64,000 bases of DNA from Aureimonas flava. GTDB lineage: Bacteria > Pseudomonadota > Alphaproteobacteria > Rhizobiales > Rhizobiaceae. How positions within the stretch are numbered: the stretch's first letter is position 1; each line of letters begins with the position of its first letter. The notes below the pieces were generated by a model. That model made no database searches, was not told where the DNA came from, and saw nothing but the letters and a program-made list of their open reading frames with translations. Of this stretch, positions 1 to 64,000 are shown piece by piece. The position numbers and the translations under genes are program-made. The DNA is taken from assembly GCF_003583935.1 (NCBI RefSeq), contig NZ_QYRN01000001.1, positions 62,001-126,000 of the forward strand, in the 5' to 3' direction.

Positions 1-441
1 GTCTGGTGGCCGATCCCGGAGGCGTGGTTCACGCAGCTGATGATGTACAAGGAGTTCGCCAACGCGGACTACATCGGCCCGTCGGACCTCCCGTTCGCCA
101 AGGCGGCGAACGTTCGCAAGCGCACCTGGCGCGGCATCCATGTGATGACCCTGCCGGACGAGCACTTCAAGTACGGGACGGCCGCCTGGGGCACGGCCAC
201 GCTCAACAACAAGCCCACCTACGGCACCGGCTATATCGACACCTTCATGTGGACCACCGAGGCCGTCGGCGCCGAGCACGAGTGGGACAAGGAAGAGCCG
301 GAGATCAACAAGGACATCACGAAGGAGGGCCATCCCTGGCAGCTCCATTCGGAGATGTCCGGCAACGCGGTCGGCATCATGCCGGAGGGCGTCAAGCGTC
401 TTCGCTTCAAGGCGCCCGAGCGCGCCGTCCGCGTCTCCTGA
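1..441 (+). CDS. Probable major capsid protein, C-terminal part (5' end outside window)
   Basis: The frame is open to the left edge, so at least 146 C-terminal residues are visible and the ATG codons at 40 and 43 are internal. The segment is rich in aromatic and charged residues, without signal peptide or membrane segment, and ends with the stop at 439-441. The capsid assignment rests mainly on position: it comes just before a hairpin, a small virion protein and the tail-tube genes, the place held by gene 10 in T7-like phages. No decisive motif is visible in the fragment, so another abundant structural protein is possible. Confidence 0.5.
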   Translation, partial: VWWPIPEAWFTQLMMYKEFANADYIGPSDLPFAKAANVRKRTWRGIHVMTLPDEHFKYGTAAWGTATLNNKPTYGTGYIDTFMWTTEAVGAEHEWDKEEPEINKDITKEGHPWQLHSEMSGNAVGIMPEGVKRLRFKAPERAVRVS

Positions 442-456
442 CGCATCGCCGACGAC

Positions 457-476
457 GGCGGCGTCACGGCGCCGCC
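457..476 (+). terminator. Hairpin after the capsid gene
   Basis: Perfect 7-bp GC stem (GGCGGCG, loop TCACGG, CGCCGCC) in the 63-base gap after the capsid stop, followed by a pyrimidine run with few T. Its place matches the partial terminator after the capsid gene in T7-like phages, which keeps capsid mRNA above that of downstream genes. It could equally be an mRNA-stabilising stem. Confidence 0.4.
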
Positions 477-504
477 TCTTCCCCATTCCAGCACAGAGGC
501 TTCC

Positions 505-765
505 ATGGCTCTCAATCTCAAGGCGATGTCGCGCTTCGCGACCAGCGATCGCGGCTCCACCAAGCAGGCCAACTGGTACGTCTATTCGACGCCGGACGCG
601 GCGGCGACCGTTTCCGCGGCCGGGTACTGGAACGGCGCGGCCGTGCCCCAGAACCTCAAGAAGGGCGACCGCATCGCCTGTTCCGTCAACGTGGACGCGA
701 CGCCCGCGATGCTCAACCTGATCGTGACCGACGTCGCCAACGGCGTCGTCACGGTCGCGAGCTAA
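505..765 (+). CDS. Small virion protein sharing a module with the spike at 16719
   Basis: An 86-residue protein preceded by AGAGG, between the capsid and tail-tube genes. No signal peptide or membrane segment. Its N-terminal half carries SRFATSDR (about residues 9-16) and YVYSTPD (about 25-31), then GD at about 55 and a D-x-TPA motif near 64. The same motifs in the same order and spacing open the 769-residue protein at 16719-19028. A small protein directly after the capsid gene is often a decoration or head-fibre protein, but this could also be a tail-attachment adaptor. Function is inferred from position only. Confidence 0.75.
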   Translation: MALNLKAMSRFATSDRGSTKQANWYVYSTPDAAATVSAAGYWNGAAVPQNLKKGDRIACSVNVDATPAMLNLIVTDVANGVVTVAS

Positions 766-774
766 GGGGCCGTC

Positions 775-1398
775 ATGTCCCAGCCGATCGACAAGGCGAC
801 GATCGTCAACCGGGCCCTCGGCCGGCTGGGGCAGGCGCCCGTGTTCTCGCTCGACGGCGAGAACCACGTGACCGGCCATGTCGACGGCGTGTGGGACGAC
901 GTCGTGGCGGAATGCTTCGGCCTCCACGACTGGAGCTTCTGCCGGCGCACCACGAAGTTGACGCGCCTCGCCGTCGAGCCGGGGAACGGTTGGTCCTACG
1001 GCTTCGCGCTGCCCGGCGACCGGATCGGGGAGCCGCTGCTGGTTCTGGCGGCCGTCGCTCCCGCGGAGCATGTCCTGCGCGACTTCTCGATCGAGGCCGG
1101 CGTCCTTTATGCACGCGCCGCGAACGTCTGGGCGCGGTGCAAGGTCGCCGTGGATCCGGAAGCCTGGGACATCGGCTTCCGGGGCGCGTTCGTCACGGCG
1201 CTCGCTTCGGCGCTGGCCGTGCCGATGCAATCGGATCAGGGCTTGCAGGACGATCTGCGGGCGCAGGCCTTCGGCACACCGTCGCAGGGCGGCACGGGCG
1301 GCCAGTTCGGCCGCCTCGTCGCGCAGAACCGCGCGGGATCGCCCGTCGGCTCCCCCTTCCTGCGGGGCGACCCGCTCACCGATGCGCGGTGGGGCTGA
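775..1398 (+). CDS. Tail tubular protein A-like / head-tail connector
   Basis: A 207-residue protein with AAGGGG upstream of the ATG. It opens with a small helical stretch containing NRALGRLGQ, followed by a W/F-rich segment (about residues 45-75), a pattern seen in gp11-like tail tubular proteins that bridge portal and nozzle in short-tailed phages. Size is close to T7 gp11 (196 residues). Its TGA shares one base with the ATG of the next gene (TGATG), so the two are likely translationally coupled. The family call rests on pattern and order. Confidence 0.65.
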   Translation: MSQPIDKATIVNRALGRLGQAPVFSLDGENHVTGHVDGVWDDVVAECFGLHDWSFCRRTTKLTRLAVEPGNGWSYGFALPGDRIGEPLLVLAAVAPAEHVLRDFSIEAGVLYARAANVWARCKVAVDPEAWDIGFRGAFVTALASALAVPMQSDQGLQDDLRAQAFGTPSQGGTGGQFGRLVAQNRAGSPVGSPFLRGDPLTDARWG

Positions 1399-3449
1399 TG
1401 GCGGGGCAGCCGGGACGCGGCCAGCAGAGCATGAACGCCGGCGAGTTCTCGCCGGAGCTCGCGGGCCGGATCGACATCAAGCAGTACTACTCGGCCGGGC
1501 TCCGCTTCCTGAACGTCGAGCCGGTGGCGCAGGCCGGGTTCCGCAATCTGCCCGGCACACGCCGGGTGGTTTCCACGGACACCCCCTGGCGCCCGCGCTT
1601 CTGGCGGCTACGCCATTCGCGTGAGCTGCATTTCCTGATCGCGGTCGTGCCCTATCGGATCGACGTGTTCGAGGGGACGGCGCTGGTGGCGCGGATCCCG
1701 ACCCCCGTCACGCCGGAGATCGCGGCCGAGGTGTCGCTGTACCTGGAGGCGGACACGGTCGGGGTGTTCCACCGCGATCTGCGCCCGCTGCGCCTGGTGC
1801 GCCAGAGCAACGGGTCCTGGACGCTGGGTTTCTGGCCGTTCGGCAAGATCCCCGACCAGGACTACGGCGGCGACTATGCGAAGCGGGAAGACATCTGGGA
1901 GCTGTTCGTCCGCTTCGACGGCACAGCAGCTTCCTCCAACCCGATCATCGCGATCAGCGTGGACGGAGAGGCGATCGAGGCCCAGCAGCTTTCCGGTACC
2001 GACTACAACGCCTGGGCGGCCGCGATCCAGGACCAGCTTCGCGCCCTGCCGTCGCTGAACGGAGACGTCGTCTGTGCCGCCGGCCCGGTGGGCAACGGCG
2101 TCAACGCAGTCCGGCTGCGCATCGTCTTCGGTGGAAGCCTTGCGGGCCAGGAATTCCAGATCACCTCGCAGATCGTGAGCACGAGCTCGGTCTCCGTGCT
2201 GCCGTCGCATATCCAGATCGGCAAGACGTTCGGCGAGCCGCTGATCTCGGATGCGCGCGGCTGGCCCGGGGTGGTCGCGATCGCGCAGGACCGTCTGGTG
2301 TATGCCGCCCTCCGCGAGCGGCCCTCGGCGCTGCTGTTCTCGCAGACGGCGGAGTATTTCACGGTGAACACGTCGGCCCAGCGCGCGGACGGGGCCAAGC
2401 TCGAGGCGCTGCGCACGACCAGCAAGGAAGAGATCCTGCATGTGAAGGCGCTGCAATACCTGCTCGTCTTCACGGACGAGGCGGAATATTTCGCGACCAA
2501 CCGGACGATCGCCCGAACGGAGCCGCTGAACTTCGTGGAGACCAGCCGGAACGGCATGGCGCGGGGGACCTGGCCGGTCGAGATCGAGAACCGGGTCTAC
2601 TACATCGGCCAGCGCGGCGCGGTCCTGTTCTCGACCGCCTACGACGACATCCAGTCGGCGTTCACCGCTCGGCAGGAAAGCCTTCTCGCATCGCATCTCG
2701 TGGACGACGTGATCGAGACGGCGATCCAGCGCGGCACGGACGACAGCGACAGCCCCCGGCTTTGGATGCTGCGGCGGGACGGTCGCCTCGTCGGCGCGAG
2801 CATCATTCGCGACCAGGAGATCACCGCGTTCTTCGAATACGACGTGGGCGCGCCGGTCCGCTCGATCGGCATCGACGCCGAGAACCGGCTGTGGCTGGCG
2901 GTGGACCGGTCCGACGGCCAGCAATACGAGGTGATGGACGACGGGTCGTTCCTCGCCTCGGGGGTGACGCGGACGGTCGCAGACGACGGCACGGTGTCCG
3001 ACCTCCCCTTCGCCGAGGGCAGCGAGGTCTGGGCGGAAGCGGGGGGCTACACCTACGGCCCCGCGACGGTGACCGGCGGTGCGGCGCGTATCGGCGCGCC
3101 GGGGGAGGCCGCGCGGATCGGCATCTGGCGTCCGCCGCTCTGGGAAAGCATGCCGAGCGTGCTCGTCGGGCGCGACGACAAGATCGTCCGGCGCCCCGGC
3201 CGGATCCACGGGTTGGACGTGAACGTGATCGAGACGACGTCGATCGCGATCGGCGCGAACGGCACGACGCCGCGCGATCTGCCCCTGGTGCGCCTGTCGG
3301 ACCCCGCGGATCTTCCACCGGTTCCCAAGACCGAGCTGGTGACGATGGCCGGCATCCCCGGCGTCGTCACCGATCCCACGGCCGTCGTCACGCAGGTTCG
3401 CCCCGGCGTGCTGCGCGTGCGCGACGTCACCTTCCAGGAGAAGCTGTAA
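1398..3449 (+). CDS. Large tail hub / nozzle protein (tail tubular protein B-like)
   Basis: A 683-residue protein. The N-terminal motif NAGEFSPELAGRIDIKQYYSA, found near the start of many virion structural proteins of this class, is at about residues 11-31. The body is beta-rich with repeated hydrophobic strands and no membrane segment. It follows the gp11-like gene with one-base overlap and precedes the small core-protein gene with another (TAATG), the place of T7 gene 12, whose product forms the tail nozzle. Extra in-frame sequence upstream of the ATG is a shadow of the 775-1398 gene. Confidence 0.7.
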   Translation: MAGQPGRGQQSMNAGEFSPELAGRIDIKQYYSAGLRFLNVEPVAQAGFRNLPGTRRVVSTDTPWRPRFWRLRHSRELHFLIAVVPYRIDVFEGTALVARIPTPVTPEIAAEVSLYLEADTVGVFHRDLRPLRLVRQSNGSWTLGFWPFGKIPDQDYGGDYAKREDIWELFVRFDGTAASSNPIIAISVDGEAIEAQQLSGTDYNAWAAAIQDQLRALPSLNGDVVCAAGPVGNGVNAVRLRIVFGGSLAGQEFQITSQIVSTSSVSVLPSHIQIGKTFGEPLISDARGWPGVVAIAQDRLVYAALRERPSALLFSQTAEYFTVNTSAQRADGAKLEALRTTSKEEILHVKALQYLLVFTDEAEYFATNRTIARTEPLNFVETSRNGMARGTWPVEIENRVYYIGQRGAVLFSTAYDDIQSAFTARQESLLASHLVDDVIETAIQRGTDDSDSPRLWMLRRDGRLVGASIIRDQEITAFFEYDVGAPVRSIGIDAENRLWLAVDRSDGQQYEVMDDGSFLASGVTRTVADDGTVSDLPFAEGSEVWAEAGGYTYGPATVTGGAARIGAPGEAARIGIWRPPLWESMPSVLVGRDDKIVRRPGRIHGLDVNVIETTSIAIGANGTTPRDLPLVRLSDPADLPPVPKTELVTMAGIPGVVTDPTAVVTQVRPGVLRVRDVTFQEKL

Positions 3450-3994
3450 TGGCCCCGATCGCGGCGGCGCTGACGCCCCTGTTCAGCGGAATTGGCAGCG
3501 CCGTGACCGGCATCACCGGTGCGCTCGGCGGCGCCGGCGCGATCGGCTCCACGATCGGCAGCATCCTCGCCGGCACCGCGACGTTGATGTCGGTCTCCGC
3601 GTCGAAAGGCGCGGCCGAGATCGAGGCCACCAACCTCGAGCTCCAGGCGAAGGACCAGGAGGCGCAGCGGGCCACGGAGACGCTGGCCGGGATCGAGCGA
3701 CGGACCTCGATCAAGCGCGAGATGATGACGGCGATCGGAGAGCAGTCCACCGCCTACGCCGCCTCGGGCGTGGACCTGTCGTTCGGCACGCCGTTGCAGG
3801 CGCGCGAGGAAGCCTTCCGCCAGGCGGATCTCGGCATGGAGACCGCGACCGGCACCGAACGCAGCCGGATCGCCCGTCTCGAGGAGAGGGCGTCGAACCT
3901 CCGGAGCCAGGCCACTTCGACGCGCCGTGCCGCGAAGGCGCAAGGGGCTGCGCAGATCCTCACCGGCGCGTCGCGCTTCCTGTCCCGGGGCTGA
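3449..3994 (+). CDS. Internal virion (core) protein, small, gp14-like position
   Basis: A 181-residue protein starting on the stop codon of the previous gene. Residues 1-50 are Gly/Ala/Ile-rich and hydrophobic and could insert in a membrane. Residues 53-175 are a long charged helix with coiled-coil character, containing the stretch ASGVDLSFGTP at about 107-117. In podoviruses a protein of this size at this place (T7 gp14) leaves the capsid with the DNA and forms the outer-membrane part of the ejection channel. The role is by analogy of size, hydrophobic start and order. Confidence 0.6.
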   Translation: MAPIAAALTPLFSGIGSAVTGITGALGGAGAIGSTIGSILAGTATLMSVSASKGAAEIEATNLELQAKDQEAQRATETLAGIERRTSIKREMMTAIGEQSTAYAASGVDLSFGTPLQAREEAFRQADLGMETATGTERSRIARLEERASNLRSQATSTRRAAKAQGAAQILTGASRFLSRG

Positions 3995-3997
3995 TCC

Positions 3998-6900
3998 ATG
4001 GCGAACAAGCGTATCGGCGAGGTTTCCTATCGTCCGCTCCAGGTCGCGCCCGTGCTTCAGGACGGACTGCTCGCCGTCGATCGACCGGACGGGGGGCCGG
4101 AGCGGCGGGTGGCGGAGGCCTTCGCGCGCATGGCGGCGCAGGCCGACGACGTGGCGGACCGGTTCGCGGCGGCAGAGGGGCAACAGGCGGGCCTGCGCGA
4201 CGCGCTGGCGAACGGGCCGCGTGCGTCGGCCATCTCCGGCGGGGTGACGACGAGCGTGGAGGGCGGCGGCGCGCCGCTGGGCTATACCGGGTCCGGCGGC
4301 GGCGTGTCGTCGCGCGTCTCGACCGGCGGCGGCGACCTCGACGCGCGCGGCCGATACATCTACGAGGGCCTGCGCAAGCGCAAGCTCGGCCATTTCGCCG
4401 CCGCCGCCGCCGTCGGTCACGCCCGCCAGGAGAGCTCGATCCAGGCGGCCGGGCCGGACGGCGACAAGGGCACGTCGTCGGGCCTTTGGCAGTGGCGCAA
4501 CGAACGTCGCTCGGCCTTGCAGGCCTTCGCGAAGCGGCCGGGGCAGAACGGCGACTGGCGCGACGTGGACACGCAGATGGACTTCTTCGTGCACGAGCTC
4601 GGCGGCCGTGAGCGTCTGGCAGGCCAGCGTCTGGCGGCGGCAACCAACATCGTCGATGCCACCGAGGCGCTGATGCACTTCGAGCGGCCGCAGCACTACA
4701 CAGTCCGCACGCCGCGTGCCGGGCATGGCTGGGACAACCGCCTGGCCCACGCGCGCTGGGCCGAGGCCTTCGGCGGCGGGGCCGGTGCGCCGGCGGCCGT
4801 GACGGCCCTCGCACCCACGCCGGCGCCGACGGGGGCGGCCGCCGCGATCGAGGCGGTGGCGCCGCTCGCGTCGGATGGGAAGCCCGCCGCCGGGACGAGC
4901 GCGATCGCGCCCGCCGACGTCGGCCCGCCGCGCGTGACGCGCGTCGTCGAGCCGATCGAGATCCAGCGCGCCGGCGGCGGGTTCCGCCCGACGGGCTCGA
5001 CCACCATTCGCGGCCGGGCCTACGATACGGCGGGCATGCGGACTTATCTCGAGCAGCTGGACAACACGATCGCGGCCGACACGGATGCGGTCTACCAGCG
5101 GTTCAAGGACGATCCGGTCGAGCTGGAGAAGGCGTTCGGTGCGCTCCGCACCGTCCACATGCAGGACCATGTGTTCCCGGAGGTCCAAGGCGATTACGAC
5201 GGCGCCTTCGGCCGCGTCACGCGCGGCTATCTCAACCAGTCGCGCCGCGACCAGGAAACGCGCGTCCTGCAACAGGACCGGGCGGATTTCCTGACCCGCA
5301 GCGGCGAGATGGAAACGGCATCGGCGCGTGCCGTGGAGGCCTTCGACCCCGGCAGCGACGACGCGGCCGCGGCGATCGCCCTGCGGCAGTCGGCGACGGA
5401 CGCCCACTACGACAGCGCCGTGGCGCGCGGGATCCTGGACGCCGACGACGCGGCGGCCGCCAAGATCGCCAGCCGGCGCAACACGGCCGTCGCCTTCTAC
5501 GCGCGTCAGGCCACGGTGCTGCCGAGCCCGCAGGACGTGCTGGCGCTGAAGGAAAAGATGCGGACCGACTTCGCGGCGGGCGGCATGGCGGGGCTGGACG
5601 CCGGCGGCTGGCAAGCGCTCGAGGCGTCACTCGATCGGACGGCAAGCCAGAAACAGCAGGGGCAACAGGAGGCCTCGCGCACCCTGAAGGCGCGGGGCGA
5701 CGCCCTGGCGGACAGCGTCGTGAGGGGGTTCGAGGTCGATGCCGGCGAGATGGGCCGGTTCATGCTCGACCGGAACACGACGCCCGAGGGGCCGCAGATC
5801 ATCGATCGCACGCTCGAGAAGATCAATGCCGCGCGGATCCTGCGCGACAAGCCTTTGCCGGAGGCCGAGCGCTACGTGCTCGGCCTCGAGCGCGACCCGG
5901 TGGCCGTCGCCGGCGGCACCGCGGACTATGCCCGCGCCGAGCTCGAGCGCATGCAGCGCGCGGCGGGCACGGACCCGGTGGGCCTCGCCGAGCGCAAGGG
6001 GCTGCTCCCGGCGGAGGAGGGCGGCCTCGTCGAAGCGTCCTCCGCGGACGATCTGGCGGGGCGAATGAAGCTGCGCGCGGAACGGGCAGAGATCGCGGCC
6101 CAACACTTCGGGGTTCAGCCGAAGTACCTGAAACCCGGTGAGGCGGCCCAGATCAAGGTTCTCGTGGATCAGGATCCCGACCGGGCGGCGCAGATCGCGG
6201 CCGGGATCGTCACGGGCGCCGGCGCCCGCGCGGGCCGGGTGCTGGCCGAGCTCGGCGAGGACGCGCCGGCGGTGGAACAGGCCGGGGTCATCCTTGCCGG
6301 CGGCGGCTCCGAGCGCGCGGCTCGCGACGTCATCGCCGGCTACGGCCGGGGTGCCGACGGGCAGAAGCTGCCGGAGGTCCTGAAGCAGACGGAACGGGAC
6401 AGCCTCGCGCGCGAGACGATCGGCGGCGCCTTCGCGGGGTCCCCCGCGGACGGGACGCGCACGTTGGCGGCGGCCGAGCGGATCGCGCGCGTTCGCGTGG
6501 CGGAGGCCGGGATCGATCCGAAGAGCGAAGCGGCCCGTGGTATCCTGGAGAAGGCGATCCACGAAGCCGCCGGCGGCCGGTTCGAAAGCGGCGTGCAATT
6601 CGGCGGGTTCGTCGCGATGCCCGTTCGGGACGGCTGGTTCGGTTCCTCCTTCGCCGGCAGCCGTCCCACGGTGTTCGTGTTGCCGAGCATCCGCGCCGAC
6701 CGCTTCGCCGATGTGATCGACGCGATCCGAGACACGGATCTCGCCTCGAGCGAAGAGCCGCGCGCACGGCTCGGCCGGCGGTACTGGTCGGCGCCGCCGG
6801 TTCGCGAGAACGGGAAGGCCTACACGGCGGCCGACCTCAAGGCGGCGGTGCCCGTGGCCGTCGGCGGCGGCTATCGCTTCGCCTTCGGCGATCCCGCGTC

Positions 6901-7006
6901 CGAGGATCCGCAGTGGGTGCGCGGTGCCGATGGGCGGCCCTTCGTATTGGCGATCGACACGATGCGCCCGATCCTCGAGCCTCGCGTGCCGGGGGCTTAC
7001 CGATGA
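3998..7006 (+). CDS. Internal virion protein with phage-tail-type lysozyme domain
   Basis: A 1002-residue protein. Residues 113-260 look like a phage-tail lysozyme domain: HARQESS with candidate catalytic Glu at 145, then SGLWQWRNER (161-170), a QMDFF segment (193-197) and ERP...T near 229. Cutting peptidoglycan during genome entry is the expected job, as for the transglycosylase of T7 gp16. The remaining 740 residues are Ala/Arg/Glu-rich helices without recognisable domains, probably part of an ejected core. The start at 3998 comes 3 bases after the previous stop. The stop overlaps the next ATG (ATGA). Confidence 0.8.
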   Translation: MANKRIGEVSYRPLQVAPVLQDGLLAVDRPDGGPERRVAEAFARMAAQADDVADRFAAAEGQQAGLRDALANGPRASAISGGVTTSVEGGGAPLGYTGSGGGVSSRVSTGGGDLDARGRYIYEGLRKRKLGHFAAAAAVGHARQESSIQAAGPDGDKGTSSGLWQWRNERRSALQAFAKRPGQNGDWRDVDTQMDFFVHELGGRERLAGQRLAAATNIVDATEALMHFERPQHYTVRTPRAGHGWDNRLAHARWAEAFGGGAGAPAAVTALAPTPAPTGAAAAIEAVAPLASDGKPAAGTSAIAPADVGPPRVTRVVEPIEIQRAGGGFRPTGSTTIRGRAYDTAGMRTYLEQLDNTIAADTDAVYQRFKDDPVELEKAFGALRTVHMQDHVFPEVQGDYDGAFGRVTRGYLNQSRRDQETRVLQQDRADFLTRSGEMETASARAVEAFDPGSDDAAAAIALRQSATDAHYDSAVARGILDADDAAAAKIASRRNTAVAFYARQATVLPSPQDVLALKEKMRTDFAAGGMAGLDAGGWQALEASLDRTASQKQQGQQEASRTLKARGDALADSVVRGFEVDAGEMGRFMLDRNTTPEGPQIIDRTLEKINAARILRDKPLPEAERYVLGLERDPVAVAGGTADYARAELERMQRAAGTDPVGLAERKGLLPAEEGGLVEASSADDLAGRMKLRAERAEIAAQHFGVQPKYLKPGEAAQIKVLVDQDPDRAAQIAAGIVTGAGARAGRVLAELGEDAPAVEQAGVILAGGGSERAARDVIAGYGRGADGQKLPEVLKQTERDSLARETIGGAFAGSPADGTRTLAAAERIARVRVAEAGIDPKSEAARGILEKAIHEAAGGRFESGVQFGGFVAMPVRDGWFGSSFAGSRPTVFVLPSIRADRFADVIDAIRDTDLASSEEPRARLGRRYWSAPPVRENGKAYTAADLKAAVPVAVGGGYRFAFGDPASEDPQWVRGADGRPFVLAIDTMRPILEPRVPGAYR

Positions 7007-10000
7007 GCATCTTTCAGCACGCGCCCCCCGACGAGGCCGAAGGCCGCCGCATCACGTTCGGGGATCCGGCGCCGGTCAGCCTCGGCGCCCTCGACTATCT
7101 GCCCGGCGTCGCGCTGGTGCGGCAGGAGGCGAACCTCGTCGGCGATCTCATCGACGGCGATCGGCGCGCATCGATGGCGGAGCTCTACGCCGCCAACGAC
7201 GAGGCGCAGACCTTCATCGACAACACGTTCGCCCGCGAGGACGCCCGGCGCGAGGCCTATCGCCGGCGCATCGAACGGATCCACGCCGCGACGGGCGTGC
7301 AGCTCCAGATGCCGCTCGACGGCACCGGCTCGTTCGCGGCGGTGGACCGGCCCGTCGGGTCCGAGTGGGAGGAGCGCTACGGCGGCGACCCGATCGGGCG
7401 TCGCAACCTGGAGGCGTTTCGTCGGCAGCTCGCCGAGCTGCGGGGAAAGTTCCCCCAGCATGCCGAGCTCTTCGACAGCGACTTCGACGGCGACACGGGC
7501 GGTATCGTATCGGCCGCCGAGGCGCGCCGAAAGGCCGCCGACGCGGGCGCGGCGGACCTGTCGGGTATCTCGCGCCTGGCGTCCGTGTTCGCCGGCGGTG
7601 GGCGGGGCATGCTGCGCGATCCGGTGCAGATCGCCGCCCTGTTCCTCGGCGGCGGTGCGGGCACGGCCAAGGGCGTCGTCGGCCGGATCGGGCAGACGAT
7701 CCTGACCGAAGCGGCGGTGAACGCCGGCGTGGAAGCCGCGGTGCAGACGCGGGCGCAAGCGTGGCGTGCGGAGAACGGTCTGGAAAGCGGCATCGTGCCG
7801 GGGTTGAGGCAGGTGGGCCTGGCAGGTCTCTTCGGCGGCACGTTCGGCGGCCTGATCGCCGGCGGGCGCGAGGTGGCCCGGGCGTTCCGCGTGACGGATG
7901 CGGCCGAGGTGGCGGCGATCGAGCGCGTCGCGACGGGGAATCCGCGCGAGGGGGATCTCGACCAGGTGGCGAAGCGGCTCGGCGTGAGGGCCGATGCGGC
8001 CGAGACGCGCGTGGCGGCGGTGGCGGACGCGCAGGCCGCGCTGGACGACGCCGCGTTCGGCCCGACGCCAGCGGGGCTGACCGACGACGAGGCTGCCGCC
8101 ATGCGGAACGCGGCGGTGCGCTCGGCCGAGACGGACGGTCCGCCGGCGGCGGGACCGGTCGCCAAGCCGCGCCGCGACCCGGCCGAGCATGCGGTGCTGT
8201 CGGAGGCGCTGCCGGGCGGCGCGATCTCCGTGCGCGGACGCCCGGTCGGTTACGAACGGTTCGACCCGGAGACCGTCGGCACCGACGCCGTGGCCTACCA
8301 GTACAAGGGCGGCGGCGACGACGCGGGCGTGACGGACCGGCTGCGCGGTGTGAAGCGCTGGGACCCGACGGCGTCGGGCAAGGTGATGATCCACGAGCGC
8401 ACCGACGGCGCCCGCTTCATCGCGGACGGGCACCAGCGGCTCGGCCTGGCACGCCGGCTAAAGGCGGAAGGCGACGCGTCCGTGCGGCTCGACGGATACC
8501 TGTTCCGCGAGGCGGACGGCTGGACCGCCGAGGACGTGCGGGCGCTGGCGGCGAAGAAGAACATGCAGGAGGGCAGCGGCGAGGCGATCGACGCGGCGCG
8601 CGTCATGCGCGACCGGCCGGACCTCCTGGACGACGGGTTGCCGATGTCGGGCGCGATGATGCGCCGCGCCAGCGCGCTCGCCCGGCTATCGGACGACGCC
8701 TGGGGCATGGCGATCAACGGCGTGGTGGATCAGAACCACGCGGCGTTGATCGGCGAGCTCGTGCCGGACCCGCGCATGCACGCCGCGGCGATCCGCGACC
8801 TCGCCGAGTTCTCGCCCGAGACGGACCGGGCGGCGCGCATGCTGCTCGAAGAAATCATGGCGAGCGGCGTCCGGCACGAGACGCAGACCGACATGTTCGG
8901 CGCGTTCGACCTGTCGAAGTCGCTGATCGGCGAGCGCGTGAAGGTGATGGAGGCTGCGCAGCGGGTGCTGCGGCAGGACAAGCGCCTGTTCGCGATGCTC
9001 GGCGACCGGGCCGACGTGATCGAGGCGGCGGGCAACACGCTCGATGCGGCGGGAAATGCCACGCGCGCCGTCACAGCCGAGACGGTGGAGGCGATCGTCG
9101 ATCGGATGGCAAGAACCAAGGGTCCGGTTTCCGACGCGCTCACGGAGGCTGCACGGCGATTTGCGGGCGGTTCCAACGCGACGCGCGAGGCACGCCTCTT
9201 CATCGGCGACATTCAGTCGGCGATCGAGAGGGAGGGTCTGCCGGCTCTGCTCAACCCTCCGGAGCCGCAGCTGGCGGCGGCTCGCGCGGCGGAACCGGGG
9301 ACGGCCGAAGCCGAAGCCATGGCCGGCCTCTTTCCCGACGAGCCTGCGCGCCGCGCACCTCCGAGCCGCGTTCTCGACGTCGAGCCGATCGGGCAGGGCC
9401 CGGCCGGGCCGATCTATCCCGCGTCCGCCTTCGACGGCAGCTGGACGGCTGCGGTGGACTTCCTGACCACGCGACAGGCCGGCGACATCGCGGGCATGCT
9501 GTCCCATCCGGACGTCGGGAGGATCGACGTGGTGTGGGGCGGCTTCGACGCAGCGACGGACAACGGCCTCGGCCTCGCCAAGATCGTCGCCAAGCATCCG
9601 GAGGTCCTGGACGAGCTGCCGTCGATCCTCGCCAGCATGGACGTGAAGACGCGATCGGCGAACCGGATCGTTTTGGAAAGCAAGGTCCACAAGGCCGTGG
9701 TGCGCCTCGACTACGACGGCGAGGCCAAGACGTGGCTGATGACGGCCTACGAGAAGGATGAAAGGGGCTTGCGCGCCAAGGGTACTACCGGCCGCCCTGA
9801 CGGTCTCCAGACGGACAGATCCTCCGCCTCGCAAGCCGAGCCCAATATAATCGCGGATGAGGTGGAGGGCCAGCCCTATGGGCAGGGCGCTCTGTCCGGC
9901 GAAGGAAATACCGATCCGCTTGAGGCACGGTCGGCGGATGATTCTCCGAAATTCATAGGCAGGAACGCGGACGATGAGGACATCTTCGAAACCGTAAAAG

Positions 10001-10296
10001 GTGTTCGTCAAGTCCGAGGCTTCGACGGGGTATTCACCATGGAGGATCGGGCGCTCAGCGTCGACGATTTTGGCAAACCTATCACCATAACCTTTGACCG
10101 ATCCGGCACTCGCTGGGAGGTCGTGACGGCTCCTGTCGAGGAGGCACGGGTGGTCAGCAACCCGGATGTGTGGGACGTCGTGCCGGACGGCACCGACGCG
10201 GAGGGGCGAGCGCAGTTCGCGCGTCCCGCCGATCTCCTCGAGCGTGCCGGCCGGGACGACGATCTCGGCTTCCTCGTCGAACACTGCAAGGTCTGA
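7003..10296 (+). CDS. Ejected multidomain 'polyvalent' virion protein with ParB-like and toxin-nuclease-like domains
   Basis: A 1097-residue protein overlapping the previous gene by 4 bases. Residues 1-390 are helical with an Ala/Gly-rich hydrophobic middle (about 205-290). Residues about 420-540 resemble a ParB/sulfiredoxin-like domain (FIADGHQRLGLARRL around 472-486). Residues about 790-920 contain a GLAKIVAKHPEVL segment (856-868) and a V-x-L-DYDG...WLMTAYEK end, a layout I associate with phage Barnase-EndoU-ColicinE5/RelE-like nuclease domains. The last 155 residues are encoded by DNA visibly less GC-rich than its surroundings. Virion location is inferred from the operon; the domain calls are by eye. 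Confidence 0.65.
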   Translation: MSIFQHAPPDEAEGRRITFGDPAPVSLGALDYLPGVALVRQEANLVGDLIDGDRRASMAELYAANDEAQTFIDNTFAREDARREAYRRRIERIHAATGVQLQMPLDGTGSFAAVDRPVGSEWEERYGGDPIGRRNLEAFRRQLAELRGKFPQHAELFDSDFDGDTGGIVSAAEARRKAADAGAADLSGISRLASVFAGGGRGMLRDPVQIAALFLGGGAGTAKGVVGRIGQTILTEAAVNAGVEAAVQTRAQAWRAENGLESGIVPGLRQVGLAGLFGGTFGGLIAGGREVARAFRVTDAAEVAAIERVATGNPREGDLDQVAKRLGVRADAAETRVAAVADAQAALDDAAFGPTPAGLTDDEAAAMRNAAVRSAETDGPPAAGPVAKPRRDPAEHAVLSEALPGGAISVRGRPVGYERFDPETVGTDAVAYQYKGGGDDAGVTDRLRGVKRWDPTASGKVMIHERTDGARFIADGHQRLGLARRLKAEGDASVRLDGYLFREADGWTAEDVRALAAKKNMQEGSGEAIDAARVMRDRPDLLDDGLPMSGAMMRRASALARLSDDAWGMAINGVVDQNHAALIGELVPDPRMHAAAIRDLAEFSPETDRAARMLLEEIMASGVRHETQTDMFGAFDLSKSLIGERVKVMEAAQRVLRQDKRLFAMLGDRADVIEAAGNTLDAAGNATRAVTAETVEAIVDRMARTKGPVSDALTEAARRFAGGSNATREARLFIGDIQSAIEREGLPALLNPPEPQLAAARAAEPGTAEAEAMAGLFPDEPARRAPPSRVLDVEPIGQGPAGPIYPASAFDGSWTAAVDFLTTRQAGDIAGMLSHPDVGRIDVVWGGFDAATDNGLGLAKIVAKHPEVLDELPSILASMDVKTRSANRIVLESKVHKAVVRLDYDGEAKTWLMTAYEKDERGLRAKGTTGRPDGLQTDRSSASQAEPNIIADEVEGQPYGQGALSGEGNTDPLEARSADDSPKFIGRNADDEDIFETVKGVRQVRGFDGVFTMEDRALSVDDFGKPITITFDRSGTRWEVVTAPVEEARVVSNPDVWDVVPDGTDAEGRAQFARPADLLERAGRDDDLGFLVEHCKV

Positions 10297-10299
10297 ACC

Positions 10300-12885
10300 A
10301 TGCCCTTCATCGACTGCCTGAACAATGCGATCGAGGGCGGCGAGATCAGCCGCGACGAGGCGGATGCGCTGCTGCGCGACTTCGAGGGGAAGTTCGCGCA
10401 GAAGCGGTTGCAGCTGGGCGACGACGCGGCATCGCAGGCTGCCAAAGACGAACTCGCCCGCGAACTTCGCGCGCAGGCCATCGAGAAGCGTCGCCGAGCC
10501 GTGCTGATCGAACAGGCGCGGCTGCGCCTGAAGGACCGGATCCTCGGCTATCGCGACGAGAACGGGAAGCCGGACGTCTACGAGGCGGCGATCCAGACGC
10601 TTTCGCACTACGGCTATGCCGGCGCCGAGAGCGTGCGCGGGCGCGCCGATGCGATCATCTCCATGGCGCACGGCAAGCTCACGGACCTGATGAGCGCGAC
10701 GAGCCGCAGCCTCGTGACGGGGCGGCGAAAGGCGAGCGCCGGCCTCGTGCGCGACCTGGTGCGCGAGCTGCACGGCGAAGCCTCGGGCGACGCGACGGCG
10801 AAGGCCTTCGCCGGCGACCTGTCGAAACTGTTCGAGGATCTGCGCAACCGGTTCAACGCCGCCGGCGGCGCGATCGCGAAGCTCGACGGGTTCGGCCTGC
10901 CGCATTCGCACGATGGGCTGGCCGTGCGTCAGGCCGGTCGCGACGCCTGGAAGGCTGCGATCAAGCCGCGGCTCGATCCCGACCGCATGCGCCATCCGTT
11001 GACCGGGGAGCCTGTCGGCGTCGCCGGGCTGGACAAGGCGCTGGACCACGTCTTCGACAGCATCACGACATCCGGCTGGGCGCACCATGCGCCGCAGATG
11101 CGCGGCGTCGGCGCCGGATCGCTGGCGACGCAGCGCCAGGAGCACCGGTTCCTGGCGTTCCGGTCGGCCGACGACTGGATGGCCTACAATGCCGCCTTCG
11201 GCGACGGCGACCCGGTGCAGGCGATCTTCCGGCACATCAACGGCATGGCGAAGGACATCGGCGCCATGGAAGTGCTCGGGCCGAACCCGAACGCGATGGT
11301 GCAGTGGATGGTGCAGGGGGTCCGCTCGGAGATCGCCAAGGGCGACGTCGGGCGCGCTTCGATGGCGAAGCTCGCCGGCGGCGCGGCGCAGTGGGCGCGC
11401 GGAACGGAACCGGGGGCGTTCGCCGAGTGGCGTATCCAGTCGCTCTACGCCGAGCTGCGCGGCGGCGCGAACGCGGCCTCCGGCGTCGCGACGGCCGCGG
11501 CGACGGTGAAGAACCTGATGAACTCGGCGCTGCTCGGCGCCGCCGGCGTCACGGCGGCCGCCACGGATCCCTTCATCGCCCAGGCCGCGCGGCGCCTTGC
11601 GGGCCTGCCGGTGACGAAGGACTTGGGCGCGATGCTGCGGATGCTGAAGGCGTCGAACCGCGAGGAGATCCAGCGGGCGGGCGTGATCTGGGACGACTAT
11701 CTGCACGCCATGGAAGGCGAGGCGCGGTTCACCGGGCCGATGCTCGGACACAGCTGGTCGCAATACCTGGTCGACCGCTCGATGATGCTGAACGGCCTCA
11801 AGCCGTTGACCACGGGCCGCAAGCTCGTGGAGGCGCGTGCCTGGCAGGCCACCCTGGCCGATCATGCCGGCAGCGCGTTCGACGCCCTGCCGGAGCGGCT
11901 GCGCGTGACGATGGAGGGCTTCGGCATCGACGCGGCGGATTGGGAGATCATGCGCGCGAGCGTCGATCCCGGCGGCTTCGTCACGCCGATGTCGATCGCC
12001 AACGGCGGCGGCGAGGTCCGGTATCTGAAGGCCACCGCCGACGGCCCCCTGGTGGACGCGGATCTCGCGGCCGAAGCGAAGGCCCTGCGGCATCGCGAGG
12101 TGGCGGAGAAGCTGGCCGAGCTCACGGCGGCCTGGTCGGAACGGGCGACGCCCGGGGGCACGCCCAACGCGCGGTCCTTCGTCACCGGGCCGGTGGCGCG
12201 CGGCACGCCGATCGGCGAGTTCGCGAACTTCGCGCTCCAGTTCAAGAGCTTCGGCCTGTCCTTCACCACGCTCCAGCTTGAGGCGTTGCAGCGGATCACC
12301 GCGATGCAGACGGGCGGCAGGCAGGCGGCCGCCAGCTACATGGGCGCGATGCTGATCTCGCTGACCCTGGGCGGGGCCGTGGCGATGCAGATCAAGAGCC
12401 TGCTGGACGGCAAGGATCTCGAGGACATGACCTCGCCCGGCTTCTGGTTTCGCGCGACCATGCAGGGCGGCGGCTTCGGCCTGTTCGGGGATTTCGTCAA
12501 CGCCTCGTCGAACCGCTTCGGCGGCGGGGTGGCCGATACCGTGCTCGGGCCCGGCTGGAGCTTCCTGTCCGACACGGCCGGGCTGGTGGCGGGCCTGCCG
12601 ATCCAGGCGGCGACGGGGCAGACGGTCAATCCCGGCCGGGAGGCGATCACCTATGCCGGCCGGTACACGCCCGTCGTCGCCTCGAACTGGGCGACGCGCG
12701 GGGCGTTCCGACGGCTGTTCCTGGATCAGCTGCAATGGCTGATCGACCCGGAGGCGGACCGGAGCTTCAAGGCGCGCGCCCGCGGCCTGAAGGGGCGCAC
12801 CGGGCAGGACTACTGGTGGTCCCCGGGCGACACGGCGCCGAAGCGCGCGCCCGTCATGGCGACGGCGCCGGCGGAGCGCAATTAA
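10300..12885 (+). CDS. Large internal virion protein, C-terminal hydrophobic
   Basis: An 861-residue protein beginning 3 bases after the previous stop. The N-terminal 190 residues are charged and helical. Two hydrophobic stretches stand out: AAATVKNLMNSALLGAAGVTAAA near 396-418, and MGAMLISLTLGGAVAMQI near 682-699. The C-terminus is basic (about 830-861). As the last of four long or core-type proteins before the fibre gene, it likely belongs to the ejected core that carries DNA across the envelope, like T7 gp15/gp16. No catalytic motif was recognised. Confidence 0.6.
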   Translation: MPFIDCLNNAIEGGEISRDEADALLRDFEGKFAQKRLQLGDDAASQAAKDELARELRAQAIEKRRRAVLIEQARLRLKDRILGYRDENGKPDVYEAAIQTLSHYGYAGAESVRGRADAIISMAHGKLTDLMSATSRSLVTGRRKASAGLVRDLVRELHGEASGDATAKAFAGDLSKLFEDLRNRFNAAGGAIAKLDGFGLPHSHDGLAVRQAGRDAWKAAIKPRLDPDRMRHPLTGEPVGVAGLDKALDHVFDSITTSGWAHHAPQMRGVGAGSLATQRQEHRFLAFRSADDWMAYNAAFGDGDPVQAIFRHINGMAKDIGAMEVLGPNPNAMVQWMVQGVRSEIAKGDVGRASMAKLAGGAAQWARGTEPGAFAEWRIQSLYAELRGGANAASGVATAAATVKNLMNSALLGAAGVTAAATDPFIAQAARRLAGLPVTKDLGAMLRMLKASNREEIQRAGVIWDDYLHAMEGEARFTGPMLGHSWSQYLVDRSMMLNGLKPLTTGRKLVEARAWQATLADHAGSAFDALPERLRVTMEGFGIDAADWEIMRASVDPGGFVTPMSIANGGGEVRYLKATADGPLVDADLAAEAKALRHREVAEKLAELTAAWSERATPGGTPNARSFVTGPVARGTPIGEFANFALQFKSFGLSFTTLQLEALQRITAMQTGGRQAAASYMGAMLISLTLGGAVAMQIKSLLDGKDLEDMTSPGFWFRATMQGGGFGLFGDFVNASSNRFGGGVADTVLGPGWSFLSDTAGLVAGLPIQAATGQTVNPGREAITYAGRYTPVVASNWATRGAFRRLFLDQLQWLIDPEADRSFKARARGLKGRTGQDYWWSPGDTAPKRAPVMATAPAERN

Positions 12886-12935
12886 GCGGCTCGGCCGCAC
12901 GGCATTCTGGCGGGGTCGCAAACCCGGATCCCGCC

Positions 12936-14699
12936 ATGACCAATCCCTACCCGCTGCCGCGCGAGACGCGGGAATCGGCCCCCTTCGCCGGCGACGGCCG
13001 CGCCACCTACGGGCCCTTCGACTTCCGCATCTGGGACGTGGACGACGTGGTCGCCGAGGTCTCGCGCGGCTACGCGGAATACACGCTCGAGGCGGTGCGG
13101 GCGACCAAGGTCGCGAACCAGCCCTTCGACGATTTCTCCGTCACCTTCGACCCGCCGCTGGGGGGCGAGGACGTGGCGATCGTGAGCTCGCGGCGGCTCC
13201 AGGAGCGGCTCGGCGACGTGACGCGCGGCCAGTCGATCTCCTCCGCCGCGCTGGAGCGCGAGCTCTCGATCGTCGGGACCGTGCTCCAGGAACTGCGGCG
13301 CGACCTCGACAAGGGTGGAACCGGCAATGTCGGGGGCGGCGGCGGCGGGGTCATCACGATCGGCGACGTGGCGGGGCTTGCCGGCGTGCTCGCCACCAAG
13401 GCGAGCGTCACGGCGGTGCAGGCCCTTTCCGCCACCATCGCGACGATCGCGGCGCGCACCGTGCTCGGCGGCGGACTGGCGGCGGCCGCCACCGTCGGCG
13501 CCGTCACCACGATCTCCGTGGCGGCGGCGACGCAGGCCGAGGCCGAAGCCGGCCTCAACAACACGGCGGTGATGACGCCACTGCGCGTCGCCCAGGCGAT
13601 CGCCGCGATCGGCGGAGGGTCCGGCGGCACCGACCCGGCGGACGCGGCCATGGTCGCGCGCGTACCGGCGATCTTCGACAAGTCGAACGACATGACGCTC
13701 TCGAAGCTCTTCGCCCGCGAGGGTGTCGCCACGCTCGACGTGCGCGCGCAGAAGCTCGTCAGCACGCAGAGCCCGTGGAACTCGGACTATGCCGGGGGGA
13801 ACATCGCGTCGTTCCACGTCCGGCACGTCGCCGAGGGAACGGAGATGAACGGTCCGCGCGGTGCAGCCCTCGGCATCGGCATCTCGATGTTCAAGGAGGG
13901 GTTCGGTACCGGGACGGCGCGACCCGGCGAGATCGACGGCTTGTACATCGTCCTGCGCCAGGACAGCCCGCGCAACGCGAACAGCCAGACGTCGGCCGAC
14001 AAGGCGGACGGCTGCGGCGTTCTGATCGACGCCGCGGTGTTCGACAAGGTGGGCTTCGTCGGCGGGATCGAGGGCAACACCAGCGTCATCAACGACAACG
14101 GCATCGGCACCAAGCGGCGGCTCGTCTACCAGCTCGGCTGCACGGACACGGCGGTCGGCGGGGCGTCCATGGGCGTGTTCACCAGCGCCGCTCAGGGGCA
14201 GCACAACGCCGGCGTCATGGTCTACAACGCCGAGGCCGACGGCGGCTATTTCGACAACATGATCTACTGCGCGAACAATGCCGGGCAGATCTTCGGCGTC
14301 GACCGGCGCGGCCTCGTCTCCTTCGGCAAGCTGACCAATGCAGGGCAGCACATCAACCCGTCGATGCACATGACGCTGCAGGCGGACTATTCGCTCGGCT
14401 GGCTCAACGCCGCCAAGTCGGTCCAGATCCTGTCGCTCGACCAGAACGGCAATCTGAACGCCTACGGCAACCTGAACGGCGTGAGCGTCAACGCCACCGG
14501 CAACATGCAGGCGGCGGGAACCGTCATCGCCAATGCCGGTCTGCGGGCGCCCGACCTCGTCATGACGCCCGGTGCCCGCGACAGCACCAACCTGTCGACC
14601 TATCGGCGCGGCCAGCTCTTCGTCGGGCAAGGCGGACGCCTGCGCTACTGCGAGGCCGACGGCACGCAGCCGAAGTTCGTCTACACCACAAACTCCTGA
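12936..14699 (+). CDS. Tail fibre with T7 gp17-like N-terminal attachment domain
   Basis: A 587-residue protein. Residues about 20-125 carry the pattern of the T7-type fibre anchor: FDFRIWDVDDV, FSVTFDPPLGGEDVAIVSSR, then RLGDVTRGQSISSAALERE leading into a helix. A Gly/Ser-poor linker of Ala-rich repeats (about 130-225) includes AEAEAGLNNTAVMTPLRVAQAI, common in fibre shafts. The distal half (about 240-587) is beta-rich and should hold the receptor-binding tip. No endosialidase or chaperone motif was recognised. The ATG at 12936 is chosen because upstream in-frame sequence is a shadow of the previous gene. Confidence 0.75.
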   Translation: MTNPYPLPRETRESAPFAGDGRATYGPFDFRIWDVDDVVAEVSRGYAEYTLEAVRATKVANQPFDDFSVTFDPPLGGEDVAIVSSRRLQERLGDVTRGQSISSAALERELSIVGTVLQELRRDLDKGGTGNVGGGGGGVITIGDVAGLAGVLATKASVTAVQALSATIATIAARTVLGGGLAAAATVGAVTTISVAAATQAEAEAGLNNTAVMTPLRVAQAIAAIGGGSGGTDPADAAMVARVPAIFDKSNDMTLSKLFAREGVATLDVRAQKLVSTQSPWNSDYAGGNIASFHVRHVAEGTEMNGPRGAALGIGISMFKEGFGTGTARPGEIDGLYIVLRQDSPRNANSQTSADKADGCGVLIDAAVFDKVGFVGGIEGNTSVINDNGIGTKRRLVYQLGCTDTAVGGASMGVFTSAAQGQHNAGVMVYNAEADGGYFDNMIYCANNAGQIFGVDRRGLVSFGKLTNAGQHINPSMHMTLQADYSLGWLNAAKSVQILSLDQNGNLNAYGNLNGVSVNATGNMQAAGTVIANAGLRAPDLVMTPGARDSTNLSTYRRGQLFVGQGGRLRYCEADGTQPKFVYTTNS

Positions 14700-14708
14700 G
14701 GAGACTTC

Positions 14709-15071
14709 ATGAAACAGGATTTTCTGCGCCCGCTCGTCCAGTTCAACGGCGAGCCGATGTCCTTTCGCAAGGACGAGGCGGGCGTGCCCGTCGCCGCGAC
14801 GCTGGCGGACCTCGCCGTGGAGGCCCTGCTCTCGCAGCGGATGGACGGCGGCATGCCGCAGACCATGTCGGGCAACGACCACCTGACGGCGTACAAGCTG
14901 GCGGAACGGATCCACGACGCCGATGCGCCGATCGACGTGACGGTGGAGGAGGTCGCCCTGGTGAAGCGGCGCATCTCGGAGCACTTCGTCCAGCCGCTCG
15001 TGGTCGGGCAGGCGCTGATCATGCTCGAGGACAGCCTGGCAATTGAGAGCTCCGGCCCGCCCGTAATCTGA
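14709..15071 (+). CDS. Small phage protein of unknown function
   Basis: A 120-residue protein with a strong GAGGAG site before the ATG, between the fibre gene and the endolysin. It begins KQDFLRPLVQFNGEP and is acidic, with a helical C-terminal half. No signal peptide or membrane segment. Its place suggests a fibre chaperone, an adaptor or an accessory lysis protein, but nothing in the sequence decides. It is followed directly by a hairpin that includes the ribosome binding site of the endolysin. Confidence 0.6.
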   Translation: MKQDFLRPLVQFNGEPMSFRKDEAGVPVAATLADLAVEALLSQRMDGGMPQTMSGNDHLTAYKLAERIHDADAPIDVTVEEVALVKRRISEHFVQPLVVGQALIMLEDSLAIESSGPPVI

Positions 15072-15092
15072 CGGCTCCACCAACCGGAGCCG
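15072..15092 (+). promoter_or_regulatory. Hairpin occluding the endolysin ribosome binding site
   Basis: Perfect 7-bp stem, CGGCTCC (15072-15078) with GGAGCCG (15086-15092), loop ACCAACC. The 3' arm contains the GGAG that lies 8 bases before the endolysin ATG at 15098, so folding would hide the Shine-Dalgarno sequence. The hairpin starts right after the stop of the preceding gene, so ribosomes ending there could open it. Confidence 0.5.
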
Positions 15093-15097
15093 CCCGC

Positions 15098-15961
15098 ATG
15101 GTCGCCGCGAACTACGTTCCTTCCCTGGCTCGCGTCCTGGTGCACGAGGGCGGCTACGCCAACCATCCGAAGGACCCGGGCGGGGCGACCATGCGGGGCG
15201 TGACGCAGCGCGTCTACGACGCGTTCCGCGCGCGCGCGAAACTGCCGGCGCGGCCGGTGCGCCAGATCGGCAACGACGAACTCGAGGCGATCTACCGCGA
15301 CCAGTACGCCGAGGCGGTGCGCTTCGACGCGCTGCCGATCGGCCTCGACTACGTGCAGTTCGACGGGGCGGTCCACAGCGGCCCGTCGCAGGCCACCAAG
15401 TGGCTCCAGCGCGCGCTTCGCGAGCTCGGCCTCTATGCCGGCAAGATCGACGGGATCCCGGGCAACGGAACGTTGAACGGCGTGCGCCTGGTGAATGACG
15501 TGGACGCGCTGATCGCGCGCATCTGCGATATCCGCAAGGCCTTCCTGCGGGCGCTCAAGACCTATTCGACCTTCGGCAAGGGCTGGATGCGGCGCGTCGA
15601 CCAGGTGGGCGACGCCGGGCAGGACTGGGCGGACGGCTCGGTGCCGGCGGACCGGAACCTGACCTACGAGCCCGGCATGGAGCGCAAGGCGCTCGTCGCC
15701 GACGCCGCGCTTCCGGCCGCGCCGGTCAGCGCGCCGACGGTGGGTGCCGGCGGCGGCGGCATGGCCGTCGTCATCGAGGCGGCCCGCCAGCAGATCCAGC
15801 CCTTCGCCGGCGCCTCCAGCTTCATCGACAACGTGCTGGTCGGGCTGACCGTCGGCGGCGCGATCGTCGCGCTCGGCGGCGTCGCCTGGGGCCTCTGGGC
15901 GCAGGCGCGGCGGGCGCGCCTGGCGCGCGTGCTCGACCTCGAGACGCCGGTGCCGGCGTGA
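15098..15961 (+). CDS. Endolysin, GH108 N-acetylmuramidase with C-terminal membrane segment
   Basis: A 287-residue lysozyme that should cut the glycan strands of peptidoglycan. The GH108 motif HEGGY is at residues 16-20 with catalytic Glu17, followed by DPGGATMRGVTQ. Residues about 75-170 fit the partner peptidoglycan-binding domain (QFDGAVHSGPSQATKWLQRAL, then DGIPGNGT). A Pro/Gly linker leads to one hydrophobic segment (about 246-270) and a basic tail RARRARLARV-like, so the protein may be membrane-anchored, unlike soluble endolysins. The TGA overlaps the ATG of the i-spanin. Confidence 0.88.
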   Translation: MVAANYVPSLARVLVHEGGYANHPKDPGGATMRGVTQRVYDAFRARAKLPARPVRQIGNDELEAIYRDQYAEAVRFDALPIGLDYVQFDGAVHSGPSQATKWLQRALRELGLYAGKIDGIPGNGTLNGVRLVNDVDALIARICDIRKAFLRALKTYSTFGKGWMRRVDQVGDAGQDWADGSVPADRNLTYEPGMERKALVADAALPAAPVSAPTVGAGGGGMAVVIEAARQQIQPFAGASSFIDNVLVGLTVGGAIVALGGVAWGLWAQARRARLARVLDLETPVPA

Positions 15962-16230
15962 TGGGGCAGGTCCTCGTCGTCATCGCCGCCGCGCTCGGCC
16001 TGCTGCTCGGCGGGGCCGGCGGATATCAGCTCGGGTACATCTCCGGCCGCGTTTCCGGCCGGGCCGCCCTTCTCCAGGAACAGGCGCTCGCATCCGCTGC
16101 GGCCGAGCGCGAAAGGACGCAGGACGATGCGACGATCCGTGACCTGTCGGACGCTGACCTTTGCCGTCGCGCTCTTCGCGCTCGCGGGCTGCCGGTCGCA
16201 GCCTGCGACAAGCTGCACCGGGTTCCGTGA
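15961..16230 (+). CDS. Inner-membrane spanin subunit (Rz-like)
   Basis: An 89-residue protein starting one base before the end of the endolysin stop (TGATG). A GTG one codon earlier is a less likely start. Residues 1-22 form one membrane segment; the rest is a charged, probably coiled-coil periplasmic part. With the lipoprotein nested in its 3' end it forms a two-gene spanin that fuses inner and outer membranes at the last step of lysis. Family identity is by architecture, because spanins diverge strongly in sequence. Confidence 0.75.
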   Translation: MGQVLVVIAAALGLLLGGAGGYQLGYISGRVSGRAALLQEQALASAAAERERTQDDATIRDLSDADLCRRALRARGLPVAACDKLHRVP

Positions 16231-16339
16231 GGTGGCGCTTACGCCCGCCGGCACCGTGGCGCTGATCGGCGCGGACCGCGCGGCGGCCGAGCGGGCGATC
16301 GGCAACGACGCCAACGGCCGCCGGCTGGGGTGCTGGTAG
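16127..16339 (+). CDS. Outer-membrane spanin lipoprotein (Rz1-like), nested
   Basis: A 70-residue lipoprotein encoded in another frame and overlapping the Rz-like gene by 104 bases. MRRS start, hydrophobic stretch 10-20 and lipobox LAGC with lipidated Cys22 are clear. The mature part is about 48 residues with two further Cys residues. It should attach to the outer membrane and bind the i-spanin. Proline richness, typical of Rz1, is weak here. Confidence 0.75.
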   Translation: MRRSVTCRTLTFAVALFALAGCRSQPATSCTGFREVALTPAGTVALIGADRAAAERAIGNDANGRRLGCW

Positions 16340-16343
16340 GGCC

Positions 16344-16709
16344 ATGGCTGTCGACATCGACTGGTCCTTCCGCATCAGCGACATCATCCTGTTCGGCACC
16401 GCGGGCATCACCGTTCTCGTGACGTTCATCCGCGTCCAGACGGCGGTCGGCACGGCGCAGACGACGGCCGACGAGGCCGCCGATGCCGCCGCGGCCGCAA
16501 GCCGCCGCGCCGAGGACGTGTCCGCGCTGTGCGCGGCGAAGATCGACCTCCTGTCGCGCGAGATGGCCCAGCTCCGGGTCTACGTCGCCGAGAACTACAC
16601 CGCCCGCAAGGACATCACCGCGCTCGAGGAACGCCTGCTCGGCGCCGTCGAGCGCCTGACGGACCGCGTCGACCAACTGGTCGACCAACTGCTTGAACGT
16701 CGCCAGTAG
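16344..16709 (+). CDS. Phage membrane protein, candidate holin or antiholin
   Basis: A 121-residue protein 4 bases after the o-spanin stop. One hydrophobic segment (about residues 11-30) is followed by a long Ala/Glu/Arg helix that reads as a coiled coil up to the C-terminus (RLTDRVDQLVDQLLERR). A single-membrane-segment protein inside a lysis cassette that shows no other holin is a reasonable holin candidate. One segment with a coiled coil would also fit a structural or exclusion membrane protein. The hole-forming role is an inference. Confidence 0.55.
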   Translation: MAVDIDWSFRISDIILFGTAGITVLVTFIRVQTAVGTAQTTADEAADAAAAASRRAEDVSALCAAKIDLLSREMAQLRVYVAENYTARKDITALEERLLGAVERLTDRVDQLVDQLLERRQ

Positions 16710-16718
16710 GAGAACCCA

Positions 16719-19028
16719 ATGGCTTTCCAGACACGGGCCCTGTCCCGCTTCGCCACCAGCGACCGCGTCCGTCAGGGCAAGTCGAACCTCTACGTCTATT
16801 CGACCCCCGATAGCGCGACCGATGTCATGGCGCCGGACTACTTCAAGTCCGCGATCCGCCCCTTCGGCTTGGGCATCGGCGACGTCATGTTCTGCACCAC
16901 GGGAACGGACAACACGCCAGCGTTTCGTCAGCTGGTCATTACGGCCGCTAGCAAGACCGCGATTTCGCTCCTCGACGTCGTCAGCGGCGCGGTAGGCGGT
17001 GGCTCCTCCGGTACGGGTGGTGGGGTTCTTGGCCCGCTCACGGCATCCTTCGCCGCTGGCGCGCCGGCGGGAACCCTGGTAGCTGCCATCACCGGCTTGG
17101 CGCAGGACGAGACTATCGCCTCGATCACGCCGAACGATGGGAGGCTCGCGCTGGATGGCACCCGCAGGAACCTGCTCGTCGGCCTCAGTGCCTCAGCCGC
17201 CGGCACGATCGCTGCCACGCTCACGACCAGCATGGGCCGCGCGCTTGCGATCAATCTGACCGTCAGCGAAGCCATCCCCGTCGTCCTCGGCCTCGTCACC
17301 AAGACGGCCGACGGTTCGGTGGGGCAGACCTATACCGGCCCGGCCTGGTCGTCGCCGCAGTGGTATCGCGAGACGCTGGCGAGCCCGAAGACGCGCACCG
17401 CGATCGAGGGCGCGACCGCCCGGACCTACGTCGCCACCGCCGACGACGTCGGCTTCCGCCTCGTGATGGCCGGCACGGACGCCGGCATCGTGAAGGTCGC
17501 CGCGCCCTACGCCGTGGTGCTCGCGGCCCCGATCGTGCTTGAGAGCTTCGACAGCGTGGCGAGCCTCTCGGTGTCCACGGCGGGCAATCCGGCGCTCGCG
17601 GTGGACGCGGCCGACAAGGTGCAGGGCACCGGATCGGTGGTGGCGACCGGCCAGGGCTCCGGCAATCGCCTGATGCGCACCCTCGGCGCCCTGACCGGGA
17701 TCGCGGGCGTCGGCAACCTCGCCGGGCTCGGCACCCTTGCGTGGCTGCGGGAGGAGCTGAACCCCTACGCGTCCCTGGGCGGCGAGGGGTCGATCCGCGT
17801 GGACCAGACCACGGGCACGCCGGCTGTCGGTGGGCAGTTGAGCGGTGCGCAGTTTCTGAACGCCCACAAGGGCAAGGTCTGGAACAGCGTCCGGCCGGAT
17901 CAGCTCGCCTATCTCCAGGCGAAGGACCCGGCCGCCTCGTGGAAGGTGTCGTTCGACCGGTCGTCTTCCACGAGTGCGCCGCACGTCCAGCGCACGCGCT
18001 ATGACGCCTTGGTCGCCAAGGCCGGCTGTCGACCGACCCTGATCCTCGGCTTCGACGACGGCCTCAACATCGATGACGCCGTGGCCGAGATGGCGGCCCG
18101 CTCCATCGGCGCAACCCTCTACATCCCTTCGGAGGTCATCGACAATCGCTCGTCGTCCAGCATCCTGACCTGGGATGCGGTGAAGGCCTACCAGGCGCAG
18201 GGCATGGACATCCAGGCGGACGGCACGCCGGGCGACAGCAGCATGGTGACCGGCAAGGCGAACCCCGCCGAGACCATCGCGCTGCTGAAAGCGGGGCGAA
18301 CACGGATCATGGAGATGGTGCCGGGTTCCGACCCTCGCCATTTCTGCTACCCCAACGGCCACACGGACGCCTACGTGGCGAACAGCCCGAACCCGATCCC
18401 CGACCACCGCATCTACAAGGGCGGCGCGGCGACCGGCACCAGCGGCTCGGCGGTGCTCACCGGGCTCACCGACACGACCGGGCTGGCGGCGGGCATGGCG
18501 GCGGCGGGCTTCGGCGTGCCCGCCGGCACCCGGATCGCCTCCGTTGACAGCGCCACCCAGATCACCCTCACCAACGCACTGACGGCGGCCCTCACGACGG
18601 TCGCCGTCTGGGACGACAGCGGGCCGTTCTTCCTCGACAAGCTCCAGGACGCGATCCGAGCGGACGGGACGTTCCGCACCGGGCGCACCACCAACTTCGA
18701 CACGTTCCATTCGCGTTTCGGCATCGCCGGGCGGGACCTCCTGATGCCGGCCTACTCGATGTCGAACGGCTCGCTCGGAACCCTGACGCCGGAGCAGCTC
18801 GCCGATCAGGCTGTCGGACGTCTCGATGCAATGGTCTCCCGCAGGGAGAACGCAGAGTTCTACCTCCACGCCGTAAAGGAGAACGGTCGCCAGACCCTCG
18901 ACACGCCGCTCTCCACGTTCAAGACGTTCCTGGACGCCGTCGTGTCGCGGCGCGACGCGGGCTCGCTCGACGTCCTCACCAAGGCGCAGTGGTGGGCGCG
19001 CGACGGCGGGGCAAGCTGCCCGGTCTGA
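16719..19028 (+). CDS. Spike-like virion protein: capsid-linked N-module plus polysaccharide-deacetylase-like domain
   Basis: A 769-residue protein with GGAGAA before the ATG. Residues 1-90 repeat the motifs of the 86-residue protein at 505-765 (SRFATSDR, YVYSTPD, GD, D-x-TPA). A Gly/Ser linker (about 92-105) and Ig-like or beta-rich repeats follow (about 105-290). Residues about 435-560 resemble NodB-type polysaccharide deacetylases: FDDG at 445-448 (motif 1) and FCYPNGHTD near 545-553 (motif 3). The usual His pair of motif 2 is replaced by Asp501 and Asp506, so activity is uncertain. A beta-rich insert (about 570-635) precedes the end. Likely binds or trims surface polysaccharide of the host. 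Confidence 0.75.
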   Translation: MAFQTRALSRFATSDRVRQGKSNLYVYSTPDSATDVMAPDYFKSAIRPFGLGIGDVMFCTTGTDNTPAFRQLVITAASKTAISLLDVVSGAVGGGSSGTGGGVLGPLTASFAAGAPAGTLVAAITGLAQDETIASITPNDGRLALDGTRRNLLVGLSASAAGTIAATLTTSMGRALAINLTVSEAIPVVLGLVTKTADGSVGQTYTGPAWSSPQWYRETLASPKTRTAIEGATARTYVATADDVGFRLVMAGTDAGIVKVAAPYAVVLAAPIVLESFDSVASLSVSTAGNPALAVDAADKVQGTGSVVATGQGSGNRLMRTLGALTGIAGVGNLAGLGTLAWLREELNPYASLGGEGSIRVDQTTGTPAVGGQLSGAQFLNAHKGKVWNSVRPDQLAYLQAKDPAASWKVSFDRSSSTSAPHVQRTRYDALVAKAGCRPTLILGFDDGLNIDDAVAEMAARSIGATLYIPSEVIDNRSSSSILTWDAVKAYQAQGMDIQADGTPGDSSMVTGKANPAETIALLKAGRTRIMEMVPGSDPRHFCYPNGHTDAYVANSPNPIPDHRIYKGGAATGTSGSAVLTGLTDTTGLAAGMAAAGFGVPAGTRIASVDSATQITLTNALTAALTTVAVWDDSGPFFLDKLQDAIRADGTFRTGRTTNFDTFHSRFGIAGRDLLMPAYSMSNGSLGTLTPEQLADQAVGRLDAMVSRRENAEFYLHAVKENGRQTLDTPLSTFKTFLDAVVSRRDAGSLDVLTKAQWWARDGGASCPV

Positions 19029-19057
19029 CCGCCGCCCCTGCCTCAAATGGTGGGATC

Positions 19058-19094
19058 TGCGAAGGTGCGAGGGCTAAGACTTCGCACCTTCGCA
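19058..19094 (+). terminator. Long inverted repeat after the last prophage gene
   Basis: Perfect 13-bp arms, 19058-19070 and 19082-19094, with an 11-base loop, located 30 bases after the spike stop. The right arm is made of two copies of TTCGCACC. A T-rich stretch (TTCTTTTATTC) begins 17 bases later rather than directly after the stem. It likely ends late transcription; a role in recombination next to the attachment site is possible. Confidence 0.55.
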
Positions 19095-19152
19095 CCTGTT
19101 CACGGCCCGTTCTTTTATTCGTTTCGTAAGTCGTTGTAATTGCTAGGAAAAA

Positions 19153-19190
19153 TGGTGCCGCTTAGGTGATTCGAACACCTGACCCCATCA
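19153..19190. other. Probable prophage attachment site within the tRNA-Thr 3' half
   Basis: Phages that use tRNA genes keep the 3' half intact by carrying a copy in their own attachment site. Here phage genes end just beyond the tRNA 3' end. The core length is not measurable from one junction; a second copy should exist at the other prophage end, left of this window. Confidence 0.5.
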
Positions 19191-19228
19191 TTACGAATGA
19201 TGTGCTCTACCGACTGAGCTAAAGCGGC
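19153..19228 (-). tRNA. tRNA-Thr (anticodon CGT)
   Basis: On the minus strand a full cloverleaf can be drawn: 7-bp acceptor stem, D arm GCTCAGTCGGTAGAGC, anticodon stem CATCA/TGATG around loop TTCGTAA with anticodon CGT (19193-19195), T arm with GTTCGAATC, and encoded CCA (19153-19155). It reads ACG codons. Its 3' end points at the prophage, as expected if the phage integrated in this gene. Confidence 0.97.
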
Positions 19229-19320
19229 CCGGCCGAGGCTTGCTGCCCGGCGGATGGGGGTCTGATAACGCCAAAGCGTTCCGGTTTCAAGCGGCTTTCG
19301 AGCCGAATGTGGACCGGGGC

Positions 19321-20274
19321 TTACGCTGACGCGAGGCGCTCGCGGGCCTGCGCGTATTCCGCGGCGAGGCGGTCGACCAGCGCTTCGACCGGCGTGACGG
19401 CTTCCACCGAACCGATGCCCTGACCGGCGCCCCAGATGTCGCGCCACGCCTTGGCGCCACCCTCGGCGCCAAAATCCATCTTGGACGGGTCGCTGTCGGG
19501 CAGATGGTCCGGGTCGAGGCCGGCGGCCTCGATGGAGGCGCGCAGGTAGTTTCCGTGGATGCCGGTGAAGAGGTTGGAATAGACGATGTCCTGCGCCCGC
19601 CCCGACACGACGGCCGCCTTGTAGCGTTCGTCCGCCCGCGCTTCCTCGGTGGCGATGAAGGCGGAGCCCATGTAGGCGCCGTCCGCGCCGGCGGCCTGCG
19701 CGGCGAGGATGCCCGCGCCCGTCGCGATGGCGCCGGACAGGAAGAGGGGGCCGTCGAACCATCGGCGGATCTCGGCCACCAGTGCGAAGGGCGAAAGCGT
19801 GCCCGCATGGCCGCCGGCACCTGCCGCCACCGCCACGAGCCCGTCCGCGCCCTTCTCGATCGCCTTGTGCGCGAAGCGGTCGTTGATCACGTCGTGCAGC
19901 ACGATGCCGCCGTAGGAATGGACGGCCTGGTTCACCTCCTCGACGGCACCGAGCGAGGTGATGACGATGGGCACCTCGTGCCGCACGCAGACGGCAAGGT
20001 CGGCCTCCAGGCGCTTGTTGGAGCGATGCACGATCTGGTTCACCGCGAAGGGGGCGGGTGCACGCCCGTCCGGCCCCGGCGCGCGCAGCGCCTCCTCGAT
20101 CTCGCAGAGCCAGTCCGAAAGCTGTTCTGCCGGGCGAGCGTTGAGGGCGGGAAAAGCGCCGACGATCCCGGCCCGCGCCTGCGCGATCACCAGCGCCGGG
20201 TTCGAGAGGATGAACAGCGGCGCGCCGATCAAGGGAAGGCGCAAGCGCCCTTGCAGGATCGGGGGCAGGGCCAT
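19321..20274 (-). CDS. Nitronate monooxygenase (2-nitropropane dioxygenase family)
   Basis: A 317-residue FMN TIM-barrel enzyme that oxidises alkyl nitronates to carbonyl compounds and nitrite. Family signs are the N-terminal RLPLIGAPLFILSNPAL, a GAGGHAG loop with the conserved His (about 155-161), and GADGAYMGSAFIATEEA, a phosphate-binding region near 210. The ATG at 20274 is chosen because it gives the standard family start and leaves room for the promoter; longer in-frame sequence upstream lacks the motifs. A palindromic operator-like site lies 15 bases upstream. The gene runs toward the tRNA and prophage. Confidence 0.88.
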   Translation of the reverse strand: MALPPILQGRLRLPLIGAPLFILSNPALVIAQARAGIVGAFPALNARPAEQLSDWLCEIEEALRAPGPDGRAPAPFAVNQIVHRSNKRLEADLAVCVRHEVPIVITSLGAVEEVNQAVHSYGGIVLHDVINDRFAHKAIEKGADGLVAVAAGAGGHAGTLSPFALVAEIRRWFDGPLFLSGAIATGAGILAAQAAGADGAYMGSAFIATEEARADERYKAAVVSGRAQDIVYSNLFTGIHGNYLRASIEAAGLDPDHLPDSDPSKMDFGAEGGAKAWRDIWGAGQGIGSVEAVTPVEALVDRLAAEYAQARERLASA

Positions 20275-20288
20275 CGCGTCGCTCCATC

Positions 20289-20306
20289 TTTGACGTAAAC
20301 GTAAGT
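20289..20306 (-). promoter_or_regulatory. Candidate MerR/LiuR-type operator upstream of nitronate monooxygenase
   Basis: TTTGACGTAAACGTAAGT holds two ACGT half-sites separated by AA. On the gene's strand it reads CTTACGTTTACGTCAA, close to what I recall for LiuR-like MerR regulators of acyl-CoA and branched-chain amino acid breakdown. It sits 15-32 bases before the start codon. The match is from memory of the motif, not a scored search. Confidence 0.4.
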
Positions 20307-20462
20307 TCTGGTGTAGCGCGCCCGCCTCGCGACGCCAAGAGGCGGCGGCGGAGGGCTCGCGTCCGCGACGGGCAGGGTGGGCTCGATGGTTTGGGTGGGC
20401 GCCGCGCCGCGCGATCCCGCGTCGCACTGGCATCGGCCCGCAGAAACCCCGATATCACGGCG

Positions 20463-21275
20463 ATGCCGGATCTGTTCCCCTCCGTTTCCACGACGCCGAC
20501 CCTCTTCGCCGCGATGCCCGACCTCGTGGTTCGCGTGATCGACGTCGAGACGGCGGGGCACAGGCTGGAAGAGGACGCGGTGATCGAGATCGGATCGGCG
20601 GACATCGACCTCTCCACGGGCCGGATCTTCGATCCGCGCGAAACGCTCGTGGATCCGGCCGGAGTGGAGATTTCGCCCGGAGCGCGGCGCGTGCACCGAA
20701 TCTCGGACGAGATGCTGGCGGGCGCGCCGGCGTTCGAGACGGCGCGGGCGAAATTTGCGGGCGCGCCCGTCTACGCCGCCCAGCGAGCCTCGTTCGATCG
20801 GTCCCGGCTCGGTCTGCCTGGGCGCTGGCTCTGCACCTACAAGCTGGCCTTGCGCGCCTTTCCGCACGTGCGCGCCCACGGGCTCCAGTCGCTGGTCAAG
20901 TATCTGCCGCTGGATCTGTCGGACGTCGCCGATTGCTTGCGGGAGTCGCACCCCCACCGCGCGTTGTTCGACGCGCTCTGTACGGCGGTGCTGCTGCGAC
21001 GGATCGCGGCCGAGCTGATGCCGCGCTGCGCGGACGCCGGCGACTTCCTGGCGCGTGCCGAGCGCGTGTCGGCCGAGCCGGCGCTCCTGGCGAGGCTGCG
21101 GTTCGGCCGGCACAAGAACGTGCCGATGGCCGAGGTGCCGCTCGACTATCTGGAATGGCTGGTGCGCGAGCCGGGGATGGACGCGGATGCCGTGTTCACC
21201 GCGAAGCACCACATCGGCCTACGCGAACGGGCCGCCCTTGCCGCGATGGGGCGGCCGCTGCCCACGCCCGGCTGA
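20463..21275 (+). CDS. DEDDh exonuclease with C-terminal DUF3820-like domain
   Basis: A 270-residue protein divergent from nitronate monooxygenase. Exonuclease motif I is VIDVETAG (about residues 25-32), and a later His/Asp-containing segment HPHRALFDALCTA (about 162-174) fits motif III of DnaQ/ExoX-type 3'-5' exonucleases. Residues about 215-242 (LRFGRHKNVPMAEVPLDYLEWL) match the short DUF3820 motif often joined to ExoX-like enzymes. A second ATG at 20514 puts motif I directly at the N-terminus and may be the true start; neither ATG has a clear Shine-Dalgarno. Likely acts in repair or degradation of single-stranded DNA ends. Confidence 0.85.
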   Translation: MPDLFPSVSTTPTLFAAMPDLVVRVIDVETAGHRLEEDAVIEIGSADIDLSTGRIFDPRETLVDPAGVEISPGARRVHRISDEMLAGAPAFETARAKFAGAPVYAAQRASFDRSRLGLPGRWLCTYKLALRAFPHVRAHGLQSLVKYLPLDLSDVADCLRESHPHRALFDALCTAVLLRRIAAELMPRCADAGDFLARAERVSAEPALLARLRFGRHKNVPMAEVPLDYLEWLVREPGMDADAVFTAKHHIGLRERAALAAMGRPLPTPG

Positions 21276-21281
21276 GGGGCG

Positions 21282-21941
21282 TTATCCGAGCGAGAAGACG
21301 GCGCATCCGTCCGTGTCGGACTCGACCTGATCGACGTAGCGCGGCTGGACATAGGTCACGCCCGTGAGCGTGATCGCGTCGCCGAAGACCTGACCGGTGA
21401 CCGGCTGGAGGTGATAGCGCGCCTCGCCGCGGATGATGTAGACCGCGACGTCCTGGGAGGTCTGCGAAAACTTGTTCTTCAGCCAGGGATGGTTCTTGGT
21501 CAGGACGTTGGCGATCTGCTGCTTGGCCACGGCGGAGAATTCGGGCGGGATCGTCACCGTCGTCCCCTTGGCCAGTTTCTCGTACCCCGTCGTCGGACAC
21601 GACCAGTCGACCGTGCCTTCGCCGTCCTCTCCGACCTTGATCTGGGTCAGCCGCATCTCGAGCGGTTTGATGGAGTAGGGCGCGAGAGTGCCGCGCGCGA
21701 TGCCCAACAGCTTCCGCAGGTCGGAATCCGTCAGCTCCAGGGACTGCGAGGCGAGATCCACCGCCGCGCCGGCCGCGGCCTTGACCTTTCGGTCGGTGGT
21801 CAGCCCCACGCCGAGCTCGGTGCCGCCGAGAAGCAGGAGCAGGAGAACGGGCACGACCATGGCGAACTCGACCGCCCCGGCGCCCGAAATGTCGTGCCGG
21901 CAGAAGTGCCCGATGCGGCGGAGCATGGAGCGCGCGCCCAT
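21282..21941 (-). CDS. TadE-family pilus assembly / pseudopilin-like protein
   Basis: A 219-residue protein. A short basic N-terminus, then GAGAVEFAMVVPVLLLLLLGGTELGVG (about residues 19-45), is the TadE signature: a prepilin-like Glu in a hydrophobic helix. The C-terminal domain is periplasmic, with a Cys at about 102 and another near the end. TadE-type proteins help assemble Flp/Tad pili. The ATG at 21941 overlaps the stop of the upstream TadE-like gene by one base, which fixes the start and shows an operon. No core tad genes (tadA, cpaB) are in the window. Confidence 0.82.
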   Translation of the reverse strand: MGARSMLRRIGHFCRHDISGAGAVEFAMVVPVLLLLLLGGTELGVGLTTDRKVKAAAGAAVDLASQSLELTDSDLRKLLGIARGTLAPYSIKPLEMRLTQIKVGEDGEGTVDWSCPTTGYEKLAKGTTVTIPPEFSAVAKQQIANVLTKNHPWLKNKFSQTSQDVAVYIIRGEARYHLQPVTGQVFGDAITLTGVTYVQPRYVDQVESDTDGCAVFSLG

Positions 21942-22471
21942 CAGAAGGGCTCCGTGCGGAAGGTCGACATGCTCATCAGCACGGTCGCGCCATCGCCGGT
22001 ATGGGCGAAGAACTCGCGCATGGGACCGGTGAGGATCGGCCATTTGTAGAAGACACGCAGGGCGACGATAGTGCCGCCGCGTCCGTAGTCGTAGGCGAAC
22101 CCGCTCGTGTCGATCGCATCGCCGTCCATCGGGATGGTGGTCGGCACGTCGTCGAAGGACGAGTAGGTCCGCAGGTCGAAGACCAGCTTGTCGCAGTCGA
22201 GGAGCGCGCTGACGTTGCCGCAGGCCAGCGTCCTGAATTCGCTCTGGGACAGCGAGTTCCGCTGGACCTGGCCGACGCGCACCAGCCGTCCGGTCGCGGC
22301 GGTCGCCTTGTCCAGCACCAGTTCGGCGGTGAACATCAGCGCGACCTCAATCAACGCGTAGACGATCAGGAAGAACGGCAGCGCGAGAAGGGAGAATTCC
22401 ACTGCGGCGGTGCCGCTGCGCGACCGCGCGAAGCCGGGGAGGAGGCGGAGGAGACGGCGTATCCGCTTCAT
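21941..22471 (-). CDS. TadE-family pilus assembly protein
   Basis: A 176-residue protein. MKRIRRLL basic start, then SGTAAVEFSLLALPFFLIVYALIEVALM (about residues 19-46) as the TadE membrane helix with its Glu. The periplasmic part has two Cys residues (about 83 and 92) that could pair. Four bases downstream of the vWA-domain TadG-like gene and one-base overlap with the next TadE-like gene. The three genes look like a minor-pseudopilin set acting at the inner membrane. Confidence 0.85.
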   Translation of the reverse strand: MKRIRRLLRLLPGFARSRSGTAAVEFSLLALPFFLIVYALIEVALMFTAELVLDKATAATGRLVRVGQVQRNSLSQSEFRTLACGNVSALLDCDKLVFDLRTYSSFDDVPTTIPMDGDAIDTSGFAYDYGRGGTIVALRVFYKWPILTGPMREFFAHTGDGATVLMSMSTFRTEPF

Positions 22472-22475
22472 GGCG

Positions 22476-23705
22476 TCAGCTCGACAGGCGGCGACGGATG
22501 GTCAGCAGATCGTCCACCATCTTCAGGAGCTGCGTTTCGGCCTCGTCCGAGTCGGTCGCCTGATAGTACAGGCCGGAGCTGGCGCAGCTCTCCAGCACGG
22601 GCGAGATGTTCTGGTAGTAGGACGCAACGCGATCGTTGAAGTATCCGAACCTGTCGACGTACTTCTGATACTTCACGTCGAGCACGGCCACGTCGATGCC
22701 CCTGTTCTTCATGTCCGCACAGGCCGCCGTGACGAACGTTCCAAGTGGATTGCCGGTGGACGTGCCGTTTTCGTCGCGCACGCCGTCCGTGACGATGATG
22801 GCGAACTTCCGTGCATCCGACTGGGTCTTGCCGGTTCCCTGCGCTCCCACCGTATCGCGAAAATCGGCGAAGGCCGAGGTTGAGTTCGTGTGGGCGCTCG
22901 CCACGCCGCTCGTATCGTCGATGGAATTCTGAACGGCGGTCTCGTCGTTGCTGGGCGCGATCTTTTCGAGATATCGTTCACTGAATATGGACGTGCCGAC
23001 GCGCGTCGTCTTCAACGAGCCGGCCGCGGAATTCAGTGCCAGGACCTTCTCGACCATCGCCTTCGCGGCGTCTCGCAGCACGTCGATCCGCAGGCGCGCC
23101 CCGGCCTCCTTGTTCAAGTCGTAGACCGTCTGCGTCGCGCCCCACTCCAGCGTATGGCAGGCGAAGGCGCATTCTCGCACATCGTTGTTGTAGAAGGCGT
23201 GATAATACTTGGCCGTGTACGCTTCGAGCTTCTCGCGGTCCGCGTCGCTGGCCGCGATGTTCATCGATTCCGACACGTCGAGCAGGAAGTAGAAGTCGAT
23301 ATAGGACTTGCGCTGGATCAGCGCCTGCGCTTTCCCACCCACCGGCAGGGCGTCGATGTCGAAGAGCTGGAGGAAGTACGGCGAGGTCGCGCCCGATCCG
23401 CGGACGTCGACGGTACCGGCGGTCTGGTCGATCGTCGCCTCGAAGCTGATGGCGGGGAAGTTTTCCGGAAGGTTCGCTTGCGCGACGATCTCGATCGCCT
23501 CGCGGGCGTCCGCTTCCGTGCCCGCCTCCAGCGCCTTGGCGCCCGCCAGGGCCGCGGCGTCCGTCGCCCGCTGTACGGCCGACTGGTCGATCCACTGCGT
23601 GGAGAGGTCCAGGACGCCGCCCATGGCGCCCACGAGTATAGTCGCCAATAGACCGGTGAAGATGGCGAAGTTGCCCCTCTCGTCTCCAACGAACCGCTTC
23701 AGCAC
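22476..23705 (-). CDS. TadG-like pilus assembly protein with von Willebrand A domain
   Basis: A 409-residue protein. The N-terminal FVGDERGNFAIFTGLLATILVGAMGG helix (about 4-29) is the TadG/Flp-like membrane anchor, followed by DAAALAGAKALE. Residues about 140-400 form a vWA domain with metal-site motif DVSES (DxSxS) and a later IIVTDGVRD. The GTG at 23705, with a G-rich site just upstream, is preferred. The longer frame begins at a TTG (23792) and has no ATG. First gene of the TadG-TadE-TadE operon. Role: cell-envelope part of Tad pilus assembly or adhesion. Confidence 0.82.
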   Translation of the reverse strand: MLKRFVGDERGNFAIFTGLLATILVGAMGGVLDLSTQWIDQSAVQRATDAAALAGAKALEAGTEADAREAIEIVAQANLPENFPAISFEATIDQTAGTVDVRGSGATSPYFLQLFDIDALPVGGKAQALIQRKSYIDFYFLLDVSESMNIAASDADREKLEAYTAKYYHAFYNNDVRECAFACHTLEWGATQTVYDLNKEAGARLRIDVLRDAAKAMVEKVLALNSAAGSLKTTRVGTSIFSERYLEKIAPSNDETAVQNSIDDTSGVASAHTNSTSAFADFRDTVGAQGTGKTQSDARKFAIIVTDGVRDENGTSTGNPLGTFVTAACADMKNRGIDVAVLDVKYQKYVDRFGYFNDRVASYYQNISPVLESCASSGLYYQATDSDEAETQLLKMVDDLLTIRRRLSS

Positions 23706-23891
23706 TCCACCCCCCGACCGATACCGGATGAAGATGATTAGACGGGAAACCAATGAAGATTGGGTTTTCGGACTCGGGCGAATGCCGCGCAACGACGCAC
23801 GCCGGCATGGGCGATCCTGCCGCGCGCCTTCTGGCCGTGCCGGGGCGGCGGTCTATCTAGCGGGCGATACCCACACCGGGATCACGGCTCC

Positions 23892-25559
23892 TTGCAGCGT
23901 TTCGCCGATCTTCTCGACCGCCTCGTCCTGACCCCGTCCCGCAACGGAAAGCTGCGGCTGATGGTGGATCACTTCCGCACGGTGCCCGACCCCGAGCGCG
24001 GCTATGCGCTCGCCGCGATCACCGGCGAGCTCGACATCCGTTCGGTGAAGCCGGCGATGCTGCGCGACCTGATGACCGAGCGGATGGACGAGGTCCTGTT
24101 CGGCTACTCCTACGACTATGTCGGCGATCTGGCGGAGACGATCGCGCTGGTCTGGCCTTCGCCGCACGACGGCGAGGTCGTGCGCCGCAACGACACGCCG
24201 ACTCTGGAGCGGGTCGTCACCGAACTCGACGCGGCGACGCGCGCCGAGGGGCCGCGCCTCGTGGAGGCCTGGCTCGACAGGCTGGACTCCTCGGGCCGCT
24301 ACGCCCTCCTGAAACTCGTGACGGGAAGCCTTCGCATCGGCGTGTCCTCGCGCCTCGCCAAGCAAGCGCTGGCGGATTTCGGGGAGAAGGACATCGTGGA
24401 GATCGAGGAGCTCTGGCACGGGCTCCGGCCGCCCTACCTCGCGCTCTTCGACTGGCTGGAGGGAAGGGCGGACAAGCCGGTGTCGGCCGCCGCCTCGCCG
24501 TTCCGGCCGGTGATGCTGTCGCAGCCGCTGGAGGAGCCCGATCACGGCCGCATCAGGCCGGAGGACTACGCCGCGGAGTGGAAATGGGACGGCATCCGCG
24601 TCCAGGCGACGGTGGAGCGCGGCGTCAAGCGCCTGTATTCGCGCACGGGCGACGACGTGTCGGACGCCTTCCCGGACCTTCTCGACTACATGACGTTCGA
24701 CGGCTCGCTCGATGGCGAGCTTCTGGTCGCGCACCCCGCGCCCAAGGGCGGCGGTCGCCCGGCCGTGCATCCGCACCAGGGCTCGGTGCGCGACGACATC
24801 GTGGTCGGCACCTTTTCGGACCTTCAGCAGCGCCTCAACCGAAAGAGCGTGTCGGCGGCGGTGATGCGCAAGCATCCGGTGTTCCTGCGCACCTACGATC
24901 TTCTGCAGGACGGCGCGGACGATCTGCGCGCGCTGCCCTTCGCCGAAAGGCGGGCGCGGCTCGACCGCTTCGTGGCGGCGCTGGAGCCCAGCCGTTTCGA
25001 CATCTCCCCCTTCGTGCCCTTCTCCGCCTTCGAGGACCTCGCGCGCCTGCGGGCCGACCCGCCCCATCCGGTGATCGAGGGTCTGATGCTGAAGCGGTGG
25101 GACTCGGCCTATGTGCCGGGGCGCCCGAAGGGTCCGTGGTTCAAGTGGAAGCAGGATCCGCACCTGATCGACGCGGTGCTGATGTACGCCCAGCGCGGCC
25201 ACGGCAAGCGTTCGAGCTTCTATTCCGACTACACGTTCGGGGTCTGGACCGGCCCGGACGAGCGGCCCGAGCTGGTGCCCGTCGGCAAGGCCTATTTCGG
25301 CTTCACCGACGAGGAGTTGAAGCAGCTCGACAAATACATCCGCGACAACACGATCGAACGCTTCGGCCCGGTCCGCTCGGTGCGGGCGGAACCCGACCAC
25401 GGCCTCGTGATAGAGGTCGCCTTCGAGGGATTGGCCCGGTCGGCGCGGCACAAGTCGGGCGTCGCCATGCGGTTTCCGCGCGTGTCGCGCCTGCGGTGGG
25501 ACAAGCCGGCCTCCGAGGCGGATCGCCTGGAAACCCTCCAGGCGATGATCGGCGGCTGA
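23892..25559 (+). CDS. ATP-dependent DNA ligase, cisplatin-damage-response type
   Basis: A 555-residue ligase that seals nicks using ATP. Residues 1-205 are the helical DNA-binding domain (LQRFADLLDRLVLTPSRNGK...RGYALAAITGEL). The nucleotidyl-transfer motif EWKWDGIR places the adenylated Lys at 231, followed by YSRTGDD, GELL, and the motif V region EGLMLKRWDS; an OB-fold end has WFKWKQDPHLIDAV. Family members begin with the RFA-LLDRL motif, which here can only be reached from a TTG at 23892; the first ATG would remove part of the domain. The exonuclease usually found beside this ligase is not adjacent. Confidence 0.9.
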   Translation: MQRFADLLDRLVLTPSRNGKLRLMVDHFRTVPDPERGYALAAITGELDIRSVKPAMLRDLMTERMDEVLFGYSYDYVGDLAETIALVWPSPHDGEVVRRNDTPTLERVVTELDAATRAEGPRLVEAWLDRLDSSGRYALLKLVTGSLRIGVSSRLAKQALADFGEKDIVEIEELWHGLRPPYLALFDWLEGRADKPVSAAASPFRPVMLSQPLEEPDHGRIRPEDYAAEWKWDGIRVQATVERGVKRLYSRTGDDVSDAFPDLLDYMTFDGSLDGELLVAHPAPKGGGRPAVHPHQGSVRDDIVVGTFSDLQQRLNRKSVSAAVMRKHPVFLRTYDLLQDGADDLRALPFAERRARLDRFVAALEPSRFDISPFVPFSAFEDLARLRADPPHPVIEGLMLKRWDSAYVPGRPKGPWFKWKQDPHLIDAVLMYAQRGHGKRSSFYSDYTFGVWTGPDERPELVPVGKAYFGFTDEELKQLDKYIRDNTIERFGPVRSVRAEPDHGLVIEVAFEGLARSARHKSGVAMRFPRVSRLRWDKPASEADRLETLQAMIGG

Positions 25560-25652
25560 GCGGCCGGCGTTCACTCCTGTGGCGCGGCGGGCGCTTGCAT
25601 CGCCACAATCGGCCCTCTAACTCCGGACGGACGCTGGATGGAGAGGTTCGAC

Positions 25653-25922
25653 ATGAGCGATCGGGTGACCACATTCCTGGGCGGCTCGCCGCTGGCCGTC
25701 CTGGTCCGGCTTCTCGTGATCTCGCTGCTGGTCGGCATCCTCCTGTCGTGGTTCGACGTCCGGCCCTACGAGATCGTCGACTGGGCCTCCGACTTCGTCC
25801 GCTGGGCGTGGCGCAGCGTCTTCGGCTCGCTCAACCGCGTCGTCGACTACGTGCTCCTCGGCGCGGCCGTCGTGGTGCCCGTCTTCATCGTCTCGCGCCT
25901 CCTGAAGACCGGGCGCGGCTGA
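25653..25922 (+). CDS. DUF6460 small membrane protein
   Basis: An 89-residue protein with two membrane helices (about residues 13-35 and 64-82). SDRVTTFLGGSPLAVLVRLLVISLLVG is typical of a small family known from Hyphomicrobiales. The ATG at 25653 is chosen over 25638 because GAGAGG lies 6 bases before it. Function unknown. Tail-to-tail with the histone deacetylase-like gene, 3 bases apart. Confidence 0.8.
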   Translation: MSDRVTTFLGGSPLAVLVRLLVISLLVGILLSWFDVRPYEIVDWASDFVRWAWRSVFGSLNRVVDYVLLGAAVVVPVFIVSRLLKTGRG

Positions 25923-25925
25923 CGG

Positions 25926-26825
25926 TCAGGCGAATTCGCCCGCCACACGGTGCAGGATCGTGTGGCGGCGGGACAGGGCCTCGATGTCGCGCGAATAGCC
26001 GCCGCCGATGACGCCGGCGACCGGCACGTCCCGCTCGCGGAAGAAGCCGATCACGCGGCGGTCGCGCTCGGCCAGTCCCGCGTCGCTGAGGGACAGGCGG
26101 CCGAGCCTGTCCTCGGCATGCGGGTCCACCCCGGCGTTGTAGAACACGATCTCCGGCCGTGCCCGCTCGAACGCCGTCCGCAGAAGGTCCGGCAGGACGG
26201 CGAGATAGGCCTCGTCGCCCGTGCCGTCGGGAAGGCCGAGATCGATGTCGGACGCGGCCTTCGGGTGCGGGTAGTTCCGCTCCCCGTGGATCGACAAGGT
26301 GAAGACGGCATGGTCGTTGGCGAAGATGCGCGCCGTCCCGTCACCCTGGTGGACGTCGCAGTCGAACACCAGAACCCGGCCGACCTCGCCGTCCGCGACG
26401 AGGACGGAAGCCGCGACGGCCACGTCGTTGAAGACGGAGAAGCCGGCGCCGCCCTCGCGCGCGGCATGGTGGCTTCCGCCGGCCGTGTTGCAGGCCAGCC
26501 CTCGTTCCAGCGCGAGCCGGGCCGCCAGCACCGTGCCTCCCGTCGCGCAGCGCGAGCGGCGCGCGACGCGCTCGTCCACCGCGAAGCCGATCGCCTTCTC
26601 GGTCGCCCTGTCCACCCGCTGGGCGAGCACGGCCTCGACATAGGCGGCGTCGTGGGCGAGCTCCAGCCAGCCTTCCGGCGCAGCGATCGGCTGGAAGAAG
26701 CCGTTCGGCGCCAGCCCGTCCTCGACCAGGATCTCGGCCAACCGCGTGAACTTCGACATGGGGAAACGATGCGCCTCGTCGAACAGCGCGTCGAAGGCCG
26801 GGTGGTGGACGATCGCCAGAGCCAC
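25926..26825 (-). CDS. Histone deacetylase-family amidohydrolase
   Basis: A 299-residue zinc amidohydrolase of the arginase/deacetylase fold. Catalytic features are GGSHHAAREGGAGFSVFND (paired His near 118-119) and the metal site DCDVHQGDGT (about 154-163), with YNAGVDPHAEDRLG carrying another Asp ligand. Bacterial members deacetylate acetylpolyamines or other small acetylamides. Starts at GTG 26825, 13 bases after the pyrD stop, so it is probably the last gene of the DUF952-pyrD operon. The substrate cannot be read from sequence. Confidence 0.88.
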   Translation of the reverse strand: MALAIVHHPAFDALFDEAHRFPMSKFTRLAEILVEDGLAPNGFFQPIAAPEGWLELAHDAAYVEAVLAQRVDRATEKAIGFAVDERVARRSRCATGGTVLAARLALERGLACNTAGGSHHAAREGGAGFSVFNDVAVAASVLVADGEVGRVLVFDCDVHQGDGTARIFANDHAVFTLSIHGERNYPHPKAASDIDLGLPDGTGDEAYLAVLPDLLRTAFERARPEIVFYNAGVDPHAEDRLGRLSLSDAGLAERDRRVIGFFRERDVPVAGVIGGGYSRDIEALSRRHTILHRVAGEFA

Positions 26826-26838
26826 CGCGATCAGCCGT

Positions 26839-27957
26839 TCACGGGCGCTGGACCTCCCAGCCGAGCGGCGGTCCGCCGGCCAGGATTTCGTCCACCCGCG
26901 TGTCGCGGACGCTCGCGATCGTGTCGATGCCGGCGCGGTCCAGATGGCGCGACAGGTCGTTCAGGATGCGGATCGGCAGGTCGGGCCCGCCGTAGACGAG
27001 GGCCGTGTAGAGCTGCACGAGATCGGCACCGGCCTCCATCTTGCGCAGGAAGGTCGAGGCGTTCTCGACGCCGCCGACGCCGATCAGTGGAACGTCGGGC
27101 CCCATGGCGCGACGGAACATCGCCAGCACGTAGGTCGAGCGGTCGAACACCGGGCGCCCGGACAGGCCACCGGCCTCGTCGGCGTTCGGGCGCCCTTCGA
27201 CGCCATGGCGCGACAGCGTGGTGTTGGAGACGATCAGCCCTTCGACCTTGCGATGCTTGGCCGTGTCGGCGAGCGCCCAGATCTCGTCCTCGCTGAGGTC
27301 GGGGGCCACCTTCAGGAACACCGGCCGGCGCTTGGTGGCGGCTAGCGCCGCCGCGCCGTCCCGCGCGGCCATCACGAATTCCAGGAGGCGGTCGAGATCC
27401 GACCCCTGCTGGAGCTTGCGAAGGCCCGGCGTGTTGGGGGACGAGACGTTGACGGTCAGGTAGCTCGCCAGTGCCTCGAACCGGTGGATGCCGGCCACGT
27501 AGTCGGCGATGCGGTCCTCGGAGTCCTTGTTGGCGCCGATGTTGACCCCGACGATGCCCGCCTTGCGCGAGCGCGCTTCCATCCGTTCGGCGACGTCCGC
27601 GTGGCCATGGTTGTTGAAGCCGAGCCGGTTGATCACGGCCGCCGCGCCGGGCAGGCGGAAGACGCGCGGCTTGTCGTTGCCCTCCTGCGGCAGCGGCGTC
27701 ACCGTCCCCACTTCCACGAAGCCGAAGCCGAGACGCAGCGCCGCGTCCGCGACTTCCGCGTTCTTGTCGTAGCCGGCGGCGAGGCCGAGAGGGTTCGGAA
27801 AGGTGATGCCCGCCACCTCGGTGCGCAGGCGCGCGTCGACCGGGCGGTTGCGTCGCGGCACCAGCCCGCGCCTCAGCGCCTCCACCGAAAGGCCATGGGC
27901 GCGCTCGGCGTCGAGCTTGAACAGGAGCGGGCGGGCGAGCCCGTAGAGGCCGCTCAT
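26839..27957 (-). CDS. pyrD: Dihydroorotate dehydrogenase (quinone), class 2
   Basis: A 372-residue membrane-associated flavoprotein that oxidises dihydroorotate to orotate in pyrimidine synthesis, passing electrons to quinone. The N-terminal helical part (YGLARPLLFKLDAERAHGLSVEAL) is the class 2 extension. NPLGLAAGYDKN, INRLGFNNHG, NVSSPNTPGLR with the catalytic Ser, and IGVGGV near the end are conserved. The start overlaps the stop of the DUF952 gene by 4 bases. Length is normal for class 2. Confidence 0.97.
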   Translation of the reverse strand: MSGLYGLARPLLFKLDAERAHGLSVEALRRGLVPRRNRPVDARLRTEVAGITFPNPLGLAAGYDKNAEVADAALRLGFGFVEVGTVTPLPQEGNDKPRVFRLPGAAAVINRLGFNNHGHADVAERMEARSRKAGIVGVNIGANKDSEDRIADYVAGIHRFEALASYLTVNVSSPNTPGLRKLQQGSDLDRLLEFVMAARDGAAALAATKRRPVFLKVAPDLSEDEIWALADTAKHRKVEGLIVSNTTLSRHGVEGRPNADEAGGLSGRPVFDRSTYVLAMFRRAMGPDVPLIGVGGVENASTFLRKMEAGADLVQLYTALVYGGPDLPIRILNDLSRHLDRAGIDTIASVRDTRVDEILAGGPPLGWEVQRP

Positions 27958-28307
27958 CGAACGCTTCCGGGAAACACGTGGTGTCCGTCCGGGCCCAGCG
28001 GCAGGTCGGCGACGTAGACCACGGCCGCCATCGACAGCTCGCCATAGAGATGCGGGAACAGGTCGCCGCCGCGCGAGGGTTCCCATTTGAGCGCCGCGCC
28101 GAGCTTCTCGGGATCCACGGCCGCCACAATCAGCGTCGGCTCGCCGGCGAAGTGCTTGGCGGCCGTCTCGCGAACCTGTGCGGCGGTCGAGAAGTGGATG
28201 TAGCCGTCCTTGAGATCGACCGGCGCCCCCGCGAACCGGCCGGCCGCTTCGGCTGCGAGCCACTCGGACCGGGGCGAAAGTTTGAAGATGAGCGCGCGCT
28301 GTTCCAT
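27954..28307 (-). CDS. DUF952 family protein
   Basis: A 117-residue protein. IFKL, then DLKDGYIHFSTAAQVRETAAKHFAG (about residues 31-55) and LKWEPSRGGDLFPHLYGEL (about 72-90) are the family pattern, with conserved His residues in FPHLYG. Function unknown; the family is often beside pyrD in alphaproteobacteria. Its stop overlaps the pyrD start by 4 bases, so the two are co-translated. No signal peptide or membrane segment. Confidence 0.88.
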   Translation of the reverse strand: MEQRALIFKLSPRSEWLAAEAAGRFAGAPVDLKDGYIHFSTAAQVRETAAKHFAGEPTLIVAAVDPEKLGAALKWEPSRGGDLFPHLYGELSMAAVVYVADLPLGPDGHHVFPGSVR

Positions 28308-28338
28308 GAAAATCGCCTGCCAGACCCGTCCGACCACG

Positions 28339-29352
28339 TCAATCGGCAGCCGGCGCCCCGACCGTGGCCGGACGCGATGCCGCAACCTCGGCCCTGCGTC
28401 GGATCAGGAAGTCGGCCATTGCGCGCTCGGACCGCGTGCCCGCTTCGCTCGCGAAGGCCTCGTACACGTGGCACCCGTCGGGCTGGACGCGCAGCTCGGC
28501 CCGGTTGCCGGCCGCCAGCCAGCGCGCGCTCATGAACAGCGTGTCGTCGAGCAGGAGGTCGCGCGTTCCCACGCCGAACAGCGCGGGCGGCAGGCCATCT
28601 AGGCGCGCATGGAGCGGCGAGACGTCGGGATCCCGCAGATCGAAGGTCTGCGGCACGAAGCGGCGCACGAACTCGCCGACGTCGTCCGTGTTGAGGATCA
28701 GCCGCTCCGCGCCGAAATTGCGCACGCTGGGCGTCAGCGAAAGGTCGTAGCAGCCCGCCACGAGATTGGCCGCTTGGAACGGCATGGCGCCGTGGCGGTC
28801 GCGAAGCCGCAGCAGCGTGACGACGGACAGGTGTGCGCCGGCCGATTCGCCGCCGATGGCGAGAAAGGCGGTCGGAAGATCCGGGAGCCGACCCTCCGCC
28901 AGCGCCAGCGCGACCGCCTCGCAGTCGTCCGGCCCGGCGGGAAACGGGTGTTCGGGCGCGAGGCGATAGTCCACGGAGGCGACGCACAGGCCCGTCGCGT
29001 CGGCGAGGCGGCGCAGGCGGGGGTCGTTCTCCACCGCCTCGCCGAACATCCAGCCGCCGCCGTGGAAGTGCAGATAGGTGCCGAGCGCGCGCCCGTCGGC
29101 GGGTCGCAGGATGCGGATAGGGATGGCGTGACCGCCTGCCGCCGGCAGGTCGAGGGTGATGGCTTGCGCGTCGGGCGCAAGACCTGGAAACACGCCGAGC
29201 CCCTGCCGCCGGGCGGCCCGCACCACATCGACCGGAAAGGACCAGGGGCTGGGCCGGCTGGCCTGGAACGCCGCGATCTCGGCGTTCAGCCGCCGCAGCT
29301 CGTCGTCGCGCGCCGCGAAGACGGTTTCGGAAAGAACCATGCCGCTGCCCAT
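28339..29352 (-). CDS. Alpha/beta hydrolase esterase, hormone-sensitive-lipase family
   Basis: A 337-residue hydrolase. The oxyanion-hole motif HFHGGGW (about residues 94-100), nucleophile motif GESAG (about 167-171), a DLLLDDT segment with the catalytic Asp, and DGCHVYEAF with the catalytic His define the family. Likely hydrolyses short acyl esters in the cytoplasm. AGGAG before the ATG at 29352 fixes the start. Divergent from the YjbQ gene, with 68 bases between. Confidence 0.9.
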   Translation of the reverse strand: MGSGMVLSETVFAARDDELRRLNAEIAAFQASRPSPWSFPVDVVRAARRQGLGVFPGLAPDAQAITLDLPAAGGHAIPIRILRPADGRALGTYLHFHGGGWMFGEAVENDPRLRRLADATGLCVASVDYRLAPEHPFPAGPDDCEAVALALAEGRLPDLPTAFLAIGGESAGAHLSVVTLLRLRDRHGAMPFQAANLVAGCYDLSLTPSVRNFGAERLILNTDDVGEFVRRFVPQTFDLRDPDVSPLHARLDGLPPALFGVGTRDLLLDDTLFMSARWLAAGNRAELRVQPDGCHVYEAFASEAGTRSERAMADFLIRRRAEVAASRPATVGAPAAD

Positions 29353-29420
29353 GTCGGAACTCCTCTCGCCGCCCAGGTCCTGGACGCCATATGGCACGAG
29401 ACCCGGAAGGTAGGTCGATC

Positions 29421-29858
29421 GTGCAACCCGTCACCCATCAGTTTCTCCACCGCCTCGGTCTCGAGACGCGCGGCAAGGGGCTCACCGAGATCACGCGCGA
29501 GATCGCGGCCGCGCTCGCTGCCGAGAGTGCGGGCGACGGGCTGCTGACTGTCTTCGTGCGCCACACATCGGCGTCGCTGACGATCCAGGAGAACGCCGAC
29601 CCGGACGTGCGGATCGATCTCCTGTCGGCGTTCGAGCGGCTGGCGCCCGAGGGTGCGGCCTATGTCCACACGATCGAGGGGCCGGACGACATGCCCGCCC
29701 ATATCAAGACCGCGCTCACCGACACCAGCCTCGGCGTTCCGGTCGAGGACGGGCGCATGGTGCTCGGCACCTGGCAGGGCATCTATCTGTTCGAGCACCG
29801 CAGCCGGCCGCACCGGCGCGAGATCGTGCTGCAGTTCCTCGGCTCCAAACGCGGCTGA
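29421..29858 (+). CDS. YjbQ / UPF0047 family protein
   Basis: A 145-residue protein. GKGLTEITREI, VFVRHTSASLTIQENADPDVR (about residues 41-61) and LGTWQGIYLFEHRSRPHRREI (near the end) are the family motifs, including conserved His and Asn. Members show low thiamine-phosphate synthase activity, but their real job is unsettled. A GTG at 29421 preceded by GGAAGG gives the usual family start; an ATG at 29391 would add 10 residues and cannot be excluded. Confidence 0.88.
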   Translation: MQPVTHQFLHRLGLETRGKGLTEITREIAAALAAESAGDGLLTVFVRHTSASLTIQENADPDVRIDLLSAFERLAPEGAAYVHTIEGPDDMPAHIKTALTDTSLGVPVEDGRMVLGTWQGIYLFEHRSRPHRREIVLQFLGSKRG

Positions 29859-29945
29859 TTCTCGCTCGCGCCCAGGTTGCCGTGGCGAAACCCTGCGATA
29901 CGTTTCCTTCACGAGATCGCGAGTTGGGTGGAAGGGGTCGGTGCC

Positions 29946-30404
29946 GTGCTCAAGGAGTTTCGTGAGTTCGCCCTCAAGGGCAACATGGTCGATCTGGCCA
30001 TCGGCATAATCATCGGCGCCGCCTTCTCCGGCCTCGTCAACTCCATCGTCGCCGACATCATCATGCCGGTCGTCGGCCTCGTCACCGGCGGGGTGGACTT
30101 CTCCAATCAGTTCATCCCCCTGAGCTCCAGCGTCACCGCCACGAGCCTTGCCCAGGCTCGCGAGCAGGGCGCGGTGATCGCCTACGGCAACTTCCTGACG
30201 CTGGCGATCAACTTCGTGATCGTCGCCTTCGTGCTGTTCCTCGTGGTGAAGGGCATGAACCGGATGAAGCGCAAGGAGGAGGCCAAGCCGCCCCAGGTCG
30301 CCGAGGTGCCGCGCGAGGAGAAGCTGCTGGAGGAGATCCGCGATCTCCTGGCCGGCGGTCGTTCCACCGTTCGGCCGGGACAGGTGCCCGGCGGCGAATT
30401 CTAG
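29946..30404 (+). CDS. mscL: Large-conductance mechanosensitive channel
   Basis: A 152-residue inner-membrane channel that opens under membrane tension to release solutes during osmotic downshock. [40 protein letters not shown] (about 2-41) is the conserved first helix, and a second helix is at about 83-107, followed by MKRKEE and a C-terminal amphipathic bundle. GTG start at 29946 with GGAAGGGG upstream. The gap from yjbQ is 87 bases, so a separate promoter is possible. Confidence 0.95.
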
Positions 30405-30512
30405 AAGGGGCGCCCACCGTTCGGGCTTGACGAACCGGGCGGAAAGATCGAGTCCCGGCGTAGCGGACCCGCGAACCGTCGGTGGTCCGAACGTTGATCC
30501 GGAACACCCAGC

Positions 30513-31682
30513 ATGAGCCTTCTCCAGCGTCTGCGTCCGGCCGCGCTCGCCGCGCCCGAGAGCGGCATCGTCGCCGTCATCAACCATGCGCGCGGCCGCG
30601 ACGGTTTGATTCCCCTCTGGGCCGGCGAGGGCGACCTCGCGACGCCGGCCTTCATCGCGGAAGCGGCAGCCCGCGCCTTGCGCGAAGGGGAGACGTTCTA
30701 CACCTGGCAGCGCGGCATTCCCGAGCTGCGCGAGGCGATCGCCGGCTATACCGAACGCCTCTACGGGCGCCCGACCGCGCCGGACCGCATCTTCGTCACC
30801 GGCTCCGGCATGCATGCGATCCAGCTCGTGCTTGCCGCGCTCGCGGGCGAGGGCGACGAGGTGGTGTTCGTCTCGCCGCTATGGCCGAACTTCGCTGCCG
30901 CCGCGGGCCTGTGCGGCGCGCGGGCGGTGGACGTTGCGCTCGACTGGACGGGCGAAGACTGGGCGCTCGACCTCGACCGGCTGCGCGACGCGATCACGCC
31001 CTGCACGCGTGCCATCTTCGTCAACACGCCCAACAATCCGACCGGCTGGACGGCCGACGCCGCGACGATCCGGGGCATCCTCGCCATCGCGCGCGAGGCG
31101 GGCGTCTTCGTGGTCGCCGACGAGATCTACAGCCGCTTCTTCTACGGCGGCACGCGCGCGCCGTCCTTCCATGACGCGATGGGCGAGGAGGATGCGCTGA
31201 TCTTCGTCAATTCCTTCTCCAAGAACTGGGCGATGACGGGTTGGCGCGTCGGCTGGATCGAGGCGCCGGCGGCGTTCGGTCAGACGATCGAGAACCTCGT
31301 GCAGTATTCCAATTCCGGCGTCGCGGCCTTCATGCAGCGCGGTGCGGTGGCCGCGATCGAGGGGGGCGAGGCGTTCGTGGCCGAGCAGGTCGCCCGCGCG
31401 GCCGAAGCGCGGCGTATCTTCACCGGCGCCCTGGCCGCCACCAACCGCGTGTCCGTCGCACCGCCCGCCGGCGCGTTCTACGCCTTCTTCGCCATCGACG
31501 GCATCACCGACGGGATGCAGGCGGCTCTGCGGATCGCGGACGAGGCATTGGTGGGCCTTGCGCCCGGCGGCGCCTTCGCGCCCACGACGCGCGGTCACCT
31601 GCGCGCCTGCTTCCATCGGCGTCTGGACCAGGTCGAGGAGTCCGCCGCCCGGCTCGCGGAGTGGATCGGGCGGCAGCCTTGA
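30513..31682 (+). CDS. PLP-dependent aminotransferase, class I/II
   Basis: A 389-residue aminotransferase. The motif NTPNNPTGW (about 171-179), ADEIYSRFFYGG (about 203-214), the SFSKNW Schiff-base motif with Lys237, and MTGWRVGW with conserved Arg are those of the aspartate-aminotransferase fold. Substrate undefined; the closest general class is aspartate/aromatic or alanine-type. The stop overlaps the TTG start of the following AbrB-type membrane gene, suggesting an operon. Confidence 0.9.
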   Translation: MSLLQRLRPAALAAPESGIVAVINHARGRDGLIPLWAGEGDLATPAFIAEAAARALREGETFYTWQRGIPELREAIAGYTERLYGRPTAPDRIFVTGSGMHAIQLVLAALAGEGDEVVFVSPLWPNFAAAAGLCGARAVDVALDWTGEDWALDLDRLRDAITPCTRAIFVNTPNNPTGWTADAATIRGILAIAREAGVFVVADEIYSRFFYGGTRAPSFHDAMGEEDALIFVNSFSKNWAMTGWRVGWIEAPAAFGQTIENLVQYSNSGVAAFMQRGAVAAIEGGEAFVAEQVARAAEARRIFTGALAATNRVSVAPPAGAFYAFFAIDGITDGMQAALRIADEALVGLAPGGAFAPTTRGHLRACFHRRLDQVEESAARLAEWIGRQP

Positions 31683-32776
31683 ACCGCTACGCGCAGGCGG
31701 CGCTGACGATCGCCATCGGGGCCGCCGGCGGGGGCCTCGCCGCCTTCGCGGGGTTGCCGGTCGCCTGGTTGCTCGGCGCGACGGTCGCGGTGGTCGTCGC
31801 CACGCTGTCCGGCCTGACGCTCCGGGTGCCCGACCGCCTGCGCGACGCGACCTTCTTCGTGCTCGGCATCCAGGCCGGTTCCGGGGTGACGCCCGATGTG
31901 GTGAACCAGTTGACGCTGTGGCCGCTGTCCTTCGCGATCCAGATGGTCGGCGTCCTGCTCATCGTTTTGGCGACCAAGGTGTTCCTGGAGCGCGTCTTCG
32001 GGTGGGACCGGGAGACCGCGCTCTTCGCCTCGCTTCCAGGCGCCATGTCCTTCGTGCTGGCCGCCGCTTCCGAGACGCGGGCGGACATGACCCGCATCGT
32101 GGTGGTGCAGTCGACGCGCCTCCTGCTCCTGATCGGCGTGCTGACGCCGATGCTCGCCTGGCTGGAAGGCGGGCAGGAGGTGGACGGCGCGCTGCGCGGC
32201 GGCGTGATCGGGTCGCCCCTGCAATACGCGATCCTCGCCGGTGTCAGCGCCGCCTGCGCCTGGATCGGGGTTCGCAGCCGGCTGCCCGGCGGTCTCATCC
32301 TCGGCGCCCTCTTCGCCAGCGCCTTCCTGCATGGGACGGAGATCGCTCCGGTCGCGATCCCCAACTGGATCGCGATCCCGGCTCTGGTCGTGCTCGGCTG
32401 CTCCATCGGAGCGCGGCTTCGGCCGGAACACCGCAACGCCATGGTCGAACTGCTGTCCGCTTCGCTGGGCGCCTTCGCGATCGGTCTGGGGCTTTCGGGG
32501 CTCGCCGGCTTGGTGGCGCTGGCCACGCTCGGCATCGCCTTCGGCAAGATAGCGCTGGCCTACGCGCCGGGCGCGCTGGAAGCGCTCACGGTGCTGGCGT
32601 TCCAGTTCAACCTGGATCCCGCCTATGTGGCGGCCCACCATGTGGTGCGCTTCGTCGGGCTGGCGCTGATCGTCCCCGTGCTGGCTCGCCGTCTGCCGCG
32701 CGTGCGCACGCAAGACAGCGTGGTGCGCAAGGAGGCGGCGCCGGCCGCGGCCTCGCGCGATACCGAAAACGATTGA
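31679..32776 (+). CDS. AbrB-family membrane protein
   Basis: A 365-residue integral membrane protein, with about nine or ten hydrophobic segments forming two similar halves; each half carries a GLPxAWLLGA / LPGGLILGAL type motif. Members are often labelled AbrB or ammonia monooxygenase but are probably transporters. It starts at TTG 31679, sharing four bases (TTGA) with the aminotransferase stop; no ATG or GTG nearby keeps the first helix. The C-terminal 30 residues are polar. Confidence 0.82.
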   Translation: MNRYAQAALTIAIGAAGGGLAAFAGLPVAWLLGATVAVVVATLSGLTLRVPDRLRDATFFVLGIQAGSGVTPDVVNQLTLWPLSFAIQMVGVLLIVLATKVFLERVFGWDRETALFASLPGAMSFVLAAASETRADMTRIVVVQSTRLLLLIGVLTPMLAWLEGGQEVDGALRGGVIGSPLQYAILAGVSAACAWIGVRSRLPGGLILGALFASAFLHGTEIAPVAIPNWIAIPALVVLGCSIGARLRPEHRNAMVELLSASLGAFAIGLGLSGLAGLVALATLGIAFGKIALAYAPGALEALTVLAFQFNLDPAYVAAHHVVRFVGLALIVPVLARRLPRVRTQDSVVRKEAAPAAASRDTEND

Positions 32777-32807
32777 GTGCGCGGCCGGCTGCCGGGCTCG
32801 ACGACCC

Positions 32808-34088
32808 TCAGCCGCCGGCCTTGGCGAGAACCAGCGCGGGCGGGTGGTCGTCGCGCGCCTCAGCGGCGGGCCGCTGCGAGGCGAAGGGAATGCCGAGCGC
32901 CGTCCAGGTCTCGACCAGCGCATCGCGAAGGGCCGCCACCAACGCATCGTCGTGCAGCGGGGTCGGCGTGATGCGCAGCCGCTCGGTGCCGCGCGGCACC
33001 GTCGGGTAGTTGATCGGCTGGATGTAGATCCCGTGCCGGTCGAGCAGGCGGTCGCTCGCCTGCTTGCACAGTTCGGGATCGCCCACCAGGAGCGGCACGA
33101 TATGCGTGTCGGACGCCATCACGGGAAGGTCGGCCTCGGTCAGACCGCGCTTGACCTCGCCCACCTGCCGCTGCTGCCCCGCGCGCTCCGTGGCGGAGCC
33201 CTTGAGGTGACGGATCGAGGCGGCGGCTGCGGCGGCCAGCGCCGGCGGAAGGGCCGTGGTGAAGATGAAGCCGGTTGCATAGGAGCGCACCGCGTCCACC
33301 AGCGCACGGCTGCCGGCGATGTAGCCGCCCAGCACGCCGAAGGCCTTGGCCAGCGTCCCCTCGATCACGTCGAGCCGGTGGGCCACCCCGTCGCGGTCCG
33401 TGATGCCCCCGCCGCGCGGCCCGTACATGCCGACGGCGTGGACCTCGTCGATATAGGTCATCGCGTTGTAGCGGTCGGCGAGGTCGCAGATCGCGGCGAT
33501 CGGCGCGACGTCGCCGTCCATCGAATAGACGCTCTCGAAGACGATGAGCTTCGGGCGCTCCGGATCGGCCGCCTTCAGGAGCTCTTCCAGATGCGCCAGA
33601 TCGTTGTGGCGGAACACCTGCTTGCGGCAGCCTGAGCGCCGCACGCCCTCGATCATCGAGGCGTGGTTCAGCTCGTCGGAAAGGATCAGGCAGTCGGGCA
33701 GGAGCTTCGCGATGGTGGAGATCGACGCGTCGTTGGACACGAAGCCGGAGGTGAAGACCAGCGCCGCTTCCTTGCCGTGGAGATCGGCGAGTTCCGCCTC
33801 GAGCTCGACCAGCGGATGGCTGGTGCCGGAGATGTTGCGCGTGCCGCCGGCCCCCGATCCCATGGCCGCCACGGCACTCGACATCGCCTCCACCACGGCC
33901 GGGTGCTGGCCCATGCCGAGATAGTCGTTCGAGCACCACACGGTGATCTCGCGCGCTTCGCCCTCGTGGCGCCACAGGGCGGCCGGAAAGCGGCCCGCGA
34001 TACGCTCAAGGTCGGCGAAGACCCGGTAGCGGCGTTCTGCGTGGAGAGCCTCGATCGCGGATGCGAAGTGCGATTGGTAGTCGATCAT
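32808..34088 (-). CDS. hemA: 5-aminolevulinate synthase
   Basis: A 426-residue PLP enzyme condensing glycine with succinyl-CoA, the first step of haem synthesis by the C4 route used by alphaproteobacteria. Visible: [13 protein letters not shown] (51-63), [15 protein letters not shown] (79-93), [10 protein letters not shown] (184-193), [12 protein letters not shown] (212-223) and the cofactor Lys248 in [14 protein letters not shown] lies 7 bases before the ATG. A promoter-like pair and a perfect palindrome lie upstream. Convergent with the AbrB-family gene. Confidence 0.97.
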
Positions 34089-34110
34089 CCGGAACTCCTT
34101 CGTGAGAAGG

Positions 34111-34155
34111 GTTCTAAGTTCGAGGCAAGGCGAAGTCCACCCGGACAGAATGTCC
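34111..34155 (-). promoter_or_regulatory. Candidate hemA promoter with upstream palindrome
   Basis: On the minus strand, TGGACT (34134-34139) and TAGAAC (34111-34116) are 17 bases apart, a sigma-70-like spacing with four matches in each box. Immediately upstream is GGACA-GAA-TGTCC (34143-34155), a perfect 5+3+5 palindrome where an activator or repressor could bind. It does not look like a FixK/Fnr (TTGAT-N4-ATCAA) site. Confidence 0.35.
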
Positions 34156-34166
34156 AAGCGCGGCTT

Positions 34167-34337
34167 TCAGGCATCGTCCTCCGAGGCATTTTCGTCCCGG
34201 TCGGGCGCGTCGGCACCCTCCGGCGCCTCGGCCCGGCCGCGGGCCTGCTCCTTGCGCCGGCGCAGGTTCTCGCGCAGCACTTCCTCCAGCCGCTTCTGGC
34301 GCTTGAGCTTGGCGGGGTCGATCGGAGCGTGGGTCAT
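34167..34337 (-). CDS. Small charged protein, unknown function
   Basis: A 56-residue reading frame upstream of hemA, ATG at 34337, TGA at 34167. It begins MTHAPIDPAKLKRQKRLEEV, continues as a very basic helix with RRRKEQ, and ends acidic (DRDENASEDDA). The split of basic helix and acidic tail suggests a nucleic-acid or ribosome-associated small protein, but no family was recognised. The start lies 10 bases after the epimerase stop on the same strand, so co-transcription is likely. Confidence 0.55.
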   Translation of the reverse strand: MTHAPIDPAKLKRQKRLEEVLRENLRRRKEQARGRAEAPEGADAPDRDENASEDDA

Positions 34338-34346
34338 GTCCGGCCT

Positions 34347-35279
34347 CTAGCGCCGACGGCCGCCGCGCTTCAAGCGCAGATCGCGCAGCATGCGGCGCAG
34401 CCCGTCCTCCGTGGTCTCGGGCGGCTGCCAATCGGCGGCGGCGCGAAAGGCCGAGTCGTCCACGACCAGCGAGCCGAACACGTGCTCGTACTGTTTCCGG
34501 CGGCCGGCGAGCGCCGCGATCCGAGCGAGCGTGTGGGTCGGCAGGGAGAAGAGGCGAGGGGAGCGACCCATCTCCTGCCGGGCGAACGCCACCATCTCGC
34601 CAAGGCTCCAGGGTTCCCCGTCGCAGACCAGAAAGGTGCCGCCCGCCGCCTCGGGCGCGGCGGCGGCCTGCCGCAGCGCGTCCACGGCGTTGGCGATCGA
34701 CAGGAGGCTGCGGCTGGCGCTCGGCGCGGCCAGCGGCAGCGGCACCGGCAGGCTGGAGATGCGCAGCAGCGCGGCGACCCCTCCGCGCCCGCCCGGCCCG
34801 TAGACCGGCGGCAGCCGGAGGACGACGCCTTGCGTCGCGCCGCCTTCCAGCGCGCCCCAGGCCGCGGCCTCGCCCGCCAGCTTCGACGAGGCATAGGCGT
34901 TCTGCGGCTGTTCGGGCGCGTTTTCGTCGAAGGGCTCCGATGTCAGCGGGTGCACCAGGTTGGTCGACGCATAGACGAACCGACGCACGCCCCGCCGGAC
35001 GGCCGCCTCGGCCACGGCCTTGGTCGCCGAGACGTTGACCTCCATCAACGCCGCGTCGTCGCGGGCGGCGGGGTCGGATCGGGCGGGGTTGAGCGCGGCC
35101 AGATGGACCACGGCGTCCAGGCTCTCCGGCCAGCCCGCCCACTCGCCGACCTGCCGAAGATCCGATGGAGCGCCGTCTACGCCGCGCGAAAGGGCGCACA
35201 CGTCGTCGCCGCGTTCCCTCAGGTGGGCGACGAGGTGCCGGCCGATGAAGCCGGAGGCCCCGGTCACGAGAATGCGCAC
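34347..35279 (-). CDS. NAD-dependent epimerase/dehydratase
   Basis: A 310-residue extended-SDR enzyme. GASGFIGRHLVAHL at residues 7-20 binds NAD(P), and the catalytic pair is in YASSK (about 132-136). Middle motifs LRLPPVYGPGGRG and LSIANAVDAL fit sugar-nucleotide epimerases related to WbpK/GalE-like proteins. GTG start at 35279 places the nucleotide-binding motif at the very N-terminus. Divergent from a sugar transferase gene, so both may act on surface polysaccharide. Confidence 0.87.
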   Translation of the reverse strand: MRILVTGASGFIGRHLVAHLRERGDDVCALSRGVDGAPSDLRQVGEWAGWPESLDAVVHLAALNPARSDPAARDDAALMEVNVSATKAVAEAAVRRGVRRFVYASTNLVHPLTSEPFDENAPEQPQNAYASSKLAGEAAAWGALEGGATQGVVLRLPPVYGPGGRGGVAALLRISSLPVPLPLAAPSASRSLLSIANAVDALRQAAAAPEAAGGTFLVCDGEPWSLGEMVAFARQEMGRSPRLFSLPTHTLARIAALAGRRKQYEHVFGSLVVDDSAFRAAADWQPPETTEDGLRRMLRDLRLKRGGRRR

Positions 35280-35330
35280 GTCGGTTCGTCCCCACTTGCT
35301 CTGTCCGCGTTTTCGCGGCACTCGCCTTCC

Positions 35331-35885
35331 ATGAAGCGTGTGTTCGACATTCTGGCAAGCGTTGCCGGCCTTATCGTGTTCGGTCCCGTGATCCTGCTCC
35401 TCGCCGCGCTGGTTCGGCGAGACAGTTCAGGGCCGGGCATCTTCGCGCAGGCGCGGGTCGGTCGGGCGGAGCGCGTCTTCACCTGCTACAAGCTGCGGAC
35501 CATGCGCCAGGGCACCGTTTCCGCCGCCTCGCACGAGACGCCGTCGGCGGCCGTGACCCGGCTCGGGGCCTTCCTGCGCAAGTGGAAGCTGGACGAACTG
35601 CCCCAGCTCTGGAACGTCCTGCGCGGCGAGATGAGCCTGGTCGGCCCGCGTCCCTCGCTGCCGGTGCAGGACGAGGTGATCGCGGCACGGCGCGCGCGCG
35701 GCGTCTTCGCGCTGCGTCCCGGCATCACCGGCCTCGCCCAGGTTCACGGGATCGACATGTCGCGGCCGGAGAGGTTGGCCGAGGTGGATGCGCAATACCT
35801 CGCGACGCGCAGCTTCGGCGGCGACCTGGCGCTGATCCTCCAGACGGTGACGGGCAAGGGGCGGGGGGACCGTGTCGGCACCTGA
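35331..35885 (+). CDS. Initiating sugar (polyprenyl-phosphate) transferase
   Basis: A 184-residue bacterial sugar transferase of the WcaJ/PglC type. It has one N-terminal membrane segment (about residues 7-28), [18 protein letters not shown] (about 41-58), and [23 protein letters not shown] (about 88-110), the catalytic core containing the Asp-Glu pair. It should move a sugar phosphate onto undecaprenyl phosphate to begin a surface glycan. Short, PglC-like form without extra membrane helices. Divergent from the epimerase, and overlapping the next gene by 14 bases. Confidence 0.92.
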
Positions 35886-36573
35886 CGGGCTTGAGCGCCT
35901 TCGCGTCGCGAGCTGGAACCTGCACGGCTTCATCGGTGAGGGGCGGCAGCCCGATCCCGAACGCAGCTTCCGCGTCGTCGCGAGCCTGGAGGCGGACATC
36001 CTCGCCCTTCAGGAGGTGGACGGGCGCACGCATCTGCGGCGTCTACCCGACGCGTTCGAGCGGGTGCGGGCGGTGTTGGGCGGCCATCTGGTCGAGGCTC
36101 ACCTGTTCGGCGCGCCGGGGCGCGAATACGGCCATGTGCTCTGGTCGCGCCATCCGATCGAACAGGCCGAGGTCCACGCCCTGCCGGGGCCGGGCTTGGA
36201 GCCGCGCGCGGCGATCGAGGCGGTGGTCGCGACGCCGTTGGGACGGCTTCGCGTGGTCGTGGCGCATTTCGGGCTCGATCCGCGCGCACGGCCTCGGCAG
36301 GCGGCGTTCGTGGCGGGTCTCGTCCGGCCGGACATGCCCACGGTGGCGCTCGGCGACTTCAACGAATGGCGCCGGCGCGGCCCGGTCCACGCCGCCCTTT
36401 CGGCGGCGTTGCCGGTGCACGAGCCGGTGCCGACCTGGCCTGTGCGACGGCCCTTCGCCGGCCTCGACCGGCTCTATGCCTCGCGCGGCGTCGCGCTCCA
36501 TGCCGTGGCAGCCCGACGGGACGCCGCGCCCGCGTCCGACCATCTGCCGCTGGTCGCGGACTTACGCTTCTAG
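35872..36573 (+). CDS. Endonuclease/exonuclease/phosphatase-family protein
   Basis: A 233-residue protein of the DNase I-like fold. VASWNLHGF (about 12-20), LQEVDGRTH with metal-binding Glu (about 46-54), GDFNEW (about 160-165) and SDHLPLVADL at the C-terminus are all present, so the catalytic set is complete. Substrate may be a phosphodiester in lipid or nucleic acid. GTG start at 35872 inside the sugar transferase end. Its TAG overlaps the stop of the convergent permease gene at CTAG. Confidence 0.87.
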   Translation: MSAPDGLERLRVASWNLHGFIGEGRQPDPERSFRVVASLEADILALQEVDGRTHLRRLPDAFERVRAVLGGHLVEAHLFGAPGREYGHVLWSRHPIEQAEVHALPGPGLEPRAAIEAVVATPLGRLRVVVAHFGLDPRARPRQAAFVAGLVRPDMPTVALGDFNEWRRRGPVHAALSAALPVHEPVPTWPVRRPFAGLDRLYASRGVALHAVAARRDAAPASDHLPLVADLRF

Positions 36574-37391
36574 CGGCGGCTTCTCGGGTCGAGGCGGTCG
36601 CGAAGCCCGTCGCCGATCAGGTTGAAGCCGAGAACGGCCAGCGCGATGGCGCAGCCGGGCGCCAGCGCCAGCCAGGGCGCCGAGCCCATATAGGTCTGCG
36701 CGTCCGCCAGCATGCGCCCCCAGGAGGGCGTTGGCGGCCGACGGCCGAGCCCGAGATAGCCGAGCCCGGCTTCGGTCAGGATCGCCAGCCCCATCTGGAG
36801 CGACACCTGGATCGCCAGGGTGCCCGCGATGTTCGGCAGGACATGGAACCGCGCGATCGCCGGCCCGGTCCGGCCGAGGGCGCGCGCTGCGGTCACGAAG
36901 TCGCGCCCGAGCACCGAGAGCGTGGTCGCCCGCGTCACGCGCGCGAAGACGGGAAGCGTGAACAGCGCGATGGCGGCGGTGGCGCTCCAGAAGCCGGTGC
37001 CGAGCGCCGCTGCCAGCATCATCGCCGACAGGATGGGCGGGAAGGCGAACAGGACGTCCGCGCCGCGCATCAGGGCGCCGCCCGCGCGCCCGCCGACCTC
37101 GGCCGCCGCGAGCCCGACCAGCCCGCCCAGCGCGGCGCCGATCAGCACGGCGACCAGCGCGGTGGCGAGGCTGGTGCCGGCCCCCAGCATCAGGAGCGAA
37201 AGCACGTCGCGGCCGAGCTGATCCGTGCCCAGAAGCCCGCTCGCCAGGGGCGCCTCCAACCGTTCGGCGAGGCGCAGCCGCAGGGGCACGGGCGACGGCG
37301 TCCAGAACGGAGCGACCGCCGCGGCCGCCACGAGCGTCGCGACGATCGCGCCGCCGAAGGCAAGACGCGCCCGGCCGCGCCCGGCCCTCAC
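36570..37391 (-). CDS. Peptide/nickel-type ABC transporter permease (DppC-like)
   Basis: A 273-residue inner-membrane permease with an N-terminal helix (about 10-30), the preserved LLGTDQLGRDVLSLLMLGAGTSL segment (about 53-75), and the EAA loop region AARALGRTGPAIARFHVLPNI (about 171-191). Starts at GTG 37391, overlapping the DppB-like stop (GTGA). Second permease of a binding protein-dependent importer for peptides or similar solutes. No ATP-binding subunit follows; its stop is shared with the convergent gene. Confidence 0.92.
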   Translation of the reverse strand: MRAGRGRARLAFGGAIVATLVAAAAVAPFWTPSPVPLRLRLAERLEAPLASGLLGTDQLGRDVLSLLMLGAGTSLATALVAVLIGAALGGLVGLAAAEVGGRAGGALMRGADVLFAFPPILSAMMLAAALGTGFWSATAAIALFTLPVFARVTRATTLSVLGRDFVTAARALGRTGPAIARFHVLPNIAGTLAIQVSLQMGLAILTEAGLGYLGLGRRPPTPSWGRMLADAQTYMGSAPWLALAPGCAIALAVLGFNLIGDGLRDRLDPRSRR

Positions 37392-38335
37392 GACGGCGAC
37401 CTCGCGCGCGGGTCGATCCAGACCTGGACGAGATCGACGGCGGCGTTCACGACGACGACGCCGGCGGCCAGCAGCAGGGCCACCGCCTGCAGCGTCACGA
37501 GATCCCGCTGTGCCAGTGCCTGGTAGGCGAGCTGACCCAGTCCCGGCAAGGCGAAGACGTTCTCCACCAGCACCGCACCCGCGATCAGGAAGGCGAACTG
37601 GAAGCCGACGACGGTGAGGATCGGCGGCAGCGCGTTGGGCGCGCCGTGGCGCAGCAGGGCCGCCGTGTGCGACAGGCCCTTGGCGCGCGCGGTGCGAAGG
37701 AAGTCCTCGCCCGCCGTCTCCAGAAGCGCGCCGCGCGCGACCCGGCAGAGCACGGCCGCCTGCGGCAGCGCCAGCGCCGTGGCCGGGAGCACCAGCGAAC
37801 CGAGGGCCGCGCCCGTGCCGGCTGCCCAGCCGGGAAAGCCGCCGGCCGGCATCCAGCCGAGCGTGGTGGCGAAGACCAGGATCAGAAGCAGCCCGATCCA
37901 GAAGTTCGGCACCGCCATGCCTGCCTGCGCGAAGACCACGGCGAGCCTGTCCGTCAGCCCGCCCGGACGACGCGCGGCCAGAAAGCCGGCGCAAAGACCC
38001 AGCGCGAGCGCGAGGGCGAGCGCCATCACGGCCAGCGGCAGCGTCACGGCCATCCGCTGCGCGATCAGTCCCGAGACCGGCATGCCGTAGGTCAGGGAGC
38101 GTCCGAAATCGCCCGTGAGCGCTCCGCCGAGCCATGCGAGCCAGCGCAGGAGCACGGGCCGGTCGAGGCCGAGCTCGGCCCGCAGCGCGGCCAGCGTGTC
38201 GGGCCTCGCCGAGGTTCCCAGCATCACCGCCGCCGGATCGCCCGGCAGCAGGTCGAACGCGACGAACACCAGCAGCGACACGACGACGAGAAGGGCGCCG
38301 AGCCCAAGGATCCGCCGGAGAAGGAGGCCCGCCAA
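37388..38335 (-). CDS. Peptide/nickel-type ABC transporter permease (DppB-like)
   Basis: A 315-residue permease. LLRRILGLGALLVVVSLLVFVAFDLLPGDPA (about 4-34) is the standard DppB start; GDFGRSL (about 74-80) and the EAA region RTARAKGLSHTAALLRHGAPNAL are preserved. The only start that keeps the first helix is a TTG at 38335, 14 bases after the binding-protein stop, so expression may be low or coupled to the upstream gene. Five to six membrane helices. Confidence 0.9.
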   Translation of the reverse strand: MAGLLLRRILGLGALLVVVSLLVFVAFDLLPGDPAAVMLGTSARPDTLAALRAELGLDRPVLLRWLAWLGGALTGDFGRSLTYGMPVSGLIAQRMAVTLPLAVMALALALALGLCAGFLAARRPGGLTDRLAVVFAQAGMAVPNFWIGLLLILVFATTLGWMPAGGFPGWAAGTGAALGSLVLPATALALPQAAVLCRVARGALLETAGEDFLRTARAKGLSHTAALLRHGAPNALPPILTVVGFQFAFLIAGAVLVENVFALPGLGQLAYQALAQRDLVTLQAVALLLAAGVVVVNAAVDLVQVWIDPRARSPS

Positions 38336-38349
38336 CGCGATGGATCAGC

Positions 38350-39858
38350 TCACGGCGCCCAACGGACGTCGGTCAGGTCGTTGGACGGAATGGGCTCGTC
38401 GGCCCAGAGACCGGTGAGGCGCTTGTCCCAGAGGCCGAGCTTGGGCATCACGAAGAGGTATAGGGCCGGCACGTCCTCGGCCAGAATCTCCTGCGCGCGT
38501 CCGTAGTGTGCCAGACGCGCCGCCTCGTCGGTGGCGCGTTCGGCTTCCCGGTTCTCGCGGTCGAAGGCCTCGCTGTGATACCCGAAGTAGTAGTCGGGCC
38601 GCGCATAGATGCCGATGTCCATCGGTTCGGCATGGGCGACGATGGTCATGTCGAAGTCGTGGCCGTTGAGCACCTGGTCGACCCACACCGCCGGAAATTC
38701 CGTCGGCACGATGTCCAGCGTCACGCCGACCTCGGCCAGCAGAGCCTGCAGGATTTCGGACGAGCGCGTGGCGTAGGTCATCTGCGGCGTGCGGATCGTG
38801 GCTCGGAAGCCGTCGGGAAAGCCCGCCTCGGTGAGCAGCGCCTTGGCCGCCTCCGGATCGTAGGGCGCGACGCCGGTCAGGTCGCGATAGCCGGGGTCGT
38901 TCGGCGTGTAGTGGCTGCCGATCGGGTGGCCGTATCCGCTCATCGCCGCCTCCACGAGGCCGGCCCGGTCCACCGCCATCATCAGGGCGCGGCGCACCCG
39001 CGGATCGTCGAAGGGCTTGCGGCGCGCGTTCATGCCGGCGACCACCTTCAGCTCGGTGTTGCCGACCACGCTGGCAAGGCGCGGGTCGGCCTCGAAACTC
39101 CGGTAGAGTTCGGGCGCGCCGAACTCGGGAATGGCGTCGACGTCGCCCGCGCGGATCGCCGCCGCCTGCGCCTGTGCGTCCGCGATGAAGCGGAACTCGG
39201 CCTGCCGGAGGGCCGGGCGGTGGGCCTCGTCCCAGTAGCTGTCCGCCCGCTCCAGGCGGACGCGGTCGCCCGGACGCCACTCGGCGAAGCGGAAGGGACC
39301 GGTTCCGATCGGCTGCGAGCGGTTGGTGTCGGCCGAGCCGGGCTCCACCATCACGGCGGCCGGCCAGGCGAGCCGGTAGAGAAGGTTGCCCGACGGTTCC
39401 TTGAGATGGAGGACCAGCGTCGCGGCGTCCGGCGTCTCGATCCGGTCGATGACCTGGAAGAACTGCTTCTGCGGGTTGGTGGAGGTCTCGCCCCGTGCGC
39501 GATCGAGCGTGAACAGGGCGCTCGCCGAATCGAACGCGGCGCCGTTGTGGAAGGCGACGTTCGCGCGCAGGCGGAAGGTGATCGTCCTCCCATCCTCCGA
39601 AACGGCCCAGCTCTCGGCCAGTTGCGGCAGGACCTTGCCGTCGGCGTCGATGCGCGTCAGCCCCTCGAACACGTTCTGCCAGACCACCTGGCCGATCGCG
39701 GCCGGCGCGGCGATCGTCGGATCGAGCCCGGCGGGCTCGATGGACATGGCGAGCGTGATGGTGTCGCGCGGCTCCGCAGTGGCCTGGGCGGCCAACGCCA
39801 GAAGCGTCAGCGCGGCGGCGGCGGCCGTTCGCAGGAGGCGGGACGAAAGCATCGGCAT
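38350..39858 (-). CDS. ABC transporter substrate-binding protein, family 5
   Basis: A 502-residue periplasmic binding protein for peptides or related solutes. Signal peptide residues 1-28 (hydrophobic stretch, ATA cleavage). Domain pattern of SBP_bac_5: FEGLTRID, LAESWAVSEDGRTITFRLR (about 81-99), GTGPFRF (about 184-190), and AMSGYGHPIGSHYTP. AGGGAG upstream of the ATG at 39858. First gene of a three-gene operon with two permeases but no ATPase. Confidence 0.93.
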   Translation of the reverse strand: MPMLSSRLLRTAAAAALTLLALAAQATAEPRDTITLAMSIEPAGLDPTIAAPAAIGQVVWQNVFEGLTRIDADGKVLPQLAESWAVSEDGRTITFRLRANVAFHNGAAFDSASALFTLDRARGETSTNPQKQFFQVIDRIETPDAATLVLHLKEPSGNLLYRLAWPAAVMVEPGSADTNRSQPIGTGPFRFAEWRPGDRVRLERADSYWDEAHRPALRQAEFRFIADAQAQAAAIRAGDVDAIPEFGAPELYRSFEADPRLASVVGNTELKVVAGMNARRKPFDDPRVRRALMMAVDRAGLVEAAMSGYGHPIGSHYTPNDPGYRDLTGVAPYDPEAAKALLTEAGFPDGFRATIRTPQMTYATRSSEILQALLAEVGVTLDIVPTEFPAVWVDQVLNGHDFDMTIVAHAEPMDIGIYARPDYYFGYHSEAFDRENREAERATDEAARLAHYGRAQEILAEDVPALYLFVMPKLGLWDKRLTGLWADEPIPSNDLTDVRWAP

Positions 39859-39979
39859 GCCTGTGGATCTCCCTTCGCGAAGCCGCGCGCCTCGGTGCTG
39901 TTTCGGGGCGGCCATAGGCACCATAGGCGATTGCGAAAGTCGAGAGTGCGCTGCGAAGAAAGGCAGGCGATGCCCCTCC

Positions 39980-39993
39980 CGTCAAACTTGACG
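39980..39993. promoter_or_regulatory. Palindrome in a divergent promoter region
   Basis: CGTCAA-AC-TTGACG, perfect 6-bp half-sites, midway in the 181-base gap between the ABC importer (leftward) and the siderophore-interacting protein gene (rightward). It could be an operator acting on one or both. TTGACG could also act as a -35 box toward the right, though no good -10 follows at 17 bases. Confidence 0.35.
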
Positions 39994-40039
39994 AGGGCGA
40001 TCCACAAATCGTAGGCCGGGCCATCGAAAAGGAGCGGCG

Positions 40040-41176
40040 ATGGACCAGATCGAACCAAGCGCGCAGCCGACCGACGCCGGAGACGCAACGCCCCGGCTGT
40101 GCTCCCGCCTGTCCGTTCCGGTGGCCGACCGCGAGGGGTTCCTGCGCCATTTCCTGGAACATCTCGACGAGGATGTCGAGCCGGCCGTCGGTCCCGACAG
40201 CGAGACGCGGCTGGTGATCTACGACTGCGACACGCGCCTCAGCTTCTCCGGGGAGACGCTGCGGGTGGTCGTCGAGGGCACGGAAGCCGGGCGGCACGGC
40301 GTCGCCAAAGGCGTCGTGGCCTACTACGTCCAGCATATCCTGGGCGAGGCATGCCCGCCGCTGGTCTGGGCGGGCGACGGTGCCGACACGCGCGAGCTGG
40401 CCCATTTTCGCGAGATGCGGGTGGTCTCGTCGCAGCAGCTCAGCCCCCATATGCGCCGCGTGCGGCTGGCGGGGCGGGATCTTGCGCGGTTCGCCACCGG
40501 CGGCCTCCACGTGCGCCTCCTGTTTCCGCCGAAGGGGCGGGCGCCGGTCTGGCCCCACGCGGGTCCGGCGGCGCTTCCGGTCTGGCCGGAGGGCGAGGAC
40601 GAACTCGTCACCCGCGTCTACACGATCCGCCGCATCGACGCGCCGGCGGGCCATGTCGATATCGACGTCGTCCTGCACGATCCGCCGGGCGCCGGGTGCC
40701 GCTGGTCGCGCGAGGCGCAGCCGGGCGAGCTCGTCGGCATGCTCGGGCCGGGCGGCGGCGACGCCGGCCAGGCGGACGACTATCTCTTCCTCGGAGACGA
40801 GACCGCCTTGCCGGCCATCGCGCGTATCCTGGAAGAGATGCCTGCGAACGCGCGGGGACAGGCGTTCATCGAGGTTGGCGGTCCGGCCGAGGAGCAGGCG
40901 CTGCGCCACCCGGAGGGGATCGCGCTGCGCTGGCTGCACCGCGACGGCGCGCCGGCCGGCACGACGACGCTTCTGGAGGACGCGGCTCGCACGGCCGTCT
41001 CCCCCGGCAGCCCGCCGCCCTTCGTCTGGGCCGGCTGCGAGTTCGAGGCGTTCAAGGCGATCCGGCGCTTCTGCCGCAAGGATCTCGGCCTGCGCAAGAC
41101 GCAGCACCTCGTGGTGGCCTACTGGCGGCGCGGCGCACGGCAGGACGACGACGCCAGCGCCGACGACGAGGCGTAG
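40040..41176 (+). CDS. Siderophore-interacting flavoprotein with N-terminal DUF2218 domain
   Basis: A 378-residue protein. Residues about 18-108 match DUF2218 (LVIYDCDTRLSFSG...GVVAYYVQHIL). Residues about 122-245 are a FAD-binding ferredoxin-reductase-like barrel with TRVYTIRRID, the R-x-Y-T flavin motif. The remainder is the NAD(P)H-binding SIP domain (YLFLGDETALPAI, about 251-263; FVWAGCEFEAFKAIRR). Such proteins reduce ferric siderophores in the cytoplasm to release iron. GGAGCGG-type site before the ATG. No other siderophore genes are adjacent. Confidence 0.92.
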   Translation: MDQIEPSAQPTDAGDATPRLCSRLSVPVADREGFLRHFLEHLDEDVEPAVGPDSETRLVIYDCDTRLSFSGETLRVVVEGTEAGRHGVAKGVVAYYVQHILGEACPPLVWAGDGADTRELAHFREMRVVSSQQLSPHMRRVRLAGRDLARFATGGLHVRLLFPPKGRAPVWPHAGPAALPVWPEGEDELVTRVYTIRRIDAPAGHVDIDVVLHDPPGAGCRWSREAQPGELVGMLGPGGGDAGQADDYLFLGDETALPAIARILEEMPANARGQAFIEVGGPAEEQALRHPEGIALRWLHRDGAPAGTTTLLEDAARTAVSPGSPPPFVWAGCEFEAFKAIRRFCRKDLGLRKTQHLVVAYWRRGARQDDDASADDEA

Positions 41177-41203
41177 GCCGGGCGGCCCACGCCTCGAAGG
41201 CGA

Positions 41204-42238
41204 TCAGGCCGTCAGTACGACCTTGACGCTCTGGCTCCGGTCGAGCGCCAGACGGAAGGCGTCCGGCGCCTCGGCGAGGGGCCGGCGTGCCGTGACGATC
41301 GACAGGACGTCGACCTTGCCTTCGGAGATCAGGCCGACCGCCTCGGCGAACTCCGCGTCGAAGCGGAACGAGCCGCGCAGGTCGAGCTCCTTCGACATCA
41401 CCGAGTTGGCCGGGATCGGCAGCGGGCCGGCGGCCAGGTTGCCGACCTGGACCACGATGCCGCCGCGACGCACGTTCTGGATGGCTGAGGACAGACCGGC
41501 CGGCGTGCCGGAGACCTCGAACACGACGTCGGGCGGCGTGATCTTGGAGAAGCCGTCCGCATCCTTCGACAGATCGACCACCTCGTCGGCGCCGAGCTTG
41601 CTGGCGAAGGCGAGGGGAGCGGCCGCCATGTCGACCACCGTGATCCGCTCCGCGCCCTTCAGCCGGGCGGACAGGAGCGTGAACAGGCCGATCGGCCCCG
41701 CACCCACGATCGCCACCGACGCGCCGGTCAGATCGCCGGCCCGCTTCACCGCGTGCAGGCAGACCGCCAGAGGCTCGGCCAGGGCTGCAGCCTCGATCGC
41801 CACGTGGTCGGGCACCGGAACGCATTGGCCCGGCGTGGTGTCGAAATAGGACGAGAAGCCGCCCTGCATGTGCGGGTTCTTCGACGCGGAGCCCATGAAG
41901 AACACGTTCTCGCACAGGTTGGGCCGGCCTTCGCTGCAGCGGGCGCAATGCCCGCACGGGCGGAACGGATTGACGGCGACGCGGGTGCCGGGCGCGAGGC
42001 CGGTGACGTCCGAGCCCACGGCCTCCACCACGCCCGAGATCTCGTGACCGAGCACCAGGGGCTCGCGCACGACGTAGTCGCCCGTCTTGCCGTGGCGGAA
42101 GTAGTGCATGTCGGAGCCGCAGATGCCGCCGGCCCCGAAGCGGATGCGAACGAGGCCCGGCGCCAGCGCGCCCAGTTCGCGGTCCACGACCCGAAGGTCC
42201 TCTGCGCTGAAGATCGTCGCTGCGCGCGCGGTGTTCAT
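41204..42238 (-). CDS. L-idonate 5-dehydrogenase-like zinc alcohol dehydrogenase
   Basis: A 344-residue medium-chain dehydrogenase. GGICGSDMHYFRHGKTGDYVVREPLVLGHE (about residues 37-66) holds catalytic Zn ligands Cys and His-Glu, and CGHCARCSEGRPNLC is the four-Cys structural zinc site. GAGPIGLF is the nucleotide-binding glycine motif. The sequence style fits L-idonate 5-dehydrogenase, which interconverts idonate and 5-ketogluconate. Its start overlaps the TRAP large permease stop by 4 bases, so it most likely handles the solute imported by that transporter. Confidence 0.85.
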   Translation of the reverse strand: MNTARAATIFSAEDLRVVDRELGALAPGLVRIRFGAGGICGSDMHYFRHGKTGDYVVREPLVLGHEISGVVEAVGSDVTGLAPGTRVAVNPFRPCGHCARCSEGRPNLCENVFFMGSASKNPHMQGGFSSYFDTTPGQCVPVPDHVAIEAAALAEPLAVCLHAVKRAGDLTGASVAIVGAGPIGLFTLLSARLKGAERITVVDMAAAPLAFASKLGADEVVDLSKDADGFSKITPPDVVFEVSGTPAGLSSAIQNVRRGGIVVQVGNLAAGPLPIPANSVMSKELDLRGSFRFDAEFAEAVGLISEGKVDVLSIVTARRPLAEAPDAFRLALDRSQSVKVVLTA

Positions 42239-43641
42239 TGGATCAGTCCCATCTGCGTCGGAAGCCAGAGCGTTACTATGGGGAAGAAGGTGATGACCAG
42301 CAGTGCTACGAACAGCGGTATCAGCCAGGGAAGGATCGCCATGGTCGTTCGCTCGACCGATAGCTTGGCGACCCGCGACAGGACGAACAGCACCATGCCG
42401 AGCGGCGGGTGAAGCAGTCCGATCATCAGGTTCAGGGTCAGGATCAGGCCGAAATGCACCGGGTCGATGCCCAGGCGCAAGGCGATCGGCAGGAGGATCG
42501 GCACGACGATCGTGATGGCCGCGATCGTGTCGAGGAAGCAGCCGATCACGAGCAGCAGGATGTTCACGAGGATCAGGAAGACCCAAGGGTTGTCGGTGAT
42601 CGAGAGGATCAGGTCCGACATCGCCTGCGCCGCCTGGCTGACGGTGAGGAGCCAGGCGAAGACGGAGGCCGCGGTGACGATGAACAGCACCGAGGCCGTG
42701 GTCTCGATCGTGTCGAAGCTCGCCTTGGCCAGCGTGCGGAATGTCATGCTGCGATAGCGCACGAGACCGAGGAAGAGCGACCAGATCACGGCGGCGACCG
42801 CCGCCTCCGTGGGCGTGAACCAGCCCATGGTCATGCCGCCGATCAGGATCACCGGCGTCATCAGCGCCATCACGGCCGCGAAATCGTAGTACCAGTCGAG
42901 CGCCACGAGGGCGGCCAGCGCGATCAGCACCGCAAGGTTCAGCGAGACGCCGAGATGCACCAGCACGTAGACCGAGACCGGGAAGGCGGCGACGATCAGG
43001 ATCTCGAACGAGGCGGACAGGAGGCGGCGGATCTCGAAAGGCGTGTCTGAGCCCCATCCCCGGCGATAGGCGAACACGGCGACCGTGATCATCATCAGCA
43101 CCGTCATCACCAGGCCGGGAATGATGCCGGCCATGAACAGCGCGCCGATCGAGACGTTGGCCATCATGCCGTAGATCACGAAGGGCAGGGACGGCGGGAA
43201 GATCGGCCCGAGCGTCGCCGAGGCGGCGGTGACGCCGACCGCCGCGTCCACCGGGTAGCCGTGGTCCCGCATCGCCTTGATCTCGATCGTGCCGATGCCG
43301 GCGGCGTCCGCCAGCGCGGTGCCGGACATGCCCGAGAAGATCACCGAGCCGATGATGTTCACCTGGGCGAGACCGCCCTTCATCCAGCCGACCAGGGCGA
43401 CGGCGAAGGAGTAGATGCGCCCGGTCACACCCGCGATATTCATCAGGTTGCCGGCCAGGATGAAGAAGGGCACGGCGAGCAGGGGAAAGCTCTCGACACC
43501 GGCCATCATGCGCTGGGCGATGATGATGTCGGGCGCGACGCCGTAGACCGCGAGATAGAGGCCCGAGGCGACGAACATGGAGATGGCGACGGGAAGGCCC
43601 ACGACCATCAGGACGAGGAAGGCACCGATCAGAAGCAGCAC
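42235..43641 (-). CDS. TRAP transporter large permease (DctM family)
   Basis: A 468-residue inner-membrane protein, somewhat longer than the usual 425 through an extra stretch at about 205-260. It has a dozen or more hydrophobic helices; FFILAGNLMNIAGVTGRI, SGMSGTALADAAGIGTIEIKAM and PPSLPFVIYG are the DctM signature. It moves the solute with Na+ after delivery by the binding protein. GTG start at 43641, four bases after the small-permease stop. Confidence 0.95.
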   Translation of the reverse strand: MLLLIGAFLVLMVVGLPVAISMFVASGLYLAVYGVAPDIIIAQRMMAGVESFPLLAVPFFILAGNLMNIAGVTGRIYSFAVALVGWMKGGLAQVNIIGSVIFSGMSGTALADAAGIGTIEIKAMRDHGYPVDAAVGVTAASATLGPIFPPSLPFVIYGMMANVSIGALFMAGIIPGLVMTVLMMITVAVFAYRRGWGSDTPFEIRRLLSASFEILIVAAFPVSVYVLVHLGVSLNLAVLIALAALVALDWYYDFAAVMALMTPVILIGGMTMGWFTPTEAAVAAVIWSLFLGLVRYRSMTFRTLAKASFDTIETTASVLFIVTAASVFAWLLTVSQAAQAMSDLILSITDNPWVFLILVNILLLVIGCFLDTIAAITIVVPILLPIALRLGIDPVHFGLILTLNLMIGLLHPPLGMVLFVLSRVAKLSVERTTMAILPWLIPLFVALLVITFFPIVTLWLPTQMGLIQ

Positions 43642-43645
43642 GGGA

Positions 43646-44218
43646 TCACTCCGCCGAACCGTCGAAGGCGCCGGGGCGCTCGAGAACCGAATAGCCGCGG
43701 CGCCAGTTGGCCCAGGCCACCTGGATCGAGCGGACGAGCATTAGCACGAATGCGGCGAACACCGAATAGAAGACGATCGAGCGCGGCAGGTCGACCGTGA
43801 CCATCCGCTCGCGCGAGACGATGTTGACGTAGCGCCACAGGAGGTAGGACGCGTAGGCGAAGAAGCCGATCCGCACCACGTCGACCAGCACGGAAAGCAT
43901 CCGCGCGACGCCCGGCGGGATGTAGTGGTAGAGCACGTCCACCTGGATGTGGCGCGAGAGGCGCACGCAGGCGACGGCGCCCAGGAACACCACCACGACC
44001 AGGCAGTTGATCGCGATCTCCTCGGTCCAGGCCAAGCTGTTGTTGAGGACGTAGCGGGTGAAGAACTGGAGGAAGACGCACAGCGCCATTCCCCAGAAGA
44101 CGGCGAGCGTCAACCAGTCCTCGACGGCGTAGGGCGACAGGTCCGCCGTCGGCTCCGCGTCCTCGAAGGCGTGGGCGATCTCTTCCGGCGTCGTCTGCGT
44201 GTGGTGCTCTTGGGCCAT
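43646..44218 (-). CDS. TRAP transporter small permease (DctQ family)
   Basis: A 190-residue protein with four membrane helices (about 36-57, 71-91, 108-130, 147-166) and the motif FFTRYVLNNSLAWTEEIA (about 52-69), typical of DctQ. The N-terminus is acidic. It pairs with the DctM-type permease. Separated from the binding-protein gene upstream by 103 bases that contain a strong hairpin. Confidence 0.93.
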   Translation of the reverse strand: MAQEHHTQTTPEEIAHAFEDAEPTADLSPYAVEDWLTLAVFWGMALCVFLQFFTRYVLNNSLAWTEEIAINCLVVVVFLGAVACVRLSRHIQVDVLYHYIPPGVARMLSVLVDVVRIGFFAYASYLLWRYVNIVSRERMVTVDLPRSIVFYSVFAAFVLMLVRSIQVAWANWRRGYSVLERPGAFDGSAE

Positions 44219-44283
44219 GGCGGTTCCTCGCGAGACCGGGGGCCTCGCCTGACAATCGGCGCGGTAACGGGTGGCAGGGGCTG

Positions 44284-44311
44284 CCGCGCCCCCTCCGGCG
44301 GAGGGGCGCGG
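44284..44311 (-). terminator. Intercistronic hairpin between TRAP binding-protein and permease genes
   Basis: Arms 44284-44296 and 44300-44311 pair over 12 bp with one bulged base and a 3-base loop; no T run follows in either direction. Placed 10 bases after the binding-protein stop, it fits a stabilising or attenuating stem that makes binding protein more abundant than the permeases. Confidence 0.55.
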
Positions 44312-44321
44312 CGGCTGGGCG

Positions 44322-45293
44322 TTACTGGACGGCGCGGATCGCGTCGTAATCGGCCTGGTTGTAGCCGTAGGTCTCCAGCGGGGACTTCTCCTTCACGTTC
44401 TTCTCGAAGTCGGCCTTGTCGACCTCGACGACGTTCAGGCCCTTGTCCTTGAAGGTCTGCACGAGCTTCGCCTCGCGCTCCTGCACGATCTTGGTGGCGC
44501 GCTCGGCGGCCTCCAGCATCACGTCGGTGAAGATCTGCTTGTCCTCGTCGGAGAGCGAGGCCCAGCGGCTCTGCGAGATCACCGTGTTGAGGTGGTCCAC
44601 GATGTGGCCGGTCAGGGCGATGGTCTTCTGGACCTCGTCGAACTTCTTGGCCTCGATGGTGGTGAGCGGATTCTCCTGCGCCTCGACCGTACCGTTCTGG
44701 AGGGCGAGATAGACCTCGGCGAAGGCGATCGGCGCGGTGTTGGCGCCGCAGGCGCGCGGCATGGCGAGATAGGCCGGCACGTCCGGCACGCGCATCTTCA
44801 CGCCCTGGAGGTCGGCGCAGGTCTTGATGTCCTTGTTCGCCGTGGTGTGGCGCGTCCCGTAGTAGGTGACCGCCGCGATGTGATGGCCCGATTCCTCTTC
44901 GTAGCCCGCCGCCAGTTTCCGGAAGACGTCGCTCTTGGTGTAGGCGAGGAGATGCTCGGGGTTGCGGAAGATGTAGGGGTAGTAGGTCACGCCGATCGGC
45001 GCGTATTCGCGCGAGGCGAAGCTCGAGCCGGAGATGATGATGTCGACGGTGCCTAGCGTCAGGCCCTGGTTCAGATCGGCTTCCTTGCCGAGCTGCGAGG
45101 CCGGGAAGACGGCGATCTCGTAGCGGCCGTCGGTCCGCTTCTTGATCTCGTCCGCCGCCCAGACGGATTCGGTGTGGAAGGGCTCCGTCACCTCGTAGAC
45201 GTGGCCCCACGTCAGCTTGGTCTGAGCCGTGGCCGTGCCGGACATCAGCGTCACGGCGGCGAGGGCGCCGAGCGCCCAGGTTGCCTTCATCAT
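44322..45293 (-). CDS. TRAP transporter substrate-binding protein (DctP family)
   Basis: A 323-residue periplasmic protein with signal peptide (about 1-23, cut near ATA-Q). TKLTWGHVYEVTEPFH start, PASQLGKEADLNQGLTLGTVDI (about 64-85), GVKMRVPDVPAYLAMPRACGANTAPIAFAEVYLALQNGTVEAQENP (about 163-208) are DctP signatures, the last carrying the Arg that binds the carboxylate of the substrate. Substrate is therefore an organic or sugar acid. Start overlaps the GntR stop by 4 bases (two ATGs in a row). Confidence 0.94.
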   Translation of the reverse strand: MMKATWALGALAAVTLMSGTATAQTKLTWGHVYEVTEPFHTESVWAADEIKKRTDGRYEIAVFPASQLGKEADLNQGLTLGTVDIIISGSSFASREYAPIGVTYYPYIFRNPEHLLAYTKSDVFRKLAAGYEEESGHHIAAVTYYGTRHTTANKDIKTCADLQGVKMRVPDVPAYLAMPRACGANTAPIAFAEVYLALQNGTVEAQENPLTTIEAKKFDEVQKTIALTGHIVDHLNTVISQSRWASLSDEDKQIFTDVMLEAAERATKIVQEREAKLVQTFKDKGLNVVEVDKADFEKNVKEKSPLETYGYNQADYDAIRAVQ

Positions 45294-46078
45294 GCGTCAT
45301 TCCTCCCGTTGGACCGGGCGCCGGTCTTGGCCGCGCGCCGCGCTGCAGACTTGGCCGGCGTCCTCCCGCCGACCCTCCCGATACCGGCGTCCTCGCCGAA
45401 ACTGTGCTGAAAGCGGATCTGCGACTGCTGCAGATGCCGGCGCATCGCTGCCTCGGCGGCTTCCGGATCGCCCGCCGCGATGGCGTCGCGCACCGTGCGG
45501 TGCTCGGCATGGGCGACGCGCCACGTCTGTCCGTTCTCGAAATACTGCGACAGCCGCGCGAAGTAGGGCGTCATCCGCTGATCGAAGAGCTCGCCCACGA
45601 AGCGCGTGACCACGGCGTTGCCGAGGATGCGCGCAACCGAGACGTGGAACTCGCGGTCCAGCGCGATCGTCTCCGGCGAGGGGTGCCGTCCGGCGTCCAT
45701 CCGGGCGAGCACGGTGTCCAGCGCCGCCACGTCCTCCGGCGTCGCCTTTCGCGCCGCCTCGCGTGCCAGCGAGCTCTCGATCAGCTCGCGCGCGTGCAGA
45801 AGTTCGAAGGGGCCCTCGATCTCGCCGGGCACCGGGGTCTCCGCCGGCGGCGCGGTCACGTAGATGCCGGAGCCGACGCGGATGCGGATGCGCCCTTCCA
45901 CCTCGAGCGCGATCAGCGCCTCGCGCACGGTCGGGCGCGAGATGGCGAGCCGTTCGGCGAGATCGCGCTCGGTGGGCAGTCGGTCGCCGACGCCGTATTC
46001 CCCCGACTCGATCAGGAGGCGGAGCTGGTCGGCGACCTGGCGGTAGAGGCGACGGGGCTCGATGGCTTCGAGGGGCAC
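45290..46078 (-). CDS. GntR-family (FadR subfamily) transcriptional regulator
   Basis: A 262-residue regulator. Winged helix at about 8-72 with the recognition helix motif LPTERDLAERLAISRPTVREALIALEVEGRIRIRVGSGIYV; FCD ligand domain at about 85-225 with HARELIESSLAREAA, DREFHVSVAR and HRTVRDAI, where Asp and His side chains usually hold a metal and a sugar-acid ligand. The last 35 residues are a basic tail. GTG 46078 gives the family start. First gene of the TRAP operon, with a 29-bp palindrome in its promoter, so it probably represses itself and the transporter. Confidence 0.92.
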   Translation of the reverse strand: MPLEAIEPRRLYRQVADQLRLLIESGEYGVGDRLPTERDLAERLAISRPTVREALIALEVEGRIRIRVGSGIYVTAPPAETPVPGEIEGPFELLHARELIESSLAREAARKATPEDVAALDTVLARMDAGRHPSPETIALDREFHVSVARILGNAVVTRFVGELFDQRMTPYFARLSQYFENGQTWRVAHAEHRTVRDAIAAGDPEAAEAAMRRHLQQSQIRFQHSFGEDAGIGRVGGRTPAKSAARRAAKTGARSNGRNDA

Positions 46079-46105
46079 GATGCAGCAGCCCTCCCCAGCC
46101 GTGCT

Positions 46106-46134
46106 CTGGCCAATTGATCTGACCAATTAGCCAG
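46106..46134. promoter_or_regulatory. Palindromic operator of the GntR-TRAP operon
   Basis: A 29-bp dyad centred on 46120: left arm CTGGCCAATTGATC, right arm GACCAATTAGCCAG, matching at 12 of 14 positions. The core TTGATCTGACCAA type sequence resembles FadR-subfamily sites. It lies 28 bases before the GntR start and 25 bases after the LDH2-family stop. Confidence 0.7.
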
Positions 46135-46159
46135 ACAATGTCGCGCCGCCTCGGCTTCG

Positions 46160-47212
46160 TCAAGCGGCGTCTTGGGGCGCGCCTCGCAGCCCGAGGAACG
46201 CGGCCGTATCGGGGTCCACCGGTATGCCCTCCTGCGCCCGCCGTGCCTCCACGTCCCATTCGCGATCGCCCGGCGCCATCACCCGTCCGCCGTCCACGGG
46301 CGGAACCGCGCGCAGGGCGTCGAGGTATCGCCGCATCCCGTCGGCGAAGACCGCCGCCCCGGCGAAACGTTCGGGGTCGATCGCCAGGAAGAAGTGACCC
46401 ATGTTGCGCGGGGTCGACACATCCACGTCGCCGACCATCGGGATGAAGTCCGGGTCAAGCGTCGTGCCGTTCAGGATGCCGGTAAGGAGGGTGGCGACGC
46501 CGGCGAGCGCCGCACCCTTGAACCCGTAGCCCTCGCCGCCGAGCGGCAGCAGCATGTCGGCCTCCTTGGGGTCGCGTGTCGCGAGCCCCTGCGGGTCGGC
46601 GGCGACGCCCGCCGGCAGCATCTGGCCGAGCGAGCGGTAGAGGAGCACGCGGTTCATCGGGATCGAGGAGGTCGCCATGTCGAGCAGCCACGGCTTGTCG
46701 CCCGCCACCGGCGCGGCGAAGGCGAGGGGGTTCGTGCCGTGGAAGGCCCGCGTGCCGTCGAACAGGCCCACCACCGAATCGGTGTTGGTGGTGGCGAAGC
46801 CGATCATGCCGGCCTCGGCGATCGCCATTGCATAGGCGCCGGCCGCGCCGAGATGCGACGAGCGGATCGCGCCCACCGCGCCGATCCCGCTCTCGCGCGC
46901 CAGTTCCACGGCGAACTCGGCCGCGCGGTAGCTCGTGAGATGGCCGAGCCCGTGGTCGCCGTCCACCGTGCCGGTCGCCGCCGCCGTGCGCCGGGCGGTG
47001 ACGTCCGGCCGCGGGTTGACGCGCCCGCCCGCCATGACCTTGCAGTAGTGCGGGACGAGGCGCACCCCGTGGCTGTCGACGCCGACGCGCGAGGCGTGCA
47101 TCAGCGCCCGCGTCGTCGCGTCGACGGATTGCGCCGAGGCGCCGGCGCCCTCCAGCGCGGCCCTGACGCTCGCCTCGAGTTGTGCCGCCTCGACCAGGAT
47201 CGCGCTCGTCAT
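46160..47212 (-). CDS. Malate/L-lactate/sugar-acid dehydrogenase (LDH2 family)
   Basis: A 350-residue NAD(P)-dependent oxidoreductase of the YiaK/YlbC/ComC family. VDSHGVRLVPHYCKVMAGGRVNP (about 50-72) with catalytic His, VGAIRSSHLGAAGAYAM (about 118-134), TNTDSVVGLFDG and GTNPLAFAAP (about 160-170) are conserved. YiaK reduces 2,3-diketo-L-gulonate and sits next to a TRAP transporter in E. coli, so use of a sugar acid is likely here too. Same strand as the GntR-TRAP genes, 81 bases upstream of GntR. Confidence 0.88.
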   Translation of the reverse strand: MTSAILVEAAQLEASVRAALEGAGASAQSVDATTRALMHASRVGVDSHGVRLVPHYCKVMAGGRVNPRPDVTARRTAAATGTVDGDHGLGHLTSYRAAEFAVELARESGIGAVGAIRSSHLGAAGAYAMAIAEAGMIGFATTNTDSVVGLFDGTRAFHGTNPLAFAAPVAGDKPWLLDMATSSIPMNRVLLYRSLGQMLPAGVAADPQGLATRDPKEADMLLPLGGEGYGFKGAALAGVATLLTGILNGTTLDPDFIPMVGDVDVSTPRNMGHFFLAIDPERFAGAAVFADGMRRYLDALRAVPPVDGGRVMAPGDREWDVEARRAQEGIPVDPDTAAFLGLRGAPQDAA

Positions 47213-47383
47213 GTCCGTTTCCTCCCGATGATGCCGTGCCCCCTGCCGTAGCCCGATTGCGGCGTGCCGCGCAAACGCCATCGGACGGTGGGGACGACGG
47301 GAGAAGCCGTTTGAGATCGGCGGCGATCGGCGCTATCGCAGGGCGACGGGCTGATGCCTCGGGCCGGCTCGTGGGGAGGACGA

Positions 47384-48409
47384 ATGAGCGAACGGCCCTT
47401 GGTGATCGCCGCGCCGCATCCGCGCACGCTGGAGATGATCTTCACGCCCGACGCGCTGGCGCGCTTCCGGGAACGGTACGACATCCTGGAAACGACGGCC
47501 GGCGCCTTGGAGGCTCTGCCGCCCGATACCCTTGCGCGCGCCCGCTACCTCGTCGGCCAGCCCGACCTTTCGGACGCGCTCCTCGCCGCGATGACGGGGC
47601 TGCGCGCCATCGTGAACGTTGAAGGCAACTTCACCGACAACATGCCCTACGAGCGCTGCTTCGAGCGCGGCATCCACGTTCTGGTCACGAGTTCGGTCTT
47701 TGCCGAGCCGGTGGCGGAGATCGGGCTCGGCATGGCCCTTTCGCTGCATCGGCAGATCGCGCAGGCCGACGCCGATTTTCGGCGCGGCGACGAGGTCTGG
47801 GGCCTCGACGGCAACGGGTCGGCCCAGCTTCTCTCTAGCTCGCGCGTCGGCATCGTCGGCTTCGGCGACCTCGGGCGCTGCCTCAACCGTCTCCTGGCGG
47901 GCTTTCGCGCAAAAGTGCTCGTCCACGACCCGTGGCTTCCCGATTCCATCCTCGCCGACCACGGCGTCGAAGCGGTGTCTCTGGACGCGCTTCTCTCCGG
48001 CGCCGACACCGTCTTCGTCACCGCCTCCGTGACGGCGGACAACCAGCACCTGTTCGACGCCGATGCCTTCGCCGCGATGAAGCCAGGTGCGGCCTTCGTC
48101 CTTCTCAGCCGCGCCGGCATCGTCGATTTCGACGCCATGCGCGAGGCGGCGGCGAGCGGGCGGATCAAGGTGGCGACCGACGTGTTCCCCGACGAGCCGC
48201 CCGCGGCGGACGATCCGGTGCGCTCCACGCCCAACATGCTGCTTTCGGCGCATCGCGCCGGCGCGCTTACGGTCGCCTTCCAGCGCATGGGCGACATCGT
48301 TCTCGACGACCTCGCGCTGATGGACCGAGGCCTGCCGCCCGCGCGAGCCCGGCGCGCCGAGCGCGAGACCGTCCGGCGCATGCGCTCCAAACCCGTTTCC
48401 AAGAGCTGA
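47384..48409 (+). CDS. D-isomer-specific 2-hydroxyacid dehydrogenase
   Basis: A 341-residue NAD-dependent dehydrogenase. GIVGFGDLGRCLNRLL (about 155-170) binds NAD; LLSRAGIVDFDAM (conserved Arg), DVFPDEPP (Glu) and LSAHRAGAL (His) give the catalytic residues. Substrate could be a hydroxypyruvate/glyoxylate-like or phosphoglycerate-like acid. GGGGAGGA directly before the ATG at 47384 fixes the start. Followed after 10 bases by an RbsD/FucU mutarotase, so the pair probably serve sugar breakdown. Confidence 0.9.
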   Translation: MSERPLVIAAPHPRTLEMIFTPDALARFRERYDILETTAGALEALPPDTLARARYLVGQPDLSDALLAAMTGLRAIVNVEGNFTDNMPYERCFERGIHVLVTSSVFAEPVAEIGLGMALSLHRQIAQADADFRRGDEVWGLDGNGSAQLLSSSRVGIVGFGDLGRCLNRLLAGFRAKVLVHDPWLPDSILADHGVEAVSLDALLSGADTVFVTASVTADNQHLFDADAFAAMKPGAAFVLLSRAGIVDFDAMREAAASGRIKVATDVFPDEPPAADDPVRSTPNMLLSAHRAGALTVAFQRMGDIVLDDLALMDRGLPPARARRAERETVRRMRSKPVSKS

Positions 48410-48419
48410 GGGCTGCCCC

Positions 48420-48866
48420 ATGCTGAAGACCGTTCCGCCGATCGTCACCGCCGAACTCCTCACCATCCTGGCGGAGATGGGCCACGGCGATGACCTGGTG
48501 CTGGTGGACCGCAACTATCCGGCCGAATCCACCGCGGCCGAGACGGTGACCGGCACCTGCGTCCAGCTTTCTGGCGTAGGCACGACCGAGGCGGCGCGTG
48601 CCATCCTCTCGCTGCTCCCGCTCGACACGTACGTGGACGCGCCGGTGCGCCTGATGGCCGTCGTCGGTGACCCGGACGCCACGCCCGACGTTCACCGCGA
48701 AATGCAGGCGGTGGTGGACGAAGCCGAGGGGCGGGCGGTGACCATCGATCGCGTCGAACGGTTCGCCTTCTACGAGGCCGCCAAGCAGGCCTATGCCGTG
48801 GTTCGCACCAGCGAGGCGCGGCCTCACGGCTGCTTCATCTTCAAGAAGGGCGTGATCTTCGACTGA
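48420..48866 (+). CDS. RbsD/FucU family sugar mutarotase
   Basis: A 148-residue protein. LLTILAEMGHGDDLVLVDRNYPAES (about 14-38) with the catalytic His and Asp, and the C-terminal YAVVRTSEARPHGCFIFKKGVI (about 125-146) are FucU-type signatures. FucU interconverts alpha and beta forms of fucose and related sugars. Paired with the 2-hydroxyacid dehydrogenase upstream. Confidence 0.93.
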   Translation: MLKTVPPIVTAELLTILAEMGHGDDLVLVDRNYPAESTAAETVTGTCVQLSGVGTTEAARAILSLLPLDTYVDAPVRLMAVVGDPDATPDVHREMQAVVDEAEGRAVTIDRVERFAFYEAAKQAYAVVRTSEARPHGCFIFKKGVIFD

Positions 48867-48883
48867 GGATGCGAAGGGGAAAT

Positions 48884-48912
48884 TTGACGACCGGTGTCAT
48901 GTTTCCTACAGC
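48884..48912 (+). promoter_or_regulatory. Candidate promoter of the ABC exporter gene
   Basis: TTGACG (48884-48889), 17-base spacer, TACAGC (48907-48912), in the 139-base gap before the ABC exporter. The -35 box is strong, the -10 box weak. Confidence 0.3.
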
Positions 48913-49005
48913 ACGATCACGGGGCGCATCGGGCCCCCGACATCGAGCCCGAAGCGAGCGGTGCAGCGCCTGTCGCCGCGCCGCCGCCCGGTCCATGAGG
49001 CAGAC

Positions 49006-50760
49006 ATGCTCGCGCGATTCTTCTCCTACTACGCCCCCTGGCGCGGGCTCTTCGTGCTCGACTTTTCCTGCGCCGTGCTGGCGGGCCTGCTGGAGCTCGG
49101 CTTCCCGATCGCGGTGAAGGTTTTCGTAGACGACCTCCTGCCGAGCGGGAACTGGGGCCTGATCGTCCTGGCGTCGGCGGGGCTTCTGGCCATCTACGTT
49201 CTGAACACGGGCCTGATGGCCGTGGTCACCTACTGGGGCCACATGCTCGGCATCAACATCGAGACCGAGATGCGCCGCAAGGCGTTCGAGCATCTCCAGA
49301 CCCTTTCCTTCGGCTTCTTCGACAACCAGAAGACGGGCCATCTCGTGGGTCGGCTGACCAAGGATCTCGAGGAAATCGGCGAGGTCGCCCACCATGGGCC
49401 GGAGGATCTCTTCATCGCGGTGATGACGTTCCTCGGGGCCTTCCTGCTGATGCTCACCGTCCATGTGGAACTCGCGCTGATCACCGCCGTGGTCGTGCCG
49501 GTCGGCTCCTGGGTGACGACGCGCTACGGCAGCCGCATGACCGCGACCTGGCAGGCGATCTACGGCTCGATCGGCGACTTCAACGCCCGCATCGAGGAGA
49601 ACGTCGGCGGCATCCGCGTGGTGAAGAGCTTCGCCAACGAGGAGCACGAGCGCGCGCTCTTCGCCCGCAACAACGTCGGCTATCGCGCCCGCAAGCTCGA
49701 CGCCTACCGCATCATGGCCGTCAGCCAGTCGCTGAACTACCTGACCATGCGCTTGACGCAGGTCATCGTGATGCTGGCCGGCACCTGGTACGTGATGGCC
49801 GGCGAGCTCACCTATGGCGGCTTCGTCGGCTTCCTGCTCCTGGTCGGCGTGTTCTTCCGCCCGGTGGAGAAGATCGCGGCCGTGCTGGAAACCTATCCCA
49901 AGGGCATCGCGGGCTTCCGTCGCTACACCGAGTTCCTCGACACGGCGCCCGAGATCGCCGATGCGGCGGGTGCCGTCGAGCTCGACGGCGCCCGGGGCGC
50001 CATCGCGTTCCGCGACGTGCGCTTCGCCTACAAGGACTCGCGTCCGGTCCTCAAGGGAATCGATCTCGACATCCGTCCGGGCGAGACCGTGGCCTTCGTC
50101 GGGCCCTCGGGGGCCGGCAAGACCACGATCTGCTCGCTCGTGCCGCGCTTCTACGATGTCGACGGCGGCGCGATCCTGATCGATGCGCGCGACATCCGCA
50201 CGCTGACGCTCGCTTCGCTGCGTCGCCACATCGGCATCGTGCAGCAGGACGTGTTCCTGTTCGGCGGCACCGTCCGCGAGAACGTCGCCTATGGCCGGCT
50301 CGACGCCACGGAGGCGGAGATCGTGGAGGCCGTGGAGCGCGCGCATCTCACCGAAACCGTGGCCGCGCTGCCCGAGGGGCTCGATACGGTGGTGGGCGAG
50401 CGTGGCGTAAAACTCTCGGGCGGGCAGAAGCAGCGCCTGTCGATCGCCCGTATGTTCCTGAAGAACCCCGAGATCTTGATCCTCGATGAGGCCACCTCGG
50501 CGCTGGACACGGAGACGGAGCGCGCGATCCAGGCCTCGCTCGCCGAACTCGCCAAGGGGCGCACCACGCTGGTGATCGCCCATCGCCTGTCCACGATCCG
50601 CCACGCGGACCGGATCGCCGTGGTGGTGGACGGGCGCATCGCCGAGATCGGGTCGCATGCCGAACTGATGGCGACGAGCGGCGCGTACCGCCGGCTCACG
50701 GAGGCGCAGGAGCGCCTGCATCACGGCGGCGAGGCCGGAGAGCGGCCGGCGGCGGAATAG
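49006..50760 (+). CDS. ABC exporter, fused permease and ATPase
   Basis: A 584-residue half-transporter. Six membrane helices lie within residues 1-310. The nucleotide-binding domain has Walker A GPSGAGKTT (about 366-374), Q-loop VQQDVFLFG, signature LSGGQKQR (about 472-479), Walker B ILILDEAT and switch His in IAHRLST. It should work as a homodimer and push lipids, drugs or peptides out. ATG 49006 with GAGG 7 bases upstream is preferred to a GTG at 48961. Convergent with the PfkB kinase gene. It is unrelated to the importers nearby. Confidence 0.93.
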   Translation: MLARFFSYYAPWRGLFVLDFSCAVLAGLLELGFPIAVKVFVDDLLPSGNWGLIVLASAGLLAIYVLNTGLMAVVTYWGHMLGINIETEMRRKAFEHLQTLSFGFFDNQKTGHLVGRLTKDLEEIGEVAHHGPEDLFIAVMTFLGAFLLMLTVHVELALITAVVVPVGSWVTTRYGSRMTATWQAIYGSIGDFNARIEENVGGIRVVKSFANEEHERALFARNNVGYRARKLDAYRIMAVSQSLNYLTMRLTQVIVMLAGTWYVMAGELTYGGFVGFLLLVGVFFRPVEKIAAVLETYPKGIAGFRRYTEFLDTAPEIADAAGAVELDGARGAIAFRDVRFAYKDSRPVLKGIDLDIRPGETVAFVGPSGAGKTTICSLVPRFYDVDGGAILIDARDIRTLTLASLRRHIGIVQQDVFLFGGTVRENVAYGRLDATEAEIVEAVERAHLTETVAALPEGLDTVVGERGVKLSGGQKQRLSIARMFLKNPEILILDEATSALDTETERAIQASLAELAKGRTTLVIAHRLSTIRHADRIAVVVDGRIAEIGSHAELMATSGAYRRLTEAQERLHHGGEAGERPAAE

Positions 50761-50769
50761 CGCCGCCGG
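50746..50769. terminator. Hairpin between convergent exporter and kinase genes
   Basis: Perfect 9-bp stem CCGGCGGCG / CGCCGCCGG with loop GAATAG, the loop holding the exporter's stop codon. No T run follows on either strand, so it may act with Rho or as a stabilising end. Confidence 0.45.
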
Positions 50770-50779
50770 TCCGGGGCGT

Positions 50780-51811
50780 TCAGGCGGCGGGCATCGCCCG
50801 CCAGCCCCAGCGTTCCGCGAGCGCCAGGCAGTTGGCCGCGGTCTCGACGCTGCCCGTGGTGCCGACGCTGCGCAGCGAGGCGGCTGCGCTCGCATGCGCG
50901 AGCTTGAGGCAGTCGTCCACCGGCCGGCCCTCGTGGTGGCCGTAGAGGAAGCCCGCGGCGAAGGCGTCGCCCGCCCCGTTGGCGCCGCGCACCTCGGACT
51001 GCGGGACGTTCACCGACGGGTGCCGATGAAGCGCGCCGTCGCGCGCGAAGGCGATGGCCGCGCGCGGGAAGTGGATCGCCAGGACCTTGATCGCGCTGGC
51101 CTCCATGATCTGCTGCCCGGCCGCCTCGCAGGCGGCCATGTCGGTCTCGCCGTCGCGGGTCGTGCGCATGCCCGTGATGGCGCCGATCTCGTAGTCGTTG
51201 ATCACCAGCGTATCGAGATGCGGCAGGCAGGGCTCCGTCAGCTCGCGCAGACGTTCGGGAGCGATCTGGAGAAGCTCGAAGTTCGTCTCAAGCCCCGCCG
51301 CGCGCGCCGCCTTCAAGGTGGCGACCCAGCCGTTCACCTCGCCCTGCCAGGCGTTGTCCATGATGTCGTGAATGCCCGGAAGACCGAGGTGGAAGATGCG
51401 CGCCGCGGTGCTCGCAAAATCGAAATGCTCGGGCGAGAGCAGGGCGCTGGTGCCCTGATGGAAGATGTGCGTGCGCTTGCCGGTGTCGCGCGCGCTGTAG
51501 GCGTCGGTGTAGTTGGTGCGCCCGCCTGCGATCACGCGCATGCCGCCGCGCTCGATGCCGTTGTCGTCGGCGTAGCGCAGGAGCACGCGGCCGTCCTCGT
51601 CGTCGCCGACGCAGCCGATGGTCGCCACCGGCATGGTCGGGTCCAGGCGGCGGATGTCGATGCCGAAGTTGCAGGCCGAGCCGCCGCCCTCGACGGTCTC
51701 CTCCAGGATCCGCGTCACCGTTTCCTCGACCGGCCAGCGGTCGAGGAGCTTGTTGTGGTCGGCGCACCAGGTGCCGCCGGTCAGAAAACCGCGCCGCTGA
51801 ACCGCCGGCAT
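50780..51811 (-). CDS. PfkB-family sugar kinase
   Basis: A 343-residue ribokinase-fold enzyme. N-terminal TGGTWCADHNKLLDRWP, GGGSACNFGIDIRRL (about 43-57) in the sugar-binding site, and RGANGAGDAFAAGFLYG (about 280-296) with the catalytic Asp of GAGD. Phosphorylates a sugar or sugar derivative. Follows the aldolase gene after 4 bases, at the end of the FrcB-FrcC-aldolase operon, so its product is probably cut by that aldolase, with fructose or a keto-sugar as the likely substrate. Confidence 0.9.
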   Translation of the reverse strand: MPAVQRRGFLTGGTWCADHNKLLDRWPVEETVTRILEETVEGGGSACNFGIDIRRLDPTMPVATIGCVGDDEDGRVLLRYADDNGIERGGMRVIAGGRTNYTDAYSARDTGKRTHIFHQGTSALLSPEHFDFASTAARIFHLGLPGIHDIMDNAWQGEVNGWVATLKAARAAGLETNFELLQIAPERLRELTEPCLPHLDTLVINDYEIGAITGMRTTRDGETDMAACEAAGQQIMEASAIKVLAIHFPRAAIAFARDGALHRHPSVNVPQSEVRGANGAGDAFAAGFLYGHHEGRPVDDCLKLAHASAAASLRSVGTTGSVETAANCLALAERWGWRAMPAA

Positions 51812-51815
51812 GGCG

Positions 51816-52820
51816 TCAGGCTCCGAGCTTCAGCGACGGATCGGTGATCTCCAGGTCTTCGGCGAGCGGCTTCTTGGCTCGGATGCCGTTCTTCTGCAGA
51901 TGGTCGTGATAGGCCTTGGTCGCCTCCTCGGAGGAGATCCCGTCTTCGATCACCGAGCGCATGGCGCGCACGATGGCGCGCGAATCCTCGGCGAAGAAGA
52001 TCTTGCGGCCGAACAGGGCGACCCGCGCGCCGTATTTCTCGGCCTGCTTCACCATTTCCAGCGTGTCGCGGTTGGTAGACGAGGCGCCCCCGAGAATGCC
52101 GACGATGAGGTTGCCGGGATCGAACGAGGCGAGGTCCTCCGTCGCCTTCGGTCCATTGTAGACGACCTTGAGGAACTCCGGCCGGTCGTGGCGCGACACG
52201 CCGGCGAGCACCTTGGCAATGGCGTCGTTGTTGTAGGTGAAGAAGTCCGATCCCGGTGCCTTCACTTCGAACTGCGGGTTGAACACCTCGAGGAAGTGCC
52301 GCATGCCGGCCGCCGAGGCCTCGTCGCGGAACTTCGCGTAGGCTTCGATGGTGCGCAGGTCCTGGTCGAGATCGTTGAAGAAGGTGATCGCGTAGAGGCC
52401 GAGGTCGGCCACCGCCTTGACCCGGTCGAGGCGCGCGGTGCGGAAGGGCACGGTGGGCAGGTGCTTGTAGTTCGCGCCGCGCCAGTGCCAGATGTCGCTG
52501 CCGTCGTTGAGACGCACGGCGGCCGTCACGTCGGTATCGCCGTAGACGCCGCGCGCTTGCAGATGCTCCGCCGACGACAGGGACGTCAGCATGACGTCCA
52601 CGAGCCCGGACCGGACCATGTCCTCCATCGCGTCGCGATAGACCTTCAGGGGGCGCGTGCGCCCCGTCGGCTTGCCGTCGGCATCGAGCTCGGGACCGGC
52701 CGTGCCGACGCCGAGGGCCATGTCGCCGTCCTTGGCGTCGGCGATGATGAAGTCCTTGGGCGTGTACTCGCCGCGCCGGATGCGGGCGAGCTTGAGATCC
52801 ATGGTCTTGGCGGTGGTCAT
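51816..52820 (-). CDS. Class I (DeoC/LacD/DhnA-fold) sugar-phosphate aldolase
   Basis: A 334-residue protein. FLKVVYNG (about 216-223) has the probable Schiff-base Lys218, and GNLIVGILGGASSTNRDTLEMVKQAEKYGARVALFGRKIF (about 235-275) reads as the phosphate-binding end of a TIM barrel. I did not recognise an experimentally assigned homologue. Placed between an FrcC-like permease and a PfkB kinase, it probably cleaves a ketose phosphate. ATG 52820; gap 43 bases from frcC. Confidence 0.75.
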   Translation of the reverse strand: MTTAKTMDLKLARIRRGEYTPKDFIIADAKDGDMALGVGTAGPELDADGKPTGRTRPLKVYRDAMEDMVRSGLVDVMLTSLSSAEHLQARGVYGDTDVTAAVRLNDGSDIWHWRGANYKHLPTVPFRTARLDRVKAVADLGLYAITFFNDLDQDLRTIEAYAKFRDEASAAGMRHFLEVFNPQFEVKAPGSDFFTYNNDAIAKVLAGVSRHDRPEFLKVVYNGPKATEDLASFDPGNLIVGILGGASSTNRDTLEMVKQAEKYGARVALFGRKIFFAEDSRAIVRAMRSVIEDGISSEEATKAYHDHLQKNGIRAKKPLAEDLEITDPSLKLGA

Positions 52821-52863
52821 GGGTATGCGCTCCGAAACAAGGCGAAGGACGAAAGGTGAAAGG

Positions 52864-53913
52864 TCAGGACGAGACCTTGCGGATCCACTGGTCGAGGCCG
52901 ACCGCCACGATGATCAGGATGCCCACGGCGAATTCCTGCCACAGAGCGTCGAGGCCGGAGAGGGCGAGACCGTTGCGGAACACGCCGACGATCAGCGCGC
53001 CGATCAGCGTTCCCACGATCGAGCCGCGACCGCCGAAGAGCGAGGTTCCGCCGATCACCACGGCGGTGATCGAGTCGAGGTTCGCCGTGCCCCCCGAGGT
53101 CGGGCTGATGGCGCCCACGCGGCCGATCAGCACCCAGGCGCCGAGCGCGCAGATGACGCCGGACAGCGAATAGACCGCCAAGAGGACGCGCCGCGTGTCG
53201 ATGCCCGACAGGCGTGCGGCCTCGGGGTCGTCGCCCGTGGCATAGACGTGGCGGCCGAAGGCGGTGCGGTTGAGGATGTACCAGGCGACCGCCGCGACGA
53301 TCAGGGTGAACACCGTGCCGAAGGTCAGCCGTGCTCCGCCGCCCTGGATGGCGGTCGCGGTGAGCTGCAGGAACGGCGCCTCGGCGGCGACCTCCTGCGC
53401 ACGGATCGTCTGCGATCCGCTGTACCAGAGGAATACGGCGCCGAAGATGCTCCAGCTCCCCAGTGTCACGATGAAGGGCGGCAGCTTCACGTAGGTGATG
53501 AGCAGGCCGTTGATGAAGCCGCAGGCGAAGCCGACGCCCAGCCCGATGCAGAAGGCGAGCTCCGCCGGAACGCCCATCATCACGGCCAGCCGGCCCATGA
53601 CCACGGTGGCGAGGATCATGATCGCGCCGACCGACAGGTCGATGCCCGCGGTGAGGATCACCAGCGTCTGCGCGATGCCGATCACGGCGATGATCGTCAC
53701 CTGTTGCATGATGAGCGACAGGTTGAACGGGTGGAAGAAGCGCGGGCCCACGATCAGGCTGAACACGGCAAGGCCGGCGATCAGCACCACGAAGGGCACC
53801 ACGGTCGGATACTGATGCAGGAGGTGCTGCAGCCGGCGCATCGGCGAACGGCGCTGCTCGGCGAAATGGGCGACTGCGTCCGCGTTGTTCGCGGCCGGTT
53901 CGACGCTGGACAT
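52864..53913 (-). CDS. frcC: FrcC-like sugar ABC transporter permease
   Basis: A 349-residue permease of the RbsC/FrcC type with eight or more helices. VGIAQTLVILTAGIDLSVGAIM (about 82-103) and GTSLFGGRGSIVGTLIGALIVGVFRNGLALSGL (about 290-322) are the signature loops of this family. It imports the sugar delivered by the binding protein encoded upstream. No RbsA/FrcA-type ATPase gene is adjacent; the next gene is the aldolase. The symbol is by similarity to rhizobial FrcC and is not proven. Confidence 0.85.
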   Translation of the reverse strand: MSSVEPAANNADAVAHFAEQRRSPMRRLQHLLHQYPTVVPFVVLIAGLAVFSLIVGPRFFHPFNLSLIMQQVTIIAVIGIAQTLVILTAGIDLSVGAIMILATVVMGRLAVMMGVPAELAFCIGLGVGFACGFINGLLITYVKLPPFIVTLGSWSIFGAVFLWYSGSQTIRAQEVAAEAPFLQLTATAIQGGGARLTFGTVFTLIVAAVAWYILNRTAFGRHVYATGDDPEAARLSGIDTRRVLLAVYSLSGVICALGAWVLIGRVGAISPTSGGTANLDSITAVVIGGTSLFGGRGSIVGTLIGALIVGVFRNGLALSGLDALWQEFAVGILIIVAVGLDQWIRKVSS

Positions 53914-53945
53914 GGTTCCGACCCTTTCCGTGCGGCTGTCGAGGC

Positions 53946-54000
53946 GACCGACGCGGGAGGGCAGCCCGCGTCGGTCGGTGCGGCGCCACGAGCGGCGCCG
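53946..54000 (-). terminator. Two tandem hairpins between frcB-like and frcC-like genes
   Basis: First stem GACCGACGCGGG / CCCGCGTCGGTC (53946-53957 with 53965-53976), perfect 12 bp with a 7-base loop. Second stem CGGCGCC / GGCGCCG (53981-53987 with 53994-54000), loop ACGAGC. They fill the gap between binding-protein stop and permease start. Expected effect: stabilise the binding-protein mRNA and lower permease expression. Confidence 0.65.
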
Positions 54001-54020
54001 ACGTCGTCAGGGGAGGGCGA

Positions 54021-55064
54021 TCAGCCCCAGCACTTCTTGAGGGCTTCCTCGGACGTGATGGATTCCACTCCGTCCACCGGCTTGTCGGTCACCAGCGTCA
54101 CGCCCGTGTCGAAGAAGTCGAGCCCCTGCGTCGCCGCCGGCTTCTCGCCCGTCTTCTTGAAGTTCACGACCGCCTCGACGCCCTTGGACGCCATGAGCAG
54201 CGGATACTGCATGGAGGTGGCGCCGATCACGCCGGCCTTGACGTTCTCCACGCCCGGGCAGCCGCCGTCCACCGAGGTCAGCACGACCGAGCTTTCCTTG
54301 CCGGCGGCCTTCATCGCCTCGTAGGCGCCCGCCGCGGTGGGCTCGTTGATCGTGTAGAGAACGTTGAGGTCCGGGTCCTTCTGGAGCAGGAGCTCGGCCC
54401 CGGTGCGCCCGCCTTCTTCCGAGCCGGCGCCCCACTGGTGGCCGACGATGCGCGGATCGTCCTCGTCGAGATAACGGCTCATGTCCTTCGGATCGATGCC
54501 GAAGCCCTTCATGAAGCCCTGGTCGCGCTGCACGTCGACCGTCGGCTGCGTCTCGATGGCGTCGAGGAAGCCGACCTTTGCGGTCTTCGGATCGGACACG
54601 GTCTTGGCGGCCCACTGGCCGATCAGCTCGCCTGCCTTGACGTTGTCGGTGGCGAAGGTCTGGTCGGCGGCGTCGGCCGGATCGAGCGGGGTGTCGAGCG
54701 CGATCACGAGGATGCCGGCCTGCCGCGCCTGCTCCAGCACGGGGGCGATCGCCTTCGGGTCGCTCGCGGCGATCAGAATGCCGCTCGCGCCGGCCGAGAT
54801 CAGATTCTCGACCGCCGTCACCTGGCTGTCGTGGTCGCCGTCGTACTTGCCTGCGAAGCTCTGGAACTTGACGCCGAGCTCGGCGGCCTTCTGGCTGGCG
54901 CCCTCGCGCATCTTGGCGAAGAACGGGTTGGCCTCGGTCTTCACCACGAGGCCGACCAGGACGTCTTCCTGGGCCCGGGCGGGCGCGGACGCCAGCAGGC
55001 ACGCGGCGATGGCCGTTCCCGCGACTAAACCGGCGAGGCGGTGGATGGTGCTGCGCGAAGTCAT
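54021..55064 (-). CDS. frcB: FrcB-like sugar-binding protein
   Basis: A 347-residue periplasmic protein with signal peptide (about 1-31). [16 protein letters not shown] (about 41-56), [20 protein letters not shown] (about 121-140), [27 protein letters not shown] and VDGGCPGV (about 267-274) closely follow rhizobial fructose-binding FrcB as I recall it, down to the final KCWG. First gene of the operon, with GGGAGGA before the ATG. Two Cys residues (in GGCPG and KCWG) may form a disulfide. Confidence 0.88.
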
Positions 55065-55561
55065 GCTTCCTCCCTTTTGGTTCGCGAGGCGCCGCGCTCG
55101 GCGCGCCCGTTCCGTCGCCGTGCGATTCGCTCCCGGCGTTTCCCGAAGGCGCCGGCCGTCAGCCGGTGCCGCGTTTCCTCTGCCGATGGCTGTTCGCCCC
55201 CGGCCCGGGCGCCCTTCCGTGCCGGGGCGCCTTCTGTTTCCGGAGTAAAGTCGCGATCGGCGGAAAACACAATCGCCTTGTGGACGACATCAGAGCTTTT
55301 TGCGCGTTATTGGAAGGAATGCGGGTTCAATCGATGCGGTCCTCATGCGAACCGATCCAAATCACGGCCGTCCCATCTCGCAAGTGCGCAAAACCGATCG
55401 AAAGCCGTCAACTTTCGTGACATCGGTGTTCCCTGAGGGTGCGCGGGCGCCCGACCCGGCGCCGAACATCGGTTTGCCGTGAACTTCGTCGTGGATTGCT
55501 GCGCCAAGTCGCGCTAGGGCAGGGCCGCACGCCCCGACCGACAGGTACGAAAGGTTCACCC
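55065..55561. other. Divergent promoter region between frcB-like operon and mdh, no gene seen
   Basis: A 497-base gap. It must hold the promoters of the leftward sugar operon and of rightward mdh. About 55240-55430 is clearly less GC-rich than its surroundings, with AAAACACAAT and GCTTTTTGCGCG stretches, a sensible place for promoters and a regulator site. Short reading frames here lack good starts or conserved motifs. No operator could be named. Confidence 0.6.
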
Positions 55562-56539
<978 letters not shown>

Positions 56540-56568
56540 TCGTCCGGCCCATAGGGTCGGCTTCCCAT

Positions 56569-56602
56569 GGCTGCCGCGCCGTCCGGCGCGGCAGCCCTTT
56601 CG
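56569..56602 (+). terminator. Terminator of mdh
   Basis: Perfect 12-bp stem GGCTGCCGCGCC (56569-56580) with GGCGCGGCAGCC (56585-56596), loop GTCC, then CTTTCG. The T run is short but stem and place, 30 bases after the stop, are convincing. Confidence 0.75.
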
Positions 56603-56673
56603 CGTCCGAAAGGATCAACGGCTCCTTAAGCTTCCGGCGCGAAATTCGCCCGACGTTGCAAGCGGGCCGCAGG

Positions 56674-57363
56674 ATGTCACCGAGCCGAAGCCTCACCCTG
56701 ATCTTCGCCGTCGCGGCGCTGGGCCTGGCCGGCGGCTGCGCCCGCATGACGCCGCGCATGAGCGCCGAGGAGTGCCTTGCGCGGGCCATGTATTTCGAGT
56801 CCAACCGCTCGTCCGAGGCGGGCATGCTGGCGGTCGGCACGGTGGTGATGAACCGGCTGGAGTCGGGCAAGTATCCGAAATCCGTCTGCGGCGTGGTCGG
56901 GCAGAAGAACCAGTTCGCCCCCGGCGTGCTCAGCAAGCCCATGGGCAAGGGGCGCGACCTCGCGACCAAGACCGCCAAGCGCGTGCTGCGCGGTGCGCGG
57001 CATTCGGACGTGCAGAAGGCCATGTTCTTCCACACGGCCGGCTATTCCTACCCCTATTCCAACATGCACTACGTCACGATCCAGGGCGGCAACTCGTTCT
57101 ACGAGAAACGCAGGAACGCGACCTCGACCCAGTCCATGGTTGCCGAGCGCATGGAAGCGGAAAAGCAGGGGCGGCTGCCGTTCACACCGCCCGAGCGCGC
57201 GCTCGCGGCCGCCGTGGCGGCCCGCGAGCCGGCACCCGCCGTGATGCGGACCCCTGTGCGCGAAAGCCGCATCGCGCGCCGGATGGCCGACCCGGCTCCC
57301 GCCGCGTCGGCCGCCCCCAAGACCATGAGCATCGAGGACCTCATCCGCGCGAACGGCGGCTGA
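56674..57363 (+). CDS. Cell-wall hydrolase lipoprotein (SleB/Hydrolase_2 family)
   Basis: A 229-residue protein. Lipobox LAGGC with Cys22 suggests an outer-membrane-anchored lipoprotein. Residues about 34-150 match the SleB-type domain: ECLARAMYFESNRSSEAGMLAVGTVVMNRL with conserved Glu, then NQFAPGVL and MFFHTAGYSYP. Such enzymes cut peptidoglycan, possibly as lytic transglycosylases or amidases. The C-terminal 80 residues are Ala/Pro/Arg-rich and likely disordered. ATG 56674 is the only start that includes the lipobox. Confidence 0.87.
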   Translation: MSPSRSLTLIFAVAALGLAGGCARMTPRMSAEECLARAMYFESNRSSEAGMLAVGTVVMNRLESGKYPKSVCGVVGQKNQFAPGVLSKPMGKGRDLATKTAKRVLRGARHSDVQKAMFFHTAGYSYPYSNMHYVTIQGGNSFYEKRRNATSTQSMVAERMEAEKQGRLPFTPPERALAAAVAAREPAPAVMRTPVRESRIARRMADPAPAASAAPKTMSIEDLIRANGG

Positions 57364-57369
57364 CCGGCC

Positions 57370-58218
57370 TCACGCGTCGGGAAAGTCGGCCGAGAGGCTT
57401 TCGTCGCGCAAGCCCTCGATCTCGGCGAGCCGCTGCCGGAGCTTGCCGGTCACACCCTCGTAGGCGACCTTGCCGAGGACGAGATGGCGCGGGGCCTCGG
57501 GCATCTGCGTCGCGCGGATCATGGCCTCGCCGGCGCGCACCGGATCGCCGGCCTGATGGCCGCTGATGTCGGAGGTCGATTTCAGCCGGGCGCCCGCCGT
57601 GTCGGCGTATTCCGCGATCCGGTTCGGCGTCTGGCGCAGCGAGCGGCCGGCCCAGTCGGTGCGGAACGGGCCGGGCGCGACGCAGGTGACCTGCACGCCG
57701 AAGGGCGCCACCTCCGCAGCGAGCGAGTCGGAGAAGCCCTCCACCGCGTGCTTCGTGGCGGCGTAGTAGCCCGACCCCGGAAAGCCGATGAAGCCCGCCT
57801 GCGAGGTGAGGTTGAGGATGTGGCCCGAGCCCTGGCGGCGCATGATCGGCAGCACGGCGCGCGTCATGGCGAAGAGGCCGAAGACGTTGGCGTCGAACTG
57901 CTCGCGGATCTCCGCGTCCTCGCCCTCCTCGATCGAGGACTGGTAGCCGTAGCCCGCGTTGTTGACGAGCACGTCGATGCGGCCGAACCGCTCCTCCGCC
58001 GCCTTGATCGCCGCGTCGATCTGCACCCGGTCGGTGACGTCGAGCGAGAGCGCGGCCACCCGGTCGGAGCCGAGATCGACGAGGCTCGACAGGCGCTCGC
58101 GGTCGCGCGCCGTCGCCACGACGCGCCAGCCGCGCTCGATCACCAGCTTGGCGAGTTCGTGGCCGAAGCCGGTGGAGCAGCCGGTGATGAACCAGACGGG
58201 CGTATCGGTGGAGGACAT
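57370..58218 (-). CDS. Short-chain dehydrogenase/reductase
   Basis: A 282-residue SDR. TGCSTGFGHELA (about 14-25) binds NAD(P), NNAGYG (about 85-90), and YYAATKHAVEG with catalytic Tyr/Lys (about 149-159). The PGPFRTDW motif after the active site marks the classical subfamily often seen in small-molecule oxidoreductases. Substrate unknown. Converges with the cell-wall hydrolase gene (6 bases apart). Confidence 0.88.
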   Translation of the reverse strand: MSSTDTPVWFITGCSTGFGHELAKLVIERGWRVVATARDRERLSSLVDLGSDRVAALSLDVTDRVQIDAAIKAAEERFGRIDVLVNNAGYGYQSSIEEGEDAEIREQFDANVFGLFAMTRAVLPIMRRQGSGHILNLTSQAGFIGFPGSGYYAATKHAVEGFSDSLAAEVAPFGVQVTCVAPGPFRTDWAGRSLRQTPNRIAEYADTAGARLKSTSDISGHQAGDPVRAGEAMIRATQMPEAPRHLVLGKVAYEGVTGKLRQRLAEIEGLRDESLSADFPDA

Positions 58219-58387
58219 GGATCGGCTTCCGCTCAAGAAGGAAAGGGTCTGTCGCGAAGCCGGTATCTGGGAGCCGTCGCCGCCGTGACCAGCAGGACGC
58301 GGGCGGGGCGAACGATTCGGAAAGCCTACTGAAACGTTTGCCGTGCTACTCGATCCTTCGAGATTGGATTCAGCCGGATTTCAGCCC

Positions 58388-59302
58388 TTGTCGTCGCACT
58401 CCATCGGCCGCCCGTCCTCCGTCCGGCGCCTGCGCACCGTCGCGGCGGTTCTCCTGTCGCTCGCGCTGGCGTCGTGCCAGTCGATGGACCTTTCGCGCAG
58501 CGACGTGCGCGCCGGGCTCATCCCGCCCAGCAAGGCTCCCGCGCTGTCCGTGGGCGCCGAGGTCGTGGCGGAGCGAACGCCCGCCGCCATCGTGGTCGAC
58601 ATGGACACGGGGCGCGTGCTCTACGCGGACGACGCCGATGGCCTGCGGCATCCGGCCTCGCTCACCAAGCTGATGACGCTGTATCTCCTGTTCGAGGCGA
58701 TCGAGGCCCGGCGCATCGGCCTCGACGACGCGATGCCCGTGACGGCCTTCGCCGCCGCGCGCGCGCCTTCCAAGCTCGGTCTGCGGCCCGGGGAGACGAT
58801 CCGCGTGCGCGAGGCGATGTTCGGCCTGGCGGTGAAGTCGGCCAACGACGTCGCCTCCGTGGTGGCCGAGGCGCTGGGCGGTACGGACGACGCCTTCGCC
58901 CTGGCGATGACCCGCAAGGCGCGCCAGCTCGGCATGACGCGCACCAACTTCGCCAACCCGAGCGGGCTGCCGGACGAGGCGCAGATCTCCACGGCGCGCG
59001 ACATGGCGATCCTCGGCCAGCAGATCCGCAAGCGGTTTCCGCAATACGCCCCGCTGTTCGCCACGGAAGGGTTCGACTACGGGGGCCGGCACTACACCGC
59101 CACCAACAAGCTGCTCGGCCGCGTGGCGGGCGTCGACGGCATGAAGACCGGCTTCGTCAACGCTTCCGGCTTCAACCTCGTCGCCAGCGCGCGCCGCAAC
59201 GGGCGCGGCGTCATCGTCGTGGTGCTCGGCGGCAAGACGGGGCGCGAGCGCGACGCCAGCGTGGAGAAGCTGATCGACGCCTATCTCGGCCCCGCGTCCT
59301 GA
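58388..59302 (+). CDS. D-alanyl-D-alanine carboxypeptidase lipoprotein (peptidase S11)
   Basis: A 304-residue penicillin-binding protein of the DacA type. Active-site motifs with the start used here: SLTK (Ser91, Lys94), SAN (Ser151) and KTG (Lys253). It removes the terminal D-Ala from peptidoglycan stem peptides. Residues 9-30 form a lipoprotein signal ending in LASC with Cys30, unlike the amphipathic C-terminal anchor of DacA. Start uncertain: TTG 58388 gives a normal signal length, GTG 58343 would add 15 residues; no ATG is available. Neither start has a clear Shine-Dalgarno sequence. Confidence 0.87.
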   Translation: MSSHSIGRPSSVRRLRTVAAVLLSLALASCQSMDLSRSDVRAGLIPPSKAPALSVGAEVVAERTPAAIVVDMDTGRVLYADDADGLRHPASLTKLMTLYLLFEAIEARRIGLDDAMPVTAFAAARAPSKLGLRPGETIRVREAMFGLAVKSANDVASVVAEALGGTDDAFALAMTRKARQLGMTRTNFANPSGLPDEAQISTARDMAILGQQIRKRFPQYAPLFATEGFDYGGRHYTATNKLLGRVAGVDGMKTGFVNASGFNLVASARRNGRGVIVVVLGGKTGRERDASVEKLIDAYLGPAS

Positions 59303-59312
59303 GGGTCTCCGC

Positions 59313-60104
59313 TTACAAGCCCTTCTGCATGCCGCCATCGACGAAGTAGGTCGAGCCGACCGAGTAGCTCGCCTTGTCGGAGCACAGGAACACGAAGAAG
59401 TTCGCCAGCTCCTCCGGCGTGCCGAACCGCTTGATCGGCGCATGCTCGTCGGCCACGCCCTGGAGATAGCCTTCCCAGTCGCCGCCCGTGTTGGCGGTGA
59501 GCTGGCGTGCCGTCTTCTTCCAGTCGGGTGTCAGGATTAGGCCCGGATTGACGCAGTTGACGCGGATGTTGTCGCCGACGAGCTCCGTCGCGAGGCACTT
59601 GGAGAACATCATCAGCGCGGACTTGGTGACGTTGTAGATCGGCTCGTACCAGAGCGGCTGCACGGCGCAGATCGAGGCGTTGTGCAGGATCACTCCGCCG
59701 CCGCGACGGCGCATCTGCGGCACGACGCCGCGTGCCAGGCGCACTGCCGCCATCACATGCAGATCCCAGTAGGACTGCCACTTGTCGTCGGGCGCGGCCA
59801 TCACCGTCTCGTTCGAGCCGGTGCCCGCGTTGTTGACCAGGATGTCGGTGCCACCGAACCGATCCTCGGCAGCGCGCACCAGTCCGTCGACGCCCTCGGC
59901 CGTCGATACGTCGGCCGCGACGCCGAGGGCCTCGACGCCGTGCGCCTTCGCGATGCGGTCCGCCTCGACCTGGGCGCGCTCGCCGCCTCGCGCCGCCAGG
60001 ACGACGTTGGCGCCCTCCGCCGCCATCCCTTCGGCCACCGCCAGCCCGATGCCGACCGAGCCGCCGGTGACGATGGCGACCTTGCCCCTGAGACCCATGT
60101 CCAT
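59313..60104 (-). CDS. Short-chain dehydrogenase/reductase
   Basis: A 263-residue classical SDR. TGGSVGIGLAVAEGMA (about 13-28), NNAGTG (about 91-96), NASICAVQPLWYEPIYNVTKSAL with catalytic Ser, Tyr and Lys (about 142-164), and the C-terminal VGSTYFVDGGM common to these enzymes. Substrate unknown. GGGAGGAG before the ATG. Lies tail to tail with the carboxypeptidase gene and upstream-adjacent to the sulfite-oxidase-like gene on the same strand. Confidence 0.9.
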   Translation of the reverse strand: MDMGLRGKVAIVTGGSVGIGLAVAEGMAAEGANVVLAARGGERAQVEADRIAKAHGVEALGVAADVSTAEGVDGLVRAAEDRFGGTDILVNNAGTGSNETVMAAPDDKWQSYWDLHVMAAVRLARGVVPQMRRRGGGVILHNASICAVQPLWYEPIYNVTKSALMMFSKCLATELVGDNIRVNCVNPGLILTPDWKKTARQLTANTGGDWEGYLQGVADEHAPIKRFGTPEELANFFVFLCSDKASYSVGSTYFVDGGMQKGL

Positions 60105-60188
60105 GCGCTTCTCCTCCCGGCCCTCCCGGCCGATTCGTGATCAGGATTGTGCGCCGGCGCGAGGGGCGGGCGCCAGCGCCGCCCGCGG

Positions 60189-60854
60189 TCAGTCGGCGTA
60201 GCGCTGCTCCGTCCACGGATCTCCGCGCTCGTGGTACCCGCGCACTTCCCAGTAGCCGGGCTGATCCGCCGTGCGGAACTCGATGGAGCGCAGCCACTTC
60301 GCGCTTTTCCACAGATAGAGATGCGGCACCAGGAGCCGCACGGGGCCGCCGTGTTCCTTCGTGAGCGGCCGTCCCTCCCAGGAATGCACCAGCATCGCGT
60401 CGAATGCGGTGAAATCGGCGAGGGGCAGGTTGGTGGAATAGCCGTCGTAGGAGCCGAGAACCACGAAGGCGGCGTCGGCGCGCGGGCGCACGACGGCCAC
60501 GAAGTCGCGCGTGCGCACGCCTGCCCAGCGGTTGTCGTAGCGCGACCACGTGGTCACGCAGTGCATGTCGGTGGTCGCCTCGCTTTGGACCGATCCCTGG
60601 AACCGCGCCCAGTCCCATATCTGCGGCTCCTCCACAGCGCCGTTGATCTGGAGGCGCCACCGTTCGGTGGACACATCGGGATGGAGGCCGAGGTCGAGGA
60701 CCGGCCAGTTCTTCATCAGGTGCTGGCCGGGCGGCAGACGCTCGCTGTCCGGCCGCTCGCGCTCGCCGGTCAGGAAGCGACCGTCGCGAGCCCATTCCTG
60801 CTTGGTGCGGGTGAGCTTGGATTCGGGCGGGGTGTCGTCCGGCGCATCGGCCAT
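60189..60854 (-). CDS. Sulfite-oxidase-like molybdopterin-dependent oxidoreductase
   Basis: A 221-residue protein of the sulfite oxidase fold. DMHCVTTWSRYDNRWAGV (about 96-113) carries the Cys that binds molybdenum; SYDGYSTNLPL (about 134-144) and GGPVRLLVPHLYLWKSAKWLRSIEF (about 168-192) are family motifs. There is no signal peptide or Tat motif, so it seems cytoplasmic, unlike MsrP/YedY. The natural substrate is unknown. Divergent from the copper cluster, 137 bases apart. Confidence 0.9.
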   Translation of the reverse strand: MADAPDDTPPESKLTRTKQEWARDGRFLTGERERPDSERLPPGQHLMKNWPVLDLGLHPDVSTERWRLQINGAVEEPQIWDWARFQGSVQSEATTDMHCVTTWSRYDNRWAGVRTRDFVAVVRPRADAAFVVLGSYDGYSTNLPLADFTAFDAMLVHSWEGRPLTKEHGGPVRLLVPHLYLWKSAKWLRSIEFRTADQPGYWEVRGYHERGDPWTEQRYAD

Positions 60855-60991
60855 GGCAGGGCCCTTCGTTGAGGCATTCTGCAGAACATGGTGCGCCCAC
60901 GCCCGAAGATCACCGACCGGTGCCGGCGATTCCGCCGACGGGACGCCTCGTCCCTCTTGAAACCGCGGCCTGCGGCGGCACCTTGCCCCTC

Positions 60992-61360
60992 ATGATACGG
61001 CGCAGGACGATGGACGGGATCACGGGGGGCGGCCGATGGCTGCTGGCGCTCGTGATCTGCGCCTTCGCCTTCTCCGCTCCCGAAGGCCACGCGATGCCGG
61101 CGGTACCCCATCCCATCGTGATGGGCACCGGCTGCGCGCACGGCGACGACGCTTCGGCCGCCCGCGCTCCCGAACGACACGCGGCCGGGATGGCGGCCTG
61201 CTGCGTCGCCCATTGCCTCCTGGCCGTGCCGCTTTCCCCGCCGGCCATCGCTGTGGTCCCTGAGGCGCGAGGCACGGACGACGTGTCGCCGGACGAGCGC
61301 GCGGAAGGCCGCTCGGTCCCGGTGCCGCTTCCGCCCCCGCGCGGCGCCCGTCGCACCTGA
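60992..61360 (+). CDS. Exported Cys/His-containing protein, probably copper-related
   Basis: A 122-residue protein. Basic start, one hydrophobic segment (about 15-28) ending near AFSAPEGHA that could be a signal peptide, then GCAHGDD, AACCVAHCL (Cys and His cluster at about 70-78), and a Pro/Arg-rich tail. This resembles DUF2946-like small proteins found with copper genes, but the match is loose. It leads the copper store and DUF305 genes. An upstream in-frame extension to 60869 lies in the promoter region and is not used. Confidence 0.6.
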   Translation: MIRRRTMDGITGGGRWLLALVICAFAFSAPEGHAMPAVPHPIVMGTGCAHGDDASAARAPERHAAGMAACCVAHCLLAVPLSPPAIAVVPEARGTDDVSPDERAEGRSVPVPLPPPRGARRT

Positions 61361-61444
61361 TTTCTCGTGGCCGATCGCCATCGGACCCGGTGCCTGGAGC
61401 GCCGCGATCCCGGTCGTGCCGACACAACCCAATTGGATCCGATC

Positions 61445-61783
61445 ATGACCCATTCCACGAACGACATGCAGGCCTGCATCGACGCCTGCCTCGCCTGCTA
61501 CCGAACCTGCCTGTCCACGGCGATGCACCATTGCCTGGAGGCGGGCGGTCCGCACACGGAGCCTGCGCATCTCCGCCTGATGGCGGCCTGCGCCGAGATT
61601 TGCCGGGCCTCGGCCCACATCATGCTGACCGGAAGCGATGCGCATCGCCATTCCTGTGCGGCCTGCGCGGAGATCTGCGCCGCCTGCTCCCGCGACTGCG
61701 AGCGCGTCGGCGGCATGGATGCATGCGTGGCCGCCTGCCGGGACTGCGAGCGCCTCTGCCGCGAGATGGGGGCCGGCCGATGA
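61445..61783 (+). CDS. Four-helix-bundle copper storage protein (Csp type)
   Basis: A 112-residue protein with 16 Cys and several His residues. Cys spaced in helical repeats (ACIDACLACYRTC, CAEIC, CAACAEICAACSRDC, CVAACRDCERLC) would line the inside of a four-helix bundle and bind many Cu(I) ions, as in Csp3. No signal peptide, so cytoplasmic. ATG at 61445; its stop overlaps the DUF305 start by 4 bases, so storage and the exported copper-binding protein are made together. Confidence 0.9.
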   Translation: MTHSTNDMQACIDACLACYRTCLSTAMHHCLEAGGPHTEPAHLRLMAACAEICRASAHIMLTGSDAHRHSCAACAEICAACSRDCERVGGMDACVAACRDCERLCREMGAGR

Positions 61784-62151
61784 GGGCGCGCGGCGTTGCC
61801 GCCGTCCTCGCCGCGGCGTGGCTCGCCGCGGCGGGCGCCGCCCCGGCGCAGGAGATGGACCACGCGGCCCACGGGCAGGCGGCCGGCGAGGCGGCCAGTC
61901 AACGCATGATGGAGGCCATGGACGCGATGAACGCCGCCATGGCCCAGACGCCGATGACTGGGCGTCCAGGCCTCGACTTCGCCCAGATGATGATCCCGCA
62001 CCACCAGAGCGCGATCGACATGGCGCAGGCCTATCTCGACAGCGGAGAGAACGACCCGGTGCTCGCCCGCATCTCGCGTGACGTGATCGCCTCGCAGCAG
62101 GCGGAGATCGCGGAACTGCGGGCCTGGATCGAGGCGAACCGCGACCGCTAG
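61780..62151 (+). CDS. DUF305 (CopM-like) exported metal-binding protein
   Basis: A 123-residue protein with signal peptide (about 1-24, cut near AQ). Met/His-rich: MDHAAHG (about 26-32), RMMEAMDAMNAAMAQTPM (about 42-59) and the family motif MMIPHHQSAIDMAQ (about 70-83). Members bind Cu(I) or Ag(I) in the periplasm. Translationally coupled to the copper storage gene. A GC-rich stem follows. Confidence 0.9.
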   Translation: MRARGVAAVLAAAWLAAAGAAPAQEMDHAAHGQAAGEAASQRMMEAMDAMNAAMAQTPMTGRPGLDFAQMMIPHHQSAIDMAQAYLDSGENDPVLARISRDVIASQQAEIAELRAWIEANRDR

Positions 62152-62164
62152 GACGGCGCATGGG

Positions 62165-62192
62165 GGCGGGCGGGCCGTGTTGCCCCGCCCGC
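62165..62192 (+). terminator. GC-rich hairpin after the copper cluster
   Basis: GGCGGGCGGG pairs with the CCCCGCCCGCC about 8 bases later, 12 bases after the DUF305 stop. No T run. It supports ending the copper operon here and a later start for the PAP2 gene than the ATG at 62160, which lies inside the stem region. Confidence 0.45.
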
Positions 62193-62216
62193 CTCGCCGA
62201 CGGAGCGCCGCGCCTT

Positions 62217-62972
62217 ATGTTGCCGGCGATGGACCCGATCGATCGCACCGCCAGCCTCTCCCCGTCGCGCTTCGACATCGACCGCGTGCCGGTCCTGCGC
62301 AAGATCGAGGTGCGTGGGCTGGTCATCCTCGGCCTCGTGTCGGCGTCGCTGTTCGGCTTCCTGACGATTGCCGGCGAGGTGCGGGAAGGGGATACGCACG
62401 CCTTCGACGACGCGATCCTGCGCGCCCTGCGCAGCCCGACCGACCCGGCCGATCCGATCGGCCCGTTCTGGGTCGAGGCGATCATGCGCGACCTCACCGC
62501 CCTGGGCGGGTACACCGTGCTCGCCCTGCTGACCGTGCTCGCGGTCACCTACCTCCTGATGAAGGGCAAGCGCGCCTCGGCCCTCCTCATGGGCGTGGCC
62601 ATGATGGGCGGCGTGATGCTCTCCAACGTCCTGAAGATCGGGTTCGACCGGCAAAGACCCGACGTCGTGGCCCATCTCGTGGACGTGCATAGCCTCAGCT
62701 TTCCGAGCGGCCACGCGATGCTTTCGGCCACCGCCTACCTGACGCTGGGCGCGCTCCTCGCGCGGGGCGAGCGTGGCTTCGTGATGCGCAGCTACTTCAT
62801 GGGCGTCGCGATCGCTCTGACGCTGCTGATCGGGGCGAGCCGGGTCTATCTCGGCGTGCACTACCCGACCGACGTGTTGGCGGGCTGGTGCGCCGGTTCC
62901 GCCTGGGCGCTTCTGTGCTGGTGGGTCGCGCGCTGGCTCCAGCGGCGCGGCAGCGTCGAGCCGAGCACCTGA
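62217..62972 (+). CDS. PAP2-family membrane phosphatase
   Basis: A 251-residue integral membrane protein, about six helices. The three PAP2 motifs are complete: KIGFDRQRP (K-x6-RP), FPSGHAM (PSGH), SRVYLGVHYPTD (SR-x5-H-x3-D). It should remove phosphate from lipid phosphates such as undecaprenyl pyrophosphate or phosphatidate. ATG 62217 with CGGAG 10 bases upstream is used; ATG 62229 is also possible. A strong terminator follows. Confidence 0.92.
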   Translation: MLPAMDPIDRTASLSPSRFDIDRVPVLRKIEVRGLVILGLVSASLFGFLTIAGEVREGDTHAFDDAILRALRSPTDPADPIGPFWVEAIMRDLTALGGYTVLALLTVLAVTYLLMKGKRASALLMGVAMMGGVMLSNVLKIGFDRQRPDVVAHLVDVHSLSFPSGHAMLSATAYLTLGALLARGERGFVMRSYFMGVAIALTLLIGASRVYLGVHYPTDVLAGWCAGSAWALLCWWVARWLQRRGSVEPST

Positions 62973-62975
62973 TGC

Positions 62976-63018
62976 GCGCACGGCGCCGCTCCTTCGGAGA
63001 GCGGCGCCGTGCGCTTTT
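62976..63018 (+). terminator. Rho-independent terminator of the PAP2 gene
   Basis: Perfect 16-bp stem, arms 62976-62991 and 62999-63014, with a loop containing TTCG, followed by TTTT. It lies between convergent genes, 3 bases after the PAP2 stop, and on this strand has the typical T run. Confidence 0.9.
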
Positions 63019-63030
63019 GCGGGGCGAGCT

Positions 63031-64000
63031 TCAGAAATCGAAGTCGTTGATGTCCACCTTGGTGAACACCTTCGGCGCGCCGAGCAGGATCTGGCTCTGG
63101 TTGACGATCTGCAGGTCGCCGAGGCGCCCGGCCTTGAAGGTCGTGTCGCCCGGCTTCAGCGTGCCGTCGGCCACCGCGCGCATGGCCATGCCGGCGGCAT
63201 AGCCGAGGTCCACGGTCGACCACAGGATGGTCGACTTCACGCAGTCGTTGTTGACGTAGGGCTTCATCGCGTTGGGCAGCGCGAGGCCGACCACGGCGAC
63301 CTTGCCGCACAGGTTGTTCTGCTGCACGGCCTCGGAGGCGGCGGGCGTCGCCACCGAGGTCATGCCGAGGATGCCCTTCAGCTCGTCGCCGTACTTGTTG
63401 ATGAGCGTCTGCGCCTGGTTGAAGGAGAGGATATTGTCCTCCTGCGCCTCCACCGTCTCGAGGAACTTGAGCTTGGGATGGCACTTCTCGGCGTAGGCCG
63501 CCATCTCGGTGATCCAGCGCGCCTGGTTGGGCGTGGTGAAGGTCGAGGTGACGATGGCGAAGGACCCTTCCTCGCCGATCTCGGAGGCGAGCTGGTCGAT
63601 CATCGACTTGGCGACGCCGTTCGGCTCGGCCTGGTTCACGAACCACTGGCGCGCGTCCGGCTCGGCGTCCGCGTCGTAGCCGACGACGTTGATGCCAGCT
63701 TCCAGCGCGCGCTTGAGCACCGGCGCGATGGCCACCGGGTCGTTGGCCGCGAACAGGATGCCGTCGACGCCGGACGTGATGTAGTTGTCGATGAAGGTGA
63801 TCTGCTCGTCGATGTTCGCCCGGGTCGGCCCGTCGGTGGTGACCGTCATCGAGCCCAGCTCCTTCGCCGCCTCCTGGATGCCGGAGGCGGTGGAGTTGAA
63901 GTAGCCGACGCCCACGAGCTTGGGGATGTCCACCACGCGCAGCGGCTTGCCGTTGCGGTCGGGCGCGTCGGTCGGCTCGCCGCCGTTGTAGTCGCCCGGC
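63031..64000 (-). CDS. Sugar ABC transporter substrate-binding protein, 5' end outside window
   Basis: The frame is open to the right edge, so at least 322 C-terminal residues are seen and the signal peptide is missing. It is a periplasmic-binding-protein type I (Peripla_BP_4) domain: GVGYFNSTASGIQEAAKELG, IDEQITFIDNYITSGVDGILFAANDPVAIAPVLKRALEAGINVVGYDADAEPDA, and NKYGDELKGILGMTSVATPAASEAVQQ are typical of ribose/rhamnose/AI-2-like binders. Ligand not readable. The rest of the transporter must lie to the right or upstream of the edge. Confidence 0.88.
   Translation of the reverse strand, partial: PGDYNGGEPTDAPDRNGKPLRVVDIPKLVGVGYFNSTASGIQEAAKELGSMTVTTDGPTRANIDEQITFIDNYITSGVDGILFAANDPVAIAPVLKRALEAGINVVGYDADAEPDARQWFVNQAEPNGVAKSMIDQLASEIGEEGSFAIVTSTFTTPNQARWITEMAAYAEKCHPKLKFLETVEAQEDNILSFNQAQTLINKYGDELKGILGMTSVATPAASEAVQQNNLCGKVAVVGLALPNAMKPYVNNDCVKSTILWSTVDLGYAAGMAMRAVADGTLKPGDTTFKAGRLGDLQIVNQSQILLGAPKVFTKVDINDFDF

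Follow-up and report, generated by a model that had tools for sequence, protein, structure and literature searches.

A predicted capsid decoration protein and the N terminus of a long spike as two copies of one module in an Aureimonas flava prophage

RESULTS

Gene organization of the prophage

The window, i.e., the whole stretch of 64,000 nucleotides of Aureimonas flava DNA that was analyzed, contains the prophage genes listed in Table 1, among them an 86-amino-acid open reading frame (the short form) behind the major capsid protein gene and a 769-amino-acid one (the long form, or spike) about 16 kb further on. Of the terminase large subunit (TerL), only about the last 80 residues were kept, and the prophage is probably cryptic. 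The 14 frames for structural and lysis proteins that were translated from the window contained no internal stop, and a relative, G001, showed the same short/long pair together with an open TerL frame. A search for the left attachment site, as a repeat of the tRNA end, yielded no repeat longer than 17 bases.

Table 1. Positions of the relevant features within the window
Feature	Positions	Strand	Evidence
Major capsid protein gene, 3' part (start before window)	1..441	+	phrog_3437 major head protein 4.7e-12; PF19821 3.9e-9; family profile 9eg4_A 4.6e-60
Short form, 86 aa, predicted capsid decoration protein, module alone	505..765	+	phrog_18004 1.1e-7; pLDDT 90.9; 9eg4_H
Tail tubular protein A-like (head-tail adaptor)	775..1398	+	phrog_394 tail protein 4.5e-23; phrog_9239 tail tubular protein 3.5e-11
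Tail tubular protein B-like (nozzle), start approximate	1398..3449	+	phrog_376 tail protein 5.7e-77
Separate tail fiber, N terminus probably of T7 gp17 (tail-binding) type	12936..14699	+	profile of 10 N termini
Long form, 769-aa spike	16719..19028	+	BLASTP vs short form; phrog_18004 4.4e-4
Spike module (anchor), residues 1-89	16719..16985	+	short-form homology; pLDDT block means 70-94 over residues 1-90
Gly/Ser-rich linker, residues 90-102	16986..17024	+	DNA homology to second spike-body copy starts inside, at 17016
Transferable spike body, residues 100-769	17016..19028	+	93% DNA identity over 2014 bases to module-free copy in another predicted prophage of the genome
Polysaccharide deacetylase (NodB/CE4)-like region, residues 437-555	18027..18383	+	PF01522 1.3e-4, 22.4 bits

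The profile built from 10 fiber N termini matched the PDB tailspike 28lx_A (E = 1.1e-6). PF03906 was found in 1 of these 10 rows and tail fiber PHROGs in some, and the row of the window itself had no family match.

The short form and the spike N terminus

Both open reading frames were present at the positions given in Table 1. The BLASTP alignment of the short form with residues 1 to 75 of the spike began at residue 1 in both and contained 35 identical (47%) and 45 similar positions out of 75, without gaps (E = 3e-20 in this single comparison). The motifs SRFATSDR, YVYSTPD, GD and D-x-TPA, which a first-pass annotation had noticed in the same order and spacing, start at residues 9, 25, 54 and 64, respectively, in both proteins. 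Furthermore, the Smith-Waterman score of the pair was 167, a value that the short protein, when shuffled 1000 times, never approached (highest score, 69), and both proteins matched phrog_18004 (Table 1). The view that they are a short and a long form of one module was thus borne out by the alignment, the common family and the shuffling; judging from their sequences, the short form and the spike anchor are paralogous. In agreement with this, the strand order of the predicted spike module was that of the predicted short form.

At the DNA level, only 72 bases of the two genes could be aligned (75% identity), which suggests an old duplication. When the short form was compared with the whole genome at E ≤ 1, three matches were obtained, two of which were the short form itself and the spike; the third, at E = 0.007, was dropped, its product reading as a flagellin from the sequence, a reading made by inspection and not by family search.

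Similarity of the short form to a capsid chain of phage LME-1

The AlphaFold2 model of the short form (pLDDT in Table 1) had a single PDB match at E ≤ 0.001 in Foldseek, 9eg4_H (E = 1e-4, probability 1.00, TM 0.75), the "orf16" chain in the icosahedral LME-1 phage capsid. The same chain was reached by the sequence profile of the short-form family (E = 4.5e-5), and the profile of the capsid protein family matched 9eg4_A, the capsid chain of that entry (Table 1); with phmmer and the single capsid protein sequence, unlike with the family profile, no phage structure was matched. The 9eg4 entry comprises 7 chains each of the A-type capsid protein and of the H-type orf16. Chain H has 269 residues in its sequence and 89 in the structure library, which is consistent with a resolved capsid-bound module followed by a flexible remainder. 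For the profile of 7 long-form modules 9eg4_H was also the top PDB match, at an E value of only 0.03. PDB "Tako8" matches of our first module profile were rejected, as their scores were sums over repeats, with about 4 bits per repeat match, and they were absent from the list obtained with a larger alignment. A BFVD search gave 8 matches at E ≤ 0.001, none of them informatively named.

The family of the short form, phrog_18004, is annotated as of unknown function and was matched at E ≤ 0.01 by all 46 rows of the short-form family; among 385 genomes sampled within the class, 69 had a match to the module family. The major capsid protein gene lay directly 5' of the module in 54 of 64 distinct frames, meaning that the gap between its end and the start called for the module lay between −450 and +200 bases (median, 27.5), and in 52 of the 64 a tail tubular A gene also followed within 6 kb downstream. 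Against 50,697 phage records (tblastn), the best E value of the short protein was no better than 3. Two of four relatives tried in the same way had no match, one (L067) matched an unannotated record at 2e-5 and two further targets at 0.05, Dunaliella viridis virus SI2 and, in Pelagibacter phage Hodr, a short gene, and the other (L069) matched the short gene of Hodr at 0.7. The cement protein of BPP-1-like phages, with the same gene position, was considered as a homologue and found to be unsupported, given that gp09 of BcepC6B belongs to phrog_427 and the capsid protein of that phage to phrog_212. BcepC6B gp09 is annotated as similar to Bbp16, which we take to be the cement protein of BPP-1-like phages.

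Because of the sequence and fold match to 9eg4_H, the match of its capsid partner to 9eg4_A and the synteny with the capsid gene, it is very probable that the short form decorates the capsid, one of the two roles that the first-pass annotation had left open. The other, a tail adaptor, is disfavored by the separate tail tubular A gene 3' of it and by its PDB matches, the sole significant one being to a chain of a capsid.

The spike and its body

The spike body had two more copies in the same genome, both without the anchor: one in another predicted prophage, behind a different N terminus that lacks the module, and one at a third locus, with a Tat-like leader and beside bacterial genes. For the full-length spike, AlphaFold2 gave a model that was poor except in the module (overall pLDDT, 44.8), and the prediction of the module drew on short-form rows; Foldseek gave no match for this model at E ≤ 0.001, with 9eg4_H absent among the 50 matches listed.

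A carbohydrate-active domain had been proposed for the spike. The PF01522 deacetylase match speaks for it, albeit weakly, since the score of the body lies just under the curated Pfam cut-off of 23.1 bits, and that of the 629-amino-acid copy was 21.1 bits. By eye, GFDD and FCYPNG are present in the body, and GMDIQADGTPGD occupies the site expected for the His motif. CE4/NodB deacetylases have a metal-binding His-x3-His motif, which was not seen by eye in the body or in its other two copies. An N-terminal tail-binding domain of the T7 gp17 type was not found in the spike, where the fiber profile gave 0.056 (0.7 bits) and PF03906 was absent; the same profile matched the fiber of the window, one of its seed sequences, at 7.1e-57.

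Module-anchored long proteins in other prophage lineages

Long proteins anchored by the module were also found in four other prophage lineages (G001, G203, G458 and G334), with differing C-terminal domains. Thus, the bodies joined to the module were deacetylase-like in the window, fn3 containing in G001, DUF2341/GH43-like in G203 and pectate-lyase-like plus S74 in G458, and in G334 two bodies were found, mostly without family assignment. These far long forms are a minority among the module proteins; the module was N-terminal in every one seen, and the long-form modules clustered separately from the short forms. From such domain swaps, the module can with good confidence be regarded as a virion anchor carrying an exchangeable body. 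In the scanned loci, the module profile matched capsid-adjacent genes, the far long forms and L035/L036, and no tail tube gene. A capsid match was absent from the L035/L036 contigs.

A T7-type fiber was present in the window, G001 and G203. For G458 and G334, the fiber N-terminal profile detected none in the roughly 60 kb surrounding the spikes. In these two lineages the anchored spikes come after the last internal virion protein, the position of the fiber gene in the window.

In the G001 spike, GAND and NLVHP stretches toward the C terminus recall SGNH hydrolases; Pfam, PDB and NCBIfam did not confirm this identity. Two open frames taken as candidate long forms (G758 and G873) were rejected as short modules behind overlapping upstream frames, and the G340 and L006 matches were discarded as chance.

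DISCUSSION

The apparent reuse of a capsid module on the spike points to possible display of the spike on the phage head. In the explanation that we propose, and hold to be somewhat probable, a decoration protein covers the capsid and its duplicate anchors a head-displayed, exchangeable spike. The 86-amino-acid protein would bind the capsid lattice through its small beta fold, and an old duplicate of it would have become the N-terminal anchor of the spike, whose exchangeable body would probably modify polysaccharides. Expressed from the same late gene block, at its far end, the spike would take only a minority of the decoration positions on the head and act on a sugar of the host surface, the T7-type fiber serving the tail. 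A head position for the long form, taken by itself, is fairly probable and in our opinion the best reading, favored over attachment to the tail. More tentatively, the decoration protein may have been duplicated, apparently more than once, in these alphaproteobacterial podoviruses, the head becoming a mixed lattice of bare decoration proteins and of anchors bearing polysaccharide-modifying enzymes, which are swapped as those of tailspikes are elsewhere.

The serious rival is that the short form decorates the capsid and the duplicated module was repurposed for the tail or portal vertex, the spike being an ordinary (second) tailspike. It owes its weight to G458 and G334, in which no T7-type fiber was found and the spikes hold the usual fiber position; moreover, the S74 and pectate-lyase domains of G458 are usual in tailspikes and count against head display, and the separate clustering of the long-form modules would be expected with a changed binding site. 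In G458 and G334, the anchored spikes may be the receptor-binding proteins of the tail itself. The absence of 9eg4_H among the Foldseek matches listed for the spike model, the small share of far long forms and the truncation of the prophage likewise weigh against head display. Nevertheless, we consider the rival less likely than head display, since the module family is similar to a chain from a solved capsid, a separate T7-type fiber exists in the window, G001 and G203, and no tail tube gene was matched by the module profile in the scanned loci.

Several decoration proteins bind carbohydrates, according to the available part of PMC7602432, and the module might accordingly be a sugar- or surface-binding domain and not an anchor, aiding adhesion on the capsid and forming the carbohydrate-binding part of the spike. 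The constant N-terminal position of the module before differing bodies, together with the icosahedral capsid chain as its sole significant PDB match, makes this the most improbable of the readings weighed here. Hardly more probable is a nonvirion spike, in this cryptic prophage either an enzyme that is released or a gene in decay. The truncated TerL and the related body with a Tat-like leader beside bacterial genes would point to this; the 14 frames without internal stops and the conservation of module-bearing long forms in four other lineages, including G001 with its open TerL frame, argue against it. Head display thus remains our preferred reading.

Neither a description of such a short/long arrangement of a decoration module nor a publication on the 9eg4 structure was found among the papers listed in the literature searches, which covered few subscription journals. 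LME-1, compared by entry title and by sequence and structure matches, has a homologous capsid protein and a homologue of the module, located at the N terminus of a longer chain, but 9eg4 shows one form, of 269 amino acids. The head fibers gp8.5 of phi29 (a trimer at quasi-3-fold sites), T4 Hoc, T5 pb10 and N4 gp17 resemble the spike of the window in combining capsid-binding and projecting parts, with proposed roles in host adhesion; however, the accessible sections of PMC7602432 describe neither short/long pairs nor enzyme bodies for them. None of the four was among the Foldseek matches of the short form at E ≤ 0.001. The head spikes of the Rhodobacter capsulatus gene transfer agent (GTA) are likewise adhesins mounted on a capsid, attaching an alphaproteobacterial particle to the recipient capsule, but they are described as binders, and the available portion of PMC13420450 describes for them no enzyme and no domain in common with a capsid-wide decoration protein. 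With the T3/T7-type minor capsid protein, a short and an extended form of one lattice protein coexist in one capsid and arise by a frameshift in one gene, as stated in the accessible part of PMC13320782; in the window, the long form has a paralogous gene of its own, which also encodes the large body. Modular tailspike depolymerases share the conserved N-terminal anchor and the exchangeable enzyme, but their anchor lies on the tail (available text of PMC8262889 and PMC12692247), whereas here it is a relative of a capsid decoration protein.

These results offer a suggested function for a widespread family of unknown role, the phrog_18004-type module. They also suggest that the receptor-modifying enzymes of some podophages are perhaps mounted by a capsid-type anchor, which, if true, would blur the boundary between decoration proteins and tailspikes and provide a natural case of capsid display. 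Should the head indeed be a mixed lattice, it would constitute a natural capsid display system, in a lineage that swaps its head enzymes as others swap tailspikes.

A common module in the short protein and the spike

The window contains the final portion of a podovirus-type prophage. Its 86-residue protein (short form) and residues 1 to 75 of the 769-residue spike (long form) were 47% identical without gaps, and four motifs started at identical residue numbers in both, which bears out the proposal of the first-pass annotation that one module stands at the N terminus of each. The Smith-Waterman score of the pair was 167, the best of 1,000 shuffles being 69, and both proteins matched phrog_18004, a PHROG family with no assigned function; the short form had no family match in Pfam or NCBIfam. 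At the DNA level the similarity was restricted to just 72 bases (75%), suggesting that the two modules are products of an old duplication.

The AlphaFold2 model of the short form, built from 46 sequences, had a mean pLDDT of 90.9, and its single Foldseek match in the PDB at an E value of ≤0.001 was 9eg4_H (E value of 1e-4, probability of 1.00, TM of 0.75), a chain of the icosahedral capsid entry of phage LME-1. The sequence profile of the family also matched this chain (E value of 4.5e-5), and a profile of 24 capsid proteins adjoining module genes matched chain A, the capsid protein of the same entry, at 4.6e-60. On these grounds we read the short form as a predicted capsid decoration protein, one of the two roles entertained by the first-pass annotation. 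The entry holds seven chains of the capsid protein and seven of the module protein, suggesting one module protein per capsid protein. Since the sequence of 9eg4_H has 269 residues versus 89 in the structure library, the module is probably the resolved part, the remainder being flexible. The literature search retrieved no paper on the LME-1 capsid structure, and 9eg4 is known here by its entry title and these matches.

Strands were predicted at residues 8-15, 21-28, 56-61, 68-78, and 81-85 of the short form and, in the same order, at 8-17, 20-28, 56-61, 68-77, and 82-87 within spike residues 1 to 88, a prediction that used short-form rows. Foldseek with the whole spike model, poor outside the module (mean pLDDT of 44.8), gave nothing significant, with 9eg4_H absent among the best 50 rows; 9eg4_H was the best PDB match of a profile of seven long-form modules, at an E value of only 0.03. 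Among the matches listed in the literature search (titles and abstract starts, few subscription journals being covered), none described a decoration protein whose fold recurs in a spike-enzyme anchor (sources drawn on in part: PMC7602432, PMC13420450, PMC13320782, PMC11654681, PMC12796354, and PMC13123978).

Gene order and abundance of the module family

Relatives were gathered from virus contigs and bacterial genomes, and phrog_18004 matched 46 of the 46 rows of the family alignment. Loci were picked by the module, not by its neighbors, giving 64 distinct module-bearing frames; because frames were merged only when their ends were identical, near-copies (L062/L063 and L070/L076) count twice, and some frame lengths are too long owing to mechanically called starts. 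The capsid gene ended within −450 to +200 bases of the called module start in 54 frames (median gap, 27.5 bases), and tail tubular protein A was also found downstream, within 6 kb, for 52 of the 64. The ten exceptions to capsid adjacency were two far long forms (the window and L018), six second copies next to a first one (L044, L070, L075, L076, L078, and L081), L077 (509-base gap), and L035 (a 5-kb contig with no capsid match). At locus L082, about 4.8 kb separates the module gene from tail tubular protein A, the median elsewhere being about 40 bases.

The module is common in the class, with matches at an E value of ≤0.001 in 69 of 385 genomes. In the family, 25 of 394 genomes matched, including G340, whose match was judged to be due to chance. 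The search of 14 control genomes with phrog_18004 gave zero matches.

At five further loci (L044, L070, L075, L076, and L081, L070 and L076 being near-copies at 97% and 93%), plus a weak sixth, L078, a short and a longer form were encoded next to each other downstream of the capsid gene. The longer member had 197 to 223 amino acids (194 up to the contig end in L044). Such pairs may have arisen by local duplication, which would provide a second decoration protein extended at its C terminus.

Long forms distant from the capsid gene

Long proteins with an N-terminal module, distant from the capsid gene, were found in five prophage lineages, with different bodies behind the module. In a tree of 36 modules, the long forms of genomes G458 and G334 formed a supported clade (99/97), and the long form of the window grouped less firmly with the ones from G001 and G203 (88/81). 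Far long forms required two changes on the tree, and a single origin appeared in 14% of bootstrap trees. They are a minority among module-bearing records, occurring in 2 of the 41 virus records that were searched over their full length (many being fragments) and in at least 3 of the 25 matching family genomes (G458, G334, and the genome that contains the window, G000); the true counts may be higher, since two of the three G334 copies escaped the genome search. The G203 record contains two tail ends, both with a T7-type fiber and a module-bearing spike, and may thus represent a tandem pair of related prophages.

Location and description of features
Feature	Location	Size	Description
Short form	Window 505-765	86 aa	
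T7-type fiber	Window 12936..14699 (+)		
Long form (spike)	Window 16719-19028	769 aa	Body deacetylase-like
Deacetylase-like region	Window 18027-18383		Spike residues 437-555
Long form	Genome G001 and virus record G209	704 aa	Identical protein; fn3 plus unassigned region
Long form, two copies	G203 (L143, L144), one 54-kb record	737 aa each	DUF2341 plus sub-threshold GH43 match
Long form	G458	893 aa	Pectate-lyase-like plus S74
Long forms	G334	650 and 722 aa	Largely unassigned; one with virion-structural PHROG match, other with weak matches
Body copy 1	Window 17016-19028		N terminus, predicted decoration module
Body copy 2	L158 4954-7050		Second predicted prophage; different N terminus (~30 residues) in place of module
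Body copy 3	L187 1498-3387		63% identical; Tat-like leader
TerL remnant	G000:C11:57654-57893 (L029, L184)	About last 80 residues	Upstream of window
tRNA-Thr (CGT)	Window 19153-19228		Right end of prophage
Module gene to tail tubular protein A	L082 10001-15304	163 aa (module gene)	

Position of the spike in the virion

We lean toward display of the spike on the head. The module is related to a chain of a capsid, and a short paralogue adjoins the capsid gene in the window, G001, G203, G458, and G334. Besides, the window, G001, and G203 each encode a separate T7-type fiber, so the customary position on the tail appears to be filled; the N terminus of the window's fiber had no family match alone, its T7 type resting on the profile. 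Attachment of the spike to the tail is a less likely but serious alternative, drawn from G458 and G334: there, the fiber profile detected no T7-type fiber across roughly 60 kb, and the spikes with the module come directly after the last internal virion protein, the slot of the fiber gene in the window. As only part of the genes of these two prophages was checked against family libraries, another receptor-binding gene is possible in both.

Integrity of the prophage

The DNA preceding the window encodes ABC transporters and a regulator of the LacI type, and beyond these the only stretch of the terminase large subunit (TerL) corresponds to residues 441 to 520 of the 522-residue TerL of G001 (81% identity). 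No other match to the G001 protein was found in the genome of the window at an E value of ≤0.01. In G001 the frame is open, and its product matches annotated phage terminases (TerL of BcepC6B, E value of 6e-48). The prophage is truncated on its 5' side and is probably cryptic. The tRNA-Thr gene at its right end may mark an attachment site, although the part of the window that precedes the tRNA and the 12 kb upstream showed no convincing repeat of it.

The spike body and its N termini

The first-pass annotation proposed a carbohydrate-active domain for the spike; its body gave a weak polysaccharide deacetylase match just under the Pfam cutoff, and GFDD and FCYPNG are present. However, the usual His metal motif was not seen in the deacetylase-like region of the spike or in the other two copies of the body in the genome, making deacetylase activity uncertain; the region may perhaps have an altered active site or be a binding domain.

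The three copies of this deacetylase-like body each carry a different N terminus. From residue 100, the spike body shares 93% DNA identity over 2,014 bases with the copy in the second predicted prophage. The 63%-identical copy is flanked by bacterial genes (AMP-binding enzyme, DUF2927, and methyladenine glycosylase) and begins, in our reading of RRRLLLSLGAAAG, with a twin-arginine-like leader. In the spike, the junction between the module and the transferable body falls inside a glycine-rich linker. The body thus travels with differing N termini, and the module seems to be the part that links it to a virion of this type.
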